Made by a program: the position numbers and the translations under genes. A DNA stretch of 64,000 bases. Origin: Taxillus chinensis (taxonomy: Eukaryota; Streptophyta; Magnoliopsida; Santalales; Loranthaceae). Positions 1 through 64,000 of the stretch are shown in pieces. Every line of letters starts with the position of its first letter. Within the stretch, counting starts at the first letter, position 1. Location: assembly GCA_023512835.1 (NCBI GenBank), contig CM042090.1, forward strand, positions 55,601,865 to 55,665,864, written 5' to 3'. The notes under the pieces are model-generated. The model worked only from the letters and a program-made list of their open reading frames with translations. It was not told the DNA's origin and made no database searches.

Positions 1-2414
1 CTGTGGCAACCTTGAGCAATAGAAATGTGTTTTCATGTGAGTAGAGGTTTCTGTAGATGTGCTACCTATGATGGATGTTCTTTTGGTAACCTTTCCAAGT
101 GTCACGGTTGAGGGAAGAAATTGCCACTAGTATAACCCACTCCTTGAGTCATTGAGATTTAAATTGATTGGCGAGAGTGGTATGTGGTTTTAAGGTTCTT
201 ATGGGTGTCCTGTGGAGATGGGTGCAAATTCTTGGGTGGCCAAACATTGACCACGTGTCATGCTGGTGGTGTGTGAAAGACCTTGGGTAATGTTCATAGG
301 ATATGTGGTGAAATGGGTTTTCATGTATATACAAATGTGATGAGTTCTGGAACTAGGTTATGAGTAAGTTTATAGGATCGTGCCCAGTGAACCCAATCAG
401 TGCAAGCTGGCAAGCGAGTGAGATTGGGCAGGCCTTGTTTGGGTTTTTCCTCATAATTTGGAGACATCTTCCGAGGGGTTGAGGATGTACTCCTGGTGGT
501 AGGATGATTCCGTTAATCCATGTCATGTGGGTAAAGGCTTAGAAGAGGCGAGGAGGTGGGAGCTAGTATGTTCTCTCTTACATGTGTTCTACACAGTAGT
601 TTATTTCGTGTGTTGTGGTTGCTTTGTTTTGTTGTGTGTGTTGCATATGTGTTAAAGGGGTATAGCAAAGTTCTTATGTGTGGGTCTTGTGGCAGACATA
701 TGCAGAGGAGTAGGAGGTGATGCATGCGCATATTATGTGCGGTGTGGGATGAAGAGGGGTGTTATGTGTAATGTTGATGCTATTCCTTGTCACGTGTGAT
801 GGCATGCTAAGTTTAAGTGTGAAAGTATTGATGAGTTGTGATTCACTGAATGGAGTCAGATGTGAGTTTTGCTTGTAAGGGGTATTAGTGCTTTACCCCT
901 TTGGGGGAGATTTGTGTCCTGCGGCTATCATGGGGTCCTCATGCTACATATGTTCTTCGTGAAAGTCTTTCGTGTGCGTTTTGATGTGGTAAGTGAGATG
1001 GTCCACGCCATCAAAGTGTTGGTGTGTTTGGGAGCTACGTGAATGTCCCGAATAAGGAGTTTGCATGTCTCGTTTCTTGTGCCTACCCGGAGGAATTGTA
1101 GTGACCATATTAAGCTGCGGCTAGAGCCTGAGTATTTCTTGGTCCATTTGAGTGTTTTGCTGGTGTGTTGAGATAAAACGTAATAGTTGATATAGCGGAG
1201 TTAGTGGGCCATGAGGTGGAGTATGTCTTGGAGGCAAGGGATTTTCTTGTGACCTGTGAGTGGTGACACAGAGGATTCCATTGTGGTCAGGTTGCAGATA
1301 GGAGAGCTTTCAGTGTGGGGAGAACTATGTTATTCATAGCAACTCGGCGTCAAGGGATTCCTATCGCGTGGCCCATCTGCTGACTTGGTAAGGCATTATC
1401 TCTTGGGCTGTGCGGTAAGCCCCAGTTGTGAAGGCTCTGTGGGACCTTGGCAGATCTCTATTTGACCGTGATCAAGGAGGTCGATTCTCAAAGTCGGTGA
1501 CTAGTGATAGCCCGATAGTGGGTTTTGGTCTTACCATGGTTGTGTGTGTGGTGCTGCATTTACTGTTTTTAGTGCATCCTTGGACTCCGTTGGGCGCCAG
1601 GTTGACTGCGACCGAGTGGTTGAAGGCACACTCCATTCTCGTGTTTCTGTGTCCAGGCTTGTACTCCGTTCTGCGTCACCATTGGCATTCGTGGGGTTTC
1701 AATGTTCCTTGCTTAAGTGAGGTGGTTTTCGTAGTGATGATGGTGCTGCTAAGGTGAGCTCCCTGTGTGAGAATGTAATTGTGGTTTGCATAACGCTATC
1801 CTGTTTGTTTCTGTTTCATTGTGACCTCATTGTGCTTGCTGTTAGGGTGAGGTCTACCTATGGGCTGAGGCTGCGTTGACTTCAAATCCCAATTGGTGGG
1901 CAATTGTTGGGTATTTTACGTTGTGGAGTGTTGGTCCCATCATGCCGCGAGTTGGCATCTCCAACATTTGTGGTAATGACTGCATTATGTGTTGCTTTGA
2001 TCTTTTCCTGTTGTTTACTATTTGGTTTCCCTTTTTGGGGACGAAAACTCCCAACGGCTGCGTTTGTATGGTATTGGCGACTGGGCAGTGGAACGTTAAA
2101 CGTGTAGTAGTGTTTTGTGAGTTGTTCATTGTGGTGGTGTTTATGCTGTGAGTTGGTCTGTGGCCTAGGTAATTTGTTAAACGTGTTGGCGATGGGAGTA
2201 TATGTCTTACATCATTGTGACATGTGCCTACTTGTGAAGTATGTGTTAGGTGAGGAGGAGACGTGGGAGCGTGAGTCCATGAACCGTGGCGGCACACCCG
2301 AGTTGTTCGAGGACGAACAAGCTTGAGAGTGGGAGGTGGCTGTTGGCCAAGGGATAGTGATGTGTTTTTTTTGTATTAGTTGTGTATGATTTGGTGTATT
2401 TGTATTGTCTTTTA
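1..2414 (+). other. Coding-poor internal region of LARD-1 (5' of Tekay-1)
   Basis: GT-rich internal sequence with no recognisable retroelement domain. A 109-codon open frame (1428-1757) is also open in LARD-2 (39704-40033, - strand) but begins with GTG in both and is not accepted as a gene. Near 2263-2326 the frame matches the C-terminal end of the Tekay pol chromodomain region. The tail 2327-2414 matches the 3' untranslated part of Tekay-2 (about 49775-49860). Confidence 0.7.
2410..2414. repeat. Target-site duplication of Tekay-1, left copy (TTTTA)
   Basis: TTTTA directly precedes the TG of the Tekay-1 LTR and is repeated at 11606-11610 after the CA of the other LTR. Confidence 0.92.
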
Positions 2415-4346
2415 TGTCACGCCCCAATTTCCTTCCCTTGGAAATGAGTAGTGACTGCCCATGCCCGCACCCGAAGGGACAAGGGGTTGGTGCAAGCACC
2501 TTAAAAGGACTTCTAGCACGGGTGCTGTCCCAAACCCGCACAATCGGCTAACATGCCCGGGGGCATGCTCGTTCCCAAACCATGCACACAAACACAAATT
2601 GAATAACAACATCTCATTTTATTTCATTTCAAAGACTAAATGTTCATTCACCCGATCGGGGAAAACCCCTATGAAGCCATCAATAAAACCAAACCAAAAT
2701 CCAAACACATAAAAACCAGAGTACAACAAAGGAAATAATATAAAGCTTTCAGCCTCGGGGCCTAGCTCTCGGCCTTCACCTACCGCTGCTAAACCCGCAA
2801 AAGAACAGTTATAGGAGGGGTGAGCAAACCACAGCTCGGTAGGGATCCGGTCTCCCCGGACCCGTCCCGGCGTACAACATGCATGTATGTGTATGCTTGT
2901 GCTCGTGTCGTGCCTAAGGCTAACGCAGCAAACATCACCCGATAAACACTCTTTACCTGAACCCGCCTGAAGGGCAGAGGACACCCGCCACCACGGCGAC
3001 ATGACATACCACATTCGGGCGAATGTTGCATGGACACCAATGCAACATTTTCCACCCGAGTCAGTATGGTCAACCACCTCCTCGGGCGCCATATCTACCC
3101 TCGGGAATGGGTGTAGACTTAGCCCACCGTCGTGAGTGCTACACCGAGACTCGGGACCACGTCTGGCCAAATCTCAAAGGGGTCCGGATTGTGCCGGCCC
3201 ATATCTCGGCTCAATCTCAAACGGATCAACGAAACGGCATAACATTACATCTCAACATGTAAACTCGGCACATCATTTACACTTTATCTCGGAAGGACCA
3301 ACATGGTCGGATACAAGCCACACACATCAGCCTCATAGGCTTAAAATCAAATACAAATCAAACACGGTACACACCGTCCCACGGGTATATCATCAAACAC
3401 CCATATACAAGGTCTCACGGGCATCATATTGAATACATGGCATGCAGGCCTCACAGACATTTTATCAAACACATAGTGTGCGGCCTCTTAGACATTTCAT
3501 CAAACACATGGTGGGCATAAACAAACCCGAAAATCCTCGGGCCAAATTAACATCGAAATCAACAAAACATGCCCCTTGAAGGCCAACGTCCATATAGGAG
3601 ATCACACCTATATGGATTTACATATATATATATATAGGTGAACATCCTAAAACGAGAGGAAGTTAGGAGAACATGAACCCCTACCTCGGGCTTTTGTCCT
3701 AACCTCCACGCTAGAACGACTCCCAACGAGCGCGAACCACCCACGCGCGCCCGGAGATCCTCTCTCTCTCTCTCTCTCTCTCTCCTCCGGCAGCTGCACA
3801 AAGGGACACAAGAACCCTAAACTCAAACTCAAGCCCTCATTATATAGACACTACCCACATCAAAACGACGTAGTTTTGATTAAGTAAACCCAGGATCAAA
3901 ACGGCGTAGTTTTGATCACACAAGTTAGCACCTTTCCACACCCATATAGGCCAAAATACTCGGAATTTCAACATGGTCCTTTGGAGAAAGATCATTAGAA
4001 TGTCAAAACCAAGGGAACCATGCAAAAATATGGCTGCACGCCTTTGCACGTGAATTCCCAATTCACGTGCAACTCCAAATGGACTCCAATGCTCTCAAAC
4101 TTCACCCCTAGCCTCCTTGCATCATTTAGAGACAACCACACTTGCCGTGAATTGGACCCATATCACGTGCACCTCACTCACGTCCGTTTGGCCTGAAACT
4201 CGTGGTAGATAGAGGACATCATTTAAGCATCTTTCCTTTTGCCGTGAATTCATTTGAGCCCATTCACTAGGTCAAAATCTAGAAAAACTCTACTCGGAAG
4301 GCAAAGCGTGACTAACTGTGACTAACTCAAGGTACGGGTCCTTACA
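2415..4346 (-). repeat. 3' LTR of Tekay-1
   Basis: On the - strand it begins TGTAAGGACCCG and ends GGGGCGTGACA. It holds two imperfect palindromes with an ACGT core (about 3860-3920), a TATA-like box (about 3840-3846, - strand), a (TC)n tract (about 3760-3784) and several CACGTG-type motifs. It differs from its partner 9676-11605 by many small insertions and deletions, with long exact stretches between them. Confidence 0.93.
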
Positions 4347-4362
4347 TCCTCTCCCCCTTAAG
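4347..4362 (-). other. Polypurine tract of Tekay-1
   Basis: On the - strand CTTAAGGGGGAGAGGA abuts the 3' LTR, the expected place for the plus-strand primer. The same tract is found in Tekay-2, LARD-1 and LARD-2. Confidence 0.85.
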
Positions 4363-4559
4363 ACTTTTCGTCCTCGAAAAGAAAAGGTGGAATGAAAGAA
4401 AACAATCACAACCAAAGCATGGGCCTCTAACACCCTCTAGCACGGATAAATTAATACACAACAAATCACAAATTATTTCACACATTTATACACTCCGTAT
4501 GGTCATAACTAGTTGGGCAGTACCGATTATGTTGAAGTTTGATGCTTGCCCTCCTCCCC

Positions 4560-5817
4560 TCCTTCGAGTTGTTCGTCCTCGAGCAGTTAGGATAATGAGC
4601 ACGCATCTCGGTCTCACGTTCCCAGGGTCTCTTCCTCCGGCCCTCGGTGTTGCCCACAACACCCGAACCAACGAATAGTCTTACCTCGCAGTGCTTCTCG
4701 CGCTATCTACAATACGGATGGGGGCCTCGACAACGGACACATCCTCTCCAAGATCCGGGGTACCCCAATCTGCACGTGTGTGGGATCTGGATGATATTTC
4801 CATGCATGGGATACATGGAAAACATTATGAACTCGCTCAAACTAGGTGGTAATGCCAACCTATAAGCAACGGGTCCAACTCTGCTCAAAATCTCGAACGG
4901 TCCAATGTACCGAGGGGACAACTTGGACCCGGTCCCAAATCTCTTATGCCCTCGCCGTGGAGAAACACGAAGGAATACGTGGTCTCCCACCAAAAACTCC
5001 AACGGTCGGCGTCGGCGTCTGCATAAGACTTCGGCCTCTGGGGCAGTGGAAGGCGTTGCCGAATCAGCTGAACTTTTGCCGTAGCCTCCTGGACCAATTG
5101 GGGTCCTAACATAGCTGCCTCTCCGGCTCGCCCAACATATGGAGACCGACACGGTCGGCCATACAATGCCTCAACGGGGCCATCCCAATCGAAGGCGTAA
5201 GCGTATTATAGGCGAACTCCACCGGAGGAAGGTGGGAAGCCCATGATCCTCCAAAATCGAGTACACAAGCCCTCGACAAGTCTTCCAATGTTTGAATGGT
5301 CCTCTCGGACTGACCATCGGTCTCGGGATGGAATGCGGTACTCAAATTAAGTCGGGTTCCCAATGCTTCGAGACCTCCCCAAAACCGGGATGTAAACCGC
5401 GCATCCCCGTCTGAAACAATAAACAAGGGTACTCCGTGCAAGCGGACAATTTCATCAACATACAAGCGGCTAACGTGCCGATGAGTCGCCTCTCGAATTG
5501 CCAAGAAATGGGCTGACTTAGTTAAGCGGTCCATATGACCCAAATCATGTCCTTTCTCCCCAAGTTGTAGGAAGTCCCGTCACGAAGTCCATGGTAATAT
5601 GCTCCCACTTCCACTCGGCTACGGGTAAAGGCCGCAATTGACCGGCGGGTCGTTGGTGTTCGCCTTCACTGGCGACGGGTAAGGCACCTGGAAACAAACT
5701 CGCTACCTCCGTTTCAGCCCCGGCCACCGGAGCGTGCGCGAACGGCATGATACATCTTAGTTCCTCCTGGATGTACAGCCAAACGGGAATGATGAAATTC
5801 CCTCGGCACATCCTCAC
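4560..5817 (-). pseudogene. Tekay-1 pol: integrase and chromodomain remnant
   Basis: Fragments in shifting frames read as a Ty3/gypsy integrase. The catalytic core includes a first Asp in [11 protein letters not shown], a second in IVSDGDARFTSRFW and a Glu in HPETDGQSERT (about 5150-5680). The GPY/F-type C-terminal module (LSPRYIGPFEIL...GPVAYRLALPP) lies near 4840-4940. Downstream, VVEAPIRIVD and VRVLW (about 4610-4740) mark the chromodomain-like tail seen intact in Tekay-2. The enzyme would insert the element cDNA into chromosomal DNA. At least three frameshifts or stops break it, so it is a pseudogene. The gene lies next to the polypurine tract and 3' LTR, as usual for this lineage. Confidence 0.85.
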
Positions 5818-5937
5818 GCAAGGGAGGTGGTACTATCGGACGCCTCGAAATTTCAGCTCATGCTCGACTCCTTTGTCCGGTCCTCGACGGCTCTCCGGCC
5901 TCTATCCGGGCCCGGATCACCTCACGATCCATGTCGC

Positions 5938-6642
5938 CTAACGTCCCTCACGGACACGCTGATACAACTCGGTATCACGGTGAGAGGACACGGGATAGCT
6001 CCATCCTCGCTGAAAGCGGGTTGCACCAAGCACCGCCTGTGCTCCATCATTTTCCATTCTCTCATGGAAACCTCGGCTTTTCCTTTCACTTAGCGCGTCG
6101 GCTACTAAATTTCCCTTTCCGGGCGTGTAGGAGAGCGTGAAGTCAAACATTTGCGGGTACTCGACCCACCTCCGTTGGCGCAAATTTAGGTCTCTCTGGG
6201 TGAAGATATCTTGTAGGCTTTTGTGGTCGGTATATACCACAAATTTCTCTCCCAACGGTAATGTCGCCAAGACTTCGGGGCAAAAATAACTGCTGCTAAC
6301 TCCGGGTCGTGTGTTGGGTAGTTTTGCTCATGGGACTTGGTGTCGCGAGCCATATGCTATGACTTGGCGTCTTGCATCGAACACACCCCGGTCCAACGCA
6401 GACGCATCACAATACACCTCGAATGGCACTCCCTCCTGCGGTAGACTCGACACCGGTGCGTAGTTAGGCGAGTCTTCACTCCTCGAATGCGCGGCACTTG
6501 TCCGTCCACTCGAATTTGGCTCCCTTCGTGTAAGAGCTGTCATAGGTGCCGCCAACCGAGAAAACCCTTCCCAAAACGCCGGTAATACCTGCCGGACCCA
6601 AGAAACTCCGGATCTCAAAAAACATTTGTGGGCCTCTTCCAA
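5938..6642 (-). pseudogene. Tekay-1 pol: RNase H remnant and RT connection
   Basis: Two open fragments (5938-6270 and 6328-6642) align in order with the RNase H part of Tekay-2 pol. Visible motifs are VPFEVYCDASALDRGV (first Asp region, about 6370-6430), KFVVYTDHKSL (about 6215-6245) and the gypsy signature YTPGKGNLVADALS (about 6080-6120). RNase H would remove the RNA strand during reverse transcription. A frameshift between the fragments removes the segment around the YGSRQLKP motif seen in Tekay-2. No start codon applies, because this would be part of one pol polyprotein. Confidence 0.82.
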
Positions 6643-6692
6643 GATCTACGGACTCAATCTTGGTTGGGTCCACTCTAACTCCTTCGGCGATA

Positions 6693-7414
6693 CTACATGC
6701 CCAAGAAAATGCACCTCTCGCATCCGGAAGTCACACTTGCTAAATTTAGCATACAAGTGATGATCTCGTAGTGCCAGCACCACGGCCAAGTGCTCTCATG
6801 CTCGGCTTGGGTTTTGGAGTACACAAGGATGTCGTCAATGAATACCACCACGAAGGAATCCAGGTATGGGGCAAATACCGATTCATTAGATGCATGAACA
6901 CACGGGTGCGTTCGTGAGCCCAAAAGGCATCACTAACCACTCATAGTGTCCGTACCGCACCCTGAACGCCGTCTTAGGGATGTCCTCGCTCCCGACCCTC
7001 AATGGTGATATCCCCGAACGCGGATCGATTTTTGAGAACCACCGTGCTCCACTCGGTTGGTCGAATAAGTCATCAATCCGCGGCAAAGGGTACTTGTTCT
7101 TTACCGTTACTTGATTCGGCTTCGATAATCAATGCAAAGTCGAACGAACCATCGGCCTTCTTAGCAAACAAGACCGGTGCACCCCATGGTGAGGTACTAG
7201 GACGGATAAAACCTTTATCTCCCGGTTCCTTTATCTGCCTCGAAGCTCCCGACTCGGCGGGTCCCATCCGGTATGCTACTAGTGAGATGGGTCCCACCCT
7301 CGGCATTGGTTCAATCGTGAACTCGACACTTCGTGTGGAGGCAACTCCAACAACTCCCCCAGGAAAGACATCCTGGAAATTCTCGACTACATCTGGCCAC
7401 ACCCTTTTCTCCAA
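6693..7414 (-). pseudogene. Tekay-1 pol: reverse transcriptase remnant
   Basis: Three overlapping frames together cover a Ty3/gypsy reverse transcriptase. They include the entry segment [19 protein letters not shown] (about 7150-7210), the palm segment [10 protein letters not shown] and WFSKID (about 7030-7086), [15 protein letters not shown] (about 6910-6950) and the catalytic [11 protein letters not shown] (about 6810-6845). Frameshifts separate them, so no continuous enzyme is encoded. The order and wording match Tekay-2 (46860-47780), giving a secure family assignment. Confidence 0.87.
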
Positions 7415-7961
7415 GTTACCTTCCTCCTCAAGGTTAGGGTGGCAAGCCTATGGGTAATATTGCCCCTAGCTCCTCGTCGGTCCGGCTCTCCCGGATCCCT
7501 ATCCCATTCACCCATAGGATACGGGAAGACCCTGTGGGTGTAGTAAACGATACTGTCGCTATAGCGATCAATCTTAGCTGAAAGGCCATCAACCATCCAT
7601 CCCCGAATCAAACTAAAGGTCCTCATGGGCATTACGTACAAATCAAATGAGGGTCAACCTCTCCTATCGTAGCGCGCACTCTCGACACATTTGGTGGATC
7701 GACTCCACTCCTCCCATTGGGGACTCGACCCTCGAGAGGTCTATCGGCCTCCACACAATCAAGTCCAAGGCTCTCCACCAAGGACTTAGCAATCGGGGAG
7801 CACGAAGCTCCGGTATCAAACAATGCGGCAACAACGGTGCGAGATATTAGAATAGTACCTCGAACCACCGAAGGTCCGACCCTTCTTCTGGAGGGTGATG
7901 GTAAATCCTCCATTTCGGTGGTGTTGAGGTAAGCGCGAACCTCTGCCTTGGCTTGCCCCAA
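7387..7961 (-). pseudogene. Tekay-1 pol: aspartic protease remnant
   Basis: The fragment 7632-7961 holds the retroviral-type aspartic protease signature LFDTGASCS, preceded by GPSVVRGTILISRTVVAALF and followed by GLDCVEADRPL, matching Tekay-2 at about 46390-46530. A second fragment (7387-7641, other frame) continues with MPMRTFSLIRGWMVDGL, where Tekay-2 has [16 protein letters not shown]. The protease would cut the gag-pol polyprotein. The break between the two fragments is a frameshift near 7635. Confidence 0.83.
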
Positions 7962-8214
7962 GGCCTCCTTGCCTTCCCTTTTGCTCCTGCTGAGTCCACT
8001 GGGACGCCCCTCCGATCCTCCTTGTGGTTGCCTCTCCCCCGTGGCCTAGTGTGGCTTGGAACCGGCACCGGCCTGCCACGAATGTCTGGCTTTGGGGTGG
8101 GGCCTGAAATTGGGTTCCACCCTGCTCCCTTGTCTTAAGCTTCCGGCTCCCCGGTGTTCCCCTTCTTGAAACACACCTTGCTGATGTGTCCCACCTTCCC
8201 ACGGCTATGACACG

Positions 8215-9236
8215 TCAAGTCTGCTTGGGGCACTCACGTTTGACGTGCCCCGACATGCCACAACAGGTACACCCGCTTGGGAAGTTCCCAGCGACCTCCC
8301 TGTCCTCCAAAGTAACGGGATCCGGGCGGAGCCATTGAAGCTTGGCCCCCTCCTTGGGAAAAGTCCCACTCCCCGGACTCGACCTTCGCCTCTTGGTATC
8401 ACCGTGCTTGTCGCGCGCGCTCGCCCATCCGCTCTGGTGAGCTGTCTTCCCTCCTCTAATCCTCTCTCGACATCTTGGCGGTGTCCACGACTTCAGCATA
8501 GGTCTTGATCGCGGCATCTCCACCCTTTGCTTCAGGGCGGGTTTGAGACCCATGGTAAACTTATGGGCCTTCGGGTCCTCCTTGATATTGCTTCGGAGCA
8601 ACCGACTCAGCCCCCGAAAATCTCGCTCGTACTCGCTCTGCGAGCGCGATCCCTGCTGCTTTGAACTCCTCCCGCTTCTACCGCAATGACTCTTGGAAAG
8701 AACTCCTCATGGAGCGTTTGGAGGAACTCATTCCGGGCCATGGTCTCCATATCCCGGCTTCTTGAGATGCTAAGCCACCATTCCAAGGCTTCCTCCTCCA
8801 ACGCCGGATGCTAGTCTCACTTTGTCTTCCTCCCGGGGTCGAAGAAAGGAGAACACATGCTCGATCGCCGCGGCCGGTGCTCTGCTCCTAGAGGTTCAGC
8901 TCCTCCCTTGAACCTTGGTGGGTGTTCCTTTCGGGCTGCGTCGACACGTCTCCCTCTTCCCGCCTCACCGGCCTTCCCGCCTACACGGAGGTTCTGCCTC
9001 ACGGGGTGGAGGGGGTGGCCTTGTCGTGCCATCATCTCCTGGCGACCTCGTTTAGGATCTCTCCCCCTGAGGTCCTCACGCGTGCCTTGCCGTTCTCACT
9101 TAGGGCCCGGACTTGGGCCATGATCCGCTCCAGGGGGATCATCGCCCTCTCCCCGCCTTCCTCTTCCCTCTCCAGCACGGGCGAAAGATTCATCTTCTAC
9201 GGCTGGAGTAGCTCGGGTTACTTTCCTAGGAGGCAT
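8215..9236 (-). pseudogene. Tekay-1 gag remnant
   Basis: The likely start is ATG at 9236 (- strand), because the first residues (MPPRKVTRA) match the Tekay-2 gag start (MPPRRVTRA). Further on, KEHPPRFKG (about 8930), EEEALEWWLS (about 8795) and KFTMGLKPALKQRVE (about 8540) follow the chromovirus gag order. A zinc knuckle of form C-x2-C-x4-H-x4-C (CTCCGMSGHVKREC) lies at about 8225-8270. A second, degenerate knuckle follows near 8180-8215. Gag would form the capsid that packages element RNA. Several frameshifts and stops break it. Confidence 0.82.
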
Positions 9237-9660
9237 CGTCTACATAATTTAAACCAAACTAGGATCGGCTTCTCTCAAGCTCTACACACCCTCATCCCCA
9301 TGGGCCATGAGGTACTCAAGCAACATTTTACATTTAAACACAAGGAAAATCACGAAGTACACAACGGCAATTCATAGCAACAAGTCTCACGAGAAAATCA
9401 CCGAATTTCACAAAGAACAAGTTTCGGCATAACATAGCATGTCCAATCACAATGCTCATGCTGAAATTAAACTAGTGCTCTAATGCCAATGCATGTATGC
9501 ACCCTCGACCCAAATGCAAGTGCCTACTCCTTGGTCTAACTACCCCCAGTACACCCCGAGAAAACCGATAGGACCACGTTGATCGGGCGTGTCCTATCTG
9601 CCTCCCAAGAGTCTCGAAGCGCCGGGCCTCCCCACTATCCTCCATAGACCATGAACTATC

Positions 9661-9672
9661 GCTCTGATACCA
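9661..9672 (-). other. Primer-binding site of Tekay-1 (initiator tRNA-Met type)
   Basis: On the - strand TGGTATCAGAGC lies three bases inside the 5' LTR end. This is complementary to the 3' end of plant initiator methionine tRNA, the usual primer for these elements. Confidence 0.9.
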
Positions 9673-9675
9673 TAT

Positions 9676-11605
9676 TGTCACGCCCCATTTCTTCCACTTG
9701 GAAATGAGTAGTGCTGCCCATGTCCCGCACCCGAAGGGACAAGGGGTTGGTGCAAGCACCTTAAAAGGACTTCTAGCACGGGTCTTGTCCCAAACTGCAC
9801 AATCAGGCAACATGCCCGGGGGCATGCTCCCTTCCCAAACCATGCACACAAACACAAATTGAATAACAACATCTCATTTTATTTCATTTCAAAGACTAAA
9901 TGTTCATTACGACCCAGTCGGGGAAAAACCCCTATGAAGCCATCAATAAAACCAAACCAAAATCCAAACACATAAAACCCGAGTACAACAAAAGGAAATA
10001 ATATAAAGCTTTCGGCCTCGGGGGCCTAGCTCCTCGGCCTTCACCTACCGCTTTGCTAAACCCGCGCAAAAGACGGTTTATAGGAGGGGTGAGCAAACCA
10101 CGGCTCGGTAGGGATCCGGTCTCCCCGGACCCGTCCCTTGTACAACATGCATGATATGTGTATGCTTGTGCTCGTGTCGTGCCTAAGGCTAACGCAGCAA
10201 ACATCACCCGGTAAACACTCTTTACCTGAACCCGCACGAGGGCAGGACACCCCGCCACCACGGCGACATGACATACCACATTCGGGCGAATGTTGCATGG
10301 ACACCAATGCAACATTTTCCACCCGAGTCGAGATATGGTCAACCACCTCCTCGGGCGCCATATCTACCCTCGGGAATGGGTGTAGACTTAGCCCACCGTC
10401 GTGAGTGCTACACCGAGACTCGGGACACGTCCTGGCCAAATCTCAAAGGGGTCCGGTATTGTGCCTGGCCCGTATCTCGGCTCAATCTCAAACGGATCAA
10501 CGAACGACATAACATTACATCTCAACATGTAAACTCGGCACATCATTTACACTTTATCTCGGAAGGACCAACATGGTCGGATACAAGCCACACACATCGG
10601 CCTCATAGGCTTAAAATCAAATACAAATCAAACACGGTACACACCGGTCACACGGGTATATCATCAAACACCCTTACAAGGTCTCACAGGCATCATATTG
10701 AATACATGGCATGCGGGCCTCACGGACATTTTATCAAACACATAGTGTGCAGCCTCTTAGACATTTCATCAAACACATGGTGGGCATAAACAAACCCAGA
10801 AAATCCTCGGGCCAAATTAACATCGGATCGACAAAACATGCCACCGAAGGCCAACATCCATATAGGAGATCACACCTATATGGTTTACATATATATATAT
10901 ATAGGTGAACATCCTAAAACGAGAGGAGAGTTAGGAGAACATGAACCCCTACCTCGGGCTTTGTCCTAACCTCCACGTGAAACGCTCCCAACGACGGCTG
11001 AACCACCACGGGTTCGCCCGGAGATCCTCTCTCTCTCTCTCTCTCTCTCTGCGGCGGCAAGAGGGGACACAAGAACCCTAAACTCAAACTCAAGCCCTCA
11101 TTATATAGACACTACCCACATCAAAACGACGTAGTTTTGATTAAGTAAACCAAGGATCAAAAACGTAGTTTTGATCACACAAGTTAGCACCTTTCCACAC
11201 ATATAGGCCAAAATACTCGGAATTTCAACATGGTCCTTTGGGAAAGATCATTAGAATGTCAAAACCAAGGGAACCATGCAAAAAATATGGCTGCACGCCA
11301 ATTTGCACGTGAATTCCCAATTCACGTGCAACTCCAAATGGACTCCAAATGCTCTCAAACTTCACCCTAGCCTCCTTGCATCATTTAGAAGACAACCACC
11401 TTGCACGTGAATTGGACCCATATCACGTGCACCTCACTACACGTCCGTTTGGCCTGAAACTCGTGGTAGATAGGACATCATTAAGCATCTTTCCTTTTGC
11501 ACGTGAATTCATTTGAGCCCATTCACTAGGTCGAAATCTAGAAAAACTCTACTCGGAAGGCAAAGCGTGACTAAGCGTGACTAACTCAAGGTACGGGTCC
11601 TTACA
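9676..11605 (-). repeat. 5' LTR of Tekay-1
   Basis: Partner of 2415-4346, with the same ends and landmarks: (TC)n at about 11030-11050, a TATA-like box at 11101-11107 (- strand), and ACGT-core palindromes at about 11118-11180. Length is nearly equal to its partner, but there are many one- to four-base length differences. Confidence 0.93.
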
Positions 11606-11610
11606 TTTTA
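11606..11610. repeat. Target-site duplication of Tekay-1, right copy (TTTTA)
   Basis: Matches 2410-2414 exactly. LARD-1 internal sequence resumes from here. Confidence 0.92.
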
Positions 11611-11835
11611 GACATGTGTTCATATTTATGATGTGTTTTGAGATATGTATTTGTGACATGCGGATATGTGTTGTTATGGATTATGGTGGTAGCTTGTTAT
11701 GTGCTGTTATGTGTTGTGCGCGGTGTATGGCCCATTTGGGTGTTGTGGCTCGCCGTGTGGCAAATGGGTAGCTTGTGTTTGTTTTCCTCGTATGTCATTT
11801 CTTTTCGAGGATGAAAAGTCTTAAGGGGGAGAGGA
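11606..11835 (+). other. 3' internal end of LARD-1 with polypurine tract
   Basis: Continues the LARD-1 tail interrupted at 2414. It ends in a polypurine tract, AAGGGGGAGAGGA (about 11823-11835), directly before the 3' LTR. No coding sequence is visible. Confidence 0.85.
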
Positions 11836-12388
11836 TGTAATGACCCGTGTGTAAGAAGTTAACCACAAACACCTTGGATGTTGGTGCACAAGTTTGAGGT
11901 AAGAGATGAGCCCAAGAGGGGACTTTTGGGAGGTGCATGTGACAAGTGATAACGTACATTTATGCCCTAGGAAGATGCTATGCATATACATGCGGTTTTA
12001 AGCTGTTTTGGCAGATTTTGGAGCTCACTTTTGGTATAGTAGATGGCCTCAAACAATTAGCGTGCAAGAACAAAAGTTGCTTGGAATGAGGTCCTCTATC
12101 TACCACAGAAATTTCAGAGCATTTGGAGCTGCACGTAAATTCACCCATTTCACGTGCAAGCATATTTTTGCTTCTCAGACCTCTACAAGATGCAAGGAGG
12201 CTTGGGGTGAAGTTTGAGTGCATTTGGAGCTGCACGCCAATTGGGGAATTGGCGTTCAAATTGGCGTGCAGGCATGTTTTTGCATGGTTACCTTGGTTTT
12301 GTCATTCTAATCATCTTTTCCCAAAGGACCATGTTGGAATTGTGAATATTTTGGTGTGTATGGATGTGGGAAGGTCATAGCTTGTTCC

Positions 12389-12466
12389 ATCAAAACTACG
12401 TCGTTTTGATGCTGGGATTCACTTAATCAAAACTACGTCATTTCGATGTTGTGTTGTCTATATAAG
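12389..12466 (+). promoter_or_regulatory. LTR core promoter: paired ACGT palindromes and TATA box
   Basis: Two 22-bp imperfect palindromes (12389-12410 and 12426-12447; ATCAAAAC...GTTTTGAT around an ACGT core) lie just upstream of TATATAAG (12459-12466). The arrangement recurs in the other Tekay and LARD LTRs, for example TATA at 50733-50740 and, on the - strand, 38111-38118 and 44591-44598. ACGT cores are classic bZIP sites. The promoter role is inferred from position and conservation. Confidence 0.65.
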
Positions 12467-13094
12467 GAGGAGAAGCCCTCTGTTTTAGGTTTAAGGTTCT
12501 CTTCACCTGCTGCAGCCGTCGTAAAGAGAGAGAGCTAGAGAGAGGGAAGGAAGGGGAGTTGCTGGTTGCTGCTGGAGCATCTTGCGTGGGGAGGACGGCG
12601 TTTAGCAAGGAGCAAGGAAGATCTGCTTTAAGGTAGGGGTTCTTTTCTTCCTAAATCCTCCTCTGTCCTAGGGTTCTAGGGCAGATTATGGATTTTACCT
12701 GTTTATATATATATGTAATCCATATAGGTGTGATCTCCTATATGGATGTTGGCCTTCAATGGCGGTTTTTGATGTATTTTGGTGTTGGATTGTGAGTGCA
12801 TATCAAGTGTTCGATAAAATGCCTGTGTGAATATGTCTGTGTGAATATGCCTAGTATGTGTTTGATAATATGCCTTGTGGCTTGGGTCCGTGGGTTTGTG
12901 AACGTATGCATGTTAAGCGTTTGGTAAAATACCTGTGGGATTCTACATATCAAGTGTTTGATTTTATGCCTGATTGGTCTGCGAACTAAGTGTTTGGTAT
13001 TATGCCTGTGAAAGTGTGTACGCTACGTGGTTGGTTTAATGCCTGTGTGACCTTGTATCTTTGTGTTTGTGGAACCCGGTGGTCTGGAAGCCAG

Positions 13095-13335
13095 GGACTA
13101 ACTATTAGCCCGTGTGAATAAGCCTATATGGCCGTGGATATGTTAGCTCGTGTGGCTAAGCCTATACGGCCGTGGATATGTTAGCCCGTGTGGCTAATCC
13201 TATATGGCCGTGGATATGTTAGCCCGTGTGGCTAAGCTGCCGTGGATATGTTAGCCCGTGTGGCTAAGCCTGAGTGGCTGTGGATATGTTAGCCTATATG
13301 GCTAAGCCTGTATGGCTGTGGATATATGTGTTCCG
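13095..13335 (+). repeat. 38-bp tandem repeat in LARD-1 LTR
   Basis: About six degenerate copies of a unit containing GGATATGTTAGCCCGTGTGG. Related arrays occur in the Tekay-2 LTRs (about 22408-22605 and 51409-51562) with different copy numbers. Confidence 0.8.
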
Positions 13336-14048
13336 TGTGATTGTGGAATACAACCTGTTTATATCTTATTGTCACTACACTGCACCTGTACACACCCTCA
13401 TGTAGACGCTAGGAGCATGGGATGGGTTGGGGAGACATGATCCCTACCGAGCTGTGGATGCTCACCCCTCCTACTATGTTTGCTTGTTTTCCGGGGACTT
13501 ACGGGCGTTAGGTGGATACACCAAGGTGGAAGACCATCTTCGTTTTATTGTTCACCTGGTAAATGTGATTTTATAATTTATGTAACCCCAAGGGGGGGGA
13601 AATGTACTAAGGGATTGAATTGTAGTAAGGAACCTGGTTGGTTTGTGAACCTTTGGTGTTTGATATTAAATAAAGATGTAGCTTGTTTGATTTATTGTAA
13701 TTGTTAGTTTTGCTTGTGTGGCATATAGTGATCCAACCCCGTTGCCCTCCGTGTGGGTGAATGGGGAGTCACGTACCTGTTTCCTCGGGTTGGAAATTCG
13801 GGGCGTGACATTCTCATCAAGCTATCCTAGCTTTCTTTGTTCAACTGTATGACCCTTTCTTTGCAATTTGGCCAAGCTCTAAATTCATCCTTTTGGCAAT
13901 TGACAAACTTTCCCATTTTGGGTCACCTCGTAGAGCGATCTCCTTGAGTGAACTCGTAGAGGGAGCTTAAATTGGGTTACTTCCCAAACTCACCAATTCC
14001 TTAAAACATTTCCCCAAATACCAATTGATGTCTCCAACAAGTCTTTCC

Positions 14049-14915
14049 AGTTTAAGCCTATCGTTGTTGTGGGCTTTTCATTTCCAATTCAAGCCTATCG
14101 TTGCTGTGGGCCTTCCTATTTTTTTATTTAAGCCTATCGTTGCTGTGGGCTTTTCCATTTTCAATTTAAGCCTATCGTTGATGTGGGCTTTCCATTTTCA
14201 ATTTAAGCCTATCGTTGATGTGGGCTTTTCATTTTCAATTTAAGCCTATCGTTGCTCTGGGCTTTCCATTTTCAATTCGAGCCTATCGTTGCTATGGGCC
14301 CTTCGATTTTTTTATTCAAGCCTACCATTGCTGTAGGCTTTCCATCTTCACTTCAAGCCTATCGTTGCTGTGGGCTTTCCATTTTTCAGTTTAAGCCTAA
14401 CGTTGCTGTGGGCTTTTCCATTTTCAATTTAAGACTATCGTTGCTGTGGGCTTTTCCATTTTTAATTCAAGCCTACCGTTGCTGTGGGCTTTCCATTTTT
14501 CAGTTTAAGCCTAACGTTGCTGTGGGCTTTTCCATTTTCAATTTAAGCTTATCGTTGCTGTGGGCTTTTCCATTTTTAATTTTAGCCTATCGTTGTTGTG
14601 GGCTACTCATTTTCAATTCAAGCCTATTGTTCCTGTGGGCTATCCATTTTCAATTCAAGCCTATCGTTGCTGTGGGCTTTTCTATTTTCAATTTAAGCCT
14701 ATCGTTGCTGTGGGCTTTCCATTTTCAATTCGAGCCTATCGTTGCTGTGGGCCTTTCAATTTTTAGTTCACGCCCACCATTTTTGTGGGCCTTTTCACTT
14801 TTCAGTTCAAGCCTATCATTGCTTTGGGCTTTTCATTTTTTAACCAAAGTCTATCATTGCCGTAGGCTCTCTTTTTTAGTTCAAGCCTGTCATTGTTGTA
14901 GGCTTTCAATCTCCA
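14049..14915 (+). repeat. Minisatellite, ~38-bp unit, about 23 copies
   Basis: Head-to-tail copies built on AAGCCTATCGTTGCTGTGGG followed by CTTTTCCATTTTCAATT. Unit length varies between about 36 and 39 bases. Copies at both ends are most diverged, typical of an array homogenised in its centre. Open frames through it are repeat artefacts. Confidence 0.93.
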
Positions 14916-15660
14916 ATAGCTTTACATCGTAGGCAGCCTTAGATGCCTCATCAAAATCTCATCCACATCCACCAACCTGTGAAGTCCTTTTTGCCTCTCG
15001 GGGATGGACCCAACCATCACATAGTACTCTCCTTCTGCTTTAAAACCAGGTAAGTCAGGTAAGTGCTCCGACCCGTCCAAAATGACTTCCTTTTATCTTT
15101 GTACACTGTTTGTACACAAACACTGCACAAAGAGGGGCAGCTGTTGGACCCTATTTTGTCCGGGTTGGACATACTAACCCCATTTGATATACCTTTCTGC
15201 CCATGCCATATACCTTGTTGAACAGGTCCATAATGATCCCATACTTTCAAGGAATAGTTCGGAATTGATGTTAGCCCCAATTTGCATGAGATGGATACAA
15301 TTGACATGGACGGGGGAGTCCAAAATTAATGACTTCTGCTACAAGTCCTTGAAGCGCCCCAAGACCAACACCAGGTGATAGAGGACAAAAATTGGAGATT
15401 AACACACTTGACCGAGCTCAAATCGGACTTAAAATGAAGAAGTTATGGTGAAAACAACTTTCGTTGGAAAAAGTCGAAACTTGCCAAAAGACGGTCAATG
15501 CCCCTGGTCAAATCGCCCGAAAAGGTGACCATGCGAAATTCTTCAAAGCGTCAATTTAGGCAAATACGGATCTTCCCAAACAATCCCCGGAAAGTTGTCC
15601 ATTTTTGCATTTTAGGTGAAGGGTGAGAAGTTAATTAAAAGTTTTTAAAAAAAAAACTTC

Positions 15661-15812
15661 AGGGTTGACCGTCGACCCGTTGACCGTTGACCTTCGACCT
15701 GTCGACACTTCGACCCGTTGACCATTGACTTTCGACCCACCGAAACTTCGACCCTGCCGACACTTTGACCTGCCGACACTTCGACCCTCTGACCCCTTGA
15801 CCTTCGCTGTTT
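15661..15812 (+). repeat. Degenerate short repeat rich in TTGACC and GTCGAC
   Basis: About 150 bases made of variants of TTGACC, TTCGACC and GTCGACA in tandem. TTGAC(C/T) is the WRKY-binding W-box core, so the tract may be a cluster of such sites or simply a degenerate microsatellite. Confidence 0.6.
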
Positions 15813-17035
15813 GGCTTCTTTTGTTTGCTCTCTCGCTGATCACTCACGGGCTACGTTTTATGAGCTGGCCATTTTTGTCAGAGATGCTGTCAACGCCTGT
15901 CAGTCACATGCGTCAACAAAAAACCAAAAAAAGGCAATCACATATCGACAGTCCACCCGACAAGGCATAGAATCTGGGAATTAATAAATGCTGGGGTTAA
16001 TAATACACCCGACCAAGCATTAAATGCAGCAATTAATGACAGTCCAACCAAATTTCTGCCAGCCCTTTAAACTCAGTCTTCTGTCCACGCGAAAGAGGGG
16101 GGATCACGCCTGAGATTTGTCCACGCAAAAAAAGAAAAAAAAAACAAAGATCTCGCCCAAAAAAGGAGGGGAGTTCGACAGAAAGAAAAAAGGGGGCAAA
16201 AAAAAAGAGAGACAGAAAAGGAAGGGGGTTTGGCAGAGGAAAAAAAAGAGACAGAAAAGGAAGATGTTTGGCAGAGGAAAGATTCATGCCCAAGGAAAAA
16301 AGAGAGAGCCCTGCTGCCATCTTCACACCCAGTTGCCTACTTCCAGATTTTCGCCCAACACTCCCCCTGTCCTAAAATCAAAATCGTCCAAGTCTTTCCA
16401 ATCCCTTTCCCCTGACACCTCGTTACAGCTCTTTTACCCAGAAAGAAACAAAAAAACAACAATTCCAGTTCTGCTTTTTTTTTCTCTTCTTATGTTTCCA
16501 TCACAAAAACAAAAACAAAAAAAAGACAGCTGTTTTTTTCATTCCCTATTCCTTACACCCATTCTCCTCGATTCCAGCCCAAAAAAAATCTGAATCCAAA
16601 ATACACATCATCCTCCTTTCTCACGTTTTCTACCCAAAACCCAGAAAAAGGCAACTATCGGCGTGGATAGGATTCGCACAGCAGTTCGTTGTTCAAAGCT
16701 TCAAAGTCAGTTCAACCCTTATTTCTTCATTACTTTTCAGCTTATGTATATTGATATTTGATGTAACTCTTAATATTTCCTTGTATTTATTTTTTCTTTT
16801 ATTGGTTACGTTGTGTTTTCCTTGTATTTCCCTTTCCTTTGTATATGTGTATGTTGTAATATGTAAAGTATAGCAAAAAGGAAAAAAAAACAACAAACAA
16901 AGAAAAAGAGAGAGAGCAAATGGAAAGCATGAAGAAAAAGAAAAGAAAGAAAAAGAGTGGGTCGTTTTGATTTATGGATGTCACAATCACACACCTCACT
17001 TTATACGTTATTATGTTAGCTCATAGTTTTATCCT

Positions 17036-17300
17036 TGCAAAAAGAATAAAAAGCAAAAAAACAAAAACAAACAAAAAAGCATTTTCATGTTTTGAAATAA
17101 AAAAAAACCAAAATTAGTACTTCAATTTCCAAAACCAAAACAAAAAAACAAAAAAAAACAAAGACCAAAAAAACAAAAAAATGTTTTCAAATCAAAACCT
17201 ATTTCCACTTTTGGGAGTTCCAATTCCACGCTAAAAAACAAAACAAAAAAACAAAAAAAAACAAAAAAAAACAAAAAACAAAAAAAAACATGTTTCAATT
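17036..17300 (+). repeat. A-rich (AAAAAC)n-like low-complexity tract
   Basis: Interrupted runs of AAAAAC and AAAACA units. No coding capacity. Such tracts are common in long LTRs of the Tat/Ogre group, supporting but not proving the surrounding assignment. Confidence 0.6.
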
Positions 17301-17787
17301 TTTAGGACTTCAATTTCCAAAATAAAACCAAACACCAAAACCAACCCGTAGGATCTCATTATCCACTTCAAACAAAAACCCAAAACTTCTAGGGTTCCCT
17401 TTAGAAATTTAGGGTAAATCCATTTTCACCATAACTTTAATAAATAACTTAGCTAAATAAAAATCATAGACTTTTTAGGAAACTTAACCCAGTTATGGCA
17501 GTACAAATAAAATAAAACCTCCTCCTCCTAAATTAGATACCGAAAGGGCGCTGTAGGGGTGCTAATCCTTCCCTACACGTAACCAACTCCCGAACCTTTC
17601 TCTGATAACGCAGACCACACATTTAAACTACTCAAAGTAGAGGGAATCCAACTGTACCCCAAAAACAATTGGTAGCGACTCTAAATTTTCTCACTATTGG
17701 TCTAGTTTGAGCTCACCCCAAACGGGCCTGGACGAAAACCAGTGATGATATTTGGGAAGACCCTATTCTCTATAGGAGATAGATAAC

Positions 17788-18454
17788 ATAATATACCATT
17801 GTCATTCATCACATTATGGGGGCCACTTTGGGGTGCAGAGAATTGTGGCTAAAATCATGCAGTGTGGCTTTTATTGGCCTCACATGGTGAAAGACACCTA
17901 TGTCTACATCAAAACCTGTGATAGATGTCAAAGGGTAGGTGGTCTATCTAGGAAGAATGAGATGCCATTAACTGGAATTCTTCCAGTTGAAATTTTTGAT
18001 ATATGGGGCATTGATTTTATGGGGCCAATCCCCAATTCTGATGGGTATTCATATATCCTATTGGCTGTGGATTATGTATCAAAGTGGGTAGAAGCTATAC
18101 CAACCAGAGTGAATGATGCTAGAATAGTGACTCATTTCCATACCAGAAACATCTTTAGCTGCTTTGGGACACCATGGGCTATAATTAGTGATGAGGGTAG
18201 TCACTTCTGCAATAAATTGTTTGACAAGTTGTTGAACAAATATGGGGTAACTCATAAGAAGTCTTTAGCTTACCACCCACAAGCTAATGGACAAGCAGAG
18301 GTGTCCAACAGAGAGATTAAAGTCATTTTAGAGAAAACTGTTGGAGCAAATAGGAAAGACAGGTCTCAAAAGCTTGATGAAGCCTTATTGGCATATAGGA
18401 CAGCCTATACAACTCCCATTAGGATGCCACCTTACCGTATTCTTTATGGGAAGG
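17788..18454 (+). pseudogene. Athila-type integrase, N-terminal and core part (interrupted by Sire-1)
   Basis: The frame starts inside the HHCC zinc module (CHSSHYGGHFG...CDRCQRVGG) and continues through the catalytic core: Asp in IWGIDFMGPIP, Asp in AIISDEGSHFC and Glu in HPQANGQAEVSNRE. It ends at LYGK, where Sire-1 is inserted. Coding resumes at 61265 with the typical Athila sequel ACHLPVELEHKAHWAL. The duplicated GAAGG (18450-18454, 61265-61269) allows exact rejoining. Protease, RT and RNase H are absent upstream, where unrelated LTR-like sequence abuts. The core itself has no stop codon in this stretch. Confidence 0.88.
18450..18454. repeat. Target-site duplication of Sire-1, left copy (GAAGG)
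   Basis: GAAGG immediately before the LTR TG, repeated exactly at 61265-61269. Confidence 0.95.
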
Positions 18455-19810
18455 TGATGGTCCCTTGGAGCCTAGAGGGGGGTGAATAGGCTCTTATCGA
18501 AACTCTTTTAGTCTCTTATGACACAACACTTATCTAGTTAAGTGATAGAATCACTGCGGAAGATAACCAGATAGTGGAAGTATTTTGTTTTATTATCAAA
18601 AGATAAATACAACAAAATAGAAGCAAGACTCTTTTACACTCTATTTACAAAAGGATTCACACACTAGCCTATATTATCTCTTTGAACTCTTGTGCATACA
18701 CAGGGTTGATTCAGGCTTGCTCCCACGCACACTTTTTCAAATGTACAAGTATGAACATTTATATAAACATTCCTAAGAGACAACCTTGGAACTTGTAGTT
18801 CCGGAATGCGTTCAGCACTAACAATTCCTCGATAATCTCTTCGCCTTGACTGATGTGGTTTGTGGAGATCAAGATCTTGGGTTTGAAGAGTATAAGTGTC
18901 TTTGTGAGTTCCCAAGTATAATTAAAGTTGTGTCCACATATCGGGGTGATCCACATGTAAGATTCTTCAGGTTCTCAACGAGTTTGTCTTACATCGGGAC
19001 ACCACGAGCTGATAACTTTAAATGCGGTAAGTTGAAGTAGCATCTTCTTGGTCCGGTGTAATTTTCCTTACTCTGTTGCTAATGAAGCTCGGAACCTTAC
19101 TCCGTGTCAGTGGTTGCTTACTCCGTATCTATTTGGTACTGGAATCCTTAGTTCGTGTCAGTGCTTCCTTACTCCGCATGTAAGTTCCTTACTCCGTATG
19201 TAAGTTCCTTACTCCGTGCGAGTCTAAAGGATCGGATGGCTTACTCCGTACTAGCACATCCTTACTTCGCATGAGTGAGTGGTTCGGATTCCTTACTCCG
19301 CATCTGGTTTCCTTACTCCGTGCGAATAAAGACTCGGGTCCTTATTCCGCATCAGTACTTCCTTACTCCGTATGTATGGAAGACTCGGATGCCTTACTCC
19401 ATGTCTTCTTTACTTTAGTTCACTTGAGTGGAAGACTTAACTTTTTAGCTCTGTGTCGACTCTTTTACTTCGTGCGACCTTATAGACCAAGATTTTTACT
19501 CCGCATCAGTTTGACTTAGTCCGTTTGAGATATTAAGAACAGATTCCGTAATCCGTAGCTTTTAAGTTCTTAGTCCGCATGAATGTTCCTTATTCCGTAT
19601 GTATTGGTGACTTGGTTATTTACCAAGTCTTTGATGACACTCACTCTTGTCCGGATCAGGATTATGTATCCTGTCCTTAGCTTTGCTCTCACGAGTGTAT
19701 CTCTGGATTAATAACATATCTTCTGCAATGATCAAAGAAACACAAAAGATCTCAAATCAAATTACATAGGGCTTTATCAGCATTATCCAAATTCTGGGCT
19801 TGATCCAACA
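18455..19810 (-). repeat. 3' LTR of Sire-1
   Basis: On the - strand runs from TGTTGGATCAAGCC to AGGGACCATCA. A tandem array of CTTACTCCG-containing units spans about 19063-19400. Partner LTR is 59929-61264. Confidence 0.93.
19063..19400 (+). repeat. ~20-bp TTCCTTACTCCG tandem repeat in Sire LTR
   Basis: Units of CTTACTCCGTATGTAAGTTC and diverged variants. Equivalent arrays lie at about 25085-25445, 36045-36410 and 60538-60960 in the other Sire LTRs. They are most regular in Sire-2 (25195-25270). Confidence 0.85.
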
Positions 19811-19822
19811 ATCTCCCAAAAT
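19811..19822 (-). other. Polypurine tract next to the Sire-1 3' LTR
   Basis: On the - strand TTTTGGGAGAT abuts the TGTTGG start of the 3' LTR. This is the expected site of the plus-strand primer. Confidence 0.55.
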
Positions 19823-19953
19823 TATGGATATGCCCAAACCCTTTGTAATCTGATCTGGTAAGCAGCGCAAAAAGATAACATACAGAATACAAATCACAAC
19901 CATTTTCATTTATCAGCAACAGAATACAATTCAGCCTTTATACAAGATTTTCA

Positions 19954-21338
19954 TTAAGGTACATAAGGCTTACTATACTTGAAGGTCATTGTTGCTGCTT
20001 TGTCTCTAAGCTCCATTGTCTGCTTCATCGAATAAGTGTTGTGTTGGCTCCAAGATTTGTCCACACTTAAGAATGACTTGATGAAGTAACAGACAAAGGC
20101 CCCGCATCTATCTCTATCTGGCTGTTGTGGCACTTGCTTCTTGCCCCAGAATGTCGCCTTCAGCTTCTCAGTTGGACTCAAGGGAGTGATGCCCAACTCT
20201 TCATATAATCTGACTTTCTTCACAGCTTCAGTCAACCTGAGACACAATGGTTCCCATTGATTCTTTCTTACATACTGCTCTACAATCTGATGAGAATCAA
20301 TCAGAATCATCTGTTTGGACTGAATCATGAAGACAACCATCATGAAATGTGGCGACATGATCCGGTACGGAATTAGGATAGTTGAGAGAGTTCTCCATGC
20401 TTGCTATCCTCAGCAGTTCCGTCGATAAAGGACTGAATGAGATCTATACTGGGAAGATAGCCCTCATTCCAGCACGGCAGAACTTCAAACAAGTGGCCGT
20501 CCTTGTACAGAGATGGAAACAGCCTCATCTCCATTTTAGCAGCCCTAGAGAAGTTGTCAATGTCTTCTATTGTAAAGAGGCCTTTCTCCGAACAAAGGGT
20601 CCGAATGTCATCCGGGGAGAAGGGGTACAGGTCAGAGAAACATCTTCTCTCGGCAGAAGACGTAGCATAGGACATCATTGCCTTACGCACGCTTCCGTCC
20701 ACATCAAGAGGGTCACACGCCGCGTATGATGGGAGGAAGGTGTCAGCTGCGGATGGAGAGGATGGAGGAAGAGCTGCAGTCGAGGAGCTTGGCTGAGAGA
20801 AACGGCTACGTTTGGGGATTTGAACTCCCGGAAGCAATGAAGAGGCAGGCCTTTCGGCACGGGTGGAGGAATGTGATGCAGGACGAGCAGAAGGATCAGA
20901 TGACACTCTCTCCCCCGGTTTGGCAGATCGCCGGGGAGCAACGGGAGGGCGAGCCATCGTGTGCGCCAGGTCCGCGAAGGAGGTAGACAAGGAGTGGACG
21001 GACAAGGCGACTAGGTCCATCTTCTGTTCCATGGAAGTGGAGGAGTCGGTGAGGGCGGAGAGGAGTTGGGCGCCAAGAGCATCAACCTTGGCGGCGATGG
21101 CGGATATTTGGGCGCTATGAGCTTGGGCGTGGCGGTCCGGTGGGCGGAGAGCACAACGTCGAGTGGAACGTGCCAAAAGAAGCACGCCCAAGGGCTAACT
21201 CCGGAGCTTTGGAGGACTCCCCCGCGTGAACAGGAGTAGGAGTGCGCTGGGCAGAGGAGTCCACAGGAGTATCAGCAGCAGCAGCAGAAGGGGCATCCGG
21301 AGCAGCAGAGGCATCCGGAGCAGCTGACCCGCTTTGAC
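19954..21338 (-). pseudogene. Sire-1 third ORF, C-terminal part: helical segment plus Ulp1-type (C48) protease subdomain
   Basis: Downstream continuation of 52030-53358 after removal of Tekay-2. It encodes a Pro/Ala-rich linker, a helical stretch (about 21000-21100, MEQKMDLVALSVHSLS), a charged region and FSRAAKMEMRLFPSLYKDG (about 20480-20560). The last 134 codons (20358-19957) look like the Ulp1/C48 catalytic subdomain. These carry His in MSPHFMMVVF, Asp in MILIDSHQ, and PQQPDRDRCGAFVCYFI, where the second Gln and the Cys sit as in PQQPNGYDCG of yeast Ulp1. Ulp1 proteins process or remove SUMO; activity here is unknown. Three one-base deletions relative to Sire-2 (two near 21140-21180, one near 20392) shift the frame and sum to restore it. 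It ends at a stop codon (19954-19956). Confidence 0.75.
21334..21338. repeat. Target-site duplication of Tekay-2, left copy (TTGAC)
   Basis: TTGAC before the 5' LTR, repeated exactly at 52030-52034. Confidence 0.95.
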
Positions 21339-21804
21339 TGTAATGACTCGTGTGAGACCCGTGTGTAAGAAGTTAACCACAAACACCTTGGATGTTGGTG
21401 CACAAGTTTGAGGTAAGAGATGAGCCCAAGAGGGGACTTTTGGGAGGTGCATGTGACAAGTGGTAACGTGCATTTATGCCCTAGGAAGATGCTATGCATA
21501 TATATGCGGTTTTAAGCTGTTTTTGGCAGATTTTGGAGCTCACTTTTGGTATAGTAGATGGCCTCAAACAATTGGCGTTCAAATTGGCATGCAGGCATGT
21601 TTTTGCATGGTTACCTTGGTTTTGTCATTCTAATCATCTTTTCCCAAAGGACCATGTTGGAATTGTGAATATTTTGGTGTGTATGGATGTGGGAAGGTCA
21701 TAGCTTGTTCCATCAAAACTACGTCATTTTGATGTTGTGTTGTCTATATAAGGAGGAAAAGCACCTCTGTTTTAGGTTTAGGGTTTGTTGCTCCACCAGT
21801 CGTC

Positions 21805-21851
<47 letters not shown>

Positions 21852-23072
21852 GGGAAGGAGAGCTTCTGGTGGCTGCCGGAGCGTCTTGCGTGGGTGGTCG
21901 GAGTCTTGCATGGAAACGGGAGCAGGAGAACATACAAGGTAGGGGTTCTGTTCTTCCTAAATCCTCCTCTGTCCTAGGGTTCTAGGGCAGATTATAGAGT
22001 TATACCTGTTTATATATATATCTAATCCATATAGGTGTGATCTCCTATATGGATGTTGGCCTTCAATGGCGGTTTTTGATGTATTCTGGTGTTGGATGGT
22101 GAGTGCATATTAAGTGTTCGATAAAATGCCTGTGTGGATATGTCTGTGTGAATATGCCTAGTATGTGTTTGATAATATGCCTGTGTGGCTGGGTTTGTGG
22201 GTTTGTGAATGTATGCATGTTAAGCGTTTGGTAAAATACCTGTGAGACTCTGCATGTCAAGTGTTTGATTTTATGCCTGATGGGCTGTGCGAACTAAGTG
22301 TGGTATTATGCCTGTGAAAGTGTGTATGCTACGTGTTTGGTTTAATGCCTGTGTGACCTTGTATGTTGTGTTTGTGGAACCCGGTGGCTGTGGAAGCCCG
22401 GGACTGGAACTGTTAGCCCGTGTGGCTAAGCCTGAGAGGTTGTGGATATGTTAGCCCGTGTGGCTAAGCCTGAGAGGCTGTGGATATGTTAGCCCATGTG
22501 GCTAAGCCTGAGAGGCTGTGGATATGTTAGCCCGTGTGGCTAAGCCTGAGTGGCTGTGGATATGTTAGCCTATATGGCTAAGCCTGTATGGCTGTGGATA
22601 TGTGTGTGGCATGTGAATGTGGGATACAACTTGTTTACATTTTATTGTCCCTACACTGCACCTGTACACTCTCATGTAGACGCTAGGAGCATGGGATGGG
22701 TTGGGGGAGATATGATCCCCTATTGAGCCGTGGTTGCTCACCCCTCCCTCTATGTTGTGTTTTCTTTCAGGAACATACAGGCATTAGGTGGGACCCCAAG
22801 GTGGAAGGCCTTATTTACTTTACTGTCTACCATTTATGTTATTTTTATGGGAATTGATGTAACCCAGTGGGGATGGATTGAAAAGAGGATTTTGTTGTAA
22901 TAAAGACTGGTTTTGGATTGTGGATTGCTTTTATGAACTTTACTTTCTTGAATGTGTTGTGGATGTTTAAAATGTTATATTCGCATTTTGCACCCTAACC
23001 CCTTTGCCCTCCGTGTGGGTACAAGGGGAGTCATGTGCCGGTTTCCTCGGGTTGGAAATCCGGGGCGTGACA
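21339..23072 (+). repeat. 5' LTR of Tekay-2 (shortened)
   Basis: Same ends as the partner 50099-52029. It lacks about 192 bp between two copies of AATTGGCGT (junction about 21570-21579), and one of the two ACGT palindromes (junction about 21710-21725). It carries one extra 38-bp repeat unit and an (AG)n tract (about 21807-21843). TATA box at 21745-21752. Confidence 0.93.
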
Positions 23073-23075
23073 ATA

Positions 23076-23087
23076 TGGTATCAGAGC
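23076..23087 (+). other. Primer-binding site of Tekay-2 (initiator tRNA-Met type)
   Basis: TGGTATCAGAGC three bases after the LTR end, complementary to the 3' end of initiator methionine tRNA. Confidence 0.92.
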
Positions 23088-23480
23088 ATGGTCTAGTTGG
23101 CCTAGGGTAGTGGGCGGACCTAGTTATCCTAAGTCCTTTGGAGGAGCCTGGAGGGACATGTCTGATCAACATGGTCCTCTTTGAGCCTCCAAGGTGTACT
23201 TAGGGTAGTCCAGTCTTGTGGTAGGATTTGCATGCATTGGCATTAGGGCACTAGTTGCATTTGCTGTGAATGTGTGCTAAACTGTGGATAAGATAATATG
23301 ATTAAGTGAAATGTGCAACTCTGATTTGTTTGGCAATGCGTACTGAACTGTGAAATGTGATTGATACAATGTATGTGTGTAATGTTATGCGATAGTGGAA
23401 TTGATCAGTAGGGTAGAGGTAGTGACGCGATAGATTATAAATTTGTTTTGACGTTGTGCTTCTTACTTCGTGCAGTAAGA
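23088..23480 (+). other. 5' leader of Tekay-2
   Basis: Non-coding leader between the primer-binding site and the gag ATG. It shares a run near 23105-23260 with LARD-2 (about 43090-43255, opposite strand), as expected for packaging sequence kept in a non-autonomous relative. No domain is seen. Confidence 0.7.
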
Positions 23481-24214
23481 ATGCCGCCGAGGAGAGTAAC
23501 ACGTGCGTCCGGGGCAGTGGCTGATGAGTCATCTGCCCGTGAGGGTTCGGATGCGGGACCGTCCGTTGGAGGGCATGCGTTGTTGCTGGCACAGCTACGG
23601 GAAGGCATCCGGCTGGAGGTATGAGAGCTACGGGAGGGACTCCGGCAGGAGGTTCGGGAGGAGGTGCGCCGTGAGATGGCAGCACAGCAGGTGGTGCCAC
23701 CACCACCACCAGTAGGAGAGCTGCCTCGTGAGCGTGAGAGTTCACTGGGTGGTGTACCGACTCGTGCAGAGGATGACGTGGTGACACGGTTCCGAAAGGA
23801 ACAACCTCCGCGATTCAAGGGGGAAGGTGATCCTGTGGTAGGCGAGCGATGGTTGAGGCAGATCGAGCATGTGTTTTCCTTTCTCCTGCCCCGGGAAGAG
23901 GATAAGGTGCGACTGGCCATTCAGCAGCTGGAGGGGGATGCTTTGGAGTGGTGGACGAGTGTCGCGGGGAGCCGTGCGGTGCAACTCATACTTTGGGAGG
24001 AGTTCTTGCAACTCTTCCATGATGAGTTCTTCCCGGGATCAGTGAGATGGCAGAAGAGGGAAGAATTCGGCAGCTTGAAGCAGGGATCCAGGACGGTACC
24101 TGAGTATGAGTAGGAGTTCCGGAGCTTCAGTAGGTTTGCTCCTAAGACTGTAGCGAGGGAGGACCTGAAGGCCGACAAGTTCACTTTGGGCCTTAGGCCA
24201 GCCCTTAGGCAGAG
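23481..24214 (+). pseudogene. Tekay-2 gag, first part
   Basis: Starts at ATG 23481 (MPPRRVTRA), the same start as in Tekay-1. The gag core includes FRKEQPPRFKGEGDP (about 23790-23835), IEHVFSFLLPREEDKVRLAI and GDALEWWTSV (about 23940-23965), and FTLGLRPALRQ at the end. Two in-frame stops occur: TGA at 23622-23624 and TAG at 24111-24113. The first fits loss of a CGA codon. The frame is then cut by Sire-2 and continues at 36659 when one copy of the duplication is kept. Gag would form the capsid shell around element RNA. Confidence 0.87.
24210..24214. repeat. Target-site duplication of Sire-2, left copy (CAGAG)
   Basis: CAGAG before the LTR TG. The right copy (36659-36663) reads CAGAC, one mismatch. 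The right copy gives the better gag frame (Arg-Gln-Thr). Confidence 0.8.
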
Positions 24215-24684
24215 TGATGGTCCCTTGGAGCCTAGAGGGGGGGTGAATAGGCTCTTATCGAAACTCTTTTCTTTCTCTTAAGATGCAAACACTTATCTAG
24301 TTAAGTGATAGAATCACTGCGGAAGATAACCAGATAGTGGAAGTATTTTATTTTATTATCACAAGATAAATACAACAAAATAGAAGCAAGACTCTCTTAC
24401 ACTCTGTTTACAAATGAACTCACACTCTAGCCAAATTCTATCTCCAAAGATGAAAACACTTGTGCATACACAGAATTAGTCTTTTCTTAACAAATGCACA
24501 CACGCTCTCTTTTTCAACTCATTTAATAATGTACAAGTATGAATATTTATACAAAACATTCCTAAGAGACAACCTTGGAACTTGTAGTTCCGGAATGCGT
24601 TCAGCACTAACTATCCCTCGGTAATCTCTCTGCCTTGACTGCTGCGGATTGTGGAGCTCAAGATCTTGGGTTTGAAGAGTATAA

Positions 24685-24909
24685 GGGCATGTTTGGTTGG
24701 GGTGTTTTCTGTTTTCGTTTTCAAAATGTAATAGCTGTTTTTGGGTACAAAAAATCAAAAATTGAAAACAACAAAAACTTGTTTTCATTTTTTATGTCCT
24801 AAAGAAAGAAAACAACATTTTATTGTTTTCAGTTTTATGTTTTTTATACTCGAAAACAGCTATCACATTTTGAAAACGAAAACAGAAAACGGGTAAAACA
24901 AACATGCCC
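24685..24909. mobile_element. PIF/Harbinger (Tourist)-like MITE inside the Sire-2 3' LTR
   Basis: 225 bp absent from the partner LTR. Terminal inverted repeats read GGGCATGTTTG...CAAACATGCCC, and the TAA flank (24682-24684 and 24910-24912) is a 3-bp target duplication. The inverted repeats extend far inwards (TTTTCTGTTTTCGTTTTCAAAATGT on one arm, shown as its last part TTCGTTTTCAAAATGT, is mirrored on the other), so most of it folds back on itself. No coding capacity. The TAA duplication and GGGC start fit the PIF/Harbinger group. Confidence 0.88.
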
Positions 24910-25194
24910 TAAGTGTCTTTGTGAGTTCCCAGATACAATTAAGGTTGTGTCCACATATCCGGATGATCCACGTGTAAGATTCTTCAGGTTCTCAATAAAT
25001 TCGTCTTACATCGGGACGCCACGAGCTGATAACTTCAAATGCGGTTGAGTTGAAGCAGTGTCTTCTTGGTCCGGTGTAATTTTCCTTACTCCGTAGCTAA
25101 TGAAGCTCAGAACCTTACTCCGTGTCAGTGGTTGCTTACTCCGTATCTATTTAGTACTGGAATCCTTAGTCCGTGTCAGCGCTTCCTTACTCCG

Positions 25195-25385
25195 CATGTA
25201 AGTTCCTTACTCCGTATGTAAGTTCCTTACTCCGCATGTAAGTTCCTTACTCCGTATGTAAGTTCCTTACTCCGGGCGAGTCTTGAAAAGTCTGATGACT
25301 TATTCCGTGTCAGCGCTTTCTTACTCCGCATGTAAGTTCCTTACTCCGTATGTAAGTTCCTTACTCCGTATGTAATTTCCTTACT
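25195..25385 (+). repeat. Regular 20-bp tandem repeat in Sire-2 3' LTR
   Basis: At least six copies of TTACTCCGTATGTAAGTTCC with single-base variants. The 5' LTR equivalent is at about 36150-36345. Confidence 0.9.
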
Positions 25386-25621
25386 CCGGGCGAGTAACAT
25401 ATCCGGATTCCTTACTCCGCATCTGGTTTCCTTACTCCGCACTTATCCTTTAAGTTCTTAGTCCGTACGAGTGTTCCTTATTCCGTATGTATTTGTTACT
25501 TGGTTATTTACCAAGTGTTTGACGACACTCACTTTTGTCCGGATCAGGATTATGTATCCTGTCCTTAGCTTTGCTCTCACGAGTGCATTTCTGGATTAGT
25601 AACATATCTTCTGCAATGATC

Positions 25622-27975
25622 CGGTACGGAATGAGGATGGTTGAGAGAGTTTTCCATGGCTTGTTATCCTCAGCAGTTCCATCGATGAAGGACTGAATTA
25701 GATCCACACTGGGAAGATAGCCCTCATTCCAACACGGCAGAACGTCAAACAAGTGCCCATCTTTGTAGAGAGATGGAAACAGCCTCATCTCCATTTTAGT
25801 AGCTCTCGAGAAGTTGTCAATGTCTTCTATAGTAAAGAGTCCTTTCTCCGAACAGAGGGTCTGAATGTCGGCCGGGGAGAAAGGGTACATTTCAGAAAGA
25901 CATCTTCTCTCAGCAGAAGATGCAGCATAGGATTTCATTGCCTTGCGCAAGCTTCCATCCGCATCAAAAGGGTCAAACTCCGCATATGATGGGAGGAAGG
26001 TATCAGCTGCGGATGAGGAGGATGGAGGAGGAGCTGGAGCTGCAGTAGAGGAGCTTGGTTGAGAGAAGCGGCTTCGTTTGGGAATTTGAACTCCCTGAAG
26101 CACTGAAGTGGCAGGCCGCTTCTCAGTCCGAGTAGATGGTTGTGGGGCAGAAGGAGTAGACGGATCAGATGACACTCTCTCCCCCGGTTTGGCAGATCAC
26201 CGGGAAGCAATAGGAGGACGAGCCATCGTGTGCGCCAGATCCGCGAAGGAGGTAGACAAGGAATGGACGGATGTGGCGACAAGATCCATTTTCTGCTCCA
26301 TGGAAGTGGAGGAGTCAGTGAGAGTGGAGAGGAGTTGGGCGCCGAGGGCATCAACTTTGGTAGCGATGGCGGAAATTTGGGCGCTTTGAGCTTGGGCGTG
26401 GTGGTCCAGCTGGGCGGAAAGCACAGCGTCGGAGTGGACCGTGCCAAAAGAGGCACGACCAAGGACCAACTCCGAAGCTTTGGAGGACTCCCCCGCATGA
26501 ATAGGAGCAAGAGTGCATTGGGCAGAGGAGTCCGCAGGAGTATCAGCAGCCTTAGGAGCAGCCGGAGCATCAGAGGCATCCGGAGCATCGGAAGCATCCG
26601 GAGCATTGGAGGCATCCGGAGCAAGAGACCCGCTTTGACTAGATAAGTCAACCACGGGAATCGCGGCAGCAGGAGAAGAGGGTCCAGCCTTAGCAGGGGA
26701 AGGACTCCGTGCAGCAGGGACTGGGCCGGAGGGTGTAGGGAACGGCACATCGGGAATGGCAGCCGGCGTAAGAAAGCCTTGGTCCAAGTTCCAGATGATC
26801 ATGGTCTCCGGGGATTGGGTATTGCGTGTGTAAAACACCCGGAGATCGGTGTCAGGAATGGAGGAGGTGTGGGCTAGGTTGAAACGGAGCCAGAGGTCCG
26901 TTAAGGTGCCGGCAGAGAGATGGTCAAGGTAATCTCAGGGTTGAGGTAGGGGAGGCAAAGGGGCTTCCGGAGAAGCGGCCGGGATATCAGCGGTGGCGAC
27001 AGCAACAGCGGTATCAACCGCGGCAGCAATAGCGGATGTGGAGGGAGTGGGGACATCAGCAGCAGAGGGGGCTGAGGAAATAGCGTTAGACGCACTGCGC
27101 TGAGAGGGCCCCGCAACCTCGGACGGTTCAGCATGGACGCTTGGTTGGGAGGCCCGTGAGTGGGAGGGCGCAGCAACAGACCGAATCCGGGAGGATCGGT
27201 GTGCAGAACTGACCTCGTGGGCTTGGCTATCGGAAGGGTCACCAACAGAGCTGCCTTGTTGTTTCGAGGCAGGGAGAATGCGGAGAGCTACAGTGGGTCG
27301 GCGAGCGGTCATGTTCCCGTCCGGCGTAAGGTAACGGAGGTAATAAGCCGAGGGAAACGAGACAGCAGCAAATCGGGCGAAATGGTCCGGACGTAGATGC
27401 CGGAAGACAATGCTGAGGATGCGCCCGAAGGAATGGTTTTTGGGACCATTCTGCAGCAAACGAAATAAGAATATCCCCCAATCCATCGGAAGACCTTCAA
27501 AAACGCCGTACATGGCCAGGAAAAGGTCGTACGGAACTGAGTCCAGGGCGGATGTGCGAGCCAGTAGGCATCGACTTAGAATAGTCGCCATACATCGATA
27601 GCAACCCTGGAAGGATTTCACCTTGTATTCCTTCCCCTTGTTCGTGCAACCCATAGAAGCCGCCATTGGATCGGCATCCGGGCGCTGTGGTTCACCAAGA
27701 GGTAGGTGGAGAGCAGCGCGGAGAACAGCCGGAGTGATGATGATAGATTCACCGCGGACATAAGAGGTTATGGAATCGGTGGTGCAGCGAATCCGTTGGT
27801 AATACTCAAGAATGTCATCGATAAGAAGATCGACGGGATTGGAGATCAGGCTGAGTATATGCGAGGCTTCAAGGAGAGGGCGAAGCTGGAAAAACCAATC
27901 CGGAGGATTAGAAACAGCATTCCAATCAACTAGATGGCCAGGATTAACGCCGGAAAGAGAGATTCTGGGTGCCAT
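25622..27975 (-). pseudogene. Sire-2 third ORF: transposon-associated N-terminal domain, low-complexity linker, truncated Ulp1 region
   Basis: ATG at 27975 (MAPRISLSGVN), the same start as in Sire-1 (53358). About 784 codons stay in one frame to the deletion junction, broken only by TGA at 26935-26937 and 26197-26199. In Sire-1 the first codon is CGT-like Arg and the second CGA, so both fit CpG transitions. Residues ~1-230 form a globular domain (RGESIIITPAVLRAALHLP; LFLAMYGVFEGLPMDWG). Residues ~230-350 are Ser/Ala/Pro-rich. A DASDAPDASDAP repeat and a helical MEQKMDLVATSVHSL follow. The frame enters the Ulp1-like region (STILIPYRI) exactly where it is truncated, so the catalytic His, Asp and Cys are lost. 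It is not a typical env-like protein: I see no signal peptide or membrane segment. Confidence 0.78.
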
Positions 27976-29653
27976 TACAGATTGGATGGGAAGGATAAGA
28001 GGAAAGGTGAGGTCTTGACAGTGGAAGGAGCAATGAGAGGTTTAGGGATTTGAAATGAGCAATACTCGTGCTTCGCGGGAATGATCAGAACATATAAGAC
28101 CGAGTCCGCAAATGTCAGCGGGCCTAGGAATGTGCGAGTGAGATAGGGACCCGCGCGACATGCTGATGTCATTAGTCTGGATATCGAGGCGCCTCCGAAT
28201 GAAACGATGTTGTGGAGACCGCATGACCAAGTAAAGATAACAACTGGTTGCCATCCAGAGAAGTGTGTGTGCAACCCGAGATATGTATTTAATGAATCAT
28301 CATTATTCCTCCTCAAAAGCATGCGACATATGAGTATACGTGGATTGTCACAATTGAACAGTGTCAGGAGTCCGGAGGAAAGAGCCGACAATCATCCGAA
28401 GTAAATAATAGTCGTGGAAGAGTATCCGGATGAATAATAGACCTTGTCCGTCGTAAACAGAGTTTGGTGAGAGTGTAGAGTAGATTCCTTTGCAGTCAAA
28501 AAGTCAAAGAGAAGAGAAGTACCACAACACTTCAAATTCGAGACGATGGACTGGATTTATCGATACGGTTGCAAAGAAAATCTGAACCTGTAGCTAAATA
28601 AGGATAAACTGAAAATACAGAAGCTTAACAGGCAAGGATTAGTACGGATTAGAGAAGATAATCAGTGAAAAACAACATAATCCGAACTAATGAGAAACAG
28701 AACTCATGCATGGCTAAGAATATAGTAGACGTATGCAAACGTGAAAGTGATCAATATTACTGAATCAGGGCATATGTCAGATAGCAATACACAGGTTCAT
28801 ATAGGTCAACATAGCGAAACCGTCTTGCTGAACAACGTAGCTAAGATTGATTAAAGAGCATATGATTTGGCCACATTAGGATTCATGAGTGAACAATGAT
28901 AGAGCGAACACATGTTAAAAGAAGGCAGATGATTAGTCGATTAAAATGCATGGTTGAAGAAAGAAAATACATCCAAACATGCCACTTCTCTGATTCAAAA
29001 ACAGCATGTCCAGTCAGATCCGGAAGTAATAGTTTAGAGGAAGGAGAATCCGAGACATATTAGGGGTTCATTGCTGCTCCCCCGTAGATCATTTAATCCT
29101 CTCAATGAAAAGCTCCCCCTCAGATAGACAGTCAGGAAAGAGGTCATGAGACATATATGGGGGGTATTACTGAATAATATATAAAGTATTTTCTCCCCCG
29201 TAGATTTTGCAATCCTCTCGGTTGACCGTTCCGATTTGTAGAAGTTCAGCACTGTCTATCGTATTAGAAAACTATACTTCAGAAGCTGATCAGACTGCGA
29301 TTGAGTATTCATCCACCAGGCATTCCAAGCTAACCCATTTCACTTCTTCAACTATGCATGTTAATAGAGTAATCTAAATGAACATGCTTTTGTCATGTGG
29401 TGATTAATGGAAGTTAAGATCATGAACCCGAAAGAGGTAAATCATATAAACTGTAATTATGTTAGCTTTAAACGACTTCAGTCGGGAAACGCAAGCATCC
29501 TCCCATCATGAGGTTGCGATTAATATTAGAAACATGAACCCGTTAAACAGTAAGTATGATCAGCAATACAGTCAGTAAGTCTCTACTACTTTTAGTAAAC
29601 GTACAATGCATGTTCTGAGAGTAAATGTACTATTGGGTAATTCAAATGTGAAG
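27976..29653 (-). other. Spacer between Sire-2 pol and third ORF, with repeated polypurine motifs
   Basis: No coding domain. On the - strand CTACGGGGGAG occurs at 29077-29087 and 29192-29202, with a related TGAGGGGGAGC near 29112-29123. A TATA-like CTTATATG lies at 28091-28098, about 120 bases upstream of the third-ORF ATG. Repeated polypurine-like units downstream of pol are a described Sirevirus trait. Confidence 0.65.
29077..29202 (-). other. Multiple polypurine-tract-like motifs of Sire-2
   Basis: Three GGGGGAG motifs in 126 bases on the - strand. Equivalents in Sire-1 are at about 54478, 54511 and 54593. Their separation from the 3' LTR by the third ORF is unusual for a functional primer. 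Confidence 0.6.
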
Positions 29654-32085
29654 CTATGCAGAGAAGTCAAGCATACCTAATCGGAAGAGTAGTTCAGAAA
29701 ACCTCGCATCAGGTAGGGGCTTTGTAAGTATGTCTGCTAATTGATCTTCAGTAGCAACATGTTCCAGTGAAATATGCTTTTTGAGAACATGATCGCGTAT
29801 GAAGTGATATCTGACCTCAATGTGCTTTGTCTTAGGATGCATGACAGGATTGTTGCTGATGGCAATTGCACTAGTGTTGTCACAGTAGAGTGGAATAGAT
29901 GACATGTTGAAACCATAGTCAGTAAGTTGACTTTGCATCCAAAGTAGCTATGCGCAACGACTTCCCAAGCAGTATATATTCCGCCTCGGGTAGAGGTTGA
30001 TACGGAATTCCTGCTTCTTACTGAACCAAGAGATCAATCTATTTCCTAGAAACTGACACGTACCGCTTGTGCTCTTCCTGTCGATGCGACATCCAGCGAA
30101 GTCGGCATCAGAGTATCCGGATAAGGTGAAGTTGGACTCCTTTGGGTACCAGAGTCCCAAATTCATCGTTCCCTTGAGATACCTTAATATCCGTTTTACA
30201 TGAAGCATATGTGGCTCCTTGGGATTCGCCTGGTATCGTGCACAGATGCAAGTTGCAAACATAATGTCTGGGCGACTTGCTGTAAGATACAGCAAGGATC
30301 CGATCATCCCTCTGTAGTCAGTCACATTTACTGATATGCCATCCACATCCGGATCTAACTTGGCACTGACAGGCATGGGAGTTTTGACGGGAGATGAACC
30401 TTCCATACCAAACTTCTTAATAAGATCGTGAGTGTACTTAGCCTGATTAATGAAGATTCCTTCCTTTAATTGTTTGACTTCTATTCCAAGGAAGTAGGAC
30501 AGTTCTCCCATCATGCTCATTTCAAACTTGCCTGTCATCAACTTAGCAAACTCTTCACAAAGCTTTGGATTCGTTGATCCGAAAATGATATCATCCACGT
30601 ATATTTGTACGATCAGAGTGTGTCCTTTCTCTTTTCGTAGAAATAGGGTGGTGTCTATCTTCCCTTTTTGGAAGTTGTGTGCAAGTAAGAATTCTGACAG
30701 TGTGTCGTACCAGGCTCTTGGAGCTTGCTTCAAACCATATAGAGCTTTCTGAAGTTTGTAGACAAGATGTCCTGCCTTAGGTTCAATGAAGCCGGGAGGT
30801 TGTTCAACATACACCTCCTCTTGAAGGTCTCCATTCAGGAATGCGCTTTTGACGTCCATTTGATATACTATGAAGTTTTCATATGAAGCATACGCCAGAA
30901 ACATTCGGATTGCCTCAAGTCTTGCCACCGGAGCAAAGGTTTCATCATAATCTATTCCTTCTTCTTGACGATATCCTTTGGCTACCAGTCTGGCTTTGTT
31001 CCGTATTACTATTCTATCCGTATCAAGCTTGTTCCGGAACACCCATTTAACGCCAATGACTTGCTGAGACTTAGGCCTTGGTACTAAGGTCCACACATTA
31101 TTTCTGTTAAATTGATTCAGCTCTTCTTGCATGGCTTCTATCCAATTCGAATCTTGAAGAGCTTCATCTACCACCTTTGGTTCTATTTGAGATAGAAAAC
31201 ACGAGTAAAGACTCATGTTGGAGGTGGCTGCTCTTGTTCTTACACCAACAGCAGGATCACCAATCACTTGATCTGAGGGATGGTTTCGAGTCCATCTATA
31301 ATTCTGTGCATGTGTTGGATGATCTTGAACAATTTGAAGCTCTTCCAGATTGGGTGGTTCAGTTGTACCGGCTGGTTGAGCTTCGTCCGGACTAGATGTT
31401 TCCGTATTAAGAGGTACGGATGAACTAGTTGGTTCTTTAACACTGTTTCTTCCAGTGTTAACTAGTCCGGACGGACTTGAAGGTGCTCCGGAATTTTGGG
31501 TATCCGTAGGAGTATATCCGGAGCTAAATGGTAGTCCGGAGTCAGAGTCATCCGTAGCATCATCCATAAAATTTCGTTGTGTTTCGCTGATGCTACGTGG
31601 TTGGTCAGGATGTGTAACAGGAACATTCATAAACTTCGAATAATCGACGTTGCTGTCCATGACCTGCATATTAGAATTTGAAGAACCGACTTTTTGACCA
31701 ATCGAGATTAGCTTCATCAAAAGTCACATGGATAGATTCTTCAACTTTAAAAAGTTTTCTATTCAAGACCCGATAAGCCTTGCTATGTAGTGAGTACCCG
31801 ACAAAAATCCCATCATCAGATTTTGGTTCAAATTTATTCCGGGTCTCTTTGCCATTTAACAGCATATAGCAAGTACACCCAAAGGCTCTGAAATGTGAAA
31901 TTGAAGGTTTTCGTCTTCTCCACATCTCATAGGGTGTTTTCATGGTAGATTTATTTATTAGAGTTCTGTTCTGAACATAGCCAGAGCGTGGACACAGCTT
32001 GACCCATAGGCGAGAGGAAGCGTTGCCCCTGCTAACATGGATCTACCAGCTTCAACTAAAGTACGATTCTTGCGCTCAGTTACCG
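29654..32085 (-). pseudogene. Sire-2 pol: integrase C-terminal part, reverse transcriptase and RNase H
   Basis: Open frames 31671-31943, 29948-31720 and 29654-29938 cover the integrase tail (KTPYEMWRRRKPSISHFRAFGC), then RT and RNase H. RT motifs are [20 protein letters not shown] (about 30830-30890) and the catalytic [14 protein letters not shown] (about 30570-30610). RNase H follows with [15 protein letters not shown] and LYCDNTSAIAISNNPV. This wording is typical of Sireviruses. One extra A near 31690 and an indel near 29970 shift the frame. Otherwise a 590-codon stretch is open, making it the best preserved pol in the copia elements here. Confidence 0.88.
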
Positions 32086-33005
32086 CATTTTGTTGTGGGG
32101 TTCTGGGAGCAGAGAAGTCATGTTGTATGCCCTATTCAGAACAATATGATCTCATTTCTGAAAAATCAAATTCTGTACCATGATCACTCCTGATGCATTT
32201 AATGCTCAGTCCTTGTGAGTTGCTTATCCAGTTGAAGAGATCTACAAGATGCTCAAAAGTTTGATCCTTTGATTTCAGGAACATCACCCATGTGTATCTG
32301 GTGAAATCATCGATAACCACAAGGGTATATCTTGCACCAGCTAGTGATGGAACAGATATAGGACCACAGAGGTCCATATGAAGAAGTTGTAGAGGAGCAG
32401 TTATTGAGTTAACTGATTTGCTCTTAAAGCTGTGTTTGGTCTGTTTGCCAAGTTGGCATTCTCGACAGAGAGATTCTCTGGAGAACTTGAGTTTGGGTAG
32501 ACCAGTGATAAGATCAAGTGACGCTAATTTAGACAAAGTCTTAAAGTTTAAATGTGCGCATCGCTTGTGCCATAGCCAACTATCTTCATCTGATGCTTTC
32601 GTGAGGAAGCATACAGGGTCAGAAGAATTATTTCTTAAGACCACTAAGTATATGTCCCCATCTCTTGATCCGGATAACTTAACATCTCCGGATAAGTTTT
32701 CTCTTCTTGTACGTGGTGTTGGACAAAAAGGAAACAAGAAATCCTTTGTCACATAAATTACTGACACTTAGCAAATTATGCTTTAAACCTTCGACTAGTG
32801 CAACTTTAGTGATTGATACACAGCCGTTAGTTAGAGTGCCATACCCGACAGTCTTACCTTTGCTGTTGTCGCTATATGAAACGGATGGACCTTGTTTATC
32901 ATTAACTTCTACAAGCAGAGTCTGATCACCCGTCATATGTCCGAAGCATCCACTATCAAGGATCCCCTTGCTTTTATTGATCTTTAACTTCAAGTGATCC
33001 GGCAA
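32086..33005 (-). pseudogene. Sire-2 pol: protease and integrase core
   Basis: The protease signature ILDSGCFGHMTGD (Asp-Ser-Gly, about 32945-32990) opens the segment. The integrase zinc module (WLWHKRCAHLNF...CRECQLGKQ) and core follow: Asp in LLHMDLCGP, Asp in CIRSDHGTEF. The Glu region follows at the frame break near 32130. Copia order (protease, integrase, RT, RNase H) is kept. Two frames (32679-33005 and 32132-32767) overlap at a frameshift. The same segment is deleted in Sire-1. Confidence 0.86.
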
Positions 33006-33039
33006 TGCATTCTAGAGATGCTCCTGAAGGACAACAGTT

Positions 33040-35341
33040 TACACTTTTGGTGCCCAAACTTGTTTCGGGCGGTTAGAGAGAGCAGCAGTATTGTCAACAT
33101 TTACGGATTTGATTTTGCTAGGACTCTTAGCTTTCCAAGTTGACATTAACTTGTTAGTTTCAGCTACTTCTTTTATTTGGGTTTTCTTGGGAGAGACACT
33201 CCTTTTAGATTTAGATTTTGTTTTGCTCGAAGAACCCCTTTTATAAAACTGATCTTTATTGGATTGAAATTGATTACAAAGCCAGGTATCGGATAGACTC
33301 CAACATTCATAGTGATAATGACCCATTTCCCTACGGATGGAACAGACACTATAATGTGAAGTACAAAACAGGGGATACGGGTCTCTTAGTTTTTTACGGA
33401 CTTTCTACTCTGTTCCCTGTGGCCTAATCCATTGTGTTTGGGTGACGCGCTCTTGGCCCTAAATGCGTCAGCCTTAGCCTTGTCTTTCTTTTTGGGTGCT
33501 ACAGTTTTGGCTTTAACTGCAGCAGCCTTCCCTTTATCTTTAGTTACGGGTGTTTCTTGGTTCGGGAAGTGCGATAACGGCCTCGGCTCCACGATCATAA
33601 ACTATGGTGCCACCTGAAATGAAACCATCCAACGGTTTAGATGTACTAACAGGATATAAGTTGGTTAGTTTAGGAGTGAAATCCGGAGGACACTCAGTAG
33701 CTTGAGCTATGGAAGTTGATGGTTCGGAACCTAGGCTAGGTTTGACTCGGATGCCGTTAGGATCAGTCCTAAAGGTAGAGGCTATTTTCCCGGATTTTAG
33801 CCACTTACGATTTATTTCCTTTTCCTGTTCCAGTTCATTTTCGAGTCTTTTTACTATAACTTTTAGGCCTGAGAGATTGGTATTTAACAAATGATTTGCA
33901 GCTCTTAGATCATGATACCAAGCTTCTTTTCCTCTGAAGTCAGTGATGTCCTTTTCGAGTCTATTAATAGTAAATTCAAGACGTTTATTCTGACTTTCCA
34001 TATCTTTGTACATTTGAGTAATTATTAGTCTCTCATTCTTTTCATGATCACATGCAGTAGTAAGAGATTTTAATTTACTCAGGAGCTCAGAGATAGTAGG
34101 TACCTCAGTATTTGCCATGAGGTAGACGTTCGGCTTAGTGGTCGGCTCATCATCTGAGGATTCCTCCTCTTCTTCCGAGCCACTCATGTATTTTGTCACG
34201 AGCGCCTTCCTCTTGCTCTTGCTGTTGTCGGAGGTGGAGCGGCGAGGAGTTACCTTGTCACTTTTCTCGGCCACTTTTGATTTGGACCTGCATTCCTTGG
34301 CCCAGTGACCGGTTTTCCCACAGTTGAAGCATTCCTGGGAACTGGACTCCGGTCACTCCTTCCTTTGGAACGATGATGATGAGCATCTTCTGAACCCTTT
34401 TCTGCTTTTCCGTAGGAATCGCTCAAAGGATTTGACAAGAAGGGCTATCTCTTCCTCCTCATCAGAATCAGAAGTCTCGGACACGTCCGTATCATCATTC
34501 CTCAGTATGTTTAGACATTCTGTAGCTTTGAGAGCTACCCCCTTTTCTTTCCGAGCTATTTTCTCATCCCCGTCGAGTACTTAAACCTGACTTCGTGAGT
34601 CCGCAGCTCTCCATACGGTTCTTCAAGGGGAACATACTGCGCTTTTTGTCCGATTGCATCTGGAGTTGTTTGGAGTAGTAGCGATCCGGCAAGGAGCGAA
34701 AGAACTTGTCATTGATCCGGGATTGAGAATAGTGCTCATTGACGGTCTTGACTCAAGAATGAGCTTGCCGAATCTCCGATAGATGCTTTCGAGTGATTCG
34801 CCCGGTTTATGATTAAAACTCTCAAAGTTCTGTCGAGAGTGCAGATCACATTCTGCATCTGGGACCGACTCCCCTCATAGAGGATTGTCAGTTTGTCCCA
34901 AACAGCTTTTGCTGTCGTGTAGCCCTGAACGTCTGTGAAAGCCTCGGAATCCAAAGACGATGTAACATAAGCCAGAGCCTTTTCACTAGCGCACTGCCAG
35001 GCTCTTTCATCGTTGGTAAGTTCAGCATCTGTCTTTGGCCTCCTAACTCCATGTTCTCCGATAGTCATCGGAATTGGAATCTCCTGATGAAGACATAGCC
35101 ACATAAGATGATCATGGCAAACCATAAACATCTTCATGCGAGCTTTCCACTGGGAGAAAAGCTCAGGTGTGAATTTGGGCGGTTTCGTTAAAGTAAAGCC
35201 AGAACTCCGTGGTTGAGAAGCGGCGGCAGCAGCAGGTTGAGGTGGGTCGACATTTTCACTGTTGCTTCGATTCGGGTTGGGCTCCTGTGCACCTCCGGAG
35301 TTAAGGCGAGTGTTGAATAGCATACTGCTTTCTTCGGCCAT
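33040..35341 (-). pseudogene. Sire-2 gag with two zinc knuckles and coiled coil
   Basis: Start chosen at ATG 35341 (MAEESSMLFN), shared with Sire-1 (59867). The N-terminal part has the copia gag wording FTLTKPPKFTPELFSQWKAR and AKAVWDKLTILYEG. A frameshift near 34820 breaks it. A canonical zinc knuckle CFNCGKTGHWAKEC lies at about 34290-34335. A long charged coiled coil (33540-34274, LEFTINRLEKDITDF) follows, a Sirevirus hallmark. A second knuckle at about 33305-33346 has lost its second Cys (Arg instead), while Sire-1 keeps CSICREIGHYHYEC. Gag would assemble particles. Confidence 0.85.
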
Positions 35342-35388
35342 TTCTGAGATTGAAAGAGTGGGATCTCTACTTAGAACAAGTAGAACTT

Positions 35389-35400
35389 GCTCTGATACCA
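35389..35400 (-). other. Primer-binding site of Sire-2 (initiator tRNA-Met type)
   Basis: On the - strand TGGTATCAGAGC, two bases from the 5' LTR end. Confidence 0.9.
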
Positions 35401-35402
35401 CT

Positions 35403-36658
35403 TGATGGTCCCTTGGAGCCTAGAGGGGGGGTGAATAGGCTCTTATCGAAACTCTTTTCTTTCTCTTAAGATGCAAACACTTATCTAGTTAAGTGATAGA
35501 ATCACTGCGGAAGATAACCAGATAGTGGAAGTATTTTGTTTTATTATCACAAGATAAATACAACAAAATAGAAGCAAGACTCTCTTACACTCTGTTTACA
35601 AATGAACTCACACTCTAGCCAAATTCTATCTCCAAAGATGAAAACACTTGTGCATACACAGAATTAGTCTTTTCTTAACAAATGCACACACGCTCTCCTT
35701 TTCAACTCATTTAATAATGTACAAGTATGAATATTTATACAAAACATTCCTAAGAGACAACCTTGGAACTTGTAGTTCTGGAATGCGTTCAGCACTAACT
35801 ATCCCTCGGTAATCTCTCCGCCTTGACTGCTGCGGATTGTGGAGCTCAAGATCTTGGGTTTGAAGAGTATAAGTGTCTTTGTGAGTTCCCAGATACAATT
35901 AAGGTTGTGTCCACATATCCGGATGATCCACGTGTAAGATTCTTCAGGTTCTCAATAAATTCGTCTTACGTCGGGACGCCACGAGCTGATAACTTCAAAT
36001 GCGGTTGAGTTGAAGCAGTGTCTTCTTGGTCCAGTGTAATTTTCCTTACTCCGTAGCTAATGAAGCTCGGAACCTTACTCCGTGTCAGTGGTTGCTTACT
36101 CCGTATCTATTTAGTACTGGAATCCTTAGTCCGTGTCAGCGCTTCTTTACTCCGCATGTAAGTTCCTTACTCCGTATGTAAGTTCCTTACTCCGTATGTA
36201 AGTTCCTTACTCCGCATGTAAGTTCCTTACTCCGGGCGAGTCTTGAAAAGTCTGATGACTTATTCCGTGTCAGCACTTTCTTACTCCGCATGTAAGTTCC
36301 TTACTCCGTATGTAAGTTCCTTACTCCGTATGTAATTTCCTTACTCCGGGTGAGTAACATATCCGGATTCCTTACTCCGCATCTGGTTTCCTTACTCCGC
36401 ACTTATCCTTTAAGTTCTTAGTCCGTACGAATGTTCCTTATTCCGTATGTATTTGTTACTTGGATATTTACCAAGTGTTTGACGACACTCACTCTTGTCC
36501 GGATCAGGATTATGTATCCTGTCCTTAGCTTTGCTCTCACGAGTGCATTTCTGGATTAGTAGCATATCTTCTGCAATGATCAAATAAACACAAAAGATCT
36601 CAGATCAAATTACATAAGGCTTTATCAGCATTATCCAAATTCTGGGTTTGATCCAACA
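35403..36658 (-). repeat. 5' LTR of Sire-2
   Basis: Complete LTR of 1256 bp with TG...CA ends. It lacks the MITE found in its partner, so the MITE arrived after insertion of Sire-2. The CTTACTCCG array is at about 36045-36410. Confidence 0.93.
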
Positions 36659-36798
36659 CAGACGGTGGCAATTCTGCGTTTGAGGACCTATGCTGAGGTT
36701 GTGGAGACAGCCCGAATAGCTAAGAGGGAGCTGGATGATGGGAGGCAGACCCATCAGGGTCGCCCGTTGCAGGGTGGGTTGGAGCGTGATTCCGGGTC
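36659..36798 (+). pseudogene. Tekay-2 gag, second part
   Basis: Continues the gag frame of 24214 with QTVAILRLRTYAEVVETAR, the usual helical end of the chromovirus gag core. It runs through a charged linker to GGG-TC at 36794-36798, where LARD-2 is inserted. It is short (about 46 codons), free of stops, and directly in frame with both neighbours. Its left five bases are the right-hand duplication of Sire-2. Confidence 0.87.
36794..36798. repeat. Target-site duplication of LARD-2, left copy (GGGTC)
   Basis: GGGTC before the LTR TG, repeated exactly at 45855-45859. Confidence 0.9.
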
Positions 36799-37304
36799 TG
36801 TCACGCCCCAGATTTCCAACCCGAGGAGACCGGAACGTGACCCTCCCTTTATCCGGGTTTGGACAAAGGGGTAGAATACAATATACACTTCACATTTTTT
36901 TTTCCAGAAACCAAAATCACATAATTATTTAATTGAAAACACATGCCTTTATTATGTTTCAAACTTCATTATAATATCTCCCCGCTGGGGTTACAATGCC
37001 TCAACAAAATTACATAATGCAAATAACACAAAACAAAGCCACAGAACAGAACTCTTCCACCTTGGTGTTCCCACCTAACGCCTGTAGGTTCCTGCAAGAA
37101 AACACACCATAGTAGGAGGGGTGAGCATCCACAGCTCAGTAGGGATCATGTCTCCCTAACCCATCCCATGCTCCTAGCATCTACATGCCATGTGTACAAG
37201 TGCGGTGTCGTGTTACAATAATTTCAACAGACATAATAACAACCACATCAACAATTACAATCTTCCACTGCCACACAGGCTAACACTTTAATAACAAGTG
37301 ATTT

Positions 37305-37427
37305 AACCGCCTCTTCAGGCCAAGTTATTTAACCGCCTCTTCAGGCCAAGTGATTTAACCGCCTCTTCAGGCCAAGTGATTTAACCGCCTCTTCAGGCCA
37401 CTGGTTTAACCGCCTCTCAGGCATAGT
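37305..37427 (-). repeat. 26-bp tandem repeat in LARD-2 LTR
   Basis: About five copies of a unit containing AACCGCCTCTTCAGGCC. The other LTR has them at about 43782-43905. At the matching LTR position Tekay-2 and LARD-1 carry a different 38-bp unit. Confidence 0.88.
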
Positions 37428-38319
37428 TTCCACAGCCTCACAGGCTAACACAAAACGGTCCCGGGCTTCCACAGCCACCGGGTGTACAAGCAAACACACA
37501 ACACATAAGGCCATACAGGCATAACATCAAACACTTAATATGCTTAGTCACACGGGAATAACGTCGAACACTTAGCATGCATATATTCACAGGCTCACAA
37601 ACCCAGCCACACAGATATTATTTCAGACACATAATATGCATAGCCTTACAGGCATTATTTCAAACACGTTCTGAGCATACACACAGGCATATTCATATAG
37701 GCATATCCACACCGGCATTTTATCAAACACTTAACATGCACTAACCACCCAACCTCAGAAATCACACCAAAACGCCACTGAAGGCCAACATCCATATAGG
37801 AGATCACACCTATATGGATTACATATGTATATATATAAGCAGGTATAACTCTACAATCTGCCCTAGAACCCTAGGACAGAGGAGGATTTAGGAAGAACAG
37901 AACCCCTACCTCAGGTAAGACGCAACAACGCGGCAACAGTCTGATCCCAAGTCGAACGCCGTCCACCCACGAGACTCTGACCACCCACGCAAGGCGCCTG
38001 GCAGCAACCAGCAACTCCCCTTCCTTCTCTCTCTATAGCTCTCTCTCTCTCTCTCGACGGCCGCGGCGGACATTAGTGAACCCTAAACCTAAAACAGAGA
38101 GCTTCTCCTCCTTATATAGACAACACAACATCAAAACGACGTAGTTTTGATTAAGTGAATCCCAGCATCAAAACGACGTAGTTTTGATCACACAAGTTAG
38201 CACCTTTCCGCACCCATATAGGCCAAAATACTCAGAATTTCAACATGGTCCTTTGGAGAAAGTTCCTTAGAATGTCAAAACCAAGGGAACCATGCAAAAA
38301 TATGCCTGCACGCCAATTT

Positions 38320-38530
38320 GCACGTGAATTCCCCAATTCACGTGCAACTCCATATGCACTCCAAATGCTCTCAAACTTCACCCCTAGCCTCCTTGCATCA
38401 TTTAGAAGACAACCACACTTGCACGTGAATTGGACCCATATCACGTGCACCTCACATACATGTCCATTTGGCCTGAAACTTCTGTGGTAGATAGAGGACA
38501 CCATTCTAAGCATCTTTCCTTCTGCACGTG
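38320..38530 (-). promoter_or_regulatory. Cluster of five G-boxes and a hairpin in LARD-2 LTR
   Basis: CACGTG at 38321, 38339, 38422, 38442 and 38525. The first two form an inverted repeat (GCACGTGAATT, 4-base loop, AATTCACGTGC; 38320-38345). G-boxes bind plant bZIP and bHLH factors. Lying upstream of the LTR TATA box, they may act as an enhancer; this is inference. Confidence 0.6.
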
Positions 38531-41500
38531 AATTCATTGGAGTCCATTTACTAGGTCAAAATCTAGAAAAACTCTACTCAGAAGGTAAAACTGACTAACT
38601 CAAGGTACGGGTCCTTACATCCTCTCCCCCTTAAGACTTTTCGTCCTCGAAAAGAAATGACATACGAGGAAAACAAACACAAGCTACCCATTTGCCACAC
38701 GGCGAGCCACAACACCCAAATGGGTCATACACCACACACAGCACAACAGCACATAACAGTACCACCATAATCCATAACCCCAATAATGCATATAACACAT
38801 GTCCGCATGTCACGAATACACATCTCAAATAAGAACACATGTCTTTAAAAGACAACACAAATACACCAACTAATACAAGAAAACACATCACAAGAAAACA
38901 CATCACTATCCCTTGGCCAACAGCCACCTCCCACGCTTAAGATTGTTCGTCATCGAACAATTCCGGGTGCTGCTCACGCATCACGGACTTACGTTCCCAT
39001 GTCTCCTTCGCAGGACATGCCGTCCTCGAAAAGACAACACACCTTCCATAACGCACAAGCTGACGCACCTTGCCCACAACCATCCACATACCTGCGACTG
39101 AAGATATCACACCATAACACACATGAAGGCACGTACCCACCGACCCAATAAAACACAGCATGATAGGGAAACACATATTCTAATCTCACAAACAACCCTT
39201 GTTCTCCTCACCTAACACATGTCACAAGTATTCACGCCACGACGGTGTACAACATATACGCCCATCCCCAACACGTACGTTTAACAAATCACATCATAAA
39301 CACCACTACAAAGAACAAAGCACAAATAAAACACTACTACACGTTTAACGTTCCACTGCCCACTCACTAACACCATACAAACTCATCCGCAGGGAGTTTC
39401 CTCACAACCATCCCACCTTTGGACTTTTCGTCCCCGAAAAGAGAAACCAAGTAGTAAACAACGCGAAAAGATCAAAGCAACACATAATGTAGTCATTACC
39501 ACAAATGTTGGAGATGCCAACTCGTGGCACGATGGGACCAACACTCCACAACGTAAAATACCCAACAATTGGGATTTGAAGTCAACGCAGCCTCAGCCCA
39601 TAGGTAGACCTCACCCTAACAACAAGCACAATGAGGTCACAATGAAACACAAACAAATAGGACAGCATTATGCAAACCACAATCACATTCCCACACAGGG
39701 AGCTCACCTCAGCAGCACCATCATCACTGCGAAAACCACCTCACTCAAGCAAGGAACATTGAAACCCCACCAACACCAATGGTGACGCAGAACGGAGTAC
39801 AAGCCTAGACACAGAAACACGAGAATGGAGTGTGCCCTTAACCACTCGGTCGCAGTCAACCTGGCGCCCAACGGAGTCCAAGGATGCACTAAAAATAGTA
39901 AATGCAGCACCACACACACAACCATGGTGAGACCAAAACCCACTATCGGGCTATCACTAGTCACCGACTTTGAGAATCGACCTCCTTGATCACGGTCAAA
40001 CAGAGATCCGCCAAGGTCCCACACAGCCTTCACAACTGAGGCTTACCATACAGCCCAAGAGATAATGCCTTACCAAGTCAGCAGACAGACCACGCGATAG
40101 GAATCCCTTGACGCCAAGTAGCTATGAACATCATAGTCCCCCCCCACACTGAAAACTCTCCTATCTGCAACCTGACCACAATGGAATCCTCTATGTCACC
40201 ATTCATAGGTCACAAGAAAATCCCTTGCCTCTAAGACATACTCCACCTCATGGCCCACCAACTCCGTTATATCAACTATTACGTTTTATCTCAACACACC
40301 AGCAAAACACTCAAATGGATCAAGAAATACTCAGGCTCTAGCCGCAGCTTAATATGGTCACTGCAATTCCTCCGGGTAGGCACAAGAAACGGGACATGCA
40401 AACTCCTTATTCGGGACATTCACGTAGCTTCCAAACACACCAACACTTTGATGGCATGGACCATCTCACTTACCGCATCAAAACGCACACGAAAGACTTT
40501 CAAGAAGAACATATGTAGCCTGAGGACCCCATGATAGTCGCAGGACACAAACCTCCCCCAAAGGGGTAGCACTAATACCCCTTACAAGCAAAAACTCACA
40601 TCTGACTCCATCCTGTGAATCACAACTCATCAATACTTTCACACTTTAACTTAGCATGCCATCACATGTGATAAGGAATAACATCAACATTACACATAAC
40701 ACCCCTCTTCATCCCACACCACACCTAATATGCGCAGGCATCACCTCCTACTCCTTTGCATATGAATGCCACGAGACCCACACATAAGAACTTTGCTATA
40801 CCCCTTTACACATATGTAACACACACAACAAAACAAGGCAACCACAACACACGAAATAAACTACCGCGTAGAACACATGTAAGAGAGGACATACTAGCCC
40901 CCACCTCCTCGCCTCTTTTAAGCCTATTACCCACACGACATGGATTAACGGAATGGTCCTACCACCAGGAGTACATCCTCAACCCCTCGGAAGGTGTCTC
41001 CCAATTATGAGGAAAAACCCAAACAAGGCCTGCCCAATCTCACTCGCTTGCACTGCTTGACTGATTGGGTTCACCGGGCACGATCCTATAAACTCACTCG
41101 TAACCTAGTTCCGGAACTCATCACATTTTTATACATACGCAAACCCATTTCACCACATATCCTATGAACATTACCCAAGGTCTTTCACACACCACCAGCA
41201 TGACACGTGGTCAATGTTTGGCCACCCAAGAATTTGCAGCCATCTCCACAGGACACCCATAAGAATCTTAAAACCACATACCACTCTCGCCAATCAATTT
41301 AGATTTCAATGACTCAAGGGGTGGGTTATACTAGTGGCAATTTCCTCCCTCAACCTTGACACTTGGAAAGGTTACCCGAAGAACATCCTTCTTAAGTAGC
41401 ACATCTACGAAAACCTCTACTCACATGAAAACACATTTCTATTACTCAAGGTTGCCACAGCGGGGTCACACACTACCCACAAGCCACTAACTCATGCCTC

Positions 41501-42189
41501 CAGCTTCCTAGGCTAGCTAGGCCAGAGGTAATCTCGCCTACGCTAGAGTATTAGGGGTAACACAGTAACATTTATTACTTTCCTCACACACGGGCGCCCA
41601 AAATTGACTACCACACAAAGATACAATTAACACTTTAGACCACATTAAAACCACCAACTGTTTATAACCATTAGTAATTTATTAGTCTTTTGGTATCATA
41701 TATTTATTTTTATTTATTTTACTCATTTATTCTCTAGTAGGTCCCCAACTACGTCCATCCAAATGGTAACTCAAACGACCTTCTAAGCCTCACCTAACAT
41801 AAAACAGTGGCTCAAGAGCCCACCCAAGTAAAAATATCCCTCTATCACAAGTGTCTTAATTAAATTGCTAGAAACGCAACAATCAAAGGTTCACCCAGCC
41901 TCACCTAATCCTCCACGAGACTCAACCGATCACTATCATTAAAGGAATATGATACCACCACTAAACAGAAATCTTAACACGCAAGAATCAAAATCGTACC
42001 CTTGACTAAGGAAAGTTCTGCCATGCTCTCCTCCTAGCCTCACTTGAATTTTGCTTTATCCCTAGCTCGTTGAGCCAGTCTTCTAGCACCATGACTTGTT
42101 TTTCCAAAACAGGCTGTCTAGAGATGTCCTACTTTCCAATGTCCCGGTTGTCCACTGCAAGAACAACCCCTTTGGGAAACTGCTCTCTA

Positions 42190-42453
42190 CCTCTTGAGCC
42201 CCTTCCTGCTGATCAGGACAACTATGCTTCACCCAAGATCCCCCCGATGATGTGGGTTGATAGCTCTCGACGTACCTCGCTCTTAATCAGTTGTCGAATC
42301 TCATCCTTCAACTCTTGAATTACCAGGCTTAAGATGCCAACCTTTGGATCATTACTTACATCCTGCAGCTCTCCCACTTGCCCAGCCTGGGGGGGCGGGC
42401 TTCTTTGCTACCTCAATAGTCGTACCGGTCACAATTTTTTTTTTTGGAGACAT
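42190..42453 (-). pseudogene. Possible gag-like remnant in LARD-2
   Basis: ATG at 42453 opens MSPKKKIVTGTTIEVAKK and stops after about 33 codons. In a shifted frame (indel likely in the C7 run near 42390) the sequence continues as a charged helical stretch (VIQELKDEIRQLIKSEVRREL). This resembles the N-terminal, coiled-coil type start of gag proteins but not the MPPRR start of Tekay-2. A weak call, based on position downstream of the primer-binding site. Confidence 0.3.
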
Positions 42454-43265
42454 TGGCTCCACGAAAAGGCAGCGCTCTAGGTTATCACTCCATAATCTCA
42501 ACAATCGCGAGACCACTACCGACTAAGTAGCTTAAGCTATGACACGCATTATTACCACACAAGTCTATAGGTTCACATTTAACAGACTATACCAATTTTA
42601 CATTCCATTGCATTGCTCATAACCACGCTTATTTCACACAGTACCAAGCAAATCACATGCTCAACCATTCACAGAACACCAAACAAATCACATTTATTTT
42701 TTTTTATTTTTTTTTTATTTTTGTTAACAGGTCACAAGCCTCAAGTTTCCAAGCACACAGTTTCACTTCCACAATTTCTTTTCCATGTTTCCATGCTCAA
42801 ATCATCACAAAATTTCAGAGTTGCACAATTGAAACTTTATCATGTTCAAACCTTTTATCCATGCAATTACACACACTGCACACATTTCAGTTCTCATTAA
42901 ACCACATTGCACAAACATCCATTCCATAAGCACACAGTTCAGTTAAACAAGGACCTTTCCTTGTAGTCATGCTCAAGGTACTTCAAATAAAATCAGAGTT
43001 GCACAGTTCTCACCTTATCACATTATTCATATTTTTTCTTTTATCACAATTAAAATTTTCACAGGTATCCACACCTTCACATACAACAACCAATGCAACT
43101 AGTGCCCTAATGCCAATGCATGCAAATCCTACCACAAGACTGGACTACCCCAAGTACACCTTGGAGGCTCCAAGAGGACCGTGTTGATCAGGCACGTCCC
43201 TCCAGGCTCCTCCAAAGGACCCAAGATAACCAAGTCCGCCCACTACCCTAGGCCAACTAGACCAT

Positions 43266-43277
43266 GCTCTGATACCA
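43266..43277 (-). other. Primer-binding site of LARD-2 (initiator tRNA-Met type)
   Basis: On the - strand TGGTATCAGAGC, three bases from the LTR at 43281. This keeps LARD-2 primable although it encodes nothing. Confidence 0.9.
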
Positions 43278-43280
43278 TAT

Positions 43281-45099
43281 TGTCACGCCCCAGATTTCCA
43301 ACCCGAGGAGACCGGAACGTGACCCTCCCTTTATCCGGGTTTGGACAAAGGGGTAGAATACAATATACACTTCACATTTTTTTTTTCCAGAAACCAAAAT
43401 CACATAATTATTTAATTGAAAACACATGCCTTTATTATGTTTCAAACTTCATTATAATATCTCCCCGCTGGGGTTACAATGCCTCAACAAAATTACATAA
43501 TGCAAATAACACAAAACAAAGCCACAAAACGGAACTCTTCCACCTTGGTGTTCCCACCTAACGCCTGTAGGTTCCTGCAAGAAAACACACCATAGTAGGA
43601 GGGGTGAGCATCCACAGCTCAGTAGGGATCATGTCTCCCCAACCCATCCCATGCTCCTAGCATCTACATGCCATGTGTACAAGTGCGGTGTCGTGTTACA
43701 ATAATTTCAACAGACATAATAACAACCACATCAACAATTACAATCTTCCACTGCCACACAGGCTAACACTTTAATAAAAAGTGATTTAACCGCCTCTTCA
43801 GGCCAAGTTATTTAACCGCCTCTTCAGGCCAAGTGATTTAACCACCTCTTCAGGCCAAGTGATTTAACCGCCTCTTCAGGCCACTGGTTTAACCGCCTCT
43901 CAGGCATAGTTTCCACAGCCTCACAGGCTAACACAAAACGGTCCCGGGCTTCCACCCCACCGGGTGTACAAGCAAACACACAACACATAAGGCCATACAG
44001 GCATAACATCAAACACTTAATATGCTTAGTCATACGGGAATAACGTCGAACACTTAGCATGCATATATTCACAGGCTCACAAACCCAGCCACACAGATAT
44101 TATTTCAGACACATAATATGCATAGCCTCACAGGCATTATTTCAAACACGTTCTGAGCATACACACAGGCATATTCATATAGGCATATCCACACCGGCAT
44201 TTTATCAAACACTTAACATGCACTAACCACCCAACCTCAGAAATCACACCAAAACGCTACTAAAGGCCAACATCCATATAGGAGATCACACCTATATGGA
44301 TTACATATGTATATATATAAGCAGGTATAACTCTACAATCTGCCCTAGAACCCTAGGACAGAGGAGGATTTAGGAAGAACAGAACCCCTACCTCAGGTAA
44401 GACGCAACAACGCGGCAACAGTCTGATCCCAAGTCGAACGCCGTCCACCCACGAGACTCTGACCACCCACGCAAGGCGCCTGGCAGCAACCAGCAACTCC
44501 CCTTCCTTCTCTCTCTATAGCTCTCTCTCTCTCTACGACGGCTGCAGCAGCTGAAGTGAACCCTAAACCTAAAACAGAGAGCTTCTCCTCCTTATATAGA
44601 CAACACAACATCAAAACGACGTAGTTTTGATTAAGTGAATCCCAGCATCAAAACGACGTAGTTTTGATCACACAAGTTAGCACCTTTCCGCACCCATATA
44701 GGCCAAAATACTCAGAATTTCAACATGGTCCTTTGGAGAAAGTTCCTTAGAATGTCAAAACCAAGGGAACCATGCAAAAATATGCCTGCACGTCAATTTG
44801 CACGTGAATTCCCCAATTCACGTGCAACTCCATATGCACTCCAAATGCTCTCAAACTTCACCCCTAGCCTCCTTGCATCATTTAGAAGACAACCACACTT
44901 GCACGTGAATTGGACCCATATCACGTGCACCTCACATACATGTCCATTTGGCCTGAAACTTCTGTGGTAGATAGAGGACACCATTCTAAGCATCTTTCCT
45001 TTTGCACGTGAATTCATTGGAGTCCATTTACTAGGTCAAAATCTAGAAAAACTCTACTCAGAAGGTAAAACTGACTAACTCAAGGTACGGGTCCTTACA
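43281..45099 (-). repeat. Inner LTR of LARD-2
   Basis: Begins (on the - strand) TGTAAGGACCCG at 45099 and ends GGGGCGTGACA at 43281. It is followed on its outer side not by host DNA but by LARD internal sequence with polypurine tract (45100-45115). Confidence 0.93.
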
Positions 45100-45854
45100 T
45101 CCTCTCCCCCTTAAGACTTTTCGTCCTCGAAAAGAAATGACATACGAGGAAAACAAACACAAGCTACCCATTTGCCACACGGCGAGCCACAACACCCAAA
45201 TGGGTCATACACCACACACAGCACAACAGCACATAACAGTACCACCATAATCCATAACCCCAATAATGCATATAACACATGTCCGCATGTCACGAATACA
45301 CATCTCAAATAAGAACACATGTCTTTAAAAGACAACACAAATACACCAACTAATACAAGAAAACACATCACAAGAAAACACATCACTATCCCTTGGCTAA
45401 CAGCCACCTCCCACGCTTAAGATTGTTCGTCATCGAACAATTCCGGGTGCTGCTCACGCATCACGGACTTACGTTCCCATGTCTCCTTCCAGGACATGCC
45501 GTCCTCGAAAAGACAACACACCTTCCATAACGCACAAGCTGACGCACCTTGCCCACAACCATCCACATACCTGCGACTGAAGATATCACACCATAACACA
45601 CATGAAGGCACATACCCACCGACCCAATAAAACACAGCATGATAGGGAAACACATATTCTAATCTCACAAACAACCCTTGTTCTCCTCACCTAACACATG
45701 TCACAAGTATTCACGCCACGACGGTGTACGACATATACGCCCATCCCCAACACGTACGTTTAACAAAGCACAAATAAAACACTACTACACGTTTAACGTT
45801 CCACTGCCCACTCACTGACACCATACAAACTCATCCGCAGGGAGTTTCCTCACA
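45100..45854 (-). repeat. Extra partial 3' internal segment of LARD-2
   Basis: 755 bp that repeats 38620 to about 39403 (polypurine tract, untranslated tail, pol C-terminal codons), with a 30-base gap near 45770 and few substitutions. It ends at TCCTCACA, after which the GGGTC duplication and Tekay-2 gag begin. On the - strand the end reads TGTGAGGA, against TGTAAGGA at a real LTR end. Confidence 0.9.
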
Positions 45855-45859
45855 GGGTC
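45855..45859. repeat. Target-site duplication of LARD-2, right copy (GGGTC)
   Basis: Matches 36794-36798. The Tekay-2 gag frame continues from it without shift. Confidence 0.9.
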
Positions 45860-46265
45860 CAAGCGGCCCAAGACTGAGGAAAGGGATAGCAGTTCTTTCC
45901 GCAGCCGGGGACAACCATCAGTGCCCCCAGGGAGGTCTAGCTTTGGCGGTAGCAGACAAGAAGGTCCGGCAGGAGGACTCCCCAGCGGTTGTCATTGCTG
46001 TGGGGAGCAAGGCTACTTCAAGAGGGAGTGTCCCAAGAAGAACTGGCGATGCAATTGTTGTGGACGAGAAGGCCATTTGAGCCGGATTTGCCAGAGTAGC
46101 AACAAGGGAGTTGGAGGCATGGCATCCAGCATGAGGAGTGACGCTAGCTTCCGTGCACCAGTTAAGAGACCAGCTCATCAGTGGCAGGCCAGTCAGGCAG
46201 GATCCAGTCAAACCCGACCTCAGGGGAGGCCAAAGCGACAGCAGGCTGATGCTAGAGGCAGTTAG
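45860..46265 (+). pseudogene. Tekay-2 gag, third part: nucleocapsid with two zinc knuckles
   Basis: In frame with 36798. A basic, Arg/Ser/Gly-rich region leads to two knuckles in tandem: CHCCGEQGYFKREC, where the usual His is Tyr, and CNCCGREGHLSRIC, which is canonical. They would bind element RNA during packaging. A Gln/Arg-rich tail follows. TAG at 46263-46265 separates it from protease in the same frame. Since Tekay elements normally encode one gag-pol polyprotein, this TAG is probably a nonsense mutation. A read-through stop is an alternative I cannot exclude. Confidence 0.87.
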
Positions 46266-47783
46266 GGTGGGAGCCGCCCAGTGAGTGAGCCGACCAGTGG
46301 CATAGGCCAAGGAAGGGTGTTTGCGCTGGAGGCGACGTACCTGGAGGAGGCTGAGCTACCACCCCCACCAGCTGAGGGTGGAGCAGGACCATCGGTGGTT
46401 AAAGGTACCCTCTTGATTTCCCGTACGTTAGCTTCTGTTCTTTTTGATACGGGTGCATCGTGTTCCTTCGCTGCCGAGCTTCTTATTGATGGCTTGGGGT
46501 TAGCTTGTGTGGAGGCCGCGAGGGCTCTAATTGTGGAGTCTCCGGTGGGAGGCATGATTGAGGTACGGCGTGTGTGTCGTGACTGTGTGTTAACCCTAGG
46601 AGAGGTGGAGCTGAGTTTTGACTTACATGTAATGCCTTTGAGGACGTTTGACCTGATCTTGGGTATGGATTGGCTTATGGCTTTCCAGGCCAAGATAGAT
46701 TGTTATCGGCGACGTGTATCCTTCGTGACACCTGCAGGGACCTCTTGCACCCTGCAGGGGGAGTGGGACTGTGAGGCGAGTCGGGCCGGGCCAGTGTTGG
46801 ACCAGTGGGGTGCCATTACCCACAGGTTGGCAGCCCTGACCTTTGCTGAGGAGGGGAAGGTGGAAAAGAAGGTGTGGCCCGCAGTTGTGGACCAATTTCA
46901 GGATGTCTTCCCTGACCAGTTGAGGAGTTTACCTCCTCAGAGGAGTGTGGAGTTCACCATTGAGTTGGTGCCGGGGACGGGTCCGATTTCCCAAGTAGCG
47001 TATCGTATGGGGCCAGCCGAGTTGAGGGAGCTTAAGAGGCAAATCGAGGAGTTGGTAGGCCAGGGGTATATCAGACCGAGTACCTCACCCTGGGGTGCTC
47101 CGGTGCTCTTTGCTAAGAAGGCTAATGGCACACTGCGTCTCTGTATCGACTACAGGAAGCTGAATTTAGTGACTGTGAAGAACAAGTACTCGTTGCCTCG
47201 GATAGATGACCTGTTTGACCAATTGAGTGGGGCCCAGTGGTTTTCCAAAATAGATTTACGGTCGGGGTATCACCAGCTCAGGGTTAGGGAGGAGGACATC
47301 CCTAACACGGCTTTTCGGTGCAGGTATGGGCATTATGAGTGGGTAGTGATGCCTTTCGGGCTCACTAATGCGCCAGCGGTGTTCATGCATTTGATGAACC
47401 AGGTCTTTGCTCCCTACTTGGATTCGTTTATGGTGGTGTTTATTGATGATATCTTGGTGTATTCCAAGACCGAGAAGGAGCATGTGGAGCACTTAGCAAC
47501 AGTGTTGTAAACCTTGAGGGACCAACAGCTGTTTGCTAAGTTTAGCAAGTGTGAGTTTTGGCTACAGGAGGTTCACTTTCTTGGCCATGTGGTATCAGCT
47601 GAGGGAGTTAGGGTGGACCCAGCCAAGATTGAGGCTGTGGCATCGTGGGCGAGGCCAACTAACGTTTTTGAGATCCGTAGCTTTCTTGGCTTGGCGGGGT
47701 ACTATCGTCGTTTTGTCGAGGTGTTCTCCCGTTTGGCAGCTCCTATGACAGCATTGACTCGGAAGGGCGTGAAGTTTGATTGA
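46266..47783 (+). pseudogene. Tekay-2 pol: protease and reverse transcriptase
   Basis: The protease has [11 protein letters not shown] (about 46440-46465) and the flap-side [16 protein letters not shown] follows with [16 protein letters not shown] (about 47075-47120), [33 protein letters not shown] and the catalytic [12 protein letters not shown] (about 47436-47470). The thumb and connection ([26 protein letters not shown]) come next. TAA at 47508-47510 is in frame where a Gln codon is expected. One G appears lost near 47782 (GATTGACC for an Asp-Trp-Thr coding run), which creates a TGA and shifts the frame into the next segment. Confidence 0.92.
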
Positions 47784-48643
47784 CCGACAAGTGTCGACAG
47801 GCGTTTGAGGCTCTCAAAACCCGTTTGACCACTGCACCGGTATTGAGGTTACCTCGGGAGGATATCCCATATGAGGTGTATTGTGATGCGTCCAGGGTTG
47901 GTTTGGGGTGTGTGCTTATGCAAGAGCACAGTGTGGTAGCTTATGGGTCAAGGCAGCTGAAGCCTCGTGAGCAGAATTATCCTACTCATGACCTTGAGTT
48001 GGCAGCTGTCATCTTCGCCCTGAAGAGTTGGCAGCATTACCTCTTGGGGGAGAAGTTCGTGGTGTTCTCAGATCACAAGAGCCTTCAGTACATCTTTACT
48101 CAGAAGGACTTGAATTTGAGGCAGAGGAGATGGGTGGAGTATTTGCAGACCTTTGACTTTACTCTTGCCTATACCCCGGGCAAGGGTTATGTTGTGGCTG
48201 ACGCGTTGAGCAGAAAAGGGAAAGCTGAGGTGGCCGTGAGAGAGTGGAAGCTGATGGAGCAGTTGGCGGTGTTGCAGCTGCAGCCTGTTGTTCGTGATGG
48301 TCGGACAGTCCTGAGTCCTTTGGTGGTTGTGCCTGAGTTGTACCAGCGCGTCCGGGAGGAACAGTTAGGTGATATTGAGTGTGAGGTTCTCCGTGCCCAT
48401 ATTGAGGCTGGTGAGCTATCTGAGGACTGGACAGAGGGTCCTGAGCATGAGTTGTCATTTCAGGGGCGGTTGGTAATGGCTTCTTCCCTCAGGGATGAGG
48501 TGATGAGGGAGTTTCACCAGTCTAGAGTTGCTGTGCATCCAGGGGGTACGAAGATGTACCATGCGCTTCGGGGACATTTTTGGTGGCCTGGGACGAAACG
48601 CGATGTGGCGGCCTTTGTTTCGCGGTGCCTCACGTGTTAGTAG
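47780..48643 (+). pseudogene. Tekay-2 pol: RNase H and integrase zinc module
   Basis: Continues RT after the one-base loss. RNase H shows [18 protein letters not shown] (about 47870-47925), [28 protein letters not shown] and [16 protein letters not shown] (about 48170-48220). The integrase zinc module ([11 protein letters not shown]...RCLTC) ends the segment. TAGTAG at 48638-48643 sits where Tekay pol has Gln-Gln, both fitting CAG to TAG changes. 286 codons are otherwise continuous. Confidence 0.92.
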
Positions 48644-49774
48644 GTGAAGGCTGAGCATCAGCGGCCGGCAGGCATGTTACAGCCATTGCCCATAGCGGAG
48701 TGGAAGTGGGACCACATAGCGATGGATTTTATGACTGGTCTTCCACCCACCACAGGGAGGAAAGATATGATTTGGGTGATTGTGGATCGACTCACAAAGT
48801 CGGCCCATTTCCTGGCTGTTCGCGAGCGGGACTCTATTGGGACCTTGAGTCAGCTGTACATGAACGAGATTGTGAGACTGCATGGAGTACCATCATCGGT
48901 TGTCTCTGACCGGGATTCGCGGTTCACTTCCCGTTTCTGGGCAGGTTTGTAGGAAGCTATGTGGACCAAATTTCACTTGAGTACAGCTTTCCACCCTGAG
49001 ACTGACGGCCAGACAGAGAGGACGAATCAGACTTTGGAGGACATGTTACGGGCCTGTGTGTTAGATTTTGGGGGTTCGTGGGTGACTCACCTTCCTTTGG
49101 TGGAGTTTGCCTACAACAACAGTTATCAGGCATCCATTGGGATGGCTCCTTTTGAGGCGTTGTATGGGCGGCGGTGTCGATCACCTTTGTGTTGGACCGA
49201 GGTGGGGGAGACAGCTCTCTTGGGACCACAGTTGGTTCAAGAGGCTACCGAGAAGGTTAAGTTGATTCGTCAGCGTTTGTTATCAGCTCAAAGTCGGCAA
49301 AGATCTTATGCGGATCAGTGGCGGCGACCTTTGGAGTTTTCTGTTGGTGATCATGTGTTTCTTCGTGTTTCTCCACGTCGTGGACATCGACGGTTTGGGA
49401 GAGGTTCCAAGCTATCTCCACGGTTTATTGGTCCTTTTGAGATTCTGGATCATGTGGGGCCTGTGGCCTACCGGTTAGCGTTACCACCGCGGCTGAGTCG
49501 AGTGCACAACGTGTTTCACGTGTCCCAATTGCGGAAGTATCACCCTGACCCCACTCATGTGATCAATTGGGGGACATTGGACATTGCGGATGACATGTCC
49601 GTTGTTGAGGCCCCTATCCGTATCCTAGATCGGCGAGAGAAGCTTTTGCATGGTCATGCTATTCCTTTGGTTCGCGTGCTGTGGCAGCACCGTGGCATTG
49701 AGGAGGAGACATGAGAACGTGAGTCCGTGATGCGTGAGCAACACCCGGAATTGTTTGAGGACGAACAATCTTAA
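48644..49774 (+). pseudogene. Tekay-2 pol: integrase core, GPY/F module and chromodomain
   Basis: Catalytic residues: Asp in [11 protein letters not shown] (about 48715-48745), Asp in [13 protein letters not shown] (about 48898-48935) and Glu in FHPETDGQTERTNQ (about 48985-49030). The GPY/F module is KLSPRFIGPFEIL...GPVAYRLALPP (about 49408-49490). The terminal chromodomain-like part (VEAPIRILDRREKLL...LVRVLW, about 49595-49690) defines the chromovirus class and is thought to steer insertion to marked chromatin. TAG (48950-48952) and TGA (49712-49714) are in frame and fit CAG and TGG codons. The natural end is TAA at 49772-49774. Confidence 0.92.
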
Positions 49775-50098
49775 GTGTAGGAGGTGGCTGTTGGCCAAGG
49801 GATAGTGATGTGTTTCCTTGTATTAGTTGTGTATGATTTGGTGTTTGTTTTGTCTTTTAGACATGTGTTCATATTTGTGATGTGTTTTGAGATGTGTATT
49901 TGTGACATGTGAATATGTGTTATATGCATTATTGTGATGCATGTGGTTATGGATTATGGTCGTACCTTGTTATGTGCTGTGCGCGGTGTATGACCCATTT
50001 GGGTGTTGTGGCTCGCCGTGTGGCAAATGGGTAGCTTGTGTTTGTTTTCCTCGTATGTCATTTCTTTTCGAGGATGAAAAGTCTTAAGGGGGAGAGGA
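49775..50098 (+). other. 3' untranslated end and polypurine tract of Tekay-2
   Basis: Non-coding tail shared with LARD-1, LARD-2 and Tekay-1, ending in AAGGGGGAGAGGA (50086-50098) at the 3' LTR. The uninterrupted site matching the Tekay-1 insertion point is at about 49850-49865. Confidence 0.88.
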
Positions 50099-50792
50099 TG
50101 TAATGACCCGTGTCTGACCCGTGTGTAAGAAGTTAACCACAAACACCTTGGATGTTGGTGCACAAGTTTGAGGTAAGAGATGAGCCCAAGAGGGGACTTT
50201 TCGGAGGTGCATGTGACAAGTCGTAACGTGCATTTATGCCCTAGGAAGATGCTATGCATATACATGCGGTTTTAAGCTGTTTTGGCAGATTTTGGAGCTC
50301 ACTTTTGGTATAGTAGATGGCCTCAAACAATTGGCGTGCAAGAACAAAAGTTTCTTAGAATGAGGTCCTCTATCTACCACAGAAATTTCAGGGCATTTGG
50401 AGCTGCACGTGAATTCACCCATTTCACGTGCAAGCATATTTTTGCTTCTCAGACCTCTACAAGATGCAAGGAGGCTTGGGTTGAAGTTTGAGTGCATTTG
50501 GAGCTGCACGCCAATTGGGGAATTGGCGTTCAAATTGGCGTGCAGGCATGTTTTTGCATGGTTACCTTGGTTTTGTCATTCTAATCATCTTTTCCCAAAG
50601 GACCATGTTGGAATTGTGAATATTTTTGTGTGTATGGATGTGGGAAGGTCATAGCTTGTTCCATCAAAACTACATCGTTTTGATGCTGGGGTTCACTTAA
50701 TCAAAACTACATCATTTTGATGTTGTGTTGTCTATATAAGGAGGAAAAGCCCCTCTGTTTTAGGTTTAGGGTTTGTTGCTCCACCAACCGTC

Positions 50793-50852
<60 letters not shown>

Positions 50853-52029
50853 GAAGGAGAGCTTCTGGTGGCTGCCGGAGCGTCTTGCGTGGGTGGTCGG
50901 AGTCTTGCGTGGAAACGGGAGCAGGAGAACATACAAGGTAGGGGTTCTGTTCTTCCTAAATCCTCCTCTGTCCTAGGGTTCTAGGGCAGATTATAGAGTT
51001 ATACCTATTTATATATATGTAATCCATATAGGTGTGATCTCCTCTATGGATGTTGGCCTTCAATGGCGGTTTTTGATGTATTCTGGTGTTGGATGGTGAG
51101 TGCATATTAAGTGTTCGATAAAATGCCTGTGTGGATATGTCTGTGTGAATATGCCTAGTATGTGTTTGATAATATGCCTGTGTGGCTGGGTTTGTGGGTT
51201 TGTGAATGTATGCATGTTAAGCGTTTGGTAAAATACCTGTGAGACTCTGCATGTCAAGTGTTTGATTTTATGCCTGATGGGCCGTGCGAACTAAGTGTGG
51301 TATTATGCCTGTGAAAGTGTGTATGCTACGTGTTTGGTTTAATGCCTGTGTGACCTTGTATGCTGTGTTTGTGGAACCCGGTGGCTGTGGAAGCCCGGGA
51401 CTGGAACTGTTAGCCCGTGTGGCTAAGCCTGAGAGGCTGTGGATATGTTAGCCCGTGTGGCTAAGCCTGAGAGACTGTGGATATGTTAGCCCGTGTGGCT
51501 AAGCCTGAGAGGCTGTGGATATGTTAGCCTATATGGCCAAGCCTGTATGGCTGTGGATATGTGTGTGGCATGTGAATGTGGGATACAACTTGTTTACATT
51601 TTATTGTCACTACACTGCACCTGTATACTCTCATGTAGACGCTAGGAGCATGGGATGGGTTAGGGAGACATGATCACTACTGAGCTGTGGTTGCTCACCC
51701 CTCCCTCTATGTTGTGTTTTCTTTCAGGAACATATAGGCGTTAGGTGGGACCCCAAGGTGGAAGGCCTTATTTACTTTACTGTCTACCATTTATGTTATT
51801 TTTATGGGAATTGATGTAACCCCAGTGGGGATGGATTGAAAAGAGGATTTTGTTGTAATAAAGACTAGTTTGGATTGTGGATTGCTTTTATGAACTTTAC
51901 TTTCTTGAATGTGTTGTGGATGTTTAAAATGTTATATTCGCGTTTTGCACCCTAACCCCTTTGCCCTCCGTGTGGGTACAAGGGGAGTCATGTGCCGGTT
52001 TCCTCGGGTTGGAAATCCGGGGCGTGACA
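50099..52029 (+). repeat. 3' LTR of Tekay-2
   Basis: Full-length LTR with both ACGT palindromes (about 50661-50722), TATA box (50733-50740), a long (AG)n tract followed by a G10 run (about 50793-50852), and the 38-bp repeat (about 51409-51562). Confidence 0.94.
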
Positions 52030-53358
52030 TTGACCAGATAGGTCAACAACGGGAATGGCGTCAGCAGGAGAAGAGGGTCCATCCTTAGCAGGGGAAGGAC
52101 TCTGTGCGGCATGGACCGGGCTGGAGGGGGTAGGGAACGGCACATCTGGAATGGAGGCCGGCGTAAGAAAGCCTTGGTCCAAATTCCAGATGATCATGGT
52201 CTCATAGCGAGTGTAAAACACCCGGAGAACGGTGTCAGGAATGGAGGCAGTGTGGGCAAGGCTAAAACAGAGCCAAAGGTCCATTAAGGTGTCGGTGGAG
52301 AGATGGTCAAGGTAGACTCGTGGTTGAGGGAGGGGAGGCAAAGGAGCTTCCGGAATAGATTCCGGGACATCAGCAATGGCGGCAGCAACGACGGTATCAA
52401 CGGCGGCAGCAACAGCGGAAGTGGAGGGAGTGGGGACATCCGCAGCAGAAGGGGCTGAGGAAACCGCTTTAAGGACACTATGCTGAGATGGCCCCGTAAC
52501 CTCGGAGGGTTCGGCATGGACGCTATGCTGGGAGGCCCGAGAAATGGAAGGTGCAGCAATGGACCGAATCCGGGAGGATCGGTGAGCAGAGCTGACGTCA
52601 GGGGCATGGCTGTCGGAGGGGTCACCAATAGAACTGCCTTGTTGTTCCGCGGCAGGGAGAAGGCGGAGAGCTATAGAAGGACGGCAGGCCGTCATGTTCC
52701 CATCAGGCGTAAGATAGCGAAGGTAATAAGCCGGAGGAAATGGAACAACATCATAGCGGGCGAAATGGTCCGGATGAAGATGCCGGAAGACAATGCTTAG
52801 TATGCGCCCGCAGGAATGGTTCTTGGGTCCATTCTGCAGCAGTCGGAACAAAAACGTCCCCCAATCCATCGGAAGACCTTCGAAAACGCCGTACATGGCC
52901 AGAAGAAGATCATACGGAACAGAGTCCAGAGAGGAAGTGCGAGCCAGTAAACATCGACTCAGTATGATCGCCATACAGCGATAGCGACCTTGGAAGGACT
53001 TCACCTTGTACTCCTTGCCTTTATAGGTGCAACCCATAGAAGCCACCATGGGATCGGCATCGGGGCGCTGTGGTTCACCTGGGGGTAGATTGAGAGCAAT
53101 GCGGAGAACGGCGGGGGTGATTAGGATGGACTCACCACGAATAAAGGAGATGATGGAGTCGGTGGTACAGTGGATCCGTTGGTAGAACTCAAGAATGTCG
53201 TTAATAAGAAGATCGACAGGATTGGAGACCAAGTTGAGTATGTGAGAGGCTTCTAGAAGAGGGCGAAGATGGAAAAACCAGTCCGGAGGGTTGGAGATAG
53301 CGCTCCAATCGACCAGATGGCCGAGATTGACGCCGGAAAGAGAGGTTTTGGGTGCCAT
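52030..53358 (-). pseudogene. Sire-1 third ORF, N-terminal part: plant transposon-associated domain
   Basis: ATG at 53358 (MAPKTSLSGVN). 441 codons are open up to the Tekay-2 insertion at 52030, with no stop. The first ~230 residues form a compact domain (WFFHLRPLLEASHILNLVSN; RGESILITPAVLRIALNLP; MYGVFEGLPMDWGTFLFRLL). They resemble the putative plant transposon protein domain of Athila third ORFs, including the one at 62533. A Ser/Ala/Pro-rich linker follows. Relative to Sire-2 it has an intact Arg codon (PQPRVYLDHL) where Sire-2 has TGA. The ORF continues at 21338. Its position downstream of pol matches the env-like ORF of SIRE1, but the content differs. Confidence 0.78.
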
Positions 53359-55078
53359 TGTAGATGAAAGTTGAAGGGCGAGAGGGAAGGCGAGGTCTTG
53401 GGGATTGAAGGAGCAACGAGAGTTTTAGGGATTTGAAAAGGGTAACACTCGTGCTTCGTAGGAATGACCAGAATATATAAGACCGAGTCCGTGAATGTCA
53501 GCGGGTCTAAGAATTTAGCGAGTGAAACAGTAAACCGCTTGACAGGCTGATGTCATTAGTCTTGATATCAATGCGCCTCCGAATTAAAAGATGACGTGGA
53601 GACGGCATGACCAAGTAAGGGTAACAGCTGTTTGCCTTCCTGGGGAAGTGTGTGCATCCCGAGACATGTATTCAATGAATCATCATGATTCCTGCTCAAA
53701 AGCACGCGATATATAATAAGACATGCATTATCGCAATTTGACATTGTCAGGAGTCCGGAGGAATGAACCGACAATCATCCGGAATCAACAATAGTCGAGT
53801 GACGAGTATCCGGACGAAAAGTAGACTGTGTCCGTAGTAACAGAGTGCAGTGAAAGAGAAGTAGATTCCTTTGCTGTCAATAAGTCGAAGAGAAGAGAAG
53901 TATCACAACACTTCAAATCCAAGACTATGGACGAGATTTATCGATAAGGTTGCAAAGAAAATCTGAACCTGTAGCTTAAAAAAATAAACTAAAGGTACAA
54001 AAGCTTAACAGGCAAGGATTAGTACGGATAAGAAAAAATAGTCAGTGAAGAGCTATATAATCTGAACTAATGAGAAGCAGAACTTATGCATTACCACGAA
54101 TGAAATAGACATATACATACTAGAGAATGATCAATGTGACTGAATCAGGGCATATGTCAGATAATAAATACACAAGTTCATATAGGTCAACATAGTGAAA
54201 CCGTCCTGCTGAACGACATAGCTAAGATTAATTAAAAATCATATGATTTGACCAAATTAGGATTCATGAGTGAAAAATGAGGAAGTGGACACATGTCAAA
54301 AGCAAGCAGTTGATTATCCGATTAAAATGCATGGTTGAAGAAAAAAAAACATTCAAGCATGCCTCAATTCTGTTTCATCAACGCATGTCCAGTCAGATCC
54401 GGAAGTAAAGGTGCAGAGGAGGGAGTATCTGAGACATATTAGGGGGTTATTACTGAGGTAATAGATGAAGCTTAGGCTGCCCCGTAGATCATTCGATCCT
54501 TTCAATGAAAGGCTCCCCCTCGAATAGACAGCCAGGAAAGAGGTCATGAGACATATACGGGGGGTATTACTCGAATAATTTATAAAGCAGTTTCTCCCCC
54601 GTAGATTGTGCAATCCTCTCGGTAGACCTTTCCGGCTTAAAGAAATTCAGCACTGTCTATCTTTTTAGGAAACTATACTTCAGAAGCTTATCAGACTGCG
54701 ATTGTGTATTCATCCACCAGGCATTCCGAGCTAACCCATTTCATTTCTTTAACTATACATGTTAATAGAGTAATCTAAATGAACAGGCATTTGTCATGTG
54801 GTGATCAGTGGAAATTAAGATCATGAAACCAGAATGAGGTTAATCATATAAACTTTAATCATGTTTGCTTAAACAACTTCAGTCGGAAAACGCAAGCATC
54901 CTCCCAGTATGAAGTTGATATCAATATCAGAAACATGAAGCACGTTGAACAGTAAGTATGATCAACATTAAGATCAGTATGTATCTACTACTATCAATGA
55001 AAGCACAACACATGTTCTGAAAGTAAGTATACTGTTGGGTAAGTTAAATGTGAAACTATGCAGAGAAGTCAAGCATAC
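53359..55078 (-). other. Spacer between Sire-1 pol and third ORF
   Basis: No domain. Polypurine-like motifs at about 54478, 54511 and 54593 (- strand GGGGGAG or GGGG variants). A TATA-like stretch (53471-53482) lies about 115 bases upstream of the third-ORF ATG, matching 28091-28098 in Sire-2. Confidence 0.6.
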
Positions 55079-57480
55079 CTAATTGGAAGAGTAGTTCAGA
55101 GAATCTTGCATCAGGTAGGGGCTTTGTAAGTATGTCTGCCAGTTAATCTTCAGTAGCAACATGTTCCAGTGAGATGTGACTTTTGAGAACATGGTCGCGT
55201 ATGAAGTGATACCTGACCTCAATATGCTTCGTCTTAGGGTGCATGACAGGATTGTTGCTGATAGCAATTGCGCTAGTGTTGTCGCAGTAGAGTGGAATAA
55301 ATGACATGTTGAAACCGTAGTCAGTAAGTTGACTTTGCATCCAAGTAGGCGTGCGCAAAGAACTCCCCAAGCCCTATATATTCCGCCTCAGCAGTAGAGG
55401 TTGATACGGAATTCTGCTTCTTACTGAACAATGAAATTAATCTATTTCCAAGAAACTGACACATACCACTTGTGCTTTTCATGTCGATGCGACACCCAAA
55501 GAGTCAAGATCGTAGTATCCTGGATAAGGTGAAGTTGGACTCCTTTGGGTACCGAGTCCCAAATTCATCGTTCCCTTGAGATACCTTAATATCCGTTTAA
55601 CATGAAGCATATGTGACTCCTTGGGATTCGCCTGATATCGTGCACAGATGCAAGTTGCAAACATAATGTCTGGGCGACTTGCTGTAAGATACAACAAGGA
55701 TCCTATCATCCCTCTGTAGTCAGTTGCATTCACTGATATGCCATCCACATCAGGATCTAACTTGGCACTGACTGGCATGGGAGTTTTGACAGGAGATGAA
55801 CCTTCCGTACCAAACTTCTTAATAAGATCGCGAGTGTACTTAGCTTGATTAATGAAGATTCCTTCCTTCAATTGTTTAACTTCAATTCCAAGGAAGTAGG
55901 ACAGTTCTCCCATCATGCTCATCTCAAACTTGCCTGTCATCAACTTTGCAAACTCTTCACAAAGCTTCGGATTTGTTGATCCGAAAATGATATCATCCAC
56001 GTATATCTATACGATTAAAGTATGTGCTTTCTCTTTTCGTAGAAATAAGGTGGTGTCTATCTTCCCTTTTTGGAAGTTGTGAGCAAGTAGGAATTCTGAC
56101 AGTGTGTCGTACCAGGCTCTTGGAGCTTGTTTCAAACCATATAAAGCTTTCCGAAGCTTGTAGACTAGATGTCCTGCCTTAGGTTCAATGAAACCGGGAG
56201 GTTGTTCAACGTACACCTCCTCTTGAAGATCTCCATTCAGAAATGCGCTCTTGAACGTCCATTTGATAAACTATAAAGTTTTCATATGAAGCATATGCCA
56301 GAAACATTCGGATTGCCTCAAGTCTTGCTACCAGAGCAAAGGTCTCATCATAGTCTATTCCTTCTTCTTGACGATATCCTTTGGCTACCAGTCTGGCTTT
56401 GTTCCGGATTACTATTCAATCCGTATCAAGCTTGTTCCGGAACACCCATTTAACTCCAATGACTTGCTAAGACTTAGGCCTTGGTACTAGAGTCCACACA
56501 TTATTTCTCTTAAATTGATTCATCTCTTCTTGCATGGCTTCTATCCAATTCGAATCCTGAAGAGCTTCATCTACCACTTTTGGTTCTATTTGAGATAGAA
56601 AATATGAGTAAAGACACATGTTGAAAGTGGCTGCTCTTGTTCTTACACCAGTAGTAGGATCACCAATCACTTGATCTGAGGGATGGTTTCGGGTCCATCT
56701 GTAATTCTGTGCATGTGATGGTTGATCTTGAATAATTTGAAGCTCTGCTAGATTAGGTGGTTCAGGTATATCTGCTGGTTGAGCTTCTTCCGGACTAGAT
56801 GTTTCTGTATTAGAAGGTACGGTAGAACTAGGTGGTTCTTCAACACTGTTTCTTTCAGTGTTAACTGGTCCGGACGGGCTTGAAGGTGCTCCGGAATTTT
56901 GGGTATCCGAGGGATTATGTCCGGAGCTTAATGGTAGTCCTGAGCCTGAATCATCCATAGCATCATCCATATAATTTCTTTGTGCCTCACTGATGCCACA
57001 TGGTTGGTCAGAATGTGTAACAGGAACATTCAAAAACTTTGAATAATCGATGTTGCTGTCCGGGACCTGTACATTAGAACTTGAAGAAGCAACTTTTGAC
57101 CAATCAAGATTAGTTTCATCAAAGGTCACATGGATAGATTCTTCAACCTTAAAAAGTTTTCTATTGAATACCCGATAAGCCTTGTTATGTAATGAGTACC
57201 CGACAAAAATCCTATCATCAGATTTTGGTTCAAATTTATTCCGGGTTTTTTTGCCATTTATCAATATATAGCAAGTACACCCAAAAGCTCTGAAATGTGA
57301 AATTGAAGGCTTTCGTCGTCTCCACATCTCATAGGGTGTTTTCATGGTAGATTTATTTATTAGAGTTCTGTTCTGAACATAGCAGGCAGTGGACACAGCT
57401 TCAGCCCATAGATTGAGAGGAAGTGTCGCCCCTGCTAACATAGATCTGCAGCCTCGACTAAGGTACGATTCTTGTGCTCA
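55079..57480 (-). pseudogene. Sire-1 pol: integrase tail, reverse transcriptase, RNase H
   Basis: Starts within the integrase end (LPLNLWAEAVSTACYVQNRT), continues through the KTPYEMW region and a variable linker (56467-57441), then RT and RNase H. TAG near 56464 stands for a Gln of Sire-2. A TAG at about 56007 falls just before the catalytic [12 protein letters not shown] frameshift near 55550 breaks RNase H before DRKSTSG. RNase H resumes at 55143-55370 (PLYCDNTSAIAISNNPV). It is clearly more decayed than Sire-2, as expected from its earlier insertion. Confidence 0.86.
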
Positions 57481-57489
57481 GCTATCGAG
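57481..57489. other. Deletion junction removing Sire-1 protease and integrase core
   Basis: Sequence homologous to about 32085 in Sire-2 is joined directly to sequence homologous to about 32950. About 0.87 kb is missing, with a three- to four-base overlap at the join. Confidence 0.85.
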
Positions 57490-59867
57490 GATCCACTTGC
57501 TTTGATTGATCTTTAACTTCAAGTGATCCGGCAGTGCATTCTAGAGATGCTCTTGAAAGACAACAGTTTACACTTTTGGTGCCCAAACTTGTTTCGGGCG
57601 GTTAGAAAGAACAGCAGTAATGTCAACAGTTCCGGTTTTGACTTTGCTAGGACTTTTAGCTCTCCAAGTTGACTTTAACTTGTTCGTTTCAGCTGCTTCT
57701 TTTATTTGGGTTATCTTGGGAGAGACACTCCTTTGAGGTTTAGATTTTGTTTTGCTCGAAGAACCCTTTTTATTGAACTGATCTTTATTGGTATGAATTT
57801 AATTACAAAGCCAGTTATCAGATAAACTCCAACATTCATAGTGATAATGACCTATTTCCCTACAGATGGAACAGACACTATAATGCGGAGTACAAACAGG
57901 GGATACAGGTCTCTTAGATTTTACAGACTTTCTACTCTGTTCCCTGTGGCCTAATCCATTGCGTTTGGGTGACGCACTCTTGGCCCTAGATGCGTCAGCC
58001 TTTGCCTTTTCTTTCTTTTTAGGTGCTACAGTTTTGGCTTTAACTGCAGCAGCCTTCCCTTCATCATTATTTATGGGTGCTACTGCTTCGGGAAGTGCAG
58101 TAACAGCCTCGACTCCACAGTCATAAACTATGGTGCCACCTGAAATGAAACCATCCAACGGTTTAGACGTACTAACAGGATATAAGTTGGTTAGTTTTGG
58201 AGTGAAACCCGGAGGACACTCAGTAGCTTGAGCATTGGAGGTTGATGATTAGGAGCCTAGGCCAGGTTTGACTCGAATATTATCCGGATCAGTCCTAAAT
58301 GAAGAGGCTATTTCCCCGGATTTAAGCCACTTACGATTATTTCCTTTTCCGGTTCAAGTTCATTTTTGAGTCTTTTTATAATAACTTTTAGGCCTGAGAG
58401 ATTGGTATTTAGCAGATGATTTTCAGCCCTTAGATCGTGATACCAAGCTTCTTTTCCTCTAAAGTCAGCTATGTCTTTTTCAAGTCTAGTAATAGTAAAT
58501 TCAAGATGTTTATTCTGACTTTCCATATCTTTGTACATTTGAGTAATTATTAGTCTCTCATTCTTTTCATCATCACGTTCAGTAATAAGAGATTCTATTT
58601 TATTCATGAGCTCAGAGATAGAAGGTACCTCAGTATTTGCCATGAGGCAGACGTTCAGCTTAGGAGTTGGCTCATCATTCGAGGATTCCTCCTCTTCTTC
58701 TGAGCCACTGATGTACTTTGTGACGAACGCCTTCCTTTTGTTCTTGCTGTTGTCTGAGGTGGTGCGTTGAGGAGTAACCTTGTCACTTTTCTCTGCCATC
58801 TTAGATTTGGATCTGCATTCCTTGGCCCAGTGACCGGGTTTCCCACAATTAAAGCATTCTTGGGAGCTCGACTCCGATCGCTCCTTCCTTCTGGATGATG
58901 AGGGGCCTCTTCTAAATCCTTTTCTACTTTTCCGAAGGAATCGTTCAAAGGATTTGACAAGAAGAGCTATTTCCTCTTCTGCGTCTGAGTCAGAATTCTC
59001 TGACTCATCCGTATCATCCTCTTGATGATTACTGGAGCATTCCGTAGCTTTGAGGGCTACCCCTTTTTCTTTCTGAGCTATTTTCTCATCACGGTCAGTG
59101 TATCGGAATTTGACCTCATGAGTCCGAAGCTCTCCGTATATTTCTTCAAGGGCAGTAAACGGCTAGTTTTTGTCAGCTTGCATCTGGAGCTGCTTGAAAT
59201 AGTAGCGATCCAGCAGGGATCAAAAGAACTTGTCACTGATTTGAGACTGAGTGTAGTTTTCATTGACAGTTTTTAGCTCTAAAATGAGCTTGCCGAATCA
59301 CCGATAGATGCTCTCAAGGGATTCGCCAGGTTTGTGATTGAAACTCTCAAAGTTCTGTCTGAGAGCACATATCACGTTTTGCATCTGGGACTGACTCCCC
59401 TCTTAGAGGATTGTCAGTTTATCCCAGACAGCTTTTGCTGTCGTGCAGCCCTGGACGTCCGTGAAAGCCTCGGAATCCAAAGGCAATGTAACGTAAGCCA
59501 GAGCCTTTTCGCTAGCACACTGCCAGGCTCTTTCATCGTTGGTAAGTTCGGCATCCATCTTTGGCCTTCTAACTCCATGTTCTCCGATAGTCATCGGAAT
59601 TGGAATCTCCTGATGAAGACAGGGCCACATGAGATGATCATGGCATACCATAAACATCTTCATGCGAGCTTTCCACTGGGAGAAAAGCTCTGGTGTGAAT
59701 TTGGGCGGTTTTGTCAGAGTAAAACCAGAACTCCGTGGTTGAGGAGTGGCAGCAGTAGCAGGTTGAGGTGGGTCGATGTTTTCACTGCTGCTTCGATTCA
59801 GGATGAGCTCTTGTGCACCTTCGGAGTTAAGGCGAGTGTTGAATAGCATACTGCTTTCTCCGGCCAT
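57490..59867 (-). pseudogene. Sire-1 gag with two zinc knuckles and coiled coil
   Basis: ATG at 59867 (MAGESSMLFN). The N-terminal copia gag part (59403-59867) is followed by a frameshifted middle. A zinc knuckle (CFNCGKPGHWAKEC) is near 58810-58855, an acidic patch (GSEEEEESSNDEP) and coiled coil lie at 58308-58799, and a second, intact knuckle (CSICREIGHYHYEC) is near 57835-57880. The coiled coil between two knuckles supports a Sirevirus origin. Frameshifts near 59400, 58310 and 58160 make it non-functional. It leads into the deletion junction at 57481. Confidence 0.84.
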
Positions 59868-59914
59868 TGCTGAGAGTGAAAGAGTGGGATCTCTACTTAG
59901 AACAAATAGAACTT

Positions 59915-59926
59915 GCTGTGATACCA
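59915..59926 (-). other. Primer-binding site of Sire-1, one mismatch
   Basis: On the - strand TGGTATCACAGC, against TGGTATCAGAGC in Sire-2. Mutation after insertion is the simplest reading. Confidence 0.85.
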
Positions 59927-59928
59927 CT

Positions 59929-61264
59929 TGATGGTCCCTTGAAGCCTAGAGGGGGGTGAATAGACTCTTATCGAAACTCTTTTAGTCTCTTATGACACAA
60001 CACTTATCTAGTTAAGTGATAGAATCACTGCAAAAGATAACCAGATAGTGGAAGTATTTTGTTTTATTATGAAAAGATAAATACAACAAAATAGAAGCAA
60101 GACTCTTTTACACTCTGTTTACAAAAGGATTCACACACTAGCCTATATTATCTCTTTGAACTCTTGTGCATACACAGGGTTGATTCAGGCTCGCTCGCTC
60201 GCACACTTTTTCAAATCTACAAGTATGAACATTTATATAAACATTCCTAAGAGACAACCTTGGAACTTGTAGTTCCGGAATGCTTTCAGCACTAACTATT
60301 ACTTGGTAATCTCTCTGCCTTGACTGCTGTGGTTTGTGGAGATCAAGATCTTGGGTTTGAAGAGTATAAGTGCCTTTGTGAGTTCCCAAGTATAATTAAA
60401 GTTGTGTCCACATATCCGGGTGATCCACATGTAAGATTCTTCAGGTTCTCAACGAGTTTGTCTTACATCGGGACACCACGAGCTGATAACTTTAAATGCG
60501 GTAAGTTGAAGTAGCATCTTCTTGGTCCAGTGTTATTTTCCTTACTCCGTTGCTAATGAAGCTCGGAACCTTACTCCGTGTCAGTGGTTGCTTACTCCGT
60601 ATCAATTTGGTATTGGAATCCTTATTCCATGTCAGCGCTTCCTTACTCCGTATGTAAGTTCCTTACTCCGTGCGAGTCTAAAGGATCGGATGGCTTACTC
60701 CGTACTAGCACATCCTTACTCCGCATGAGTGAGTGGTCCAGATTCCTTACTCCGCATTTGGTTTCCTTACTCCGTGCGAATAAAGACTCGGGTCCTTATT
60801 CCGCATCAGTACTTCCTTACTCCGTATGTATGGAAGACTCAGATGCCTTACTCCGTGTCTTATTTACTTTAGTTCACTTGAGTGGAAGACTTAACTTTTT
60901 AGCTCCGTGTCGACTCTTTTACTTCGTGCGACCTTATAGACCAAGATTCTTACTCCGCATCAGTTTGACTTAGTCCGTTTGAGATATTAAGAACACATTT
61001 CGTAATCCGTAGCTTTTAAGTTCTTAGTCCGCATGAATGTTCCTTATTCCGTATGTATTGGTGACTTGGTTATTTACCAAGTCTTTGATGACACTCACTC
61101 TTGTCCGGATCAGGGTTATGTATCCTGTCCTTAGCTTTGCTCTCACGAGTGTATCTCCGGATTAATAACATATCTTCTGCAATGATCAAAGAAACACAAA
61201 TGATCTCAAATCAAATTACATAGGGCTTTATCAGCATTATCCAAATTCTGGGCTTGATCCAACA
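59929..61264 (-). repeat. 5' LTR of Sire-1
   Basis: Partner of 18455-19810, 1336 bp, with the CTTACTCCG array at about 60538-60960. Followed by the duplicated GAAGG. Confidence 0.93.
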
Positions 61265-61269
61265 GAAGG
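61265..61269. repeat. Target-site duplication of Sire-1, right copy (GAAGG)
   Basis: Matches 18450-18454 exactly. Confidence 0.95.
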
Positions 61270-61703
61270 CTTGTCACTTACCTGTGGAATTAGAGCACAA
61301 GGCTCACTGGGCCTTGAGGAAGTTAAATTTTGATCCACAAGAGGCCAAAGAGCTTAGGATGACTAAATTAATTGAATTAGACGAGTTTAGGATGGATCCC
61401 TATGAAAGTGCCAAAATTTATAAAGAAAGAACCAAGAAATGGCATGATAGAAAATTAACCAATGAACCTTTAACCTTGGGGCAGAAAGTTCTCTTATTTA
61501 ACACAAGGTTAAGGCTATTTCCTGGAAAATTAAGGTCCAAGTGGATGGGACCTTTTGTGATAGTTGATAAGAAGCCGTATGGGAGCTTTGAGCTCCAAGC
61601 TGTAGATGGCAAGAAATTTTGGGTGAATGGCAACAGACTGAAACCATACTTTGATTCAATTCAGAGGGAGATTGTTGATTCCCTCTCTTTCACCACCTCA
61701 TGA
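61265..61703 (+). pseudogene. Athila-type integrase, C-terminal part
   Basis: Continues the integrase cut at 18454. It encodes ACHLPVELEHKAHWALRKL and ELDEFRMDPYESAKIYKERT, then the GPY/F-like C-terminal module (FPGKLRSKWMGPFVIVDKKPYGSFEL), ending at TGA 61701-61703. The HLPVELEHKA signature is typical of Athila. No internal stop is present in this part, so the integrase gene was broken mainly by the Sire-1 insertion and by loss of the upstream pol. Confidence 0.88.
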
Positions 61704-62532
61704 TCTTAATTGAAAGTCTAGCTACAGACTTTAAATAAAGCGCTGGTTGGGAGGCAACCTAATGTTTTATTTTATTTATTTTTATTCAACAATTTTGTTT
61801 GCAAGATAACTTTGGTGCAGTAGATTTTGTTTCTTTCTTGACTAACCATTTGCAGGATGAGCCAAAATTATTGGGCCTTGGACTTCTGAATTTATTTTAA
61901 GGTACAAGTCCTAGAGCAAAGAACAAGTGAAGCCCACAAGTACTTGAATTTAAGCTCAACGAATTGGCGTACAAGCATAGAGGTTGATCAATACTATAAA
62001 AGAAACTCAAAGGAAAAGTTTGGGATAATTTGGGCCTGCATGCCATATTGCACGCCAAATGACCAAATGGCGTACACCTCTTTTGCTTCTACAACTTCCT
62101 GGGCCAGTAGAGAAACATCACATGAAGCACTTTACTTCTTGCACGCCAATTGCTAGCTGTCATCTGAAGGGATAAAAAGGAAAAATACCGATTTTGGACC
62201 TCCTAGAAGCTTCAATGATATCACGTACAGAAGCGACTATTGCTTTACAGCTCATTCGGGACCCACCACCAAAATTTGGGATGATTCTGACCTGAACGCC
62301 AATTCACCCATATGACGTGCAAGGGTTAAAATGGTCCAAACGCCCTAAAAATTGGAGGACATGCTTATGATCCAAATTGGGACACTTCTTCTTCTGCATG
62401 CTATAAATAATGAGGCCGGGAGCTAGGTTATTCACACCAAAAACTCATTTCTAGATTTGAAATTTGTGAAGCTCTGGTTCTTGTTGCTCTAGCCAAATTT
62501 TATCCTTCTTCTCTCTAAATTCCTGAAGCAAG
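61704..62532 (+). other. Athila spacer between integrase and third ORF
   Basis: Non-coding. GGGAGGCAACCTA near 61750 is a familiar Athila sequence after integrase. Between 61962 and 62324 several GCACGCCAATT or GGCGTAC-like motifs occur in both orientations, resembling motifs in the Tekay LTRs. A pyrimidine-rich stretch ending in AG precedes the ATG at 62533, as would suit a splice acceptor. Confidence 0.6.
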
Positions 62533-64000
62533 ATGGTGTGCACAAGGAGATCAGGCAAGGAAGAAGTTCATTCATCTAGTTCTTCCAGCAGTGAGGATGG
62601 GGAGATGTTCCTAGGGCATGCTCTGGATCTAAGTGCCTTGGAGGAATCAGACCTGGGATGGTCAAGTGAGGTGGCCTTAAAGCTTCAAAATCTTGGGTTA
62701 GTGAGGTTAGTTTCAGCCAGATGTGCCGTTTATTATCCTGCTTTGCATGAGTTTTATCATTCCATTTACTTAAATGAGGAGGAGGATGCGATTCTAGGGC
62801 AGGTGCAGGGGGTGTATATTCGTATCACACCTGAGACAATTAGGAAGACCTTTAACCTTCCTGTACCTACTAATCACTTCCCTCACCTGACCTTAGGGGA
62901 GTATGGTACTGCCTTAAATTATGCCAAACGTTCTGAGAGGAGGAGGCAGGTTACTAAAAATGGCTTTGTGGGAAAATTTAGATGTTTAGCTCATCTGGTA
63001 GGAAAGTGCTTGCTGTTGCAAACTAGTGGAAAGGATGGTGTGCCTATGACCCATCTTGCATTCATGTATAGCATTGACCATATGTTTGATGTGGACTGGC
63101 TGCTGCTATTTTCAGTTGGTGGAAGAAAAACTTGACAAAGAGGGTATATGGCCGAATGTTATGTGTTATTTTTCAGAGCCAGCATGCTCAGCATTTTGCC
63201 CATTTAGACAGCACCCCATTCCCCTCTCAATGGATTTTGAAAGTACTGGAACCAGAAGGAGGCTTAGGGGTAAGTTCTAGAGGCAATTGGGGAAATCTTC
63301 CCCGGGCTGAACCACAGTCTTCACGACATAGTGTTCATATGGAGCGGCCTACCGAGTTTGCTGCGTGAGACAACTCCACTCCATTGGATGAAAGGAAACA
63401 AACCCTATTCAGGCTTACTACCATGTATATGCAGTATAATGTGCACAAGGAAGATGTGTTTAACTTCTTTCAAGGTATCAGTGGCCAGGTGGTAAGTGAG
63501 GGAGAAGTTATCAATTGGGCATTTACAAATGGACATATCCAGAGTGCTCAGTTTGAAGAGTTAATGGTACTTGTCTCTCAAGACCAGCACGCTACTTCTA
63601 GACCGTCAGCCAGAGCATGGGAAGCCCCTGAAGCTCCTGCTACTACATCTACTGAAGCGTGGAGAAAAGAAACACAAGAGCTCAGGGAGGCAAATGCTAG
63701 AACCCAACGCGAATTTAAAGCATTAAGGAACAATAACAAGGAAGTCAAGGGCCTCCAAGGAAGAATTTGGAAGGCCTTGAGCAAGAAGAAAGCATCCAAA
63801 CACTCTCCCATAGTGGAGATATCTGAAGAAGACTTACCTTCAGTTCATGAAGACTCTTCCAATGCCCAGGAAGACCCACCACAACCAGAAACTTCAGCAG
63901 GGCAAGCTTATTATCCAGAGGAGGCAGATCCAGAAGCAGGGCATTCAACTTTTCAGCCCTTTATGGATCCTACTTATTCTCAGGCTATTGTGCCTATGGT
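62533..64000 (+). pseudogene. Athila third (env-like position) ORF, runs off the window
   Basis: ATG at 62533 (MVCTRRSGKEEV). A Ser/acidic N-terminus is followed by a globular domain (GVYIRITPETIRKTFNLP; FRCLAHLVGKCLL; HLAFMYSIDHMFDVDW). This resembles the putative plant transposon protein domain of Athila third ORFs. One-base frameshift near 63115; the frame then continues with a TGA at 63366-63368 where an Arg codon fits. The distal part is a charged coiled coil (ETQELREANARTQREFKAL, about 63660-63740) and an acidic Pro/Gln-rich tail. Function unknown; sometimes called env-like for its position only. No membrane segment is visible before the window ends. Confidence 0.75.

Follow-up and report, generated by a model that had tools for sequence, protein, structure and literature searches.

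The question raised by this locus is whether an LTR retrotransposon has acquired a protein related to SUMO proteases, as an earlier note proposed for two Sirevirus-type copia elements in which a third ORF would end in a Ulp1-type (C48) domain. The answer depends on the nature of the elements, on whether the third ORF is a gene of theirs, and on whether its end is truly a protease fragment.

Two Sirevirus-like copia elements

The window (the whole 64,000-nucleotide stretch of Taxillus chinensis DNA that was analysed) contains two Ty1/copia elements on the minus strand, here called Sire-1 and Sire-2. As the note had claimed, each has a third ORF in sense orientation downstream of pol, between pol and the 3' LTR. 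The LTRs of Sire-1 were paired by blastn (5' LTR at 59929-61264, with a C-rich signal near the LTR end; 3' LTR at 18455-19810; both on the minus strand). They diverge by a K2P distance of 0.033, and the element is flanked by the target site duplication (TSD) CCTTC at 61265-61269 and 18450-18454. The third ORF of Sire-1 is cut by a nested Ty3/gypsy-type LTR element on the plus strand, itself with further insertions inside (21339-52029), which was recognized by its LTR pair (21339-23072 / 50099-52029), by the TSD TTGAC on both sides and by its gag, protease, RT, RNase H and integrase zinc-binding domains. Sire-2 keeps a whole 5' LTR (35403-36658), gag-pol remains with the domain order gag, CCHC, GAG-pre-integrase, integrase, SH3, RVT_2 (29657-35402) and a 3' LTR whose 5' end is missing (24215-25621), all on the minus strand, the LTRs being delimited by blastn comparison. 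The insertion of Sire-1 split the integrase of another gypsy element: the core domains are matched at 17776-18454, and the frame, continuous by arithmetic across the TSD CCTTC, goes on at 61272-61700 on the plus strand, a continuation that has no Pfam match of its own. A bacterial promoter scan of the window was set aside as not meaningful in a plant.

The order gag, integrase, RT expected of a Sirevirus is present. So is the C-rich integrase signal, ATTCACCCCCC(C)TCTAGGC, at ~22 bp from the LTR end; the relevant portion of PMC2829016 gives ~21 bp for Sireviruses. The Sirevirus 16-mer at the junction of the 5' LTR and the primer binding site (PBS) has the consensus CA/ATTGG (or AGTGG)/TATCAGAGC (PMC2829016), which Sire-2 matches exactly in its G variant, CA/AGTGG/TATCAGAGC (35389-35404, minus strand), and Sire-1 with one mismatch. 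The terminal polypurine tract (PPT) of Sire-1 reads TTTGGGAG-AT/TG versus AGGGGGAG in Sireviruses, with five of the eight octamer positions in agreement and AT/TG kept; that of Sire-2 was lost in a deletion. Clustered PPT octamers before the 3' LTR, a Sirevirus trait, were not found in Sire-1 or Sire-2; each carries the exact octamer a single time on its own strand, upstream of the third ORF (54513-54520 and 29113-29120). What stands is the description of a Sirevirus-like copia element whose third ORF occupies the env-like position and has a Ulp1-like piece at its C-terminus.

A third gene, broken in both copies

The copia family to which the two Sirevirus-like elements belong possesses a true third gene, which lies between pol and the 3' LTR and would measure ~900 codons by estimate. 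An N-terminal domain distantly like Transposase_32 is followed by an extended middle region rich in Ser, Pro and Ala, in which a basic motif, PKRSR, occurs. In Sire-1, the first piece (52030-53358, minus strand) covers 443 codons with the PF20167-like N-terminal domain and the Ser/Pro/Ala-rich linker, and the second (20400-21338, minus strand) leads up to the C48 piece. The tblastn blocks place at least two frame changes in this copy, one within the second piece between about 21160 and 21137 and the other near 20400, just ahead of C48. The ORF of ~900 codons that had been reported for Sire-1 is thus broken, as it is cut by the nested LTR element in addition to these frame changes. In Sire-2, the ORF runs in a single frame to a deletion point (25616-27975, minus strand) and contains two in-frame stops (26937-26935 and 26199-26197). 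At this point, a 6-bp microhomology, GATCAT (25616-25621, minus strand), marks where the third ORF now passes directly into internal 3' LTR sequence; besides the C48 core, the deletion took the spacer and ~77 bp from the LTR start, leaving only the start of C48. C48 is present in just one of the two copies because this deletion removed the core from the other. The claim that Sire-2 has the same ORF is correct as regards homology up to 25616, but not as regards the C48 core or an uninterrupted frame. An intact 900-codon ORF is rejected, as is a C48 core in Sire-2, and both copies in the window are dead.

A third ORF that merely happened to lie beside pol can be rejected, because its divergence between two separate insertions is codon-periodic. 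Between Sire-1 and Sire-2, omega in frame is 0.18 for piece A (52030-53358) and 0.20 for the B core (21137-20403), versus 1.20-2.14 in the wrong frames, and the differences in piece A reach 28.2% at third codon positions versus 9.3 and 8.8% at the others. RT, used as a control, gives 0.16 in frame. Less clean are one of the two wrong RT frames (omega 0.37) and the three frames of the non-coding linker (0.58-0.80), in which no codon periodicity was found. An inflation of dS by CpG decay was also rejected, since only 54 of the 205 differences in piece A fall at CpG sites, too few to explain the periodicity. The shared third ORF evolved under purifying selection, a statement that covers piece A and the B core, the C48 module, found in Sire-1 only, lying outside the comparison.

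The N-terminal domain and its link to gypsy elements

A homologue of the N-terminal domain lies in the gypsy element that Sire-1 interrupts, as an ORF downstream of the integrase (62533-63266, plus strand, one frame change; tblastn with the window as database, E = 6e-20). In the search for PF20167 (Transposase_32) that the note had suggested, this is the sole Pfam family listed for all three N-terminal pieces at E up to 10 (16.8 and 19.2 bits for the 243-residue piece of both copies, 17.8 for the gypsy ORF), but all of them score far below the gathering cut-off of 45 bits, and a longer 456-residue piece of Sire-1 has no Pfam family at E up to 1. Judged from these profile scores, the domain is a distant relative of PF20167 and not a member by cut-off. 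In sunflower, Athila 14, an Athila-type gypsy element, is described in the relevant section of PMC11728184 as having a 3' ORF with PF20167; the third ORF resembles this type of ORF in its N-terminal domain, by way of the gypsy ORF in the window. It differs in its C48 piece, no C48 match being found in the in-window part of the gypsy ORF (63100-64000, three frames; the window ends at 64000). This homology bears on the origin of the Sirevirus env-like genes, which a passage of PMC3414828 describes as unknown, their function being described there as unproven.

A Ulp1-like piece at the end of the third ORF

The C48 piece of Sire-1 consists of 149 codons and a stop (19954-20403, minus strand), and the C-terminal peptides quoted in the note are found in it. 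In separate global alignments, H19, D36, Q94 and C100 are in register with Ulp1 and SENP2 (His 20349-20347, Asp 20298-20296, Gln 20124-20122 and Cys 20106-20104, minus strand), in the order and context that had been claimed. The step from His to Asp is 17 residues, as in Ulp1, and the Trp beside the catalytic His of Ulp1 and SENP2 is replaced by Phe. The proposed search against PF02902 (Peptidase_C48) is significant, just above the cut-off (20.8 versus 20.7 bits, E = 3.9e-4), and no other Pfam family is listed for the piece at E up to 1 or up to 10. The alignment is partial and covers the Gln/Cys half only (residues 88-139, profile positions 159-208 of 217). No C48 match for the N-terminal half of the fold was found in the upstream pieces 20930-20376 and 26196-25619 (Pfam, E up to 10).

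Such a narrow margin of 0.1 bit could mean that the piece is unrelated to proteases and matches by chance, and a PDB sequence search, which found no relative of the fragment at E up to 1 (one unrelated Ig-like chain has E = 1.5), goes in the same direction. Yet the local alignment scores (58 with SENP2, 48 with Ulp1) were reached by none of 2000 shuffles against either reference, although the best shuffle against Ulp1, at 47, comes near the observed value, and the catalytic spacing, H-16-D-(25 to 100)-Q-5-C, is unique among the six-frame open stretches of >=60 aa in the window. A chance match is thus highly improbable. By base composition, 149 open codons have a chance of ~8e-5 for one given stretch. 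A single-sequence AlphaFold model is uninformative (pLDDT 49, helices only; 44 in a second prediction), NCBIfam has no match for the two pieces scanned, and no relatives were confirmed in collections of viral and genome contigs.

A more serious alternative is that the protease piece is a passenger without a role in the element, namely part of a host ULP gene, or of a KIU gene carried by a MULE, that this Sire lineage picked up beside its 3' LTR. LTR elements have been documented to capture genes, and most captured sequences decay, according to parts of PMC13317346 and PMC7264820. The presence of the core in one of two copies and the frame break directly upstream of it would fit this scenario, as would a third-position composition unlike that of the rest of the third ORF, which is too noisy to be relied on as proof of foreign origin. 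Nevertheless, Sire-2 still encodes the first C48 strand (ILIPYRI) in the frame of its third ORF, with no stop on the way into it, and lost the remainder by the deletion into the LTR; the Sire-1 stop lies ~140 bp before the LTR; and the Sire-1 fragment keeps every catalytic residue in an open frame of 149 codons. A passenger origin therefore seems rather unlikely. The proposal of a SUMO-protease-like fusion is partly upheld: the C48 match is significant, Sire-2 has the ORF and its frame enters C48, whereas Sire-2 lacks the core and the catalytic residues are present in one of the two copies. The anatomy of the third gene can be given with high confidence as a gypsy-shared N-terminal domain, a Ser/Pro/Ala-rich middle and, in Sire-1, a Ulp1-like tail.

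Possible functions and comparison with known systems

Several functions may be envisaged for the intact protein. The position and orientation of the third ORF match those given for Sirevirus env-like genes in portions of PMC3414828 and PMC6317226, the latter reporting eORF-3'F in 74% of SIRE-lineage elements. The protein could then be env-like or of a movement type, as proposed for SIRE1, its C48 resemblance being incidental. C48 is unmentioned in the portions of the literature on SIRE1-type env-like ORFs, and the terms Ulp1, C48 and PF02902 are absent from the main text of PMC6317226. The third ORF differs from those ORFs in having no clear transmembrane helix (over 19 residues, hydrophobicity averages at most 1.62, in an Ala/Val-rich stretch, and 1.60 in the strand of C48 itself), and its C48 match is beyond chance, which makes an env-like function quite improbable.

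Adenain-type CE proteases mature viral proteins in some viruses, and copia elements encode an aspartic protease in pol. The C48 module might likewise mature the element's own proteins and leave SUMO untouched, CE-clan proteases being able to act as processing enzymes. In the non-LTR elements NeSL and one Utopia element, a Ulp1-like protease lies N-terminal to RT, as stated in a section of PMC4640811. No protease domain was found by Pfam in the Sire pieces scanned apart from the C48 piece. On the other hand, copia elements have their aspartic protease in pol and the module is on a separate third ORF, so a particle protease appears unlikely.

Most likely, the third ORF would encode a transposon domain fused to a ubiquitin-like (Ubl) protease, comparable to the KIU proteins, and catalysis in intact relatives is fairly probable, if putative. 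KIU or Kaonashi ULP-like genes are found in plant MULE (Vandal) transposons and related to the VANC anti-silencing genes; there too, a plant mobile element has an additional gene whose product combines a transposon protein with a Ulp1 domain (portions of PMC13317346 and PMC6117577). KIU genes are borne by DNA transposons, whereas the Sire elements are LTR retrotransposons. VANC proteins carry DUF1985/DUF287, according to part of PMC5735166; neither is among the Pfam matches of the third-ORF pieces (E up to 1 and up to 10, with HMMER filters dropping most weak matches), and the host element is of the LTR and not the MULE type. If the intact protein worked like the KIU proteins of Vandal/MULE transposons, it would be tethered through its N-terminal part to the DNA, RNA or particles of the element. 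Host proteins in the vicinity would then lose SUMO, or a modifier related to it, to the protease, which could weaken silencing or help with nuclear entry and integration. The MULE-borne KIUs were judged unlikely to act on SUMO (in the pertinent part of PMC6117577). By analogy, an anti-silencing role may be suggested, but tentatively; the resemblance to SUMO-stripping enzymes may give a clue to the way in which such elements handle their host, and if the role were true, LTR retrotransposons would share a strategy that plant DNA transposons are known to use.

A broader and likewise speculative reading is that the Ubl protease of one Sirevirus lineage is functional and fused to a domain shared with the Athila-type env-like ORF, that env-like genes are interchangeable accessories across superfamilies, and that one was here turned into a KIU/VANC-like anti-silencing factor, the first in LTR retrotransposons. 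With a third gene under selection, a gypsy-shared N-terminal domain and a recognizable enzyme tail, the origin and function of env-like genes become testable. In the literature searched, mostly outside subscription journals, no LTR retrotransposon with C48 was found, and the note's claim that the arrangement is undescribed for Sireviruses holds within that scope. Ginger1, Crypton and NeSL/Utopia elements are likewise mobile elements with Ulp1/C48 domains, as described in portions of PMC2836005, PMC3212892 and PMC4640811. They differ from the Sire elements in being DNA transposons, tyrosine-recombinase or non-LTR elements with other partner domains, and with the third ORF, LTR retrotransposons would be added to the mobile elements that have repeatedly recruited Ulp1 domains.

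Nested organization and classification of the elements

Self-comparison and domain scans showed plant-type LTR retrotransposons stacked in the window and gave the order of events. Sire-1 (18455-61264, minus strand), with the target site duplication (TSD) CCTTC on both sides, is inserted in a plus-strand Ty3/gypsy element, the integrase of which (17776-18454) resumes from 61272; by arithmetic, its frame runs continuously across the TSD. The third ORF of Sire-1, that is, its sense ORF between pol and the 3' LTR, is itself interrupted by a gypsy-type element (21339-52029, TSD TTGAC), inside which lies Sire-2 (24215-36658, minus strand; flanks CTCTG/GTCTG, 4/5 equal). This nesting order agrees with the LTR divergences: K2P is 0.033 between the LTRs of Sire-1, 0.020 in the interrupting element and 0.014 in Sire-2. 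If the rate is taken as 1.3e-8, these values translate to about 1.3, 0.8 and 0.5 million years. The window also contains an array of ~37-38 bp tandem repeats (14044-14917, plus strand), one frame of which is open over 237 codons and encodes a hydrophobic repeat peptide.

Sire-1 and Sire-2 have the Ty1/copia arrangement of domains: scans of pieces of the two elements yield, in this order, gag, zinc knuckle, GAG-pre-integrase, integrase, SH3 and RVT_2. A pol segment of about 870 bp in Sire-2 (32952-32086, GAG-pre-integrase and part of the integrase) is absent from Sire-1, where the corresponding point is 57481/57482. Sirevirus marks were scored against the set published in PMC2829016. The 5' LTR/PBS 16-mer is exact in Sire-2 and has one mismatch in Sire-1, and the C-rich integrase signal was found. 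The multiple-PPT signature was not seen in either element: each has a single octamer (54513-54520 in Sire-1, 29113-29120 in Sire-2, minus strand) lying upstream of the third ORF and not at the 3' LTR. The terminal PPT of Sire-1 is degenerate (TTTGGGAG, AT/TG kept) and that of Sire-2 was lost by deletion. Both are here named Sirevirus-like.

Selection on the third ORF

Two third-ORF pieces of Sire-1, A (53358-52030, 442 codons) and the core of B (21137-20403, 242 codons), were compared with Sire-2 (27975-25616; all minus strand). Piece A gave dN = 0.087, dS = 0.477 and omega = 0.18, and the B core omega = 0.20 (0.28 under a looser alignment of B), whereas the two wrong frames of each gave 1.20 to 2.14. 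Differences at codon positions 1, 2 and 3 amount to 9.3, 8.8 and 28.2% in A and to 8.6, 4.9 and 23.7% in B, while a non-coding linker has no such periodicity (13.3, 13.7 and 15.3%; omega 0.58 to 0.80 in its three frames). For pol, omega was 0.16 over the 132 codons of an RT piece, against 1.65 and 0.37 in its wrong frames, and 0.38 over the 330 codons of an integrase/SH3 piece, against 0.76 and 1.29. Thus, the third ORF is real and these pieces were under purifying selection comparable to that on pol. Synonymous divergence in the third ORF (dS 0.48 and 0.37) exceeds the values for pol (0.19, 0.20) and for the linker frames (0.18-0.23) roughly twofold. CpG decay accounts for no more than part of this (54/205 differences in piece A are CpG-site changes), and the excess hints that subfamilies may have exchanged their third ORFs.

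A C48-like C-terminal module

As an earlier note had claimed, the third ORF of Sire-1 ends in a Ulp1-type (C48) region with His, Asp, Gln and Cys. The sole Pfam match of 20403-19954 (minus strand, 149 codons) is PF02902, Peptidase_C48 (20.8 bits for a cut-off of 20.7, E = 3.9e-4, profile positions 159-208 of 217). The local alignment with SENP2 spans all four catalytic residues and scores 58 (best of 2000 shuffles, 49); that with Ulp1 covers the Gln-Cys stretch alone and scores 48 (best of 2000 shuffles, 47), and a global alignment with Ulp1 puts all four residues in register. A chance resemblance is unlikely. The piece has Phe next to the catalytic His instead of Trp. The Pfam scan did not detect the N-terminal half that such a fold usually has, and the structure model was of no value. 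We therefore claim that the piece is a C48 relative in which the catalytic set is complete, not that its fold or enzyme activity is proven.

Both copies of the ORF are damaged. That of Sire-1 is broken by the nested insertion, a frame change at ~21160 to 21137 and a second one near 20400. That of Sire-2 has two in-frame stops and stays in frame up to ILIPYRI, where it joins the interior of the 3' LTR at GATCAT (6-bp microhomology, 25616-25621). The ~900-codon ORF described in the earlier note for both elements thus survives as an estimate for the full length (obtained by adding the remainder of the Sire-1 C48 piece to the 786 Sire-2 codons), but neither copy is intact and the Sire-2 deletion removes what is the C48 core in Sire-1. 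Only one of the two elements in the window bears the module, which could alternatively be a passenger fragment. Nevertheless, since both LTRs derive from one template and the 5' LTR of Sire-2 is complete, its deletion most likely arose at or after insertion; the parent of Sire-2 would then presumably have had the stretch now missing, which is the C48 core in Sire-1.

Possible function and precedents

Ulp1/C48 domains are known in MULEs (PMC13317346, PMC6117577) and in Ginger1, Cryptons and NeSL/Utopia (PMC2836005, PMC3212892, PMC4640811). In the open-access literature searched, we found none in an LTR retrotransposon, nor any described element combining LTR retrotransposon, Ulp1 and copia; in the accessible text of PMC13317346, which treats Ulp1, Sireviruses are mentioned solely for carrying captured genes and as sources of siRNA. 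This is in line with the earlier note, which knew of no such arrangement in Sireviruses, but an earlier report is quite possible.

The closest functional analogy is with the Kaonashi ULP-like (KIU) genes of plant Vandal/MULE elements, in which a transposon protein is likewise fused to a Ulp1 domain (PMC13317346). VANC anti-silencing proteins strip DNA methylation from the elements that encode them (PMC13317346, PMC5735166). The product of the third ORF may, by analogy, work against silencing through deconjugation of SUMO at element chromatin or particles. The judgement that KIUs are unlikely to act on SUMO (PMC6117577) counts against this role. Alternatively, the catalytic set could belong to a particle protease.

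An N-terminal domain common to copia and gypsy elements

A sense extra ORF after pol was reported in 74% of SIRE-lineage elements (PMC6317226), and the third ORF product could be an env-like protein; according to the authors of MASiVEdb, it is not known where the env-like gene found in Sireviruses and in some gypsy elements comes from (PMC3414828). PF20167 (Transposase_32), reported for sunflower in a 3' ORF of an Athila element (PMC11728184) and named in the earlier note, is the only Pfam family for the N-terminal pieces of Sire-1, Sire-2 and a gypsy ORF, but always below the cut-off, and none is listed for the longer Sire-1 piece. This gypsy ORF (62533-63132, further block 63150-63266, plus strand) lies downstream of the integrase split by Sire-1. 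Judging from its integrase motifs, the split element is putatively Athila-type. The N-terminal domain of the Sire-1 third ORF (53358-52630, minus strand) is one shared by copia and gypsy extra genes, linking the two superfamilies, a homology that we consider no less interesting than the protease: in a tblastn of piece A against the window the gypsy ORF was recovered with E = 6e-20 (28% over 163 residues, 41% over 39), and their local score is 159 (1000 shuffles: mean 29.6, sd 4.5, maximum 53).
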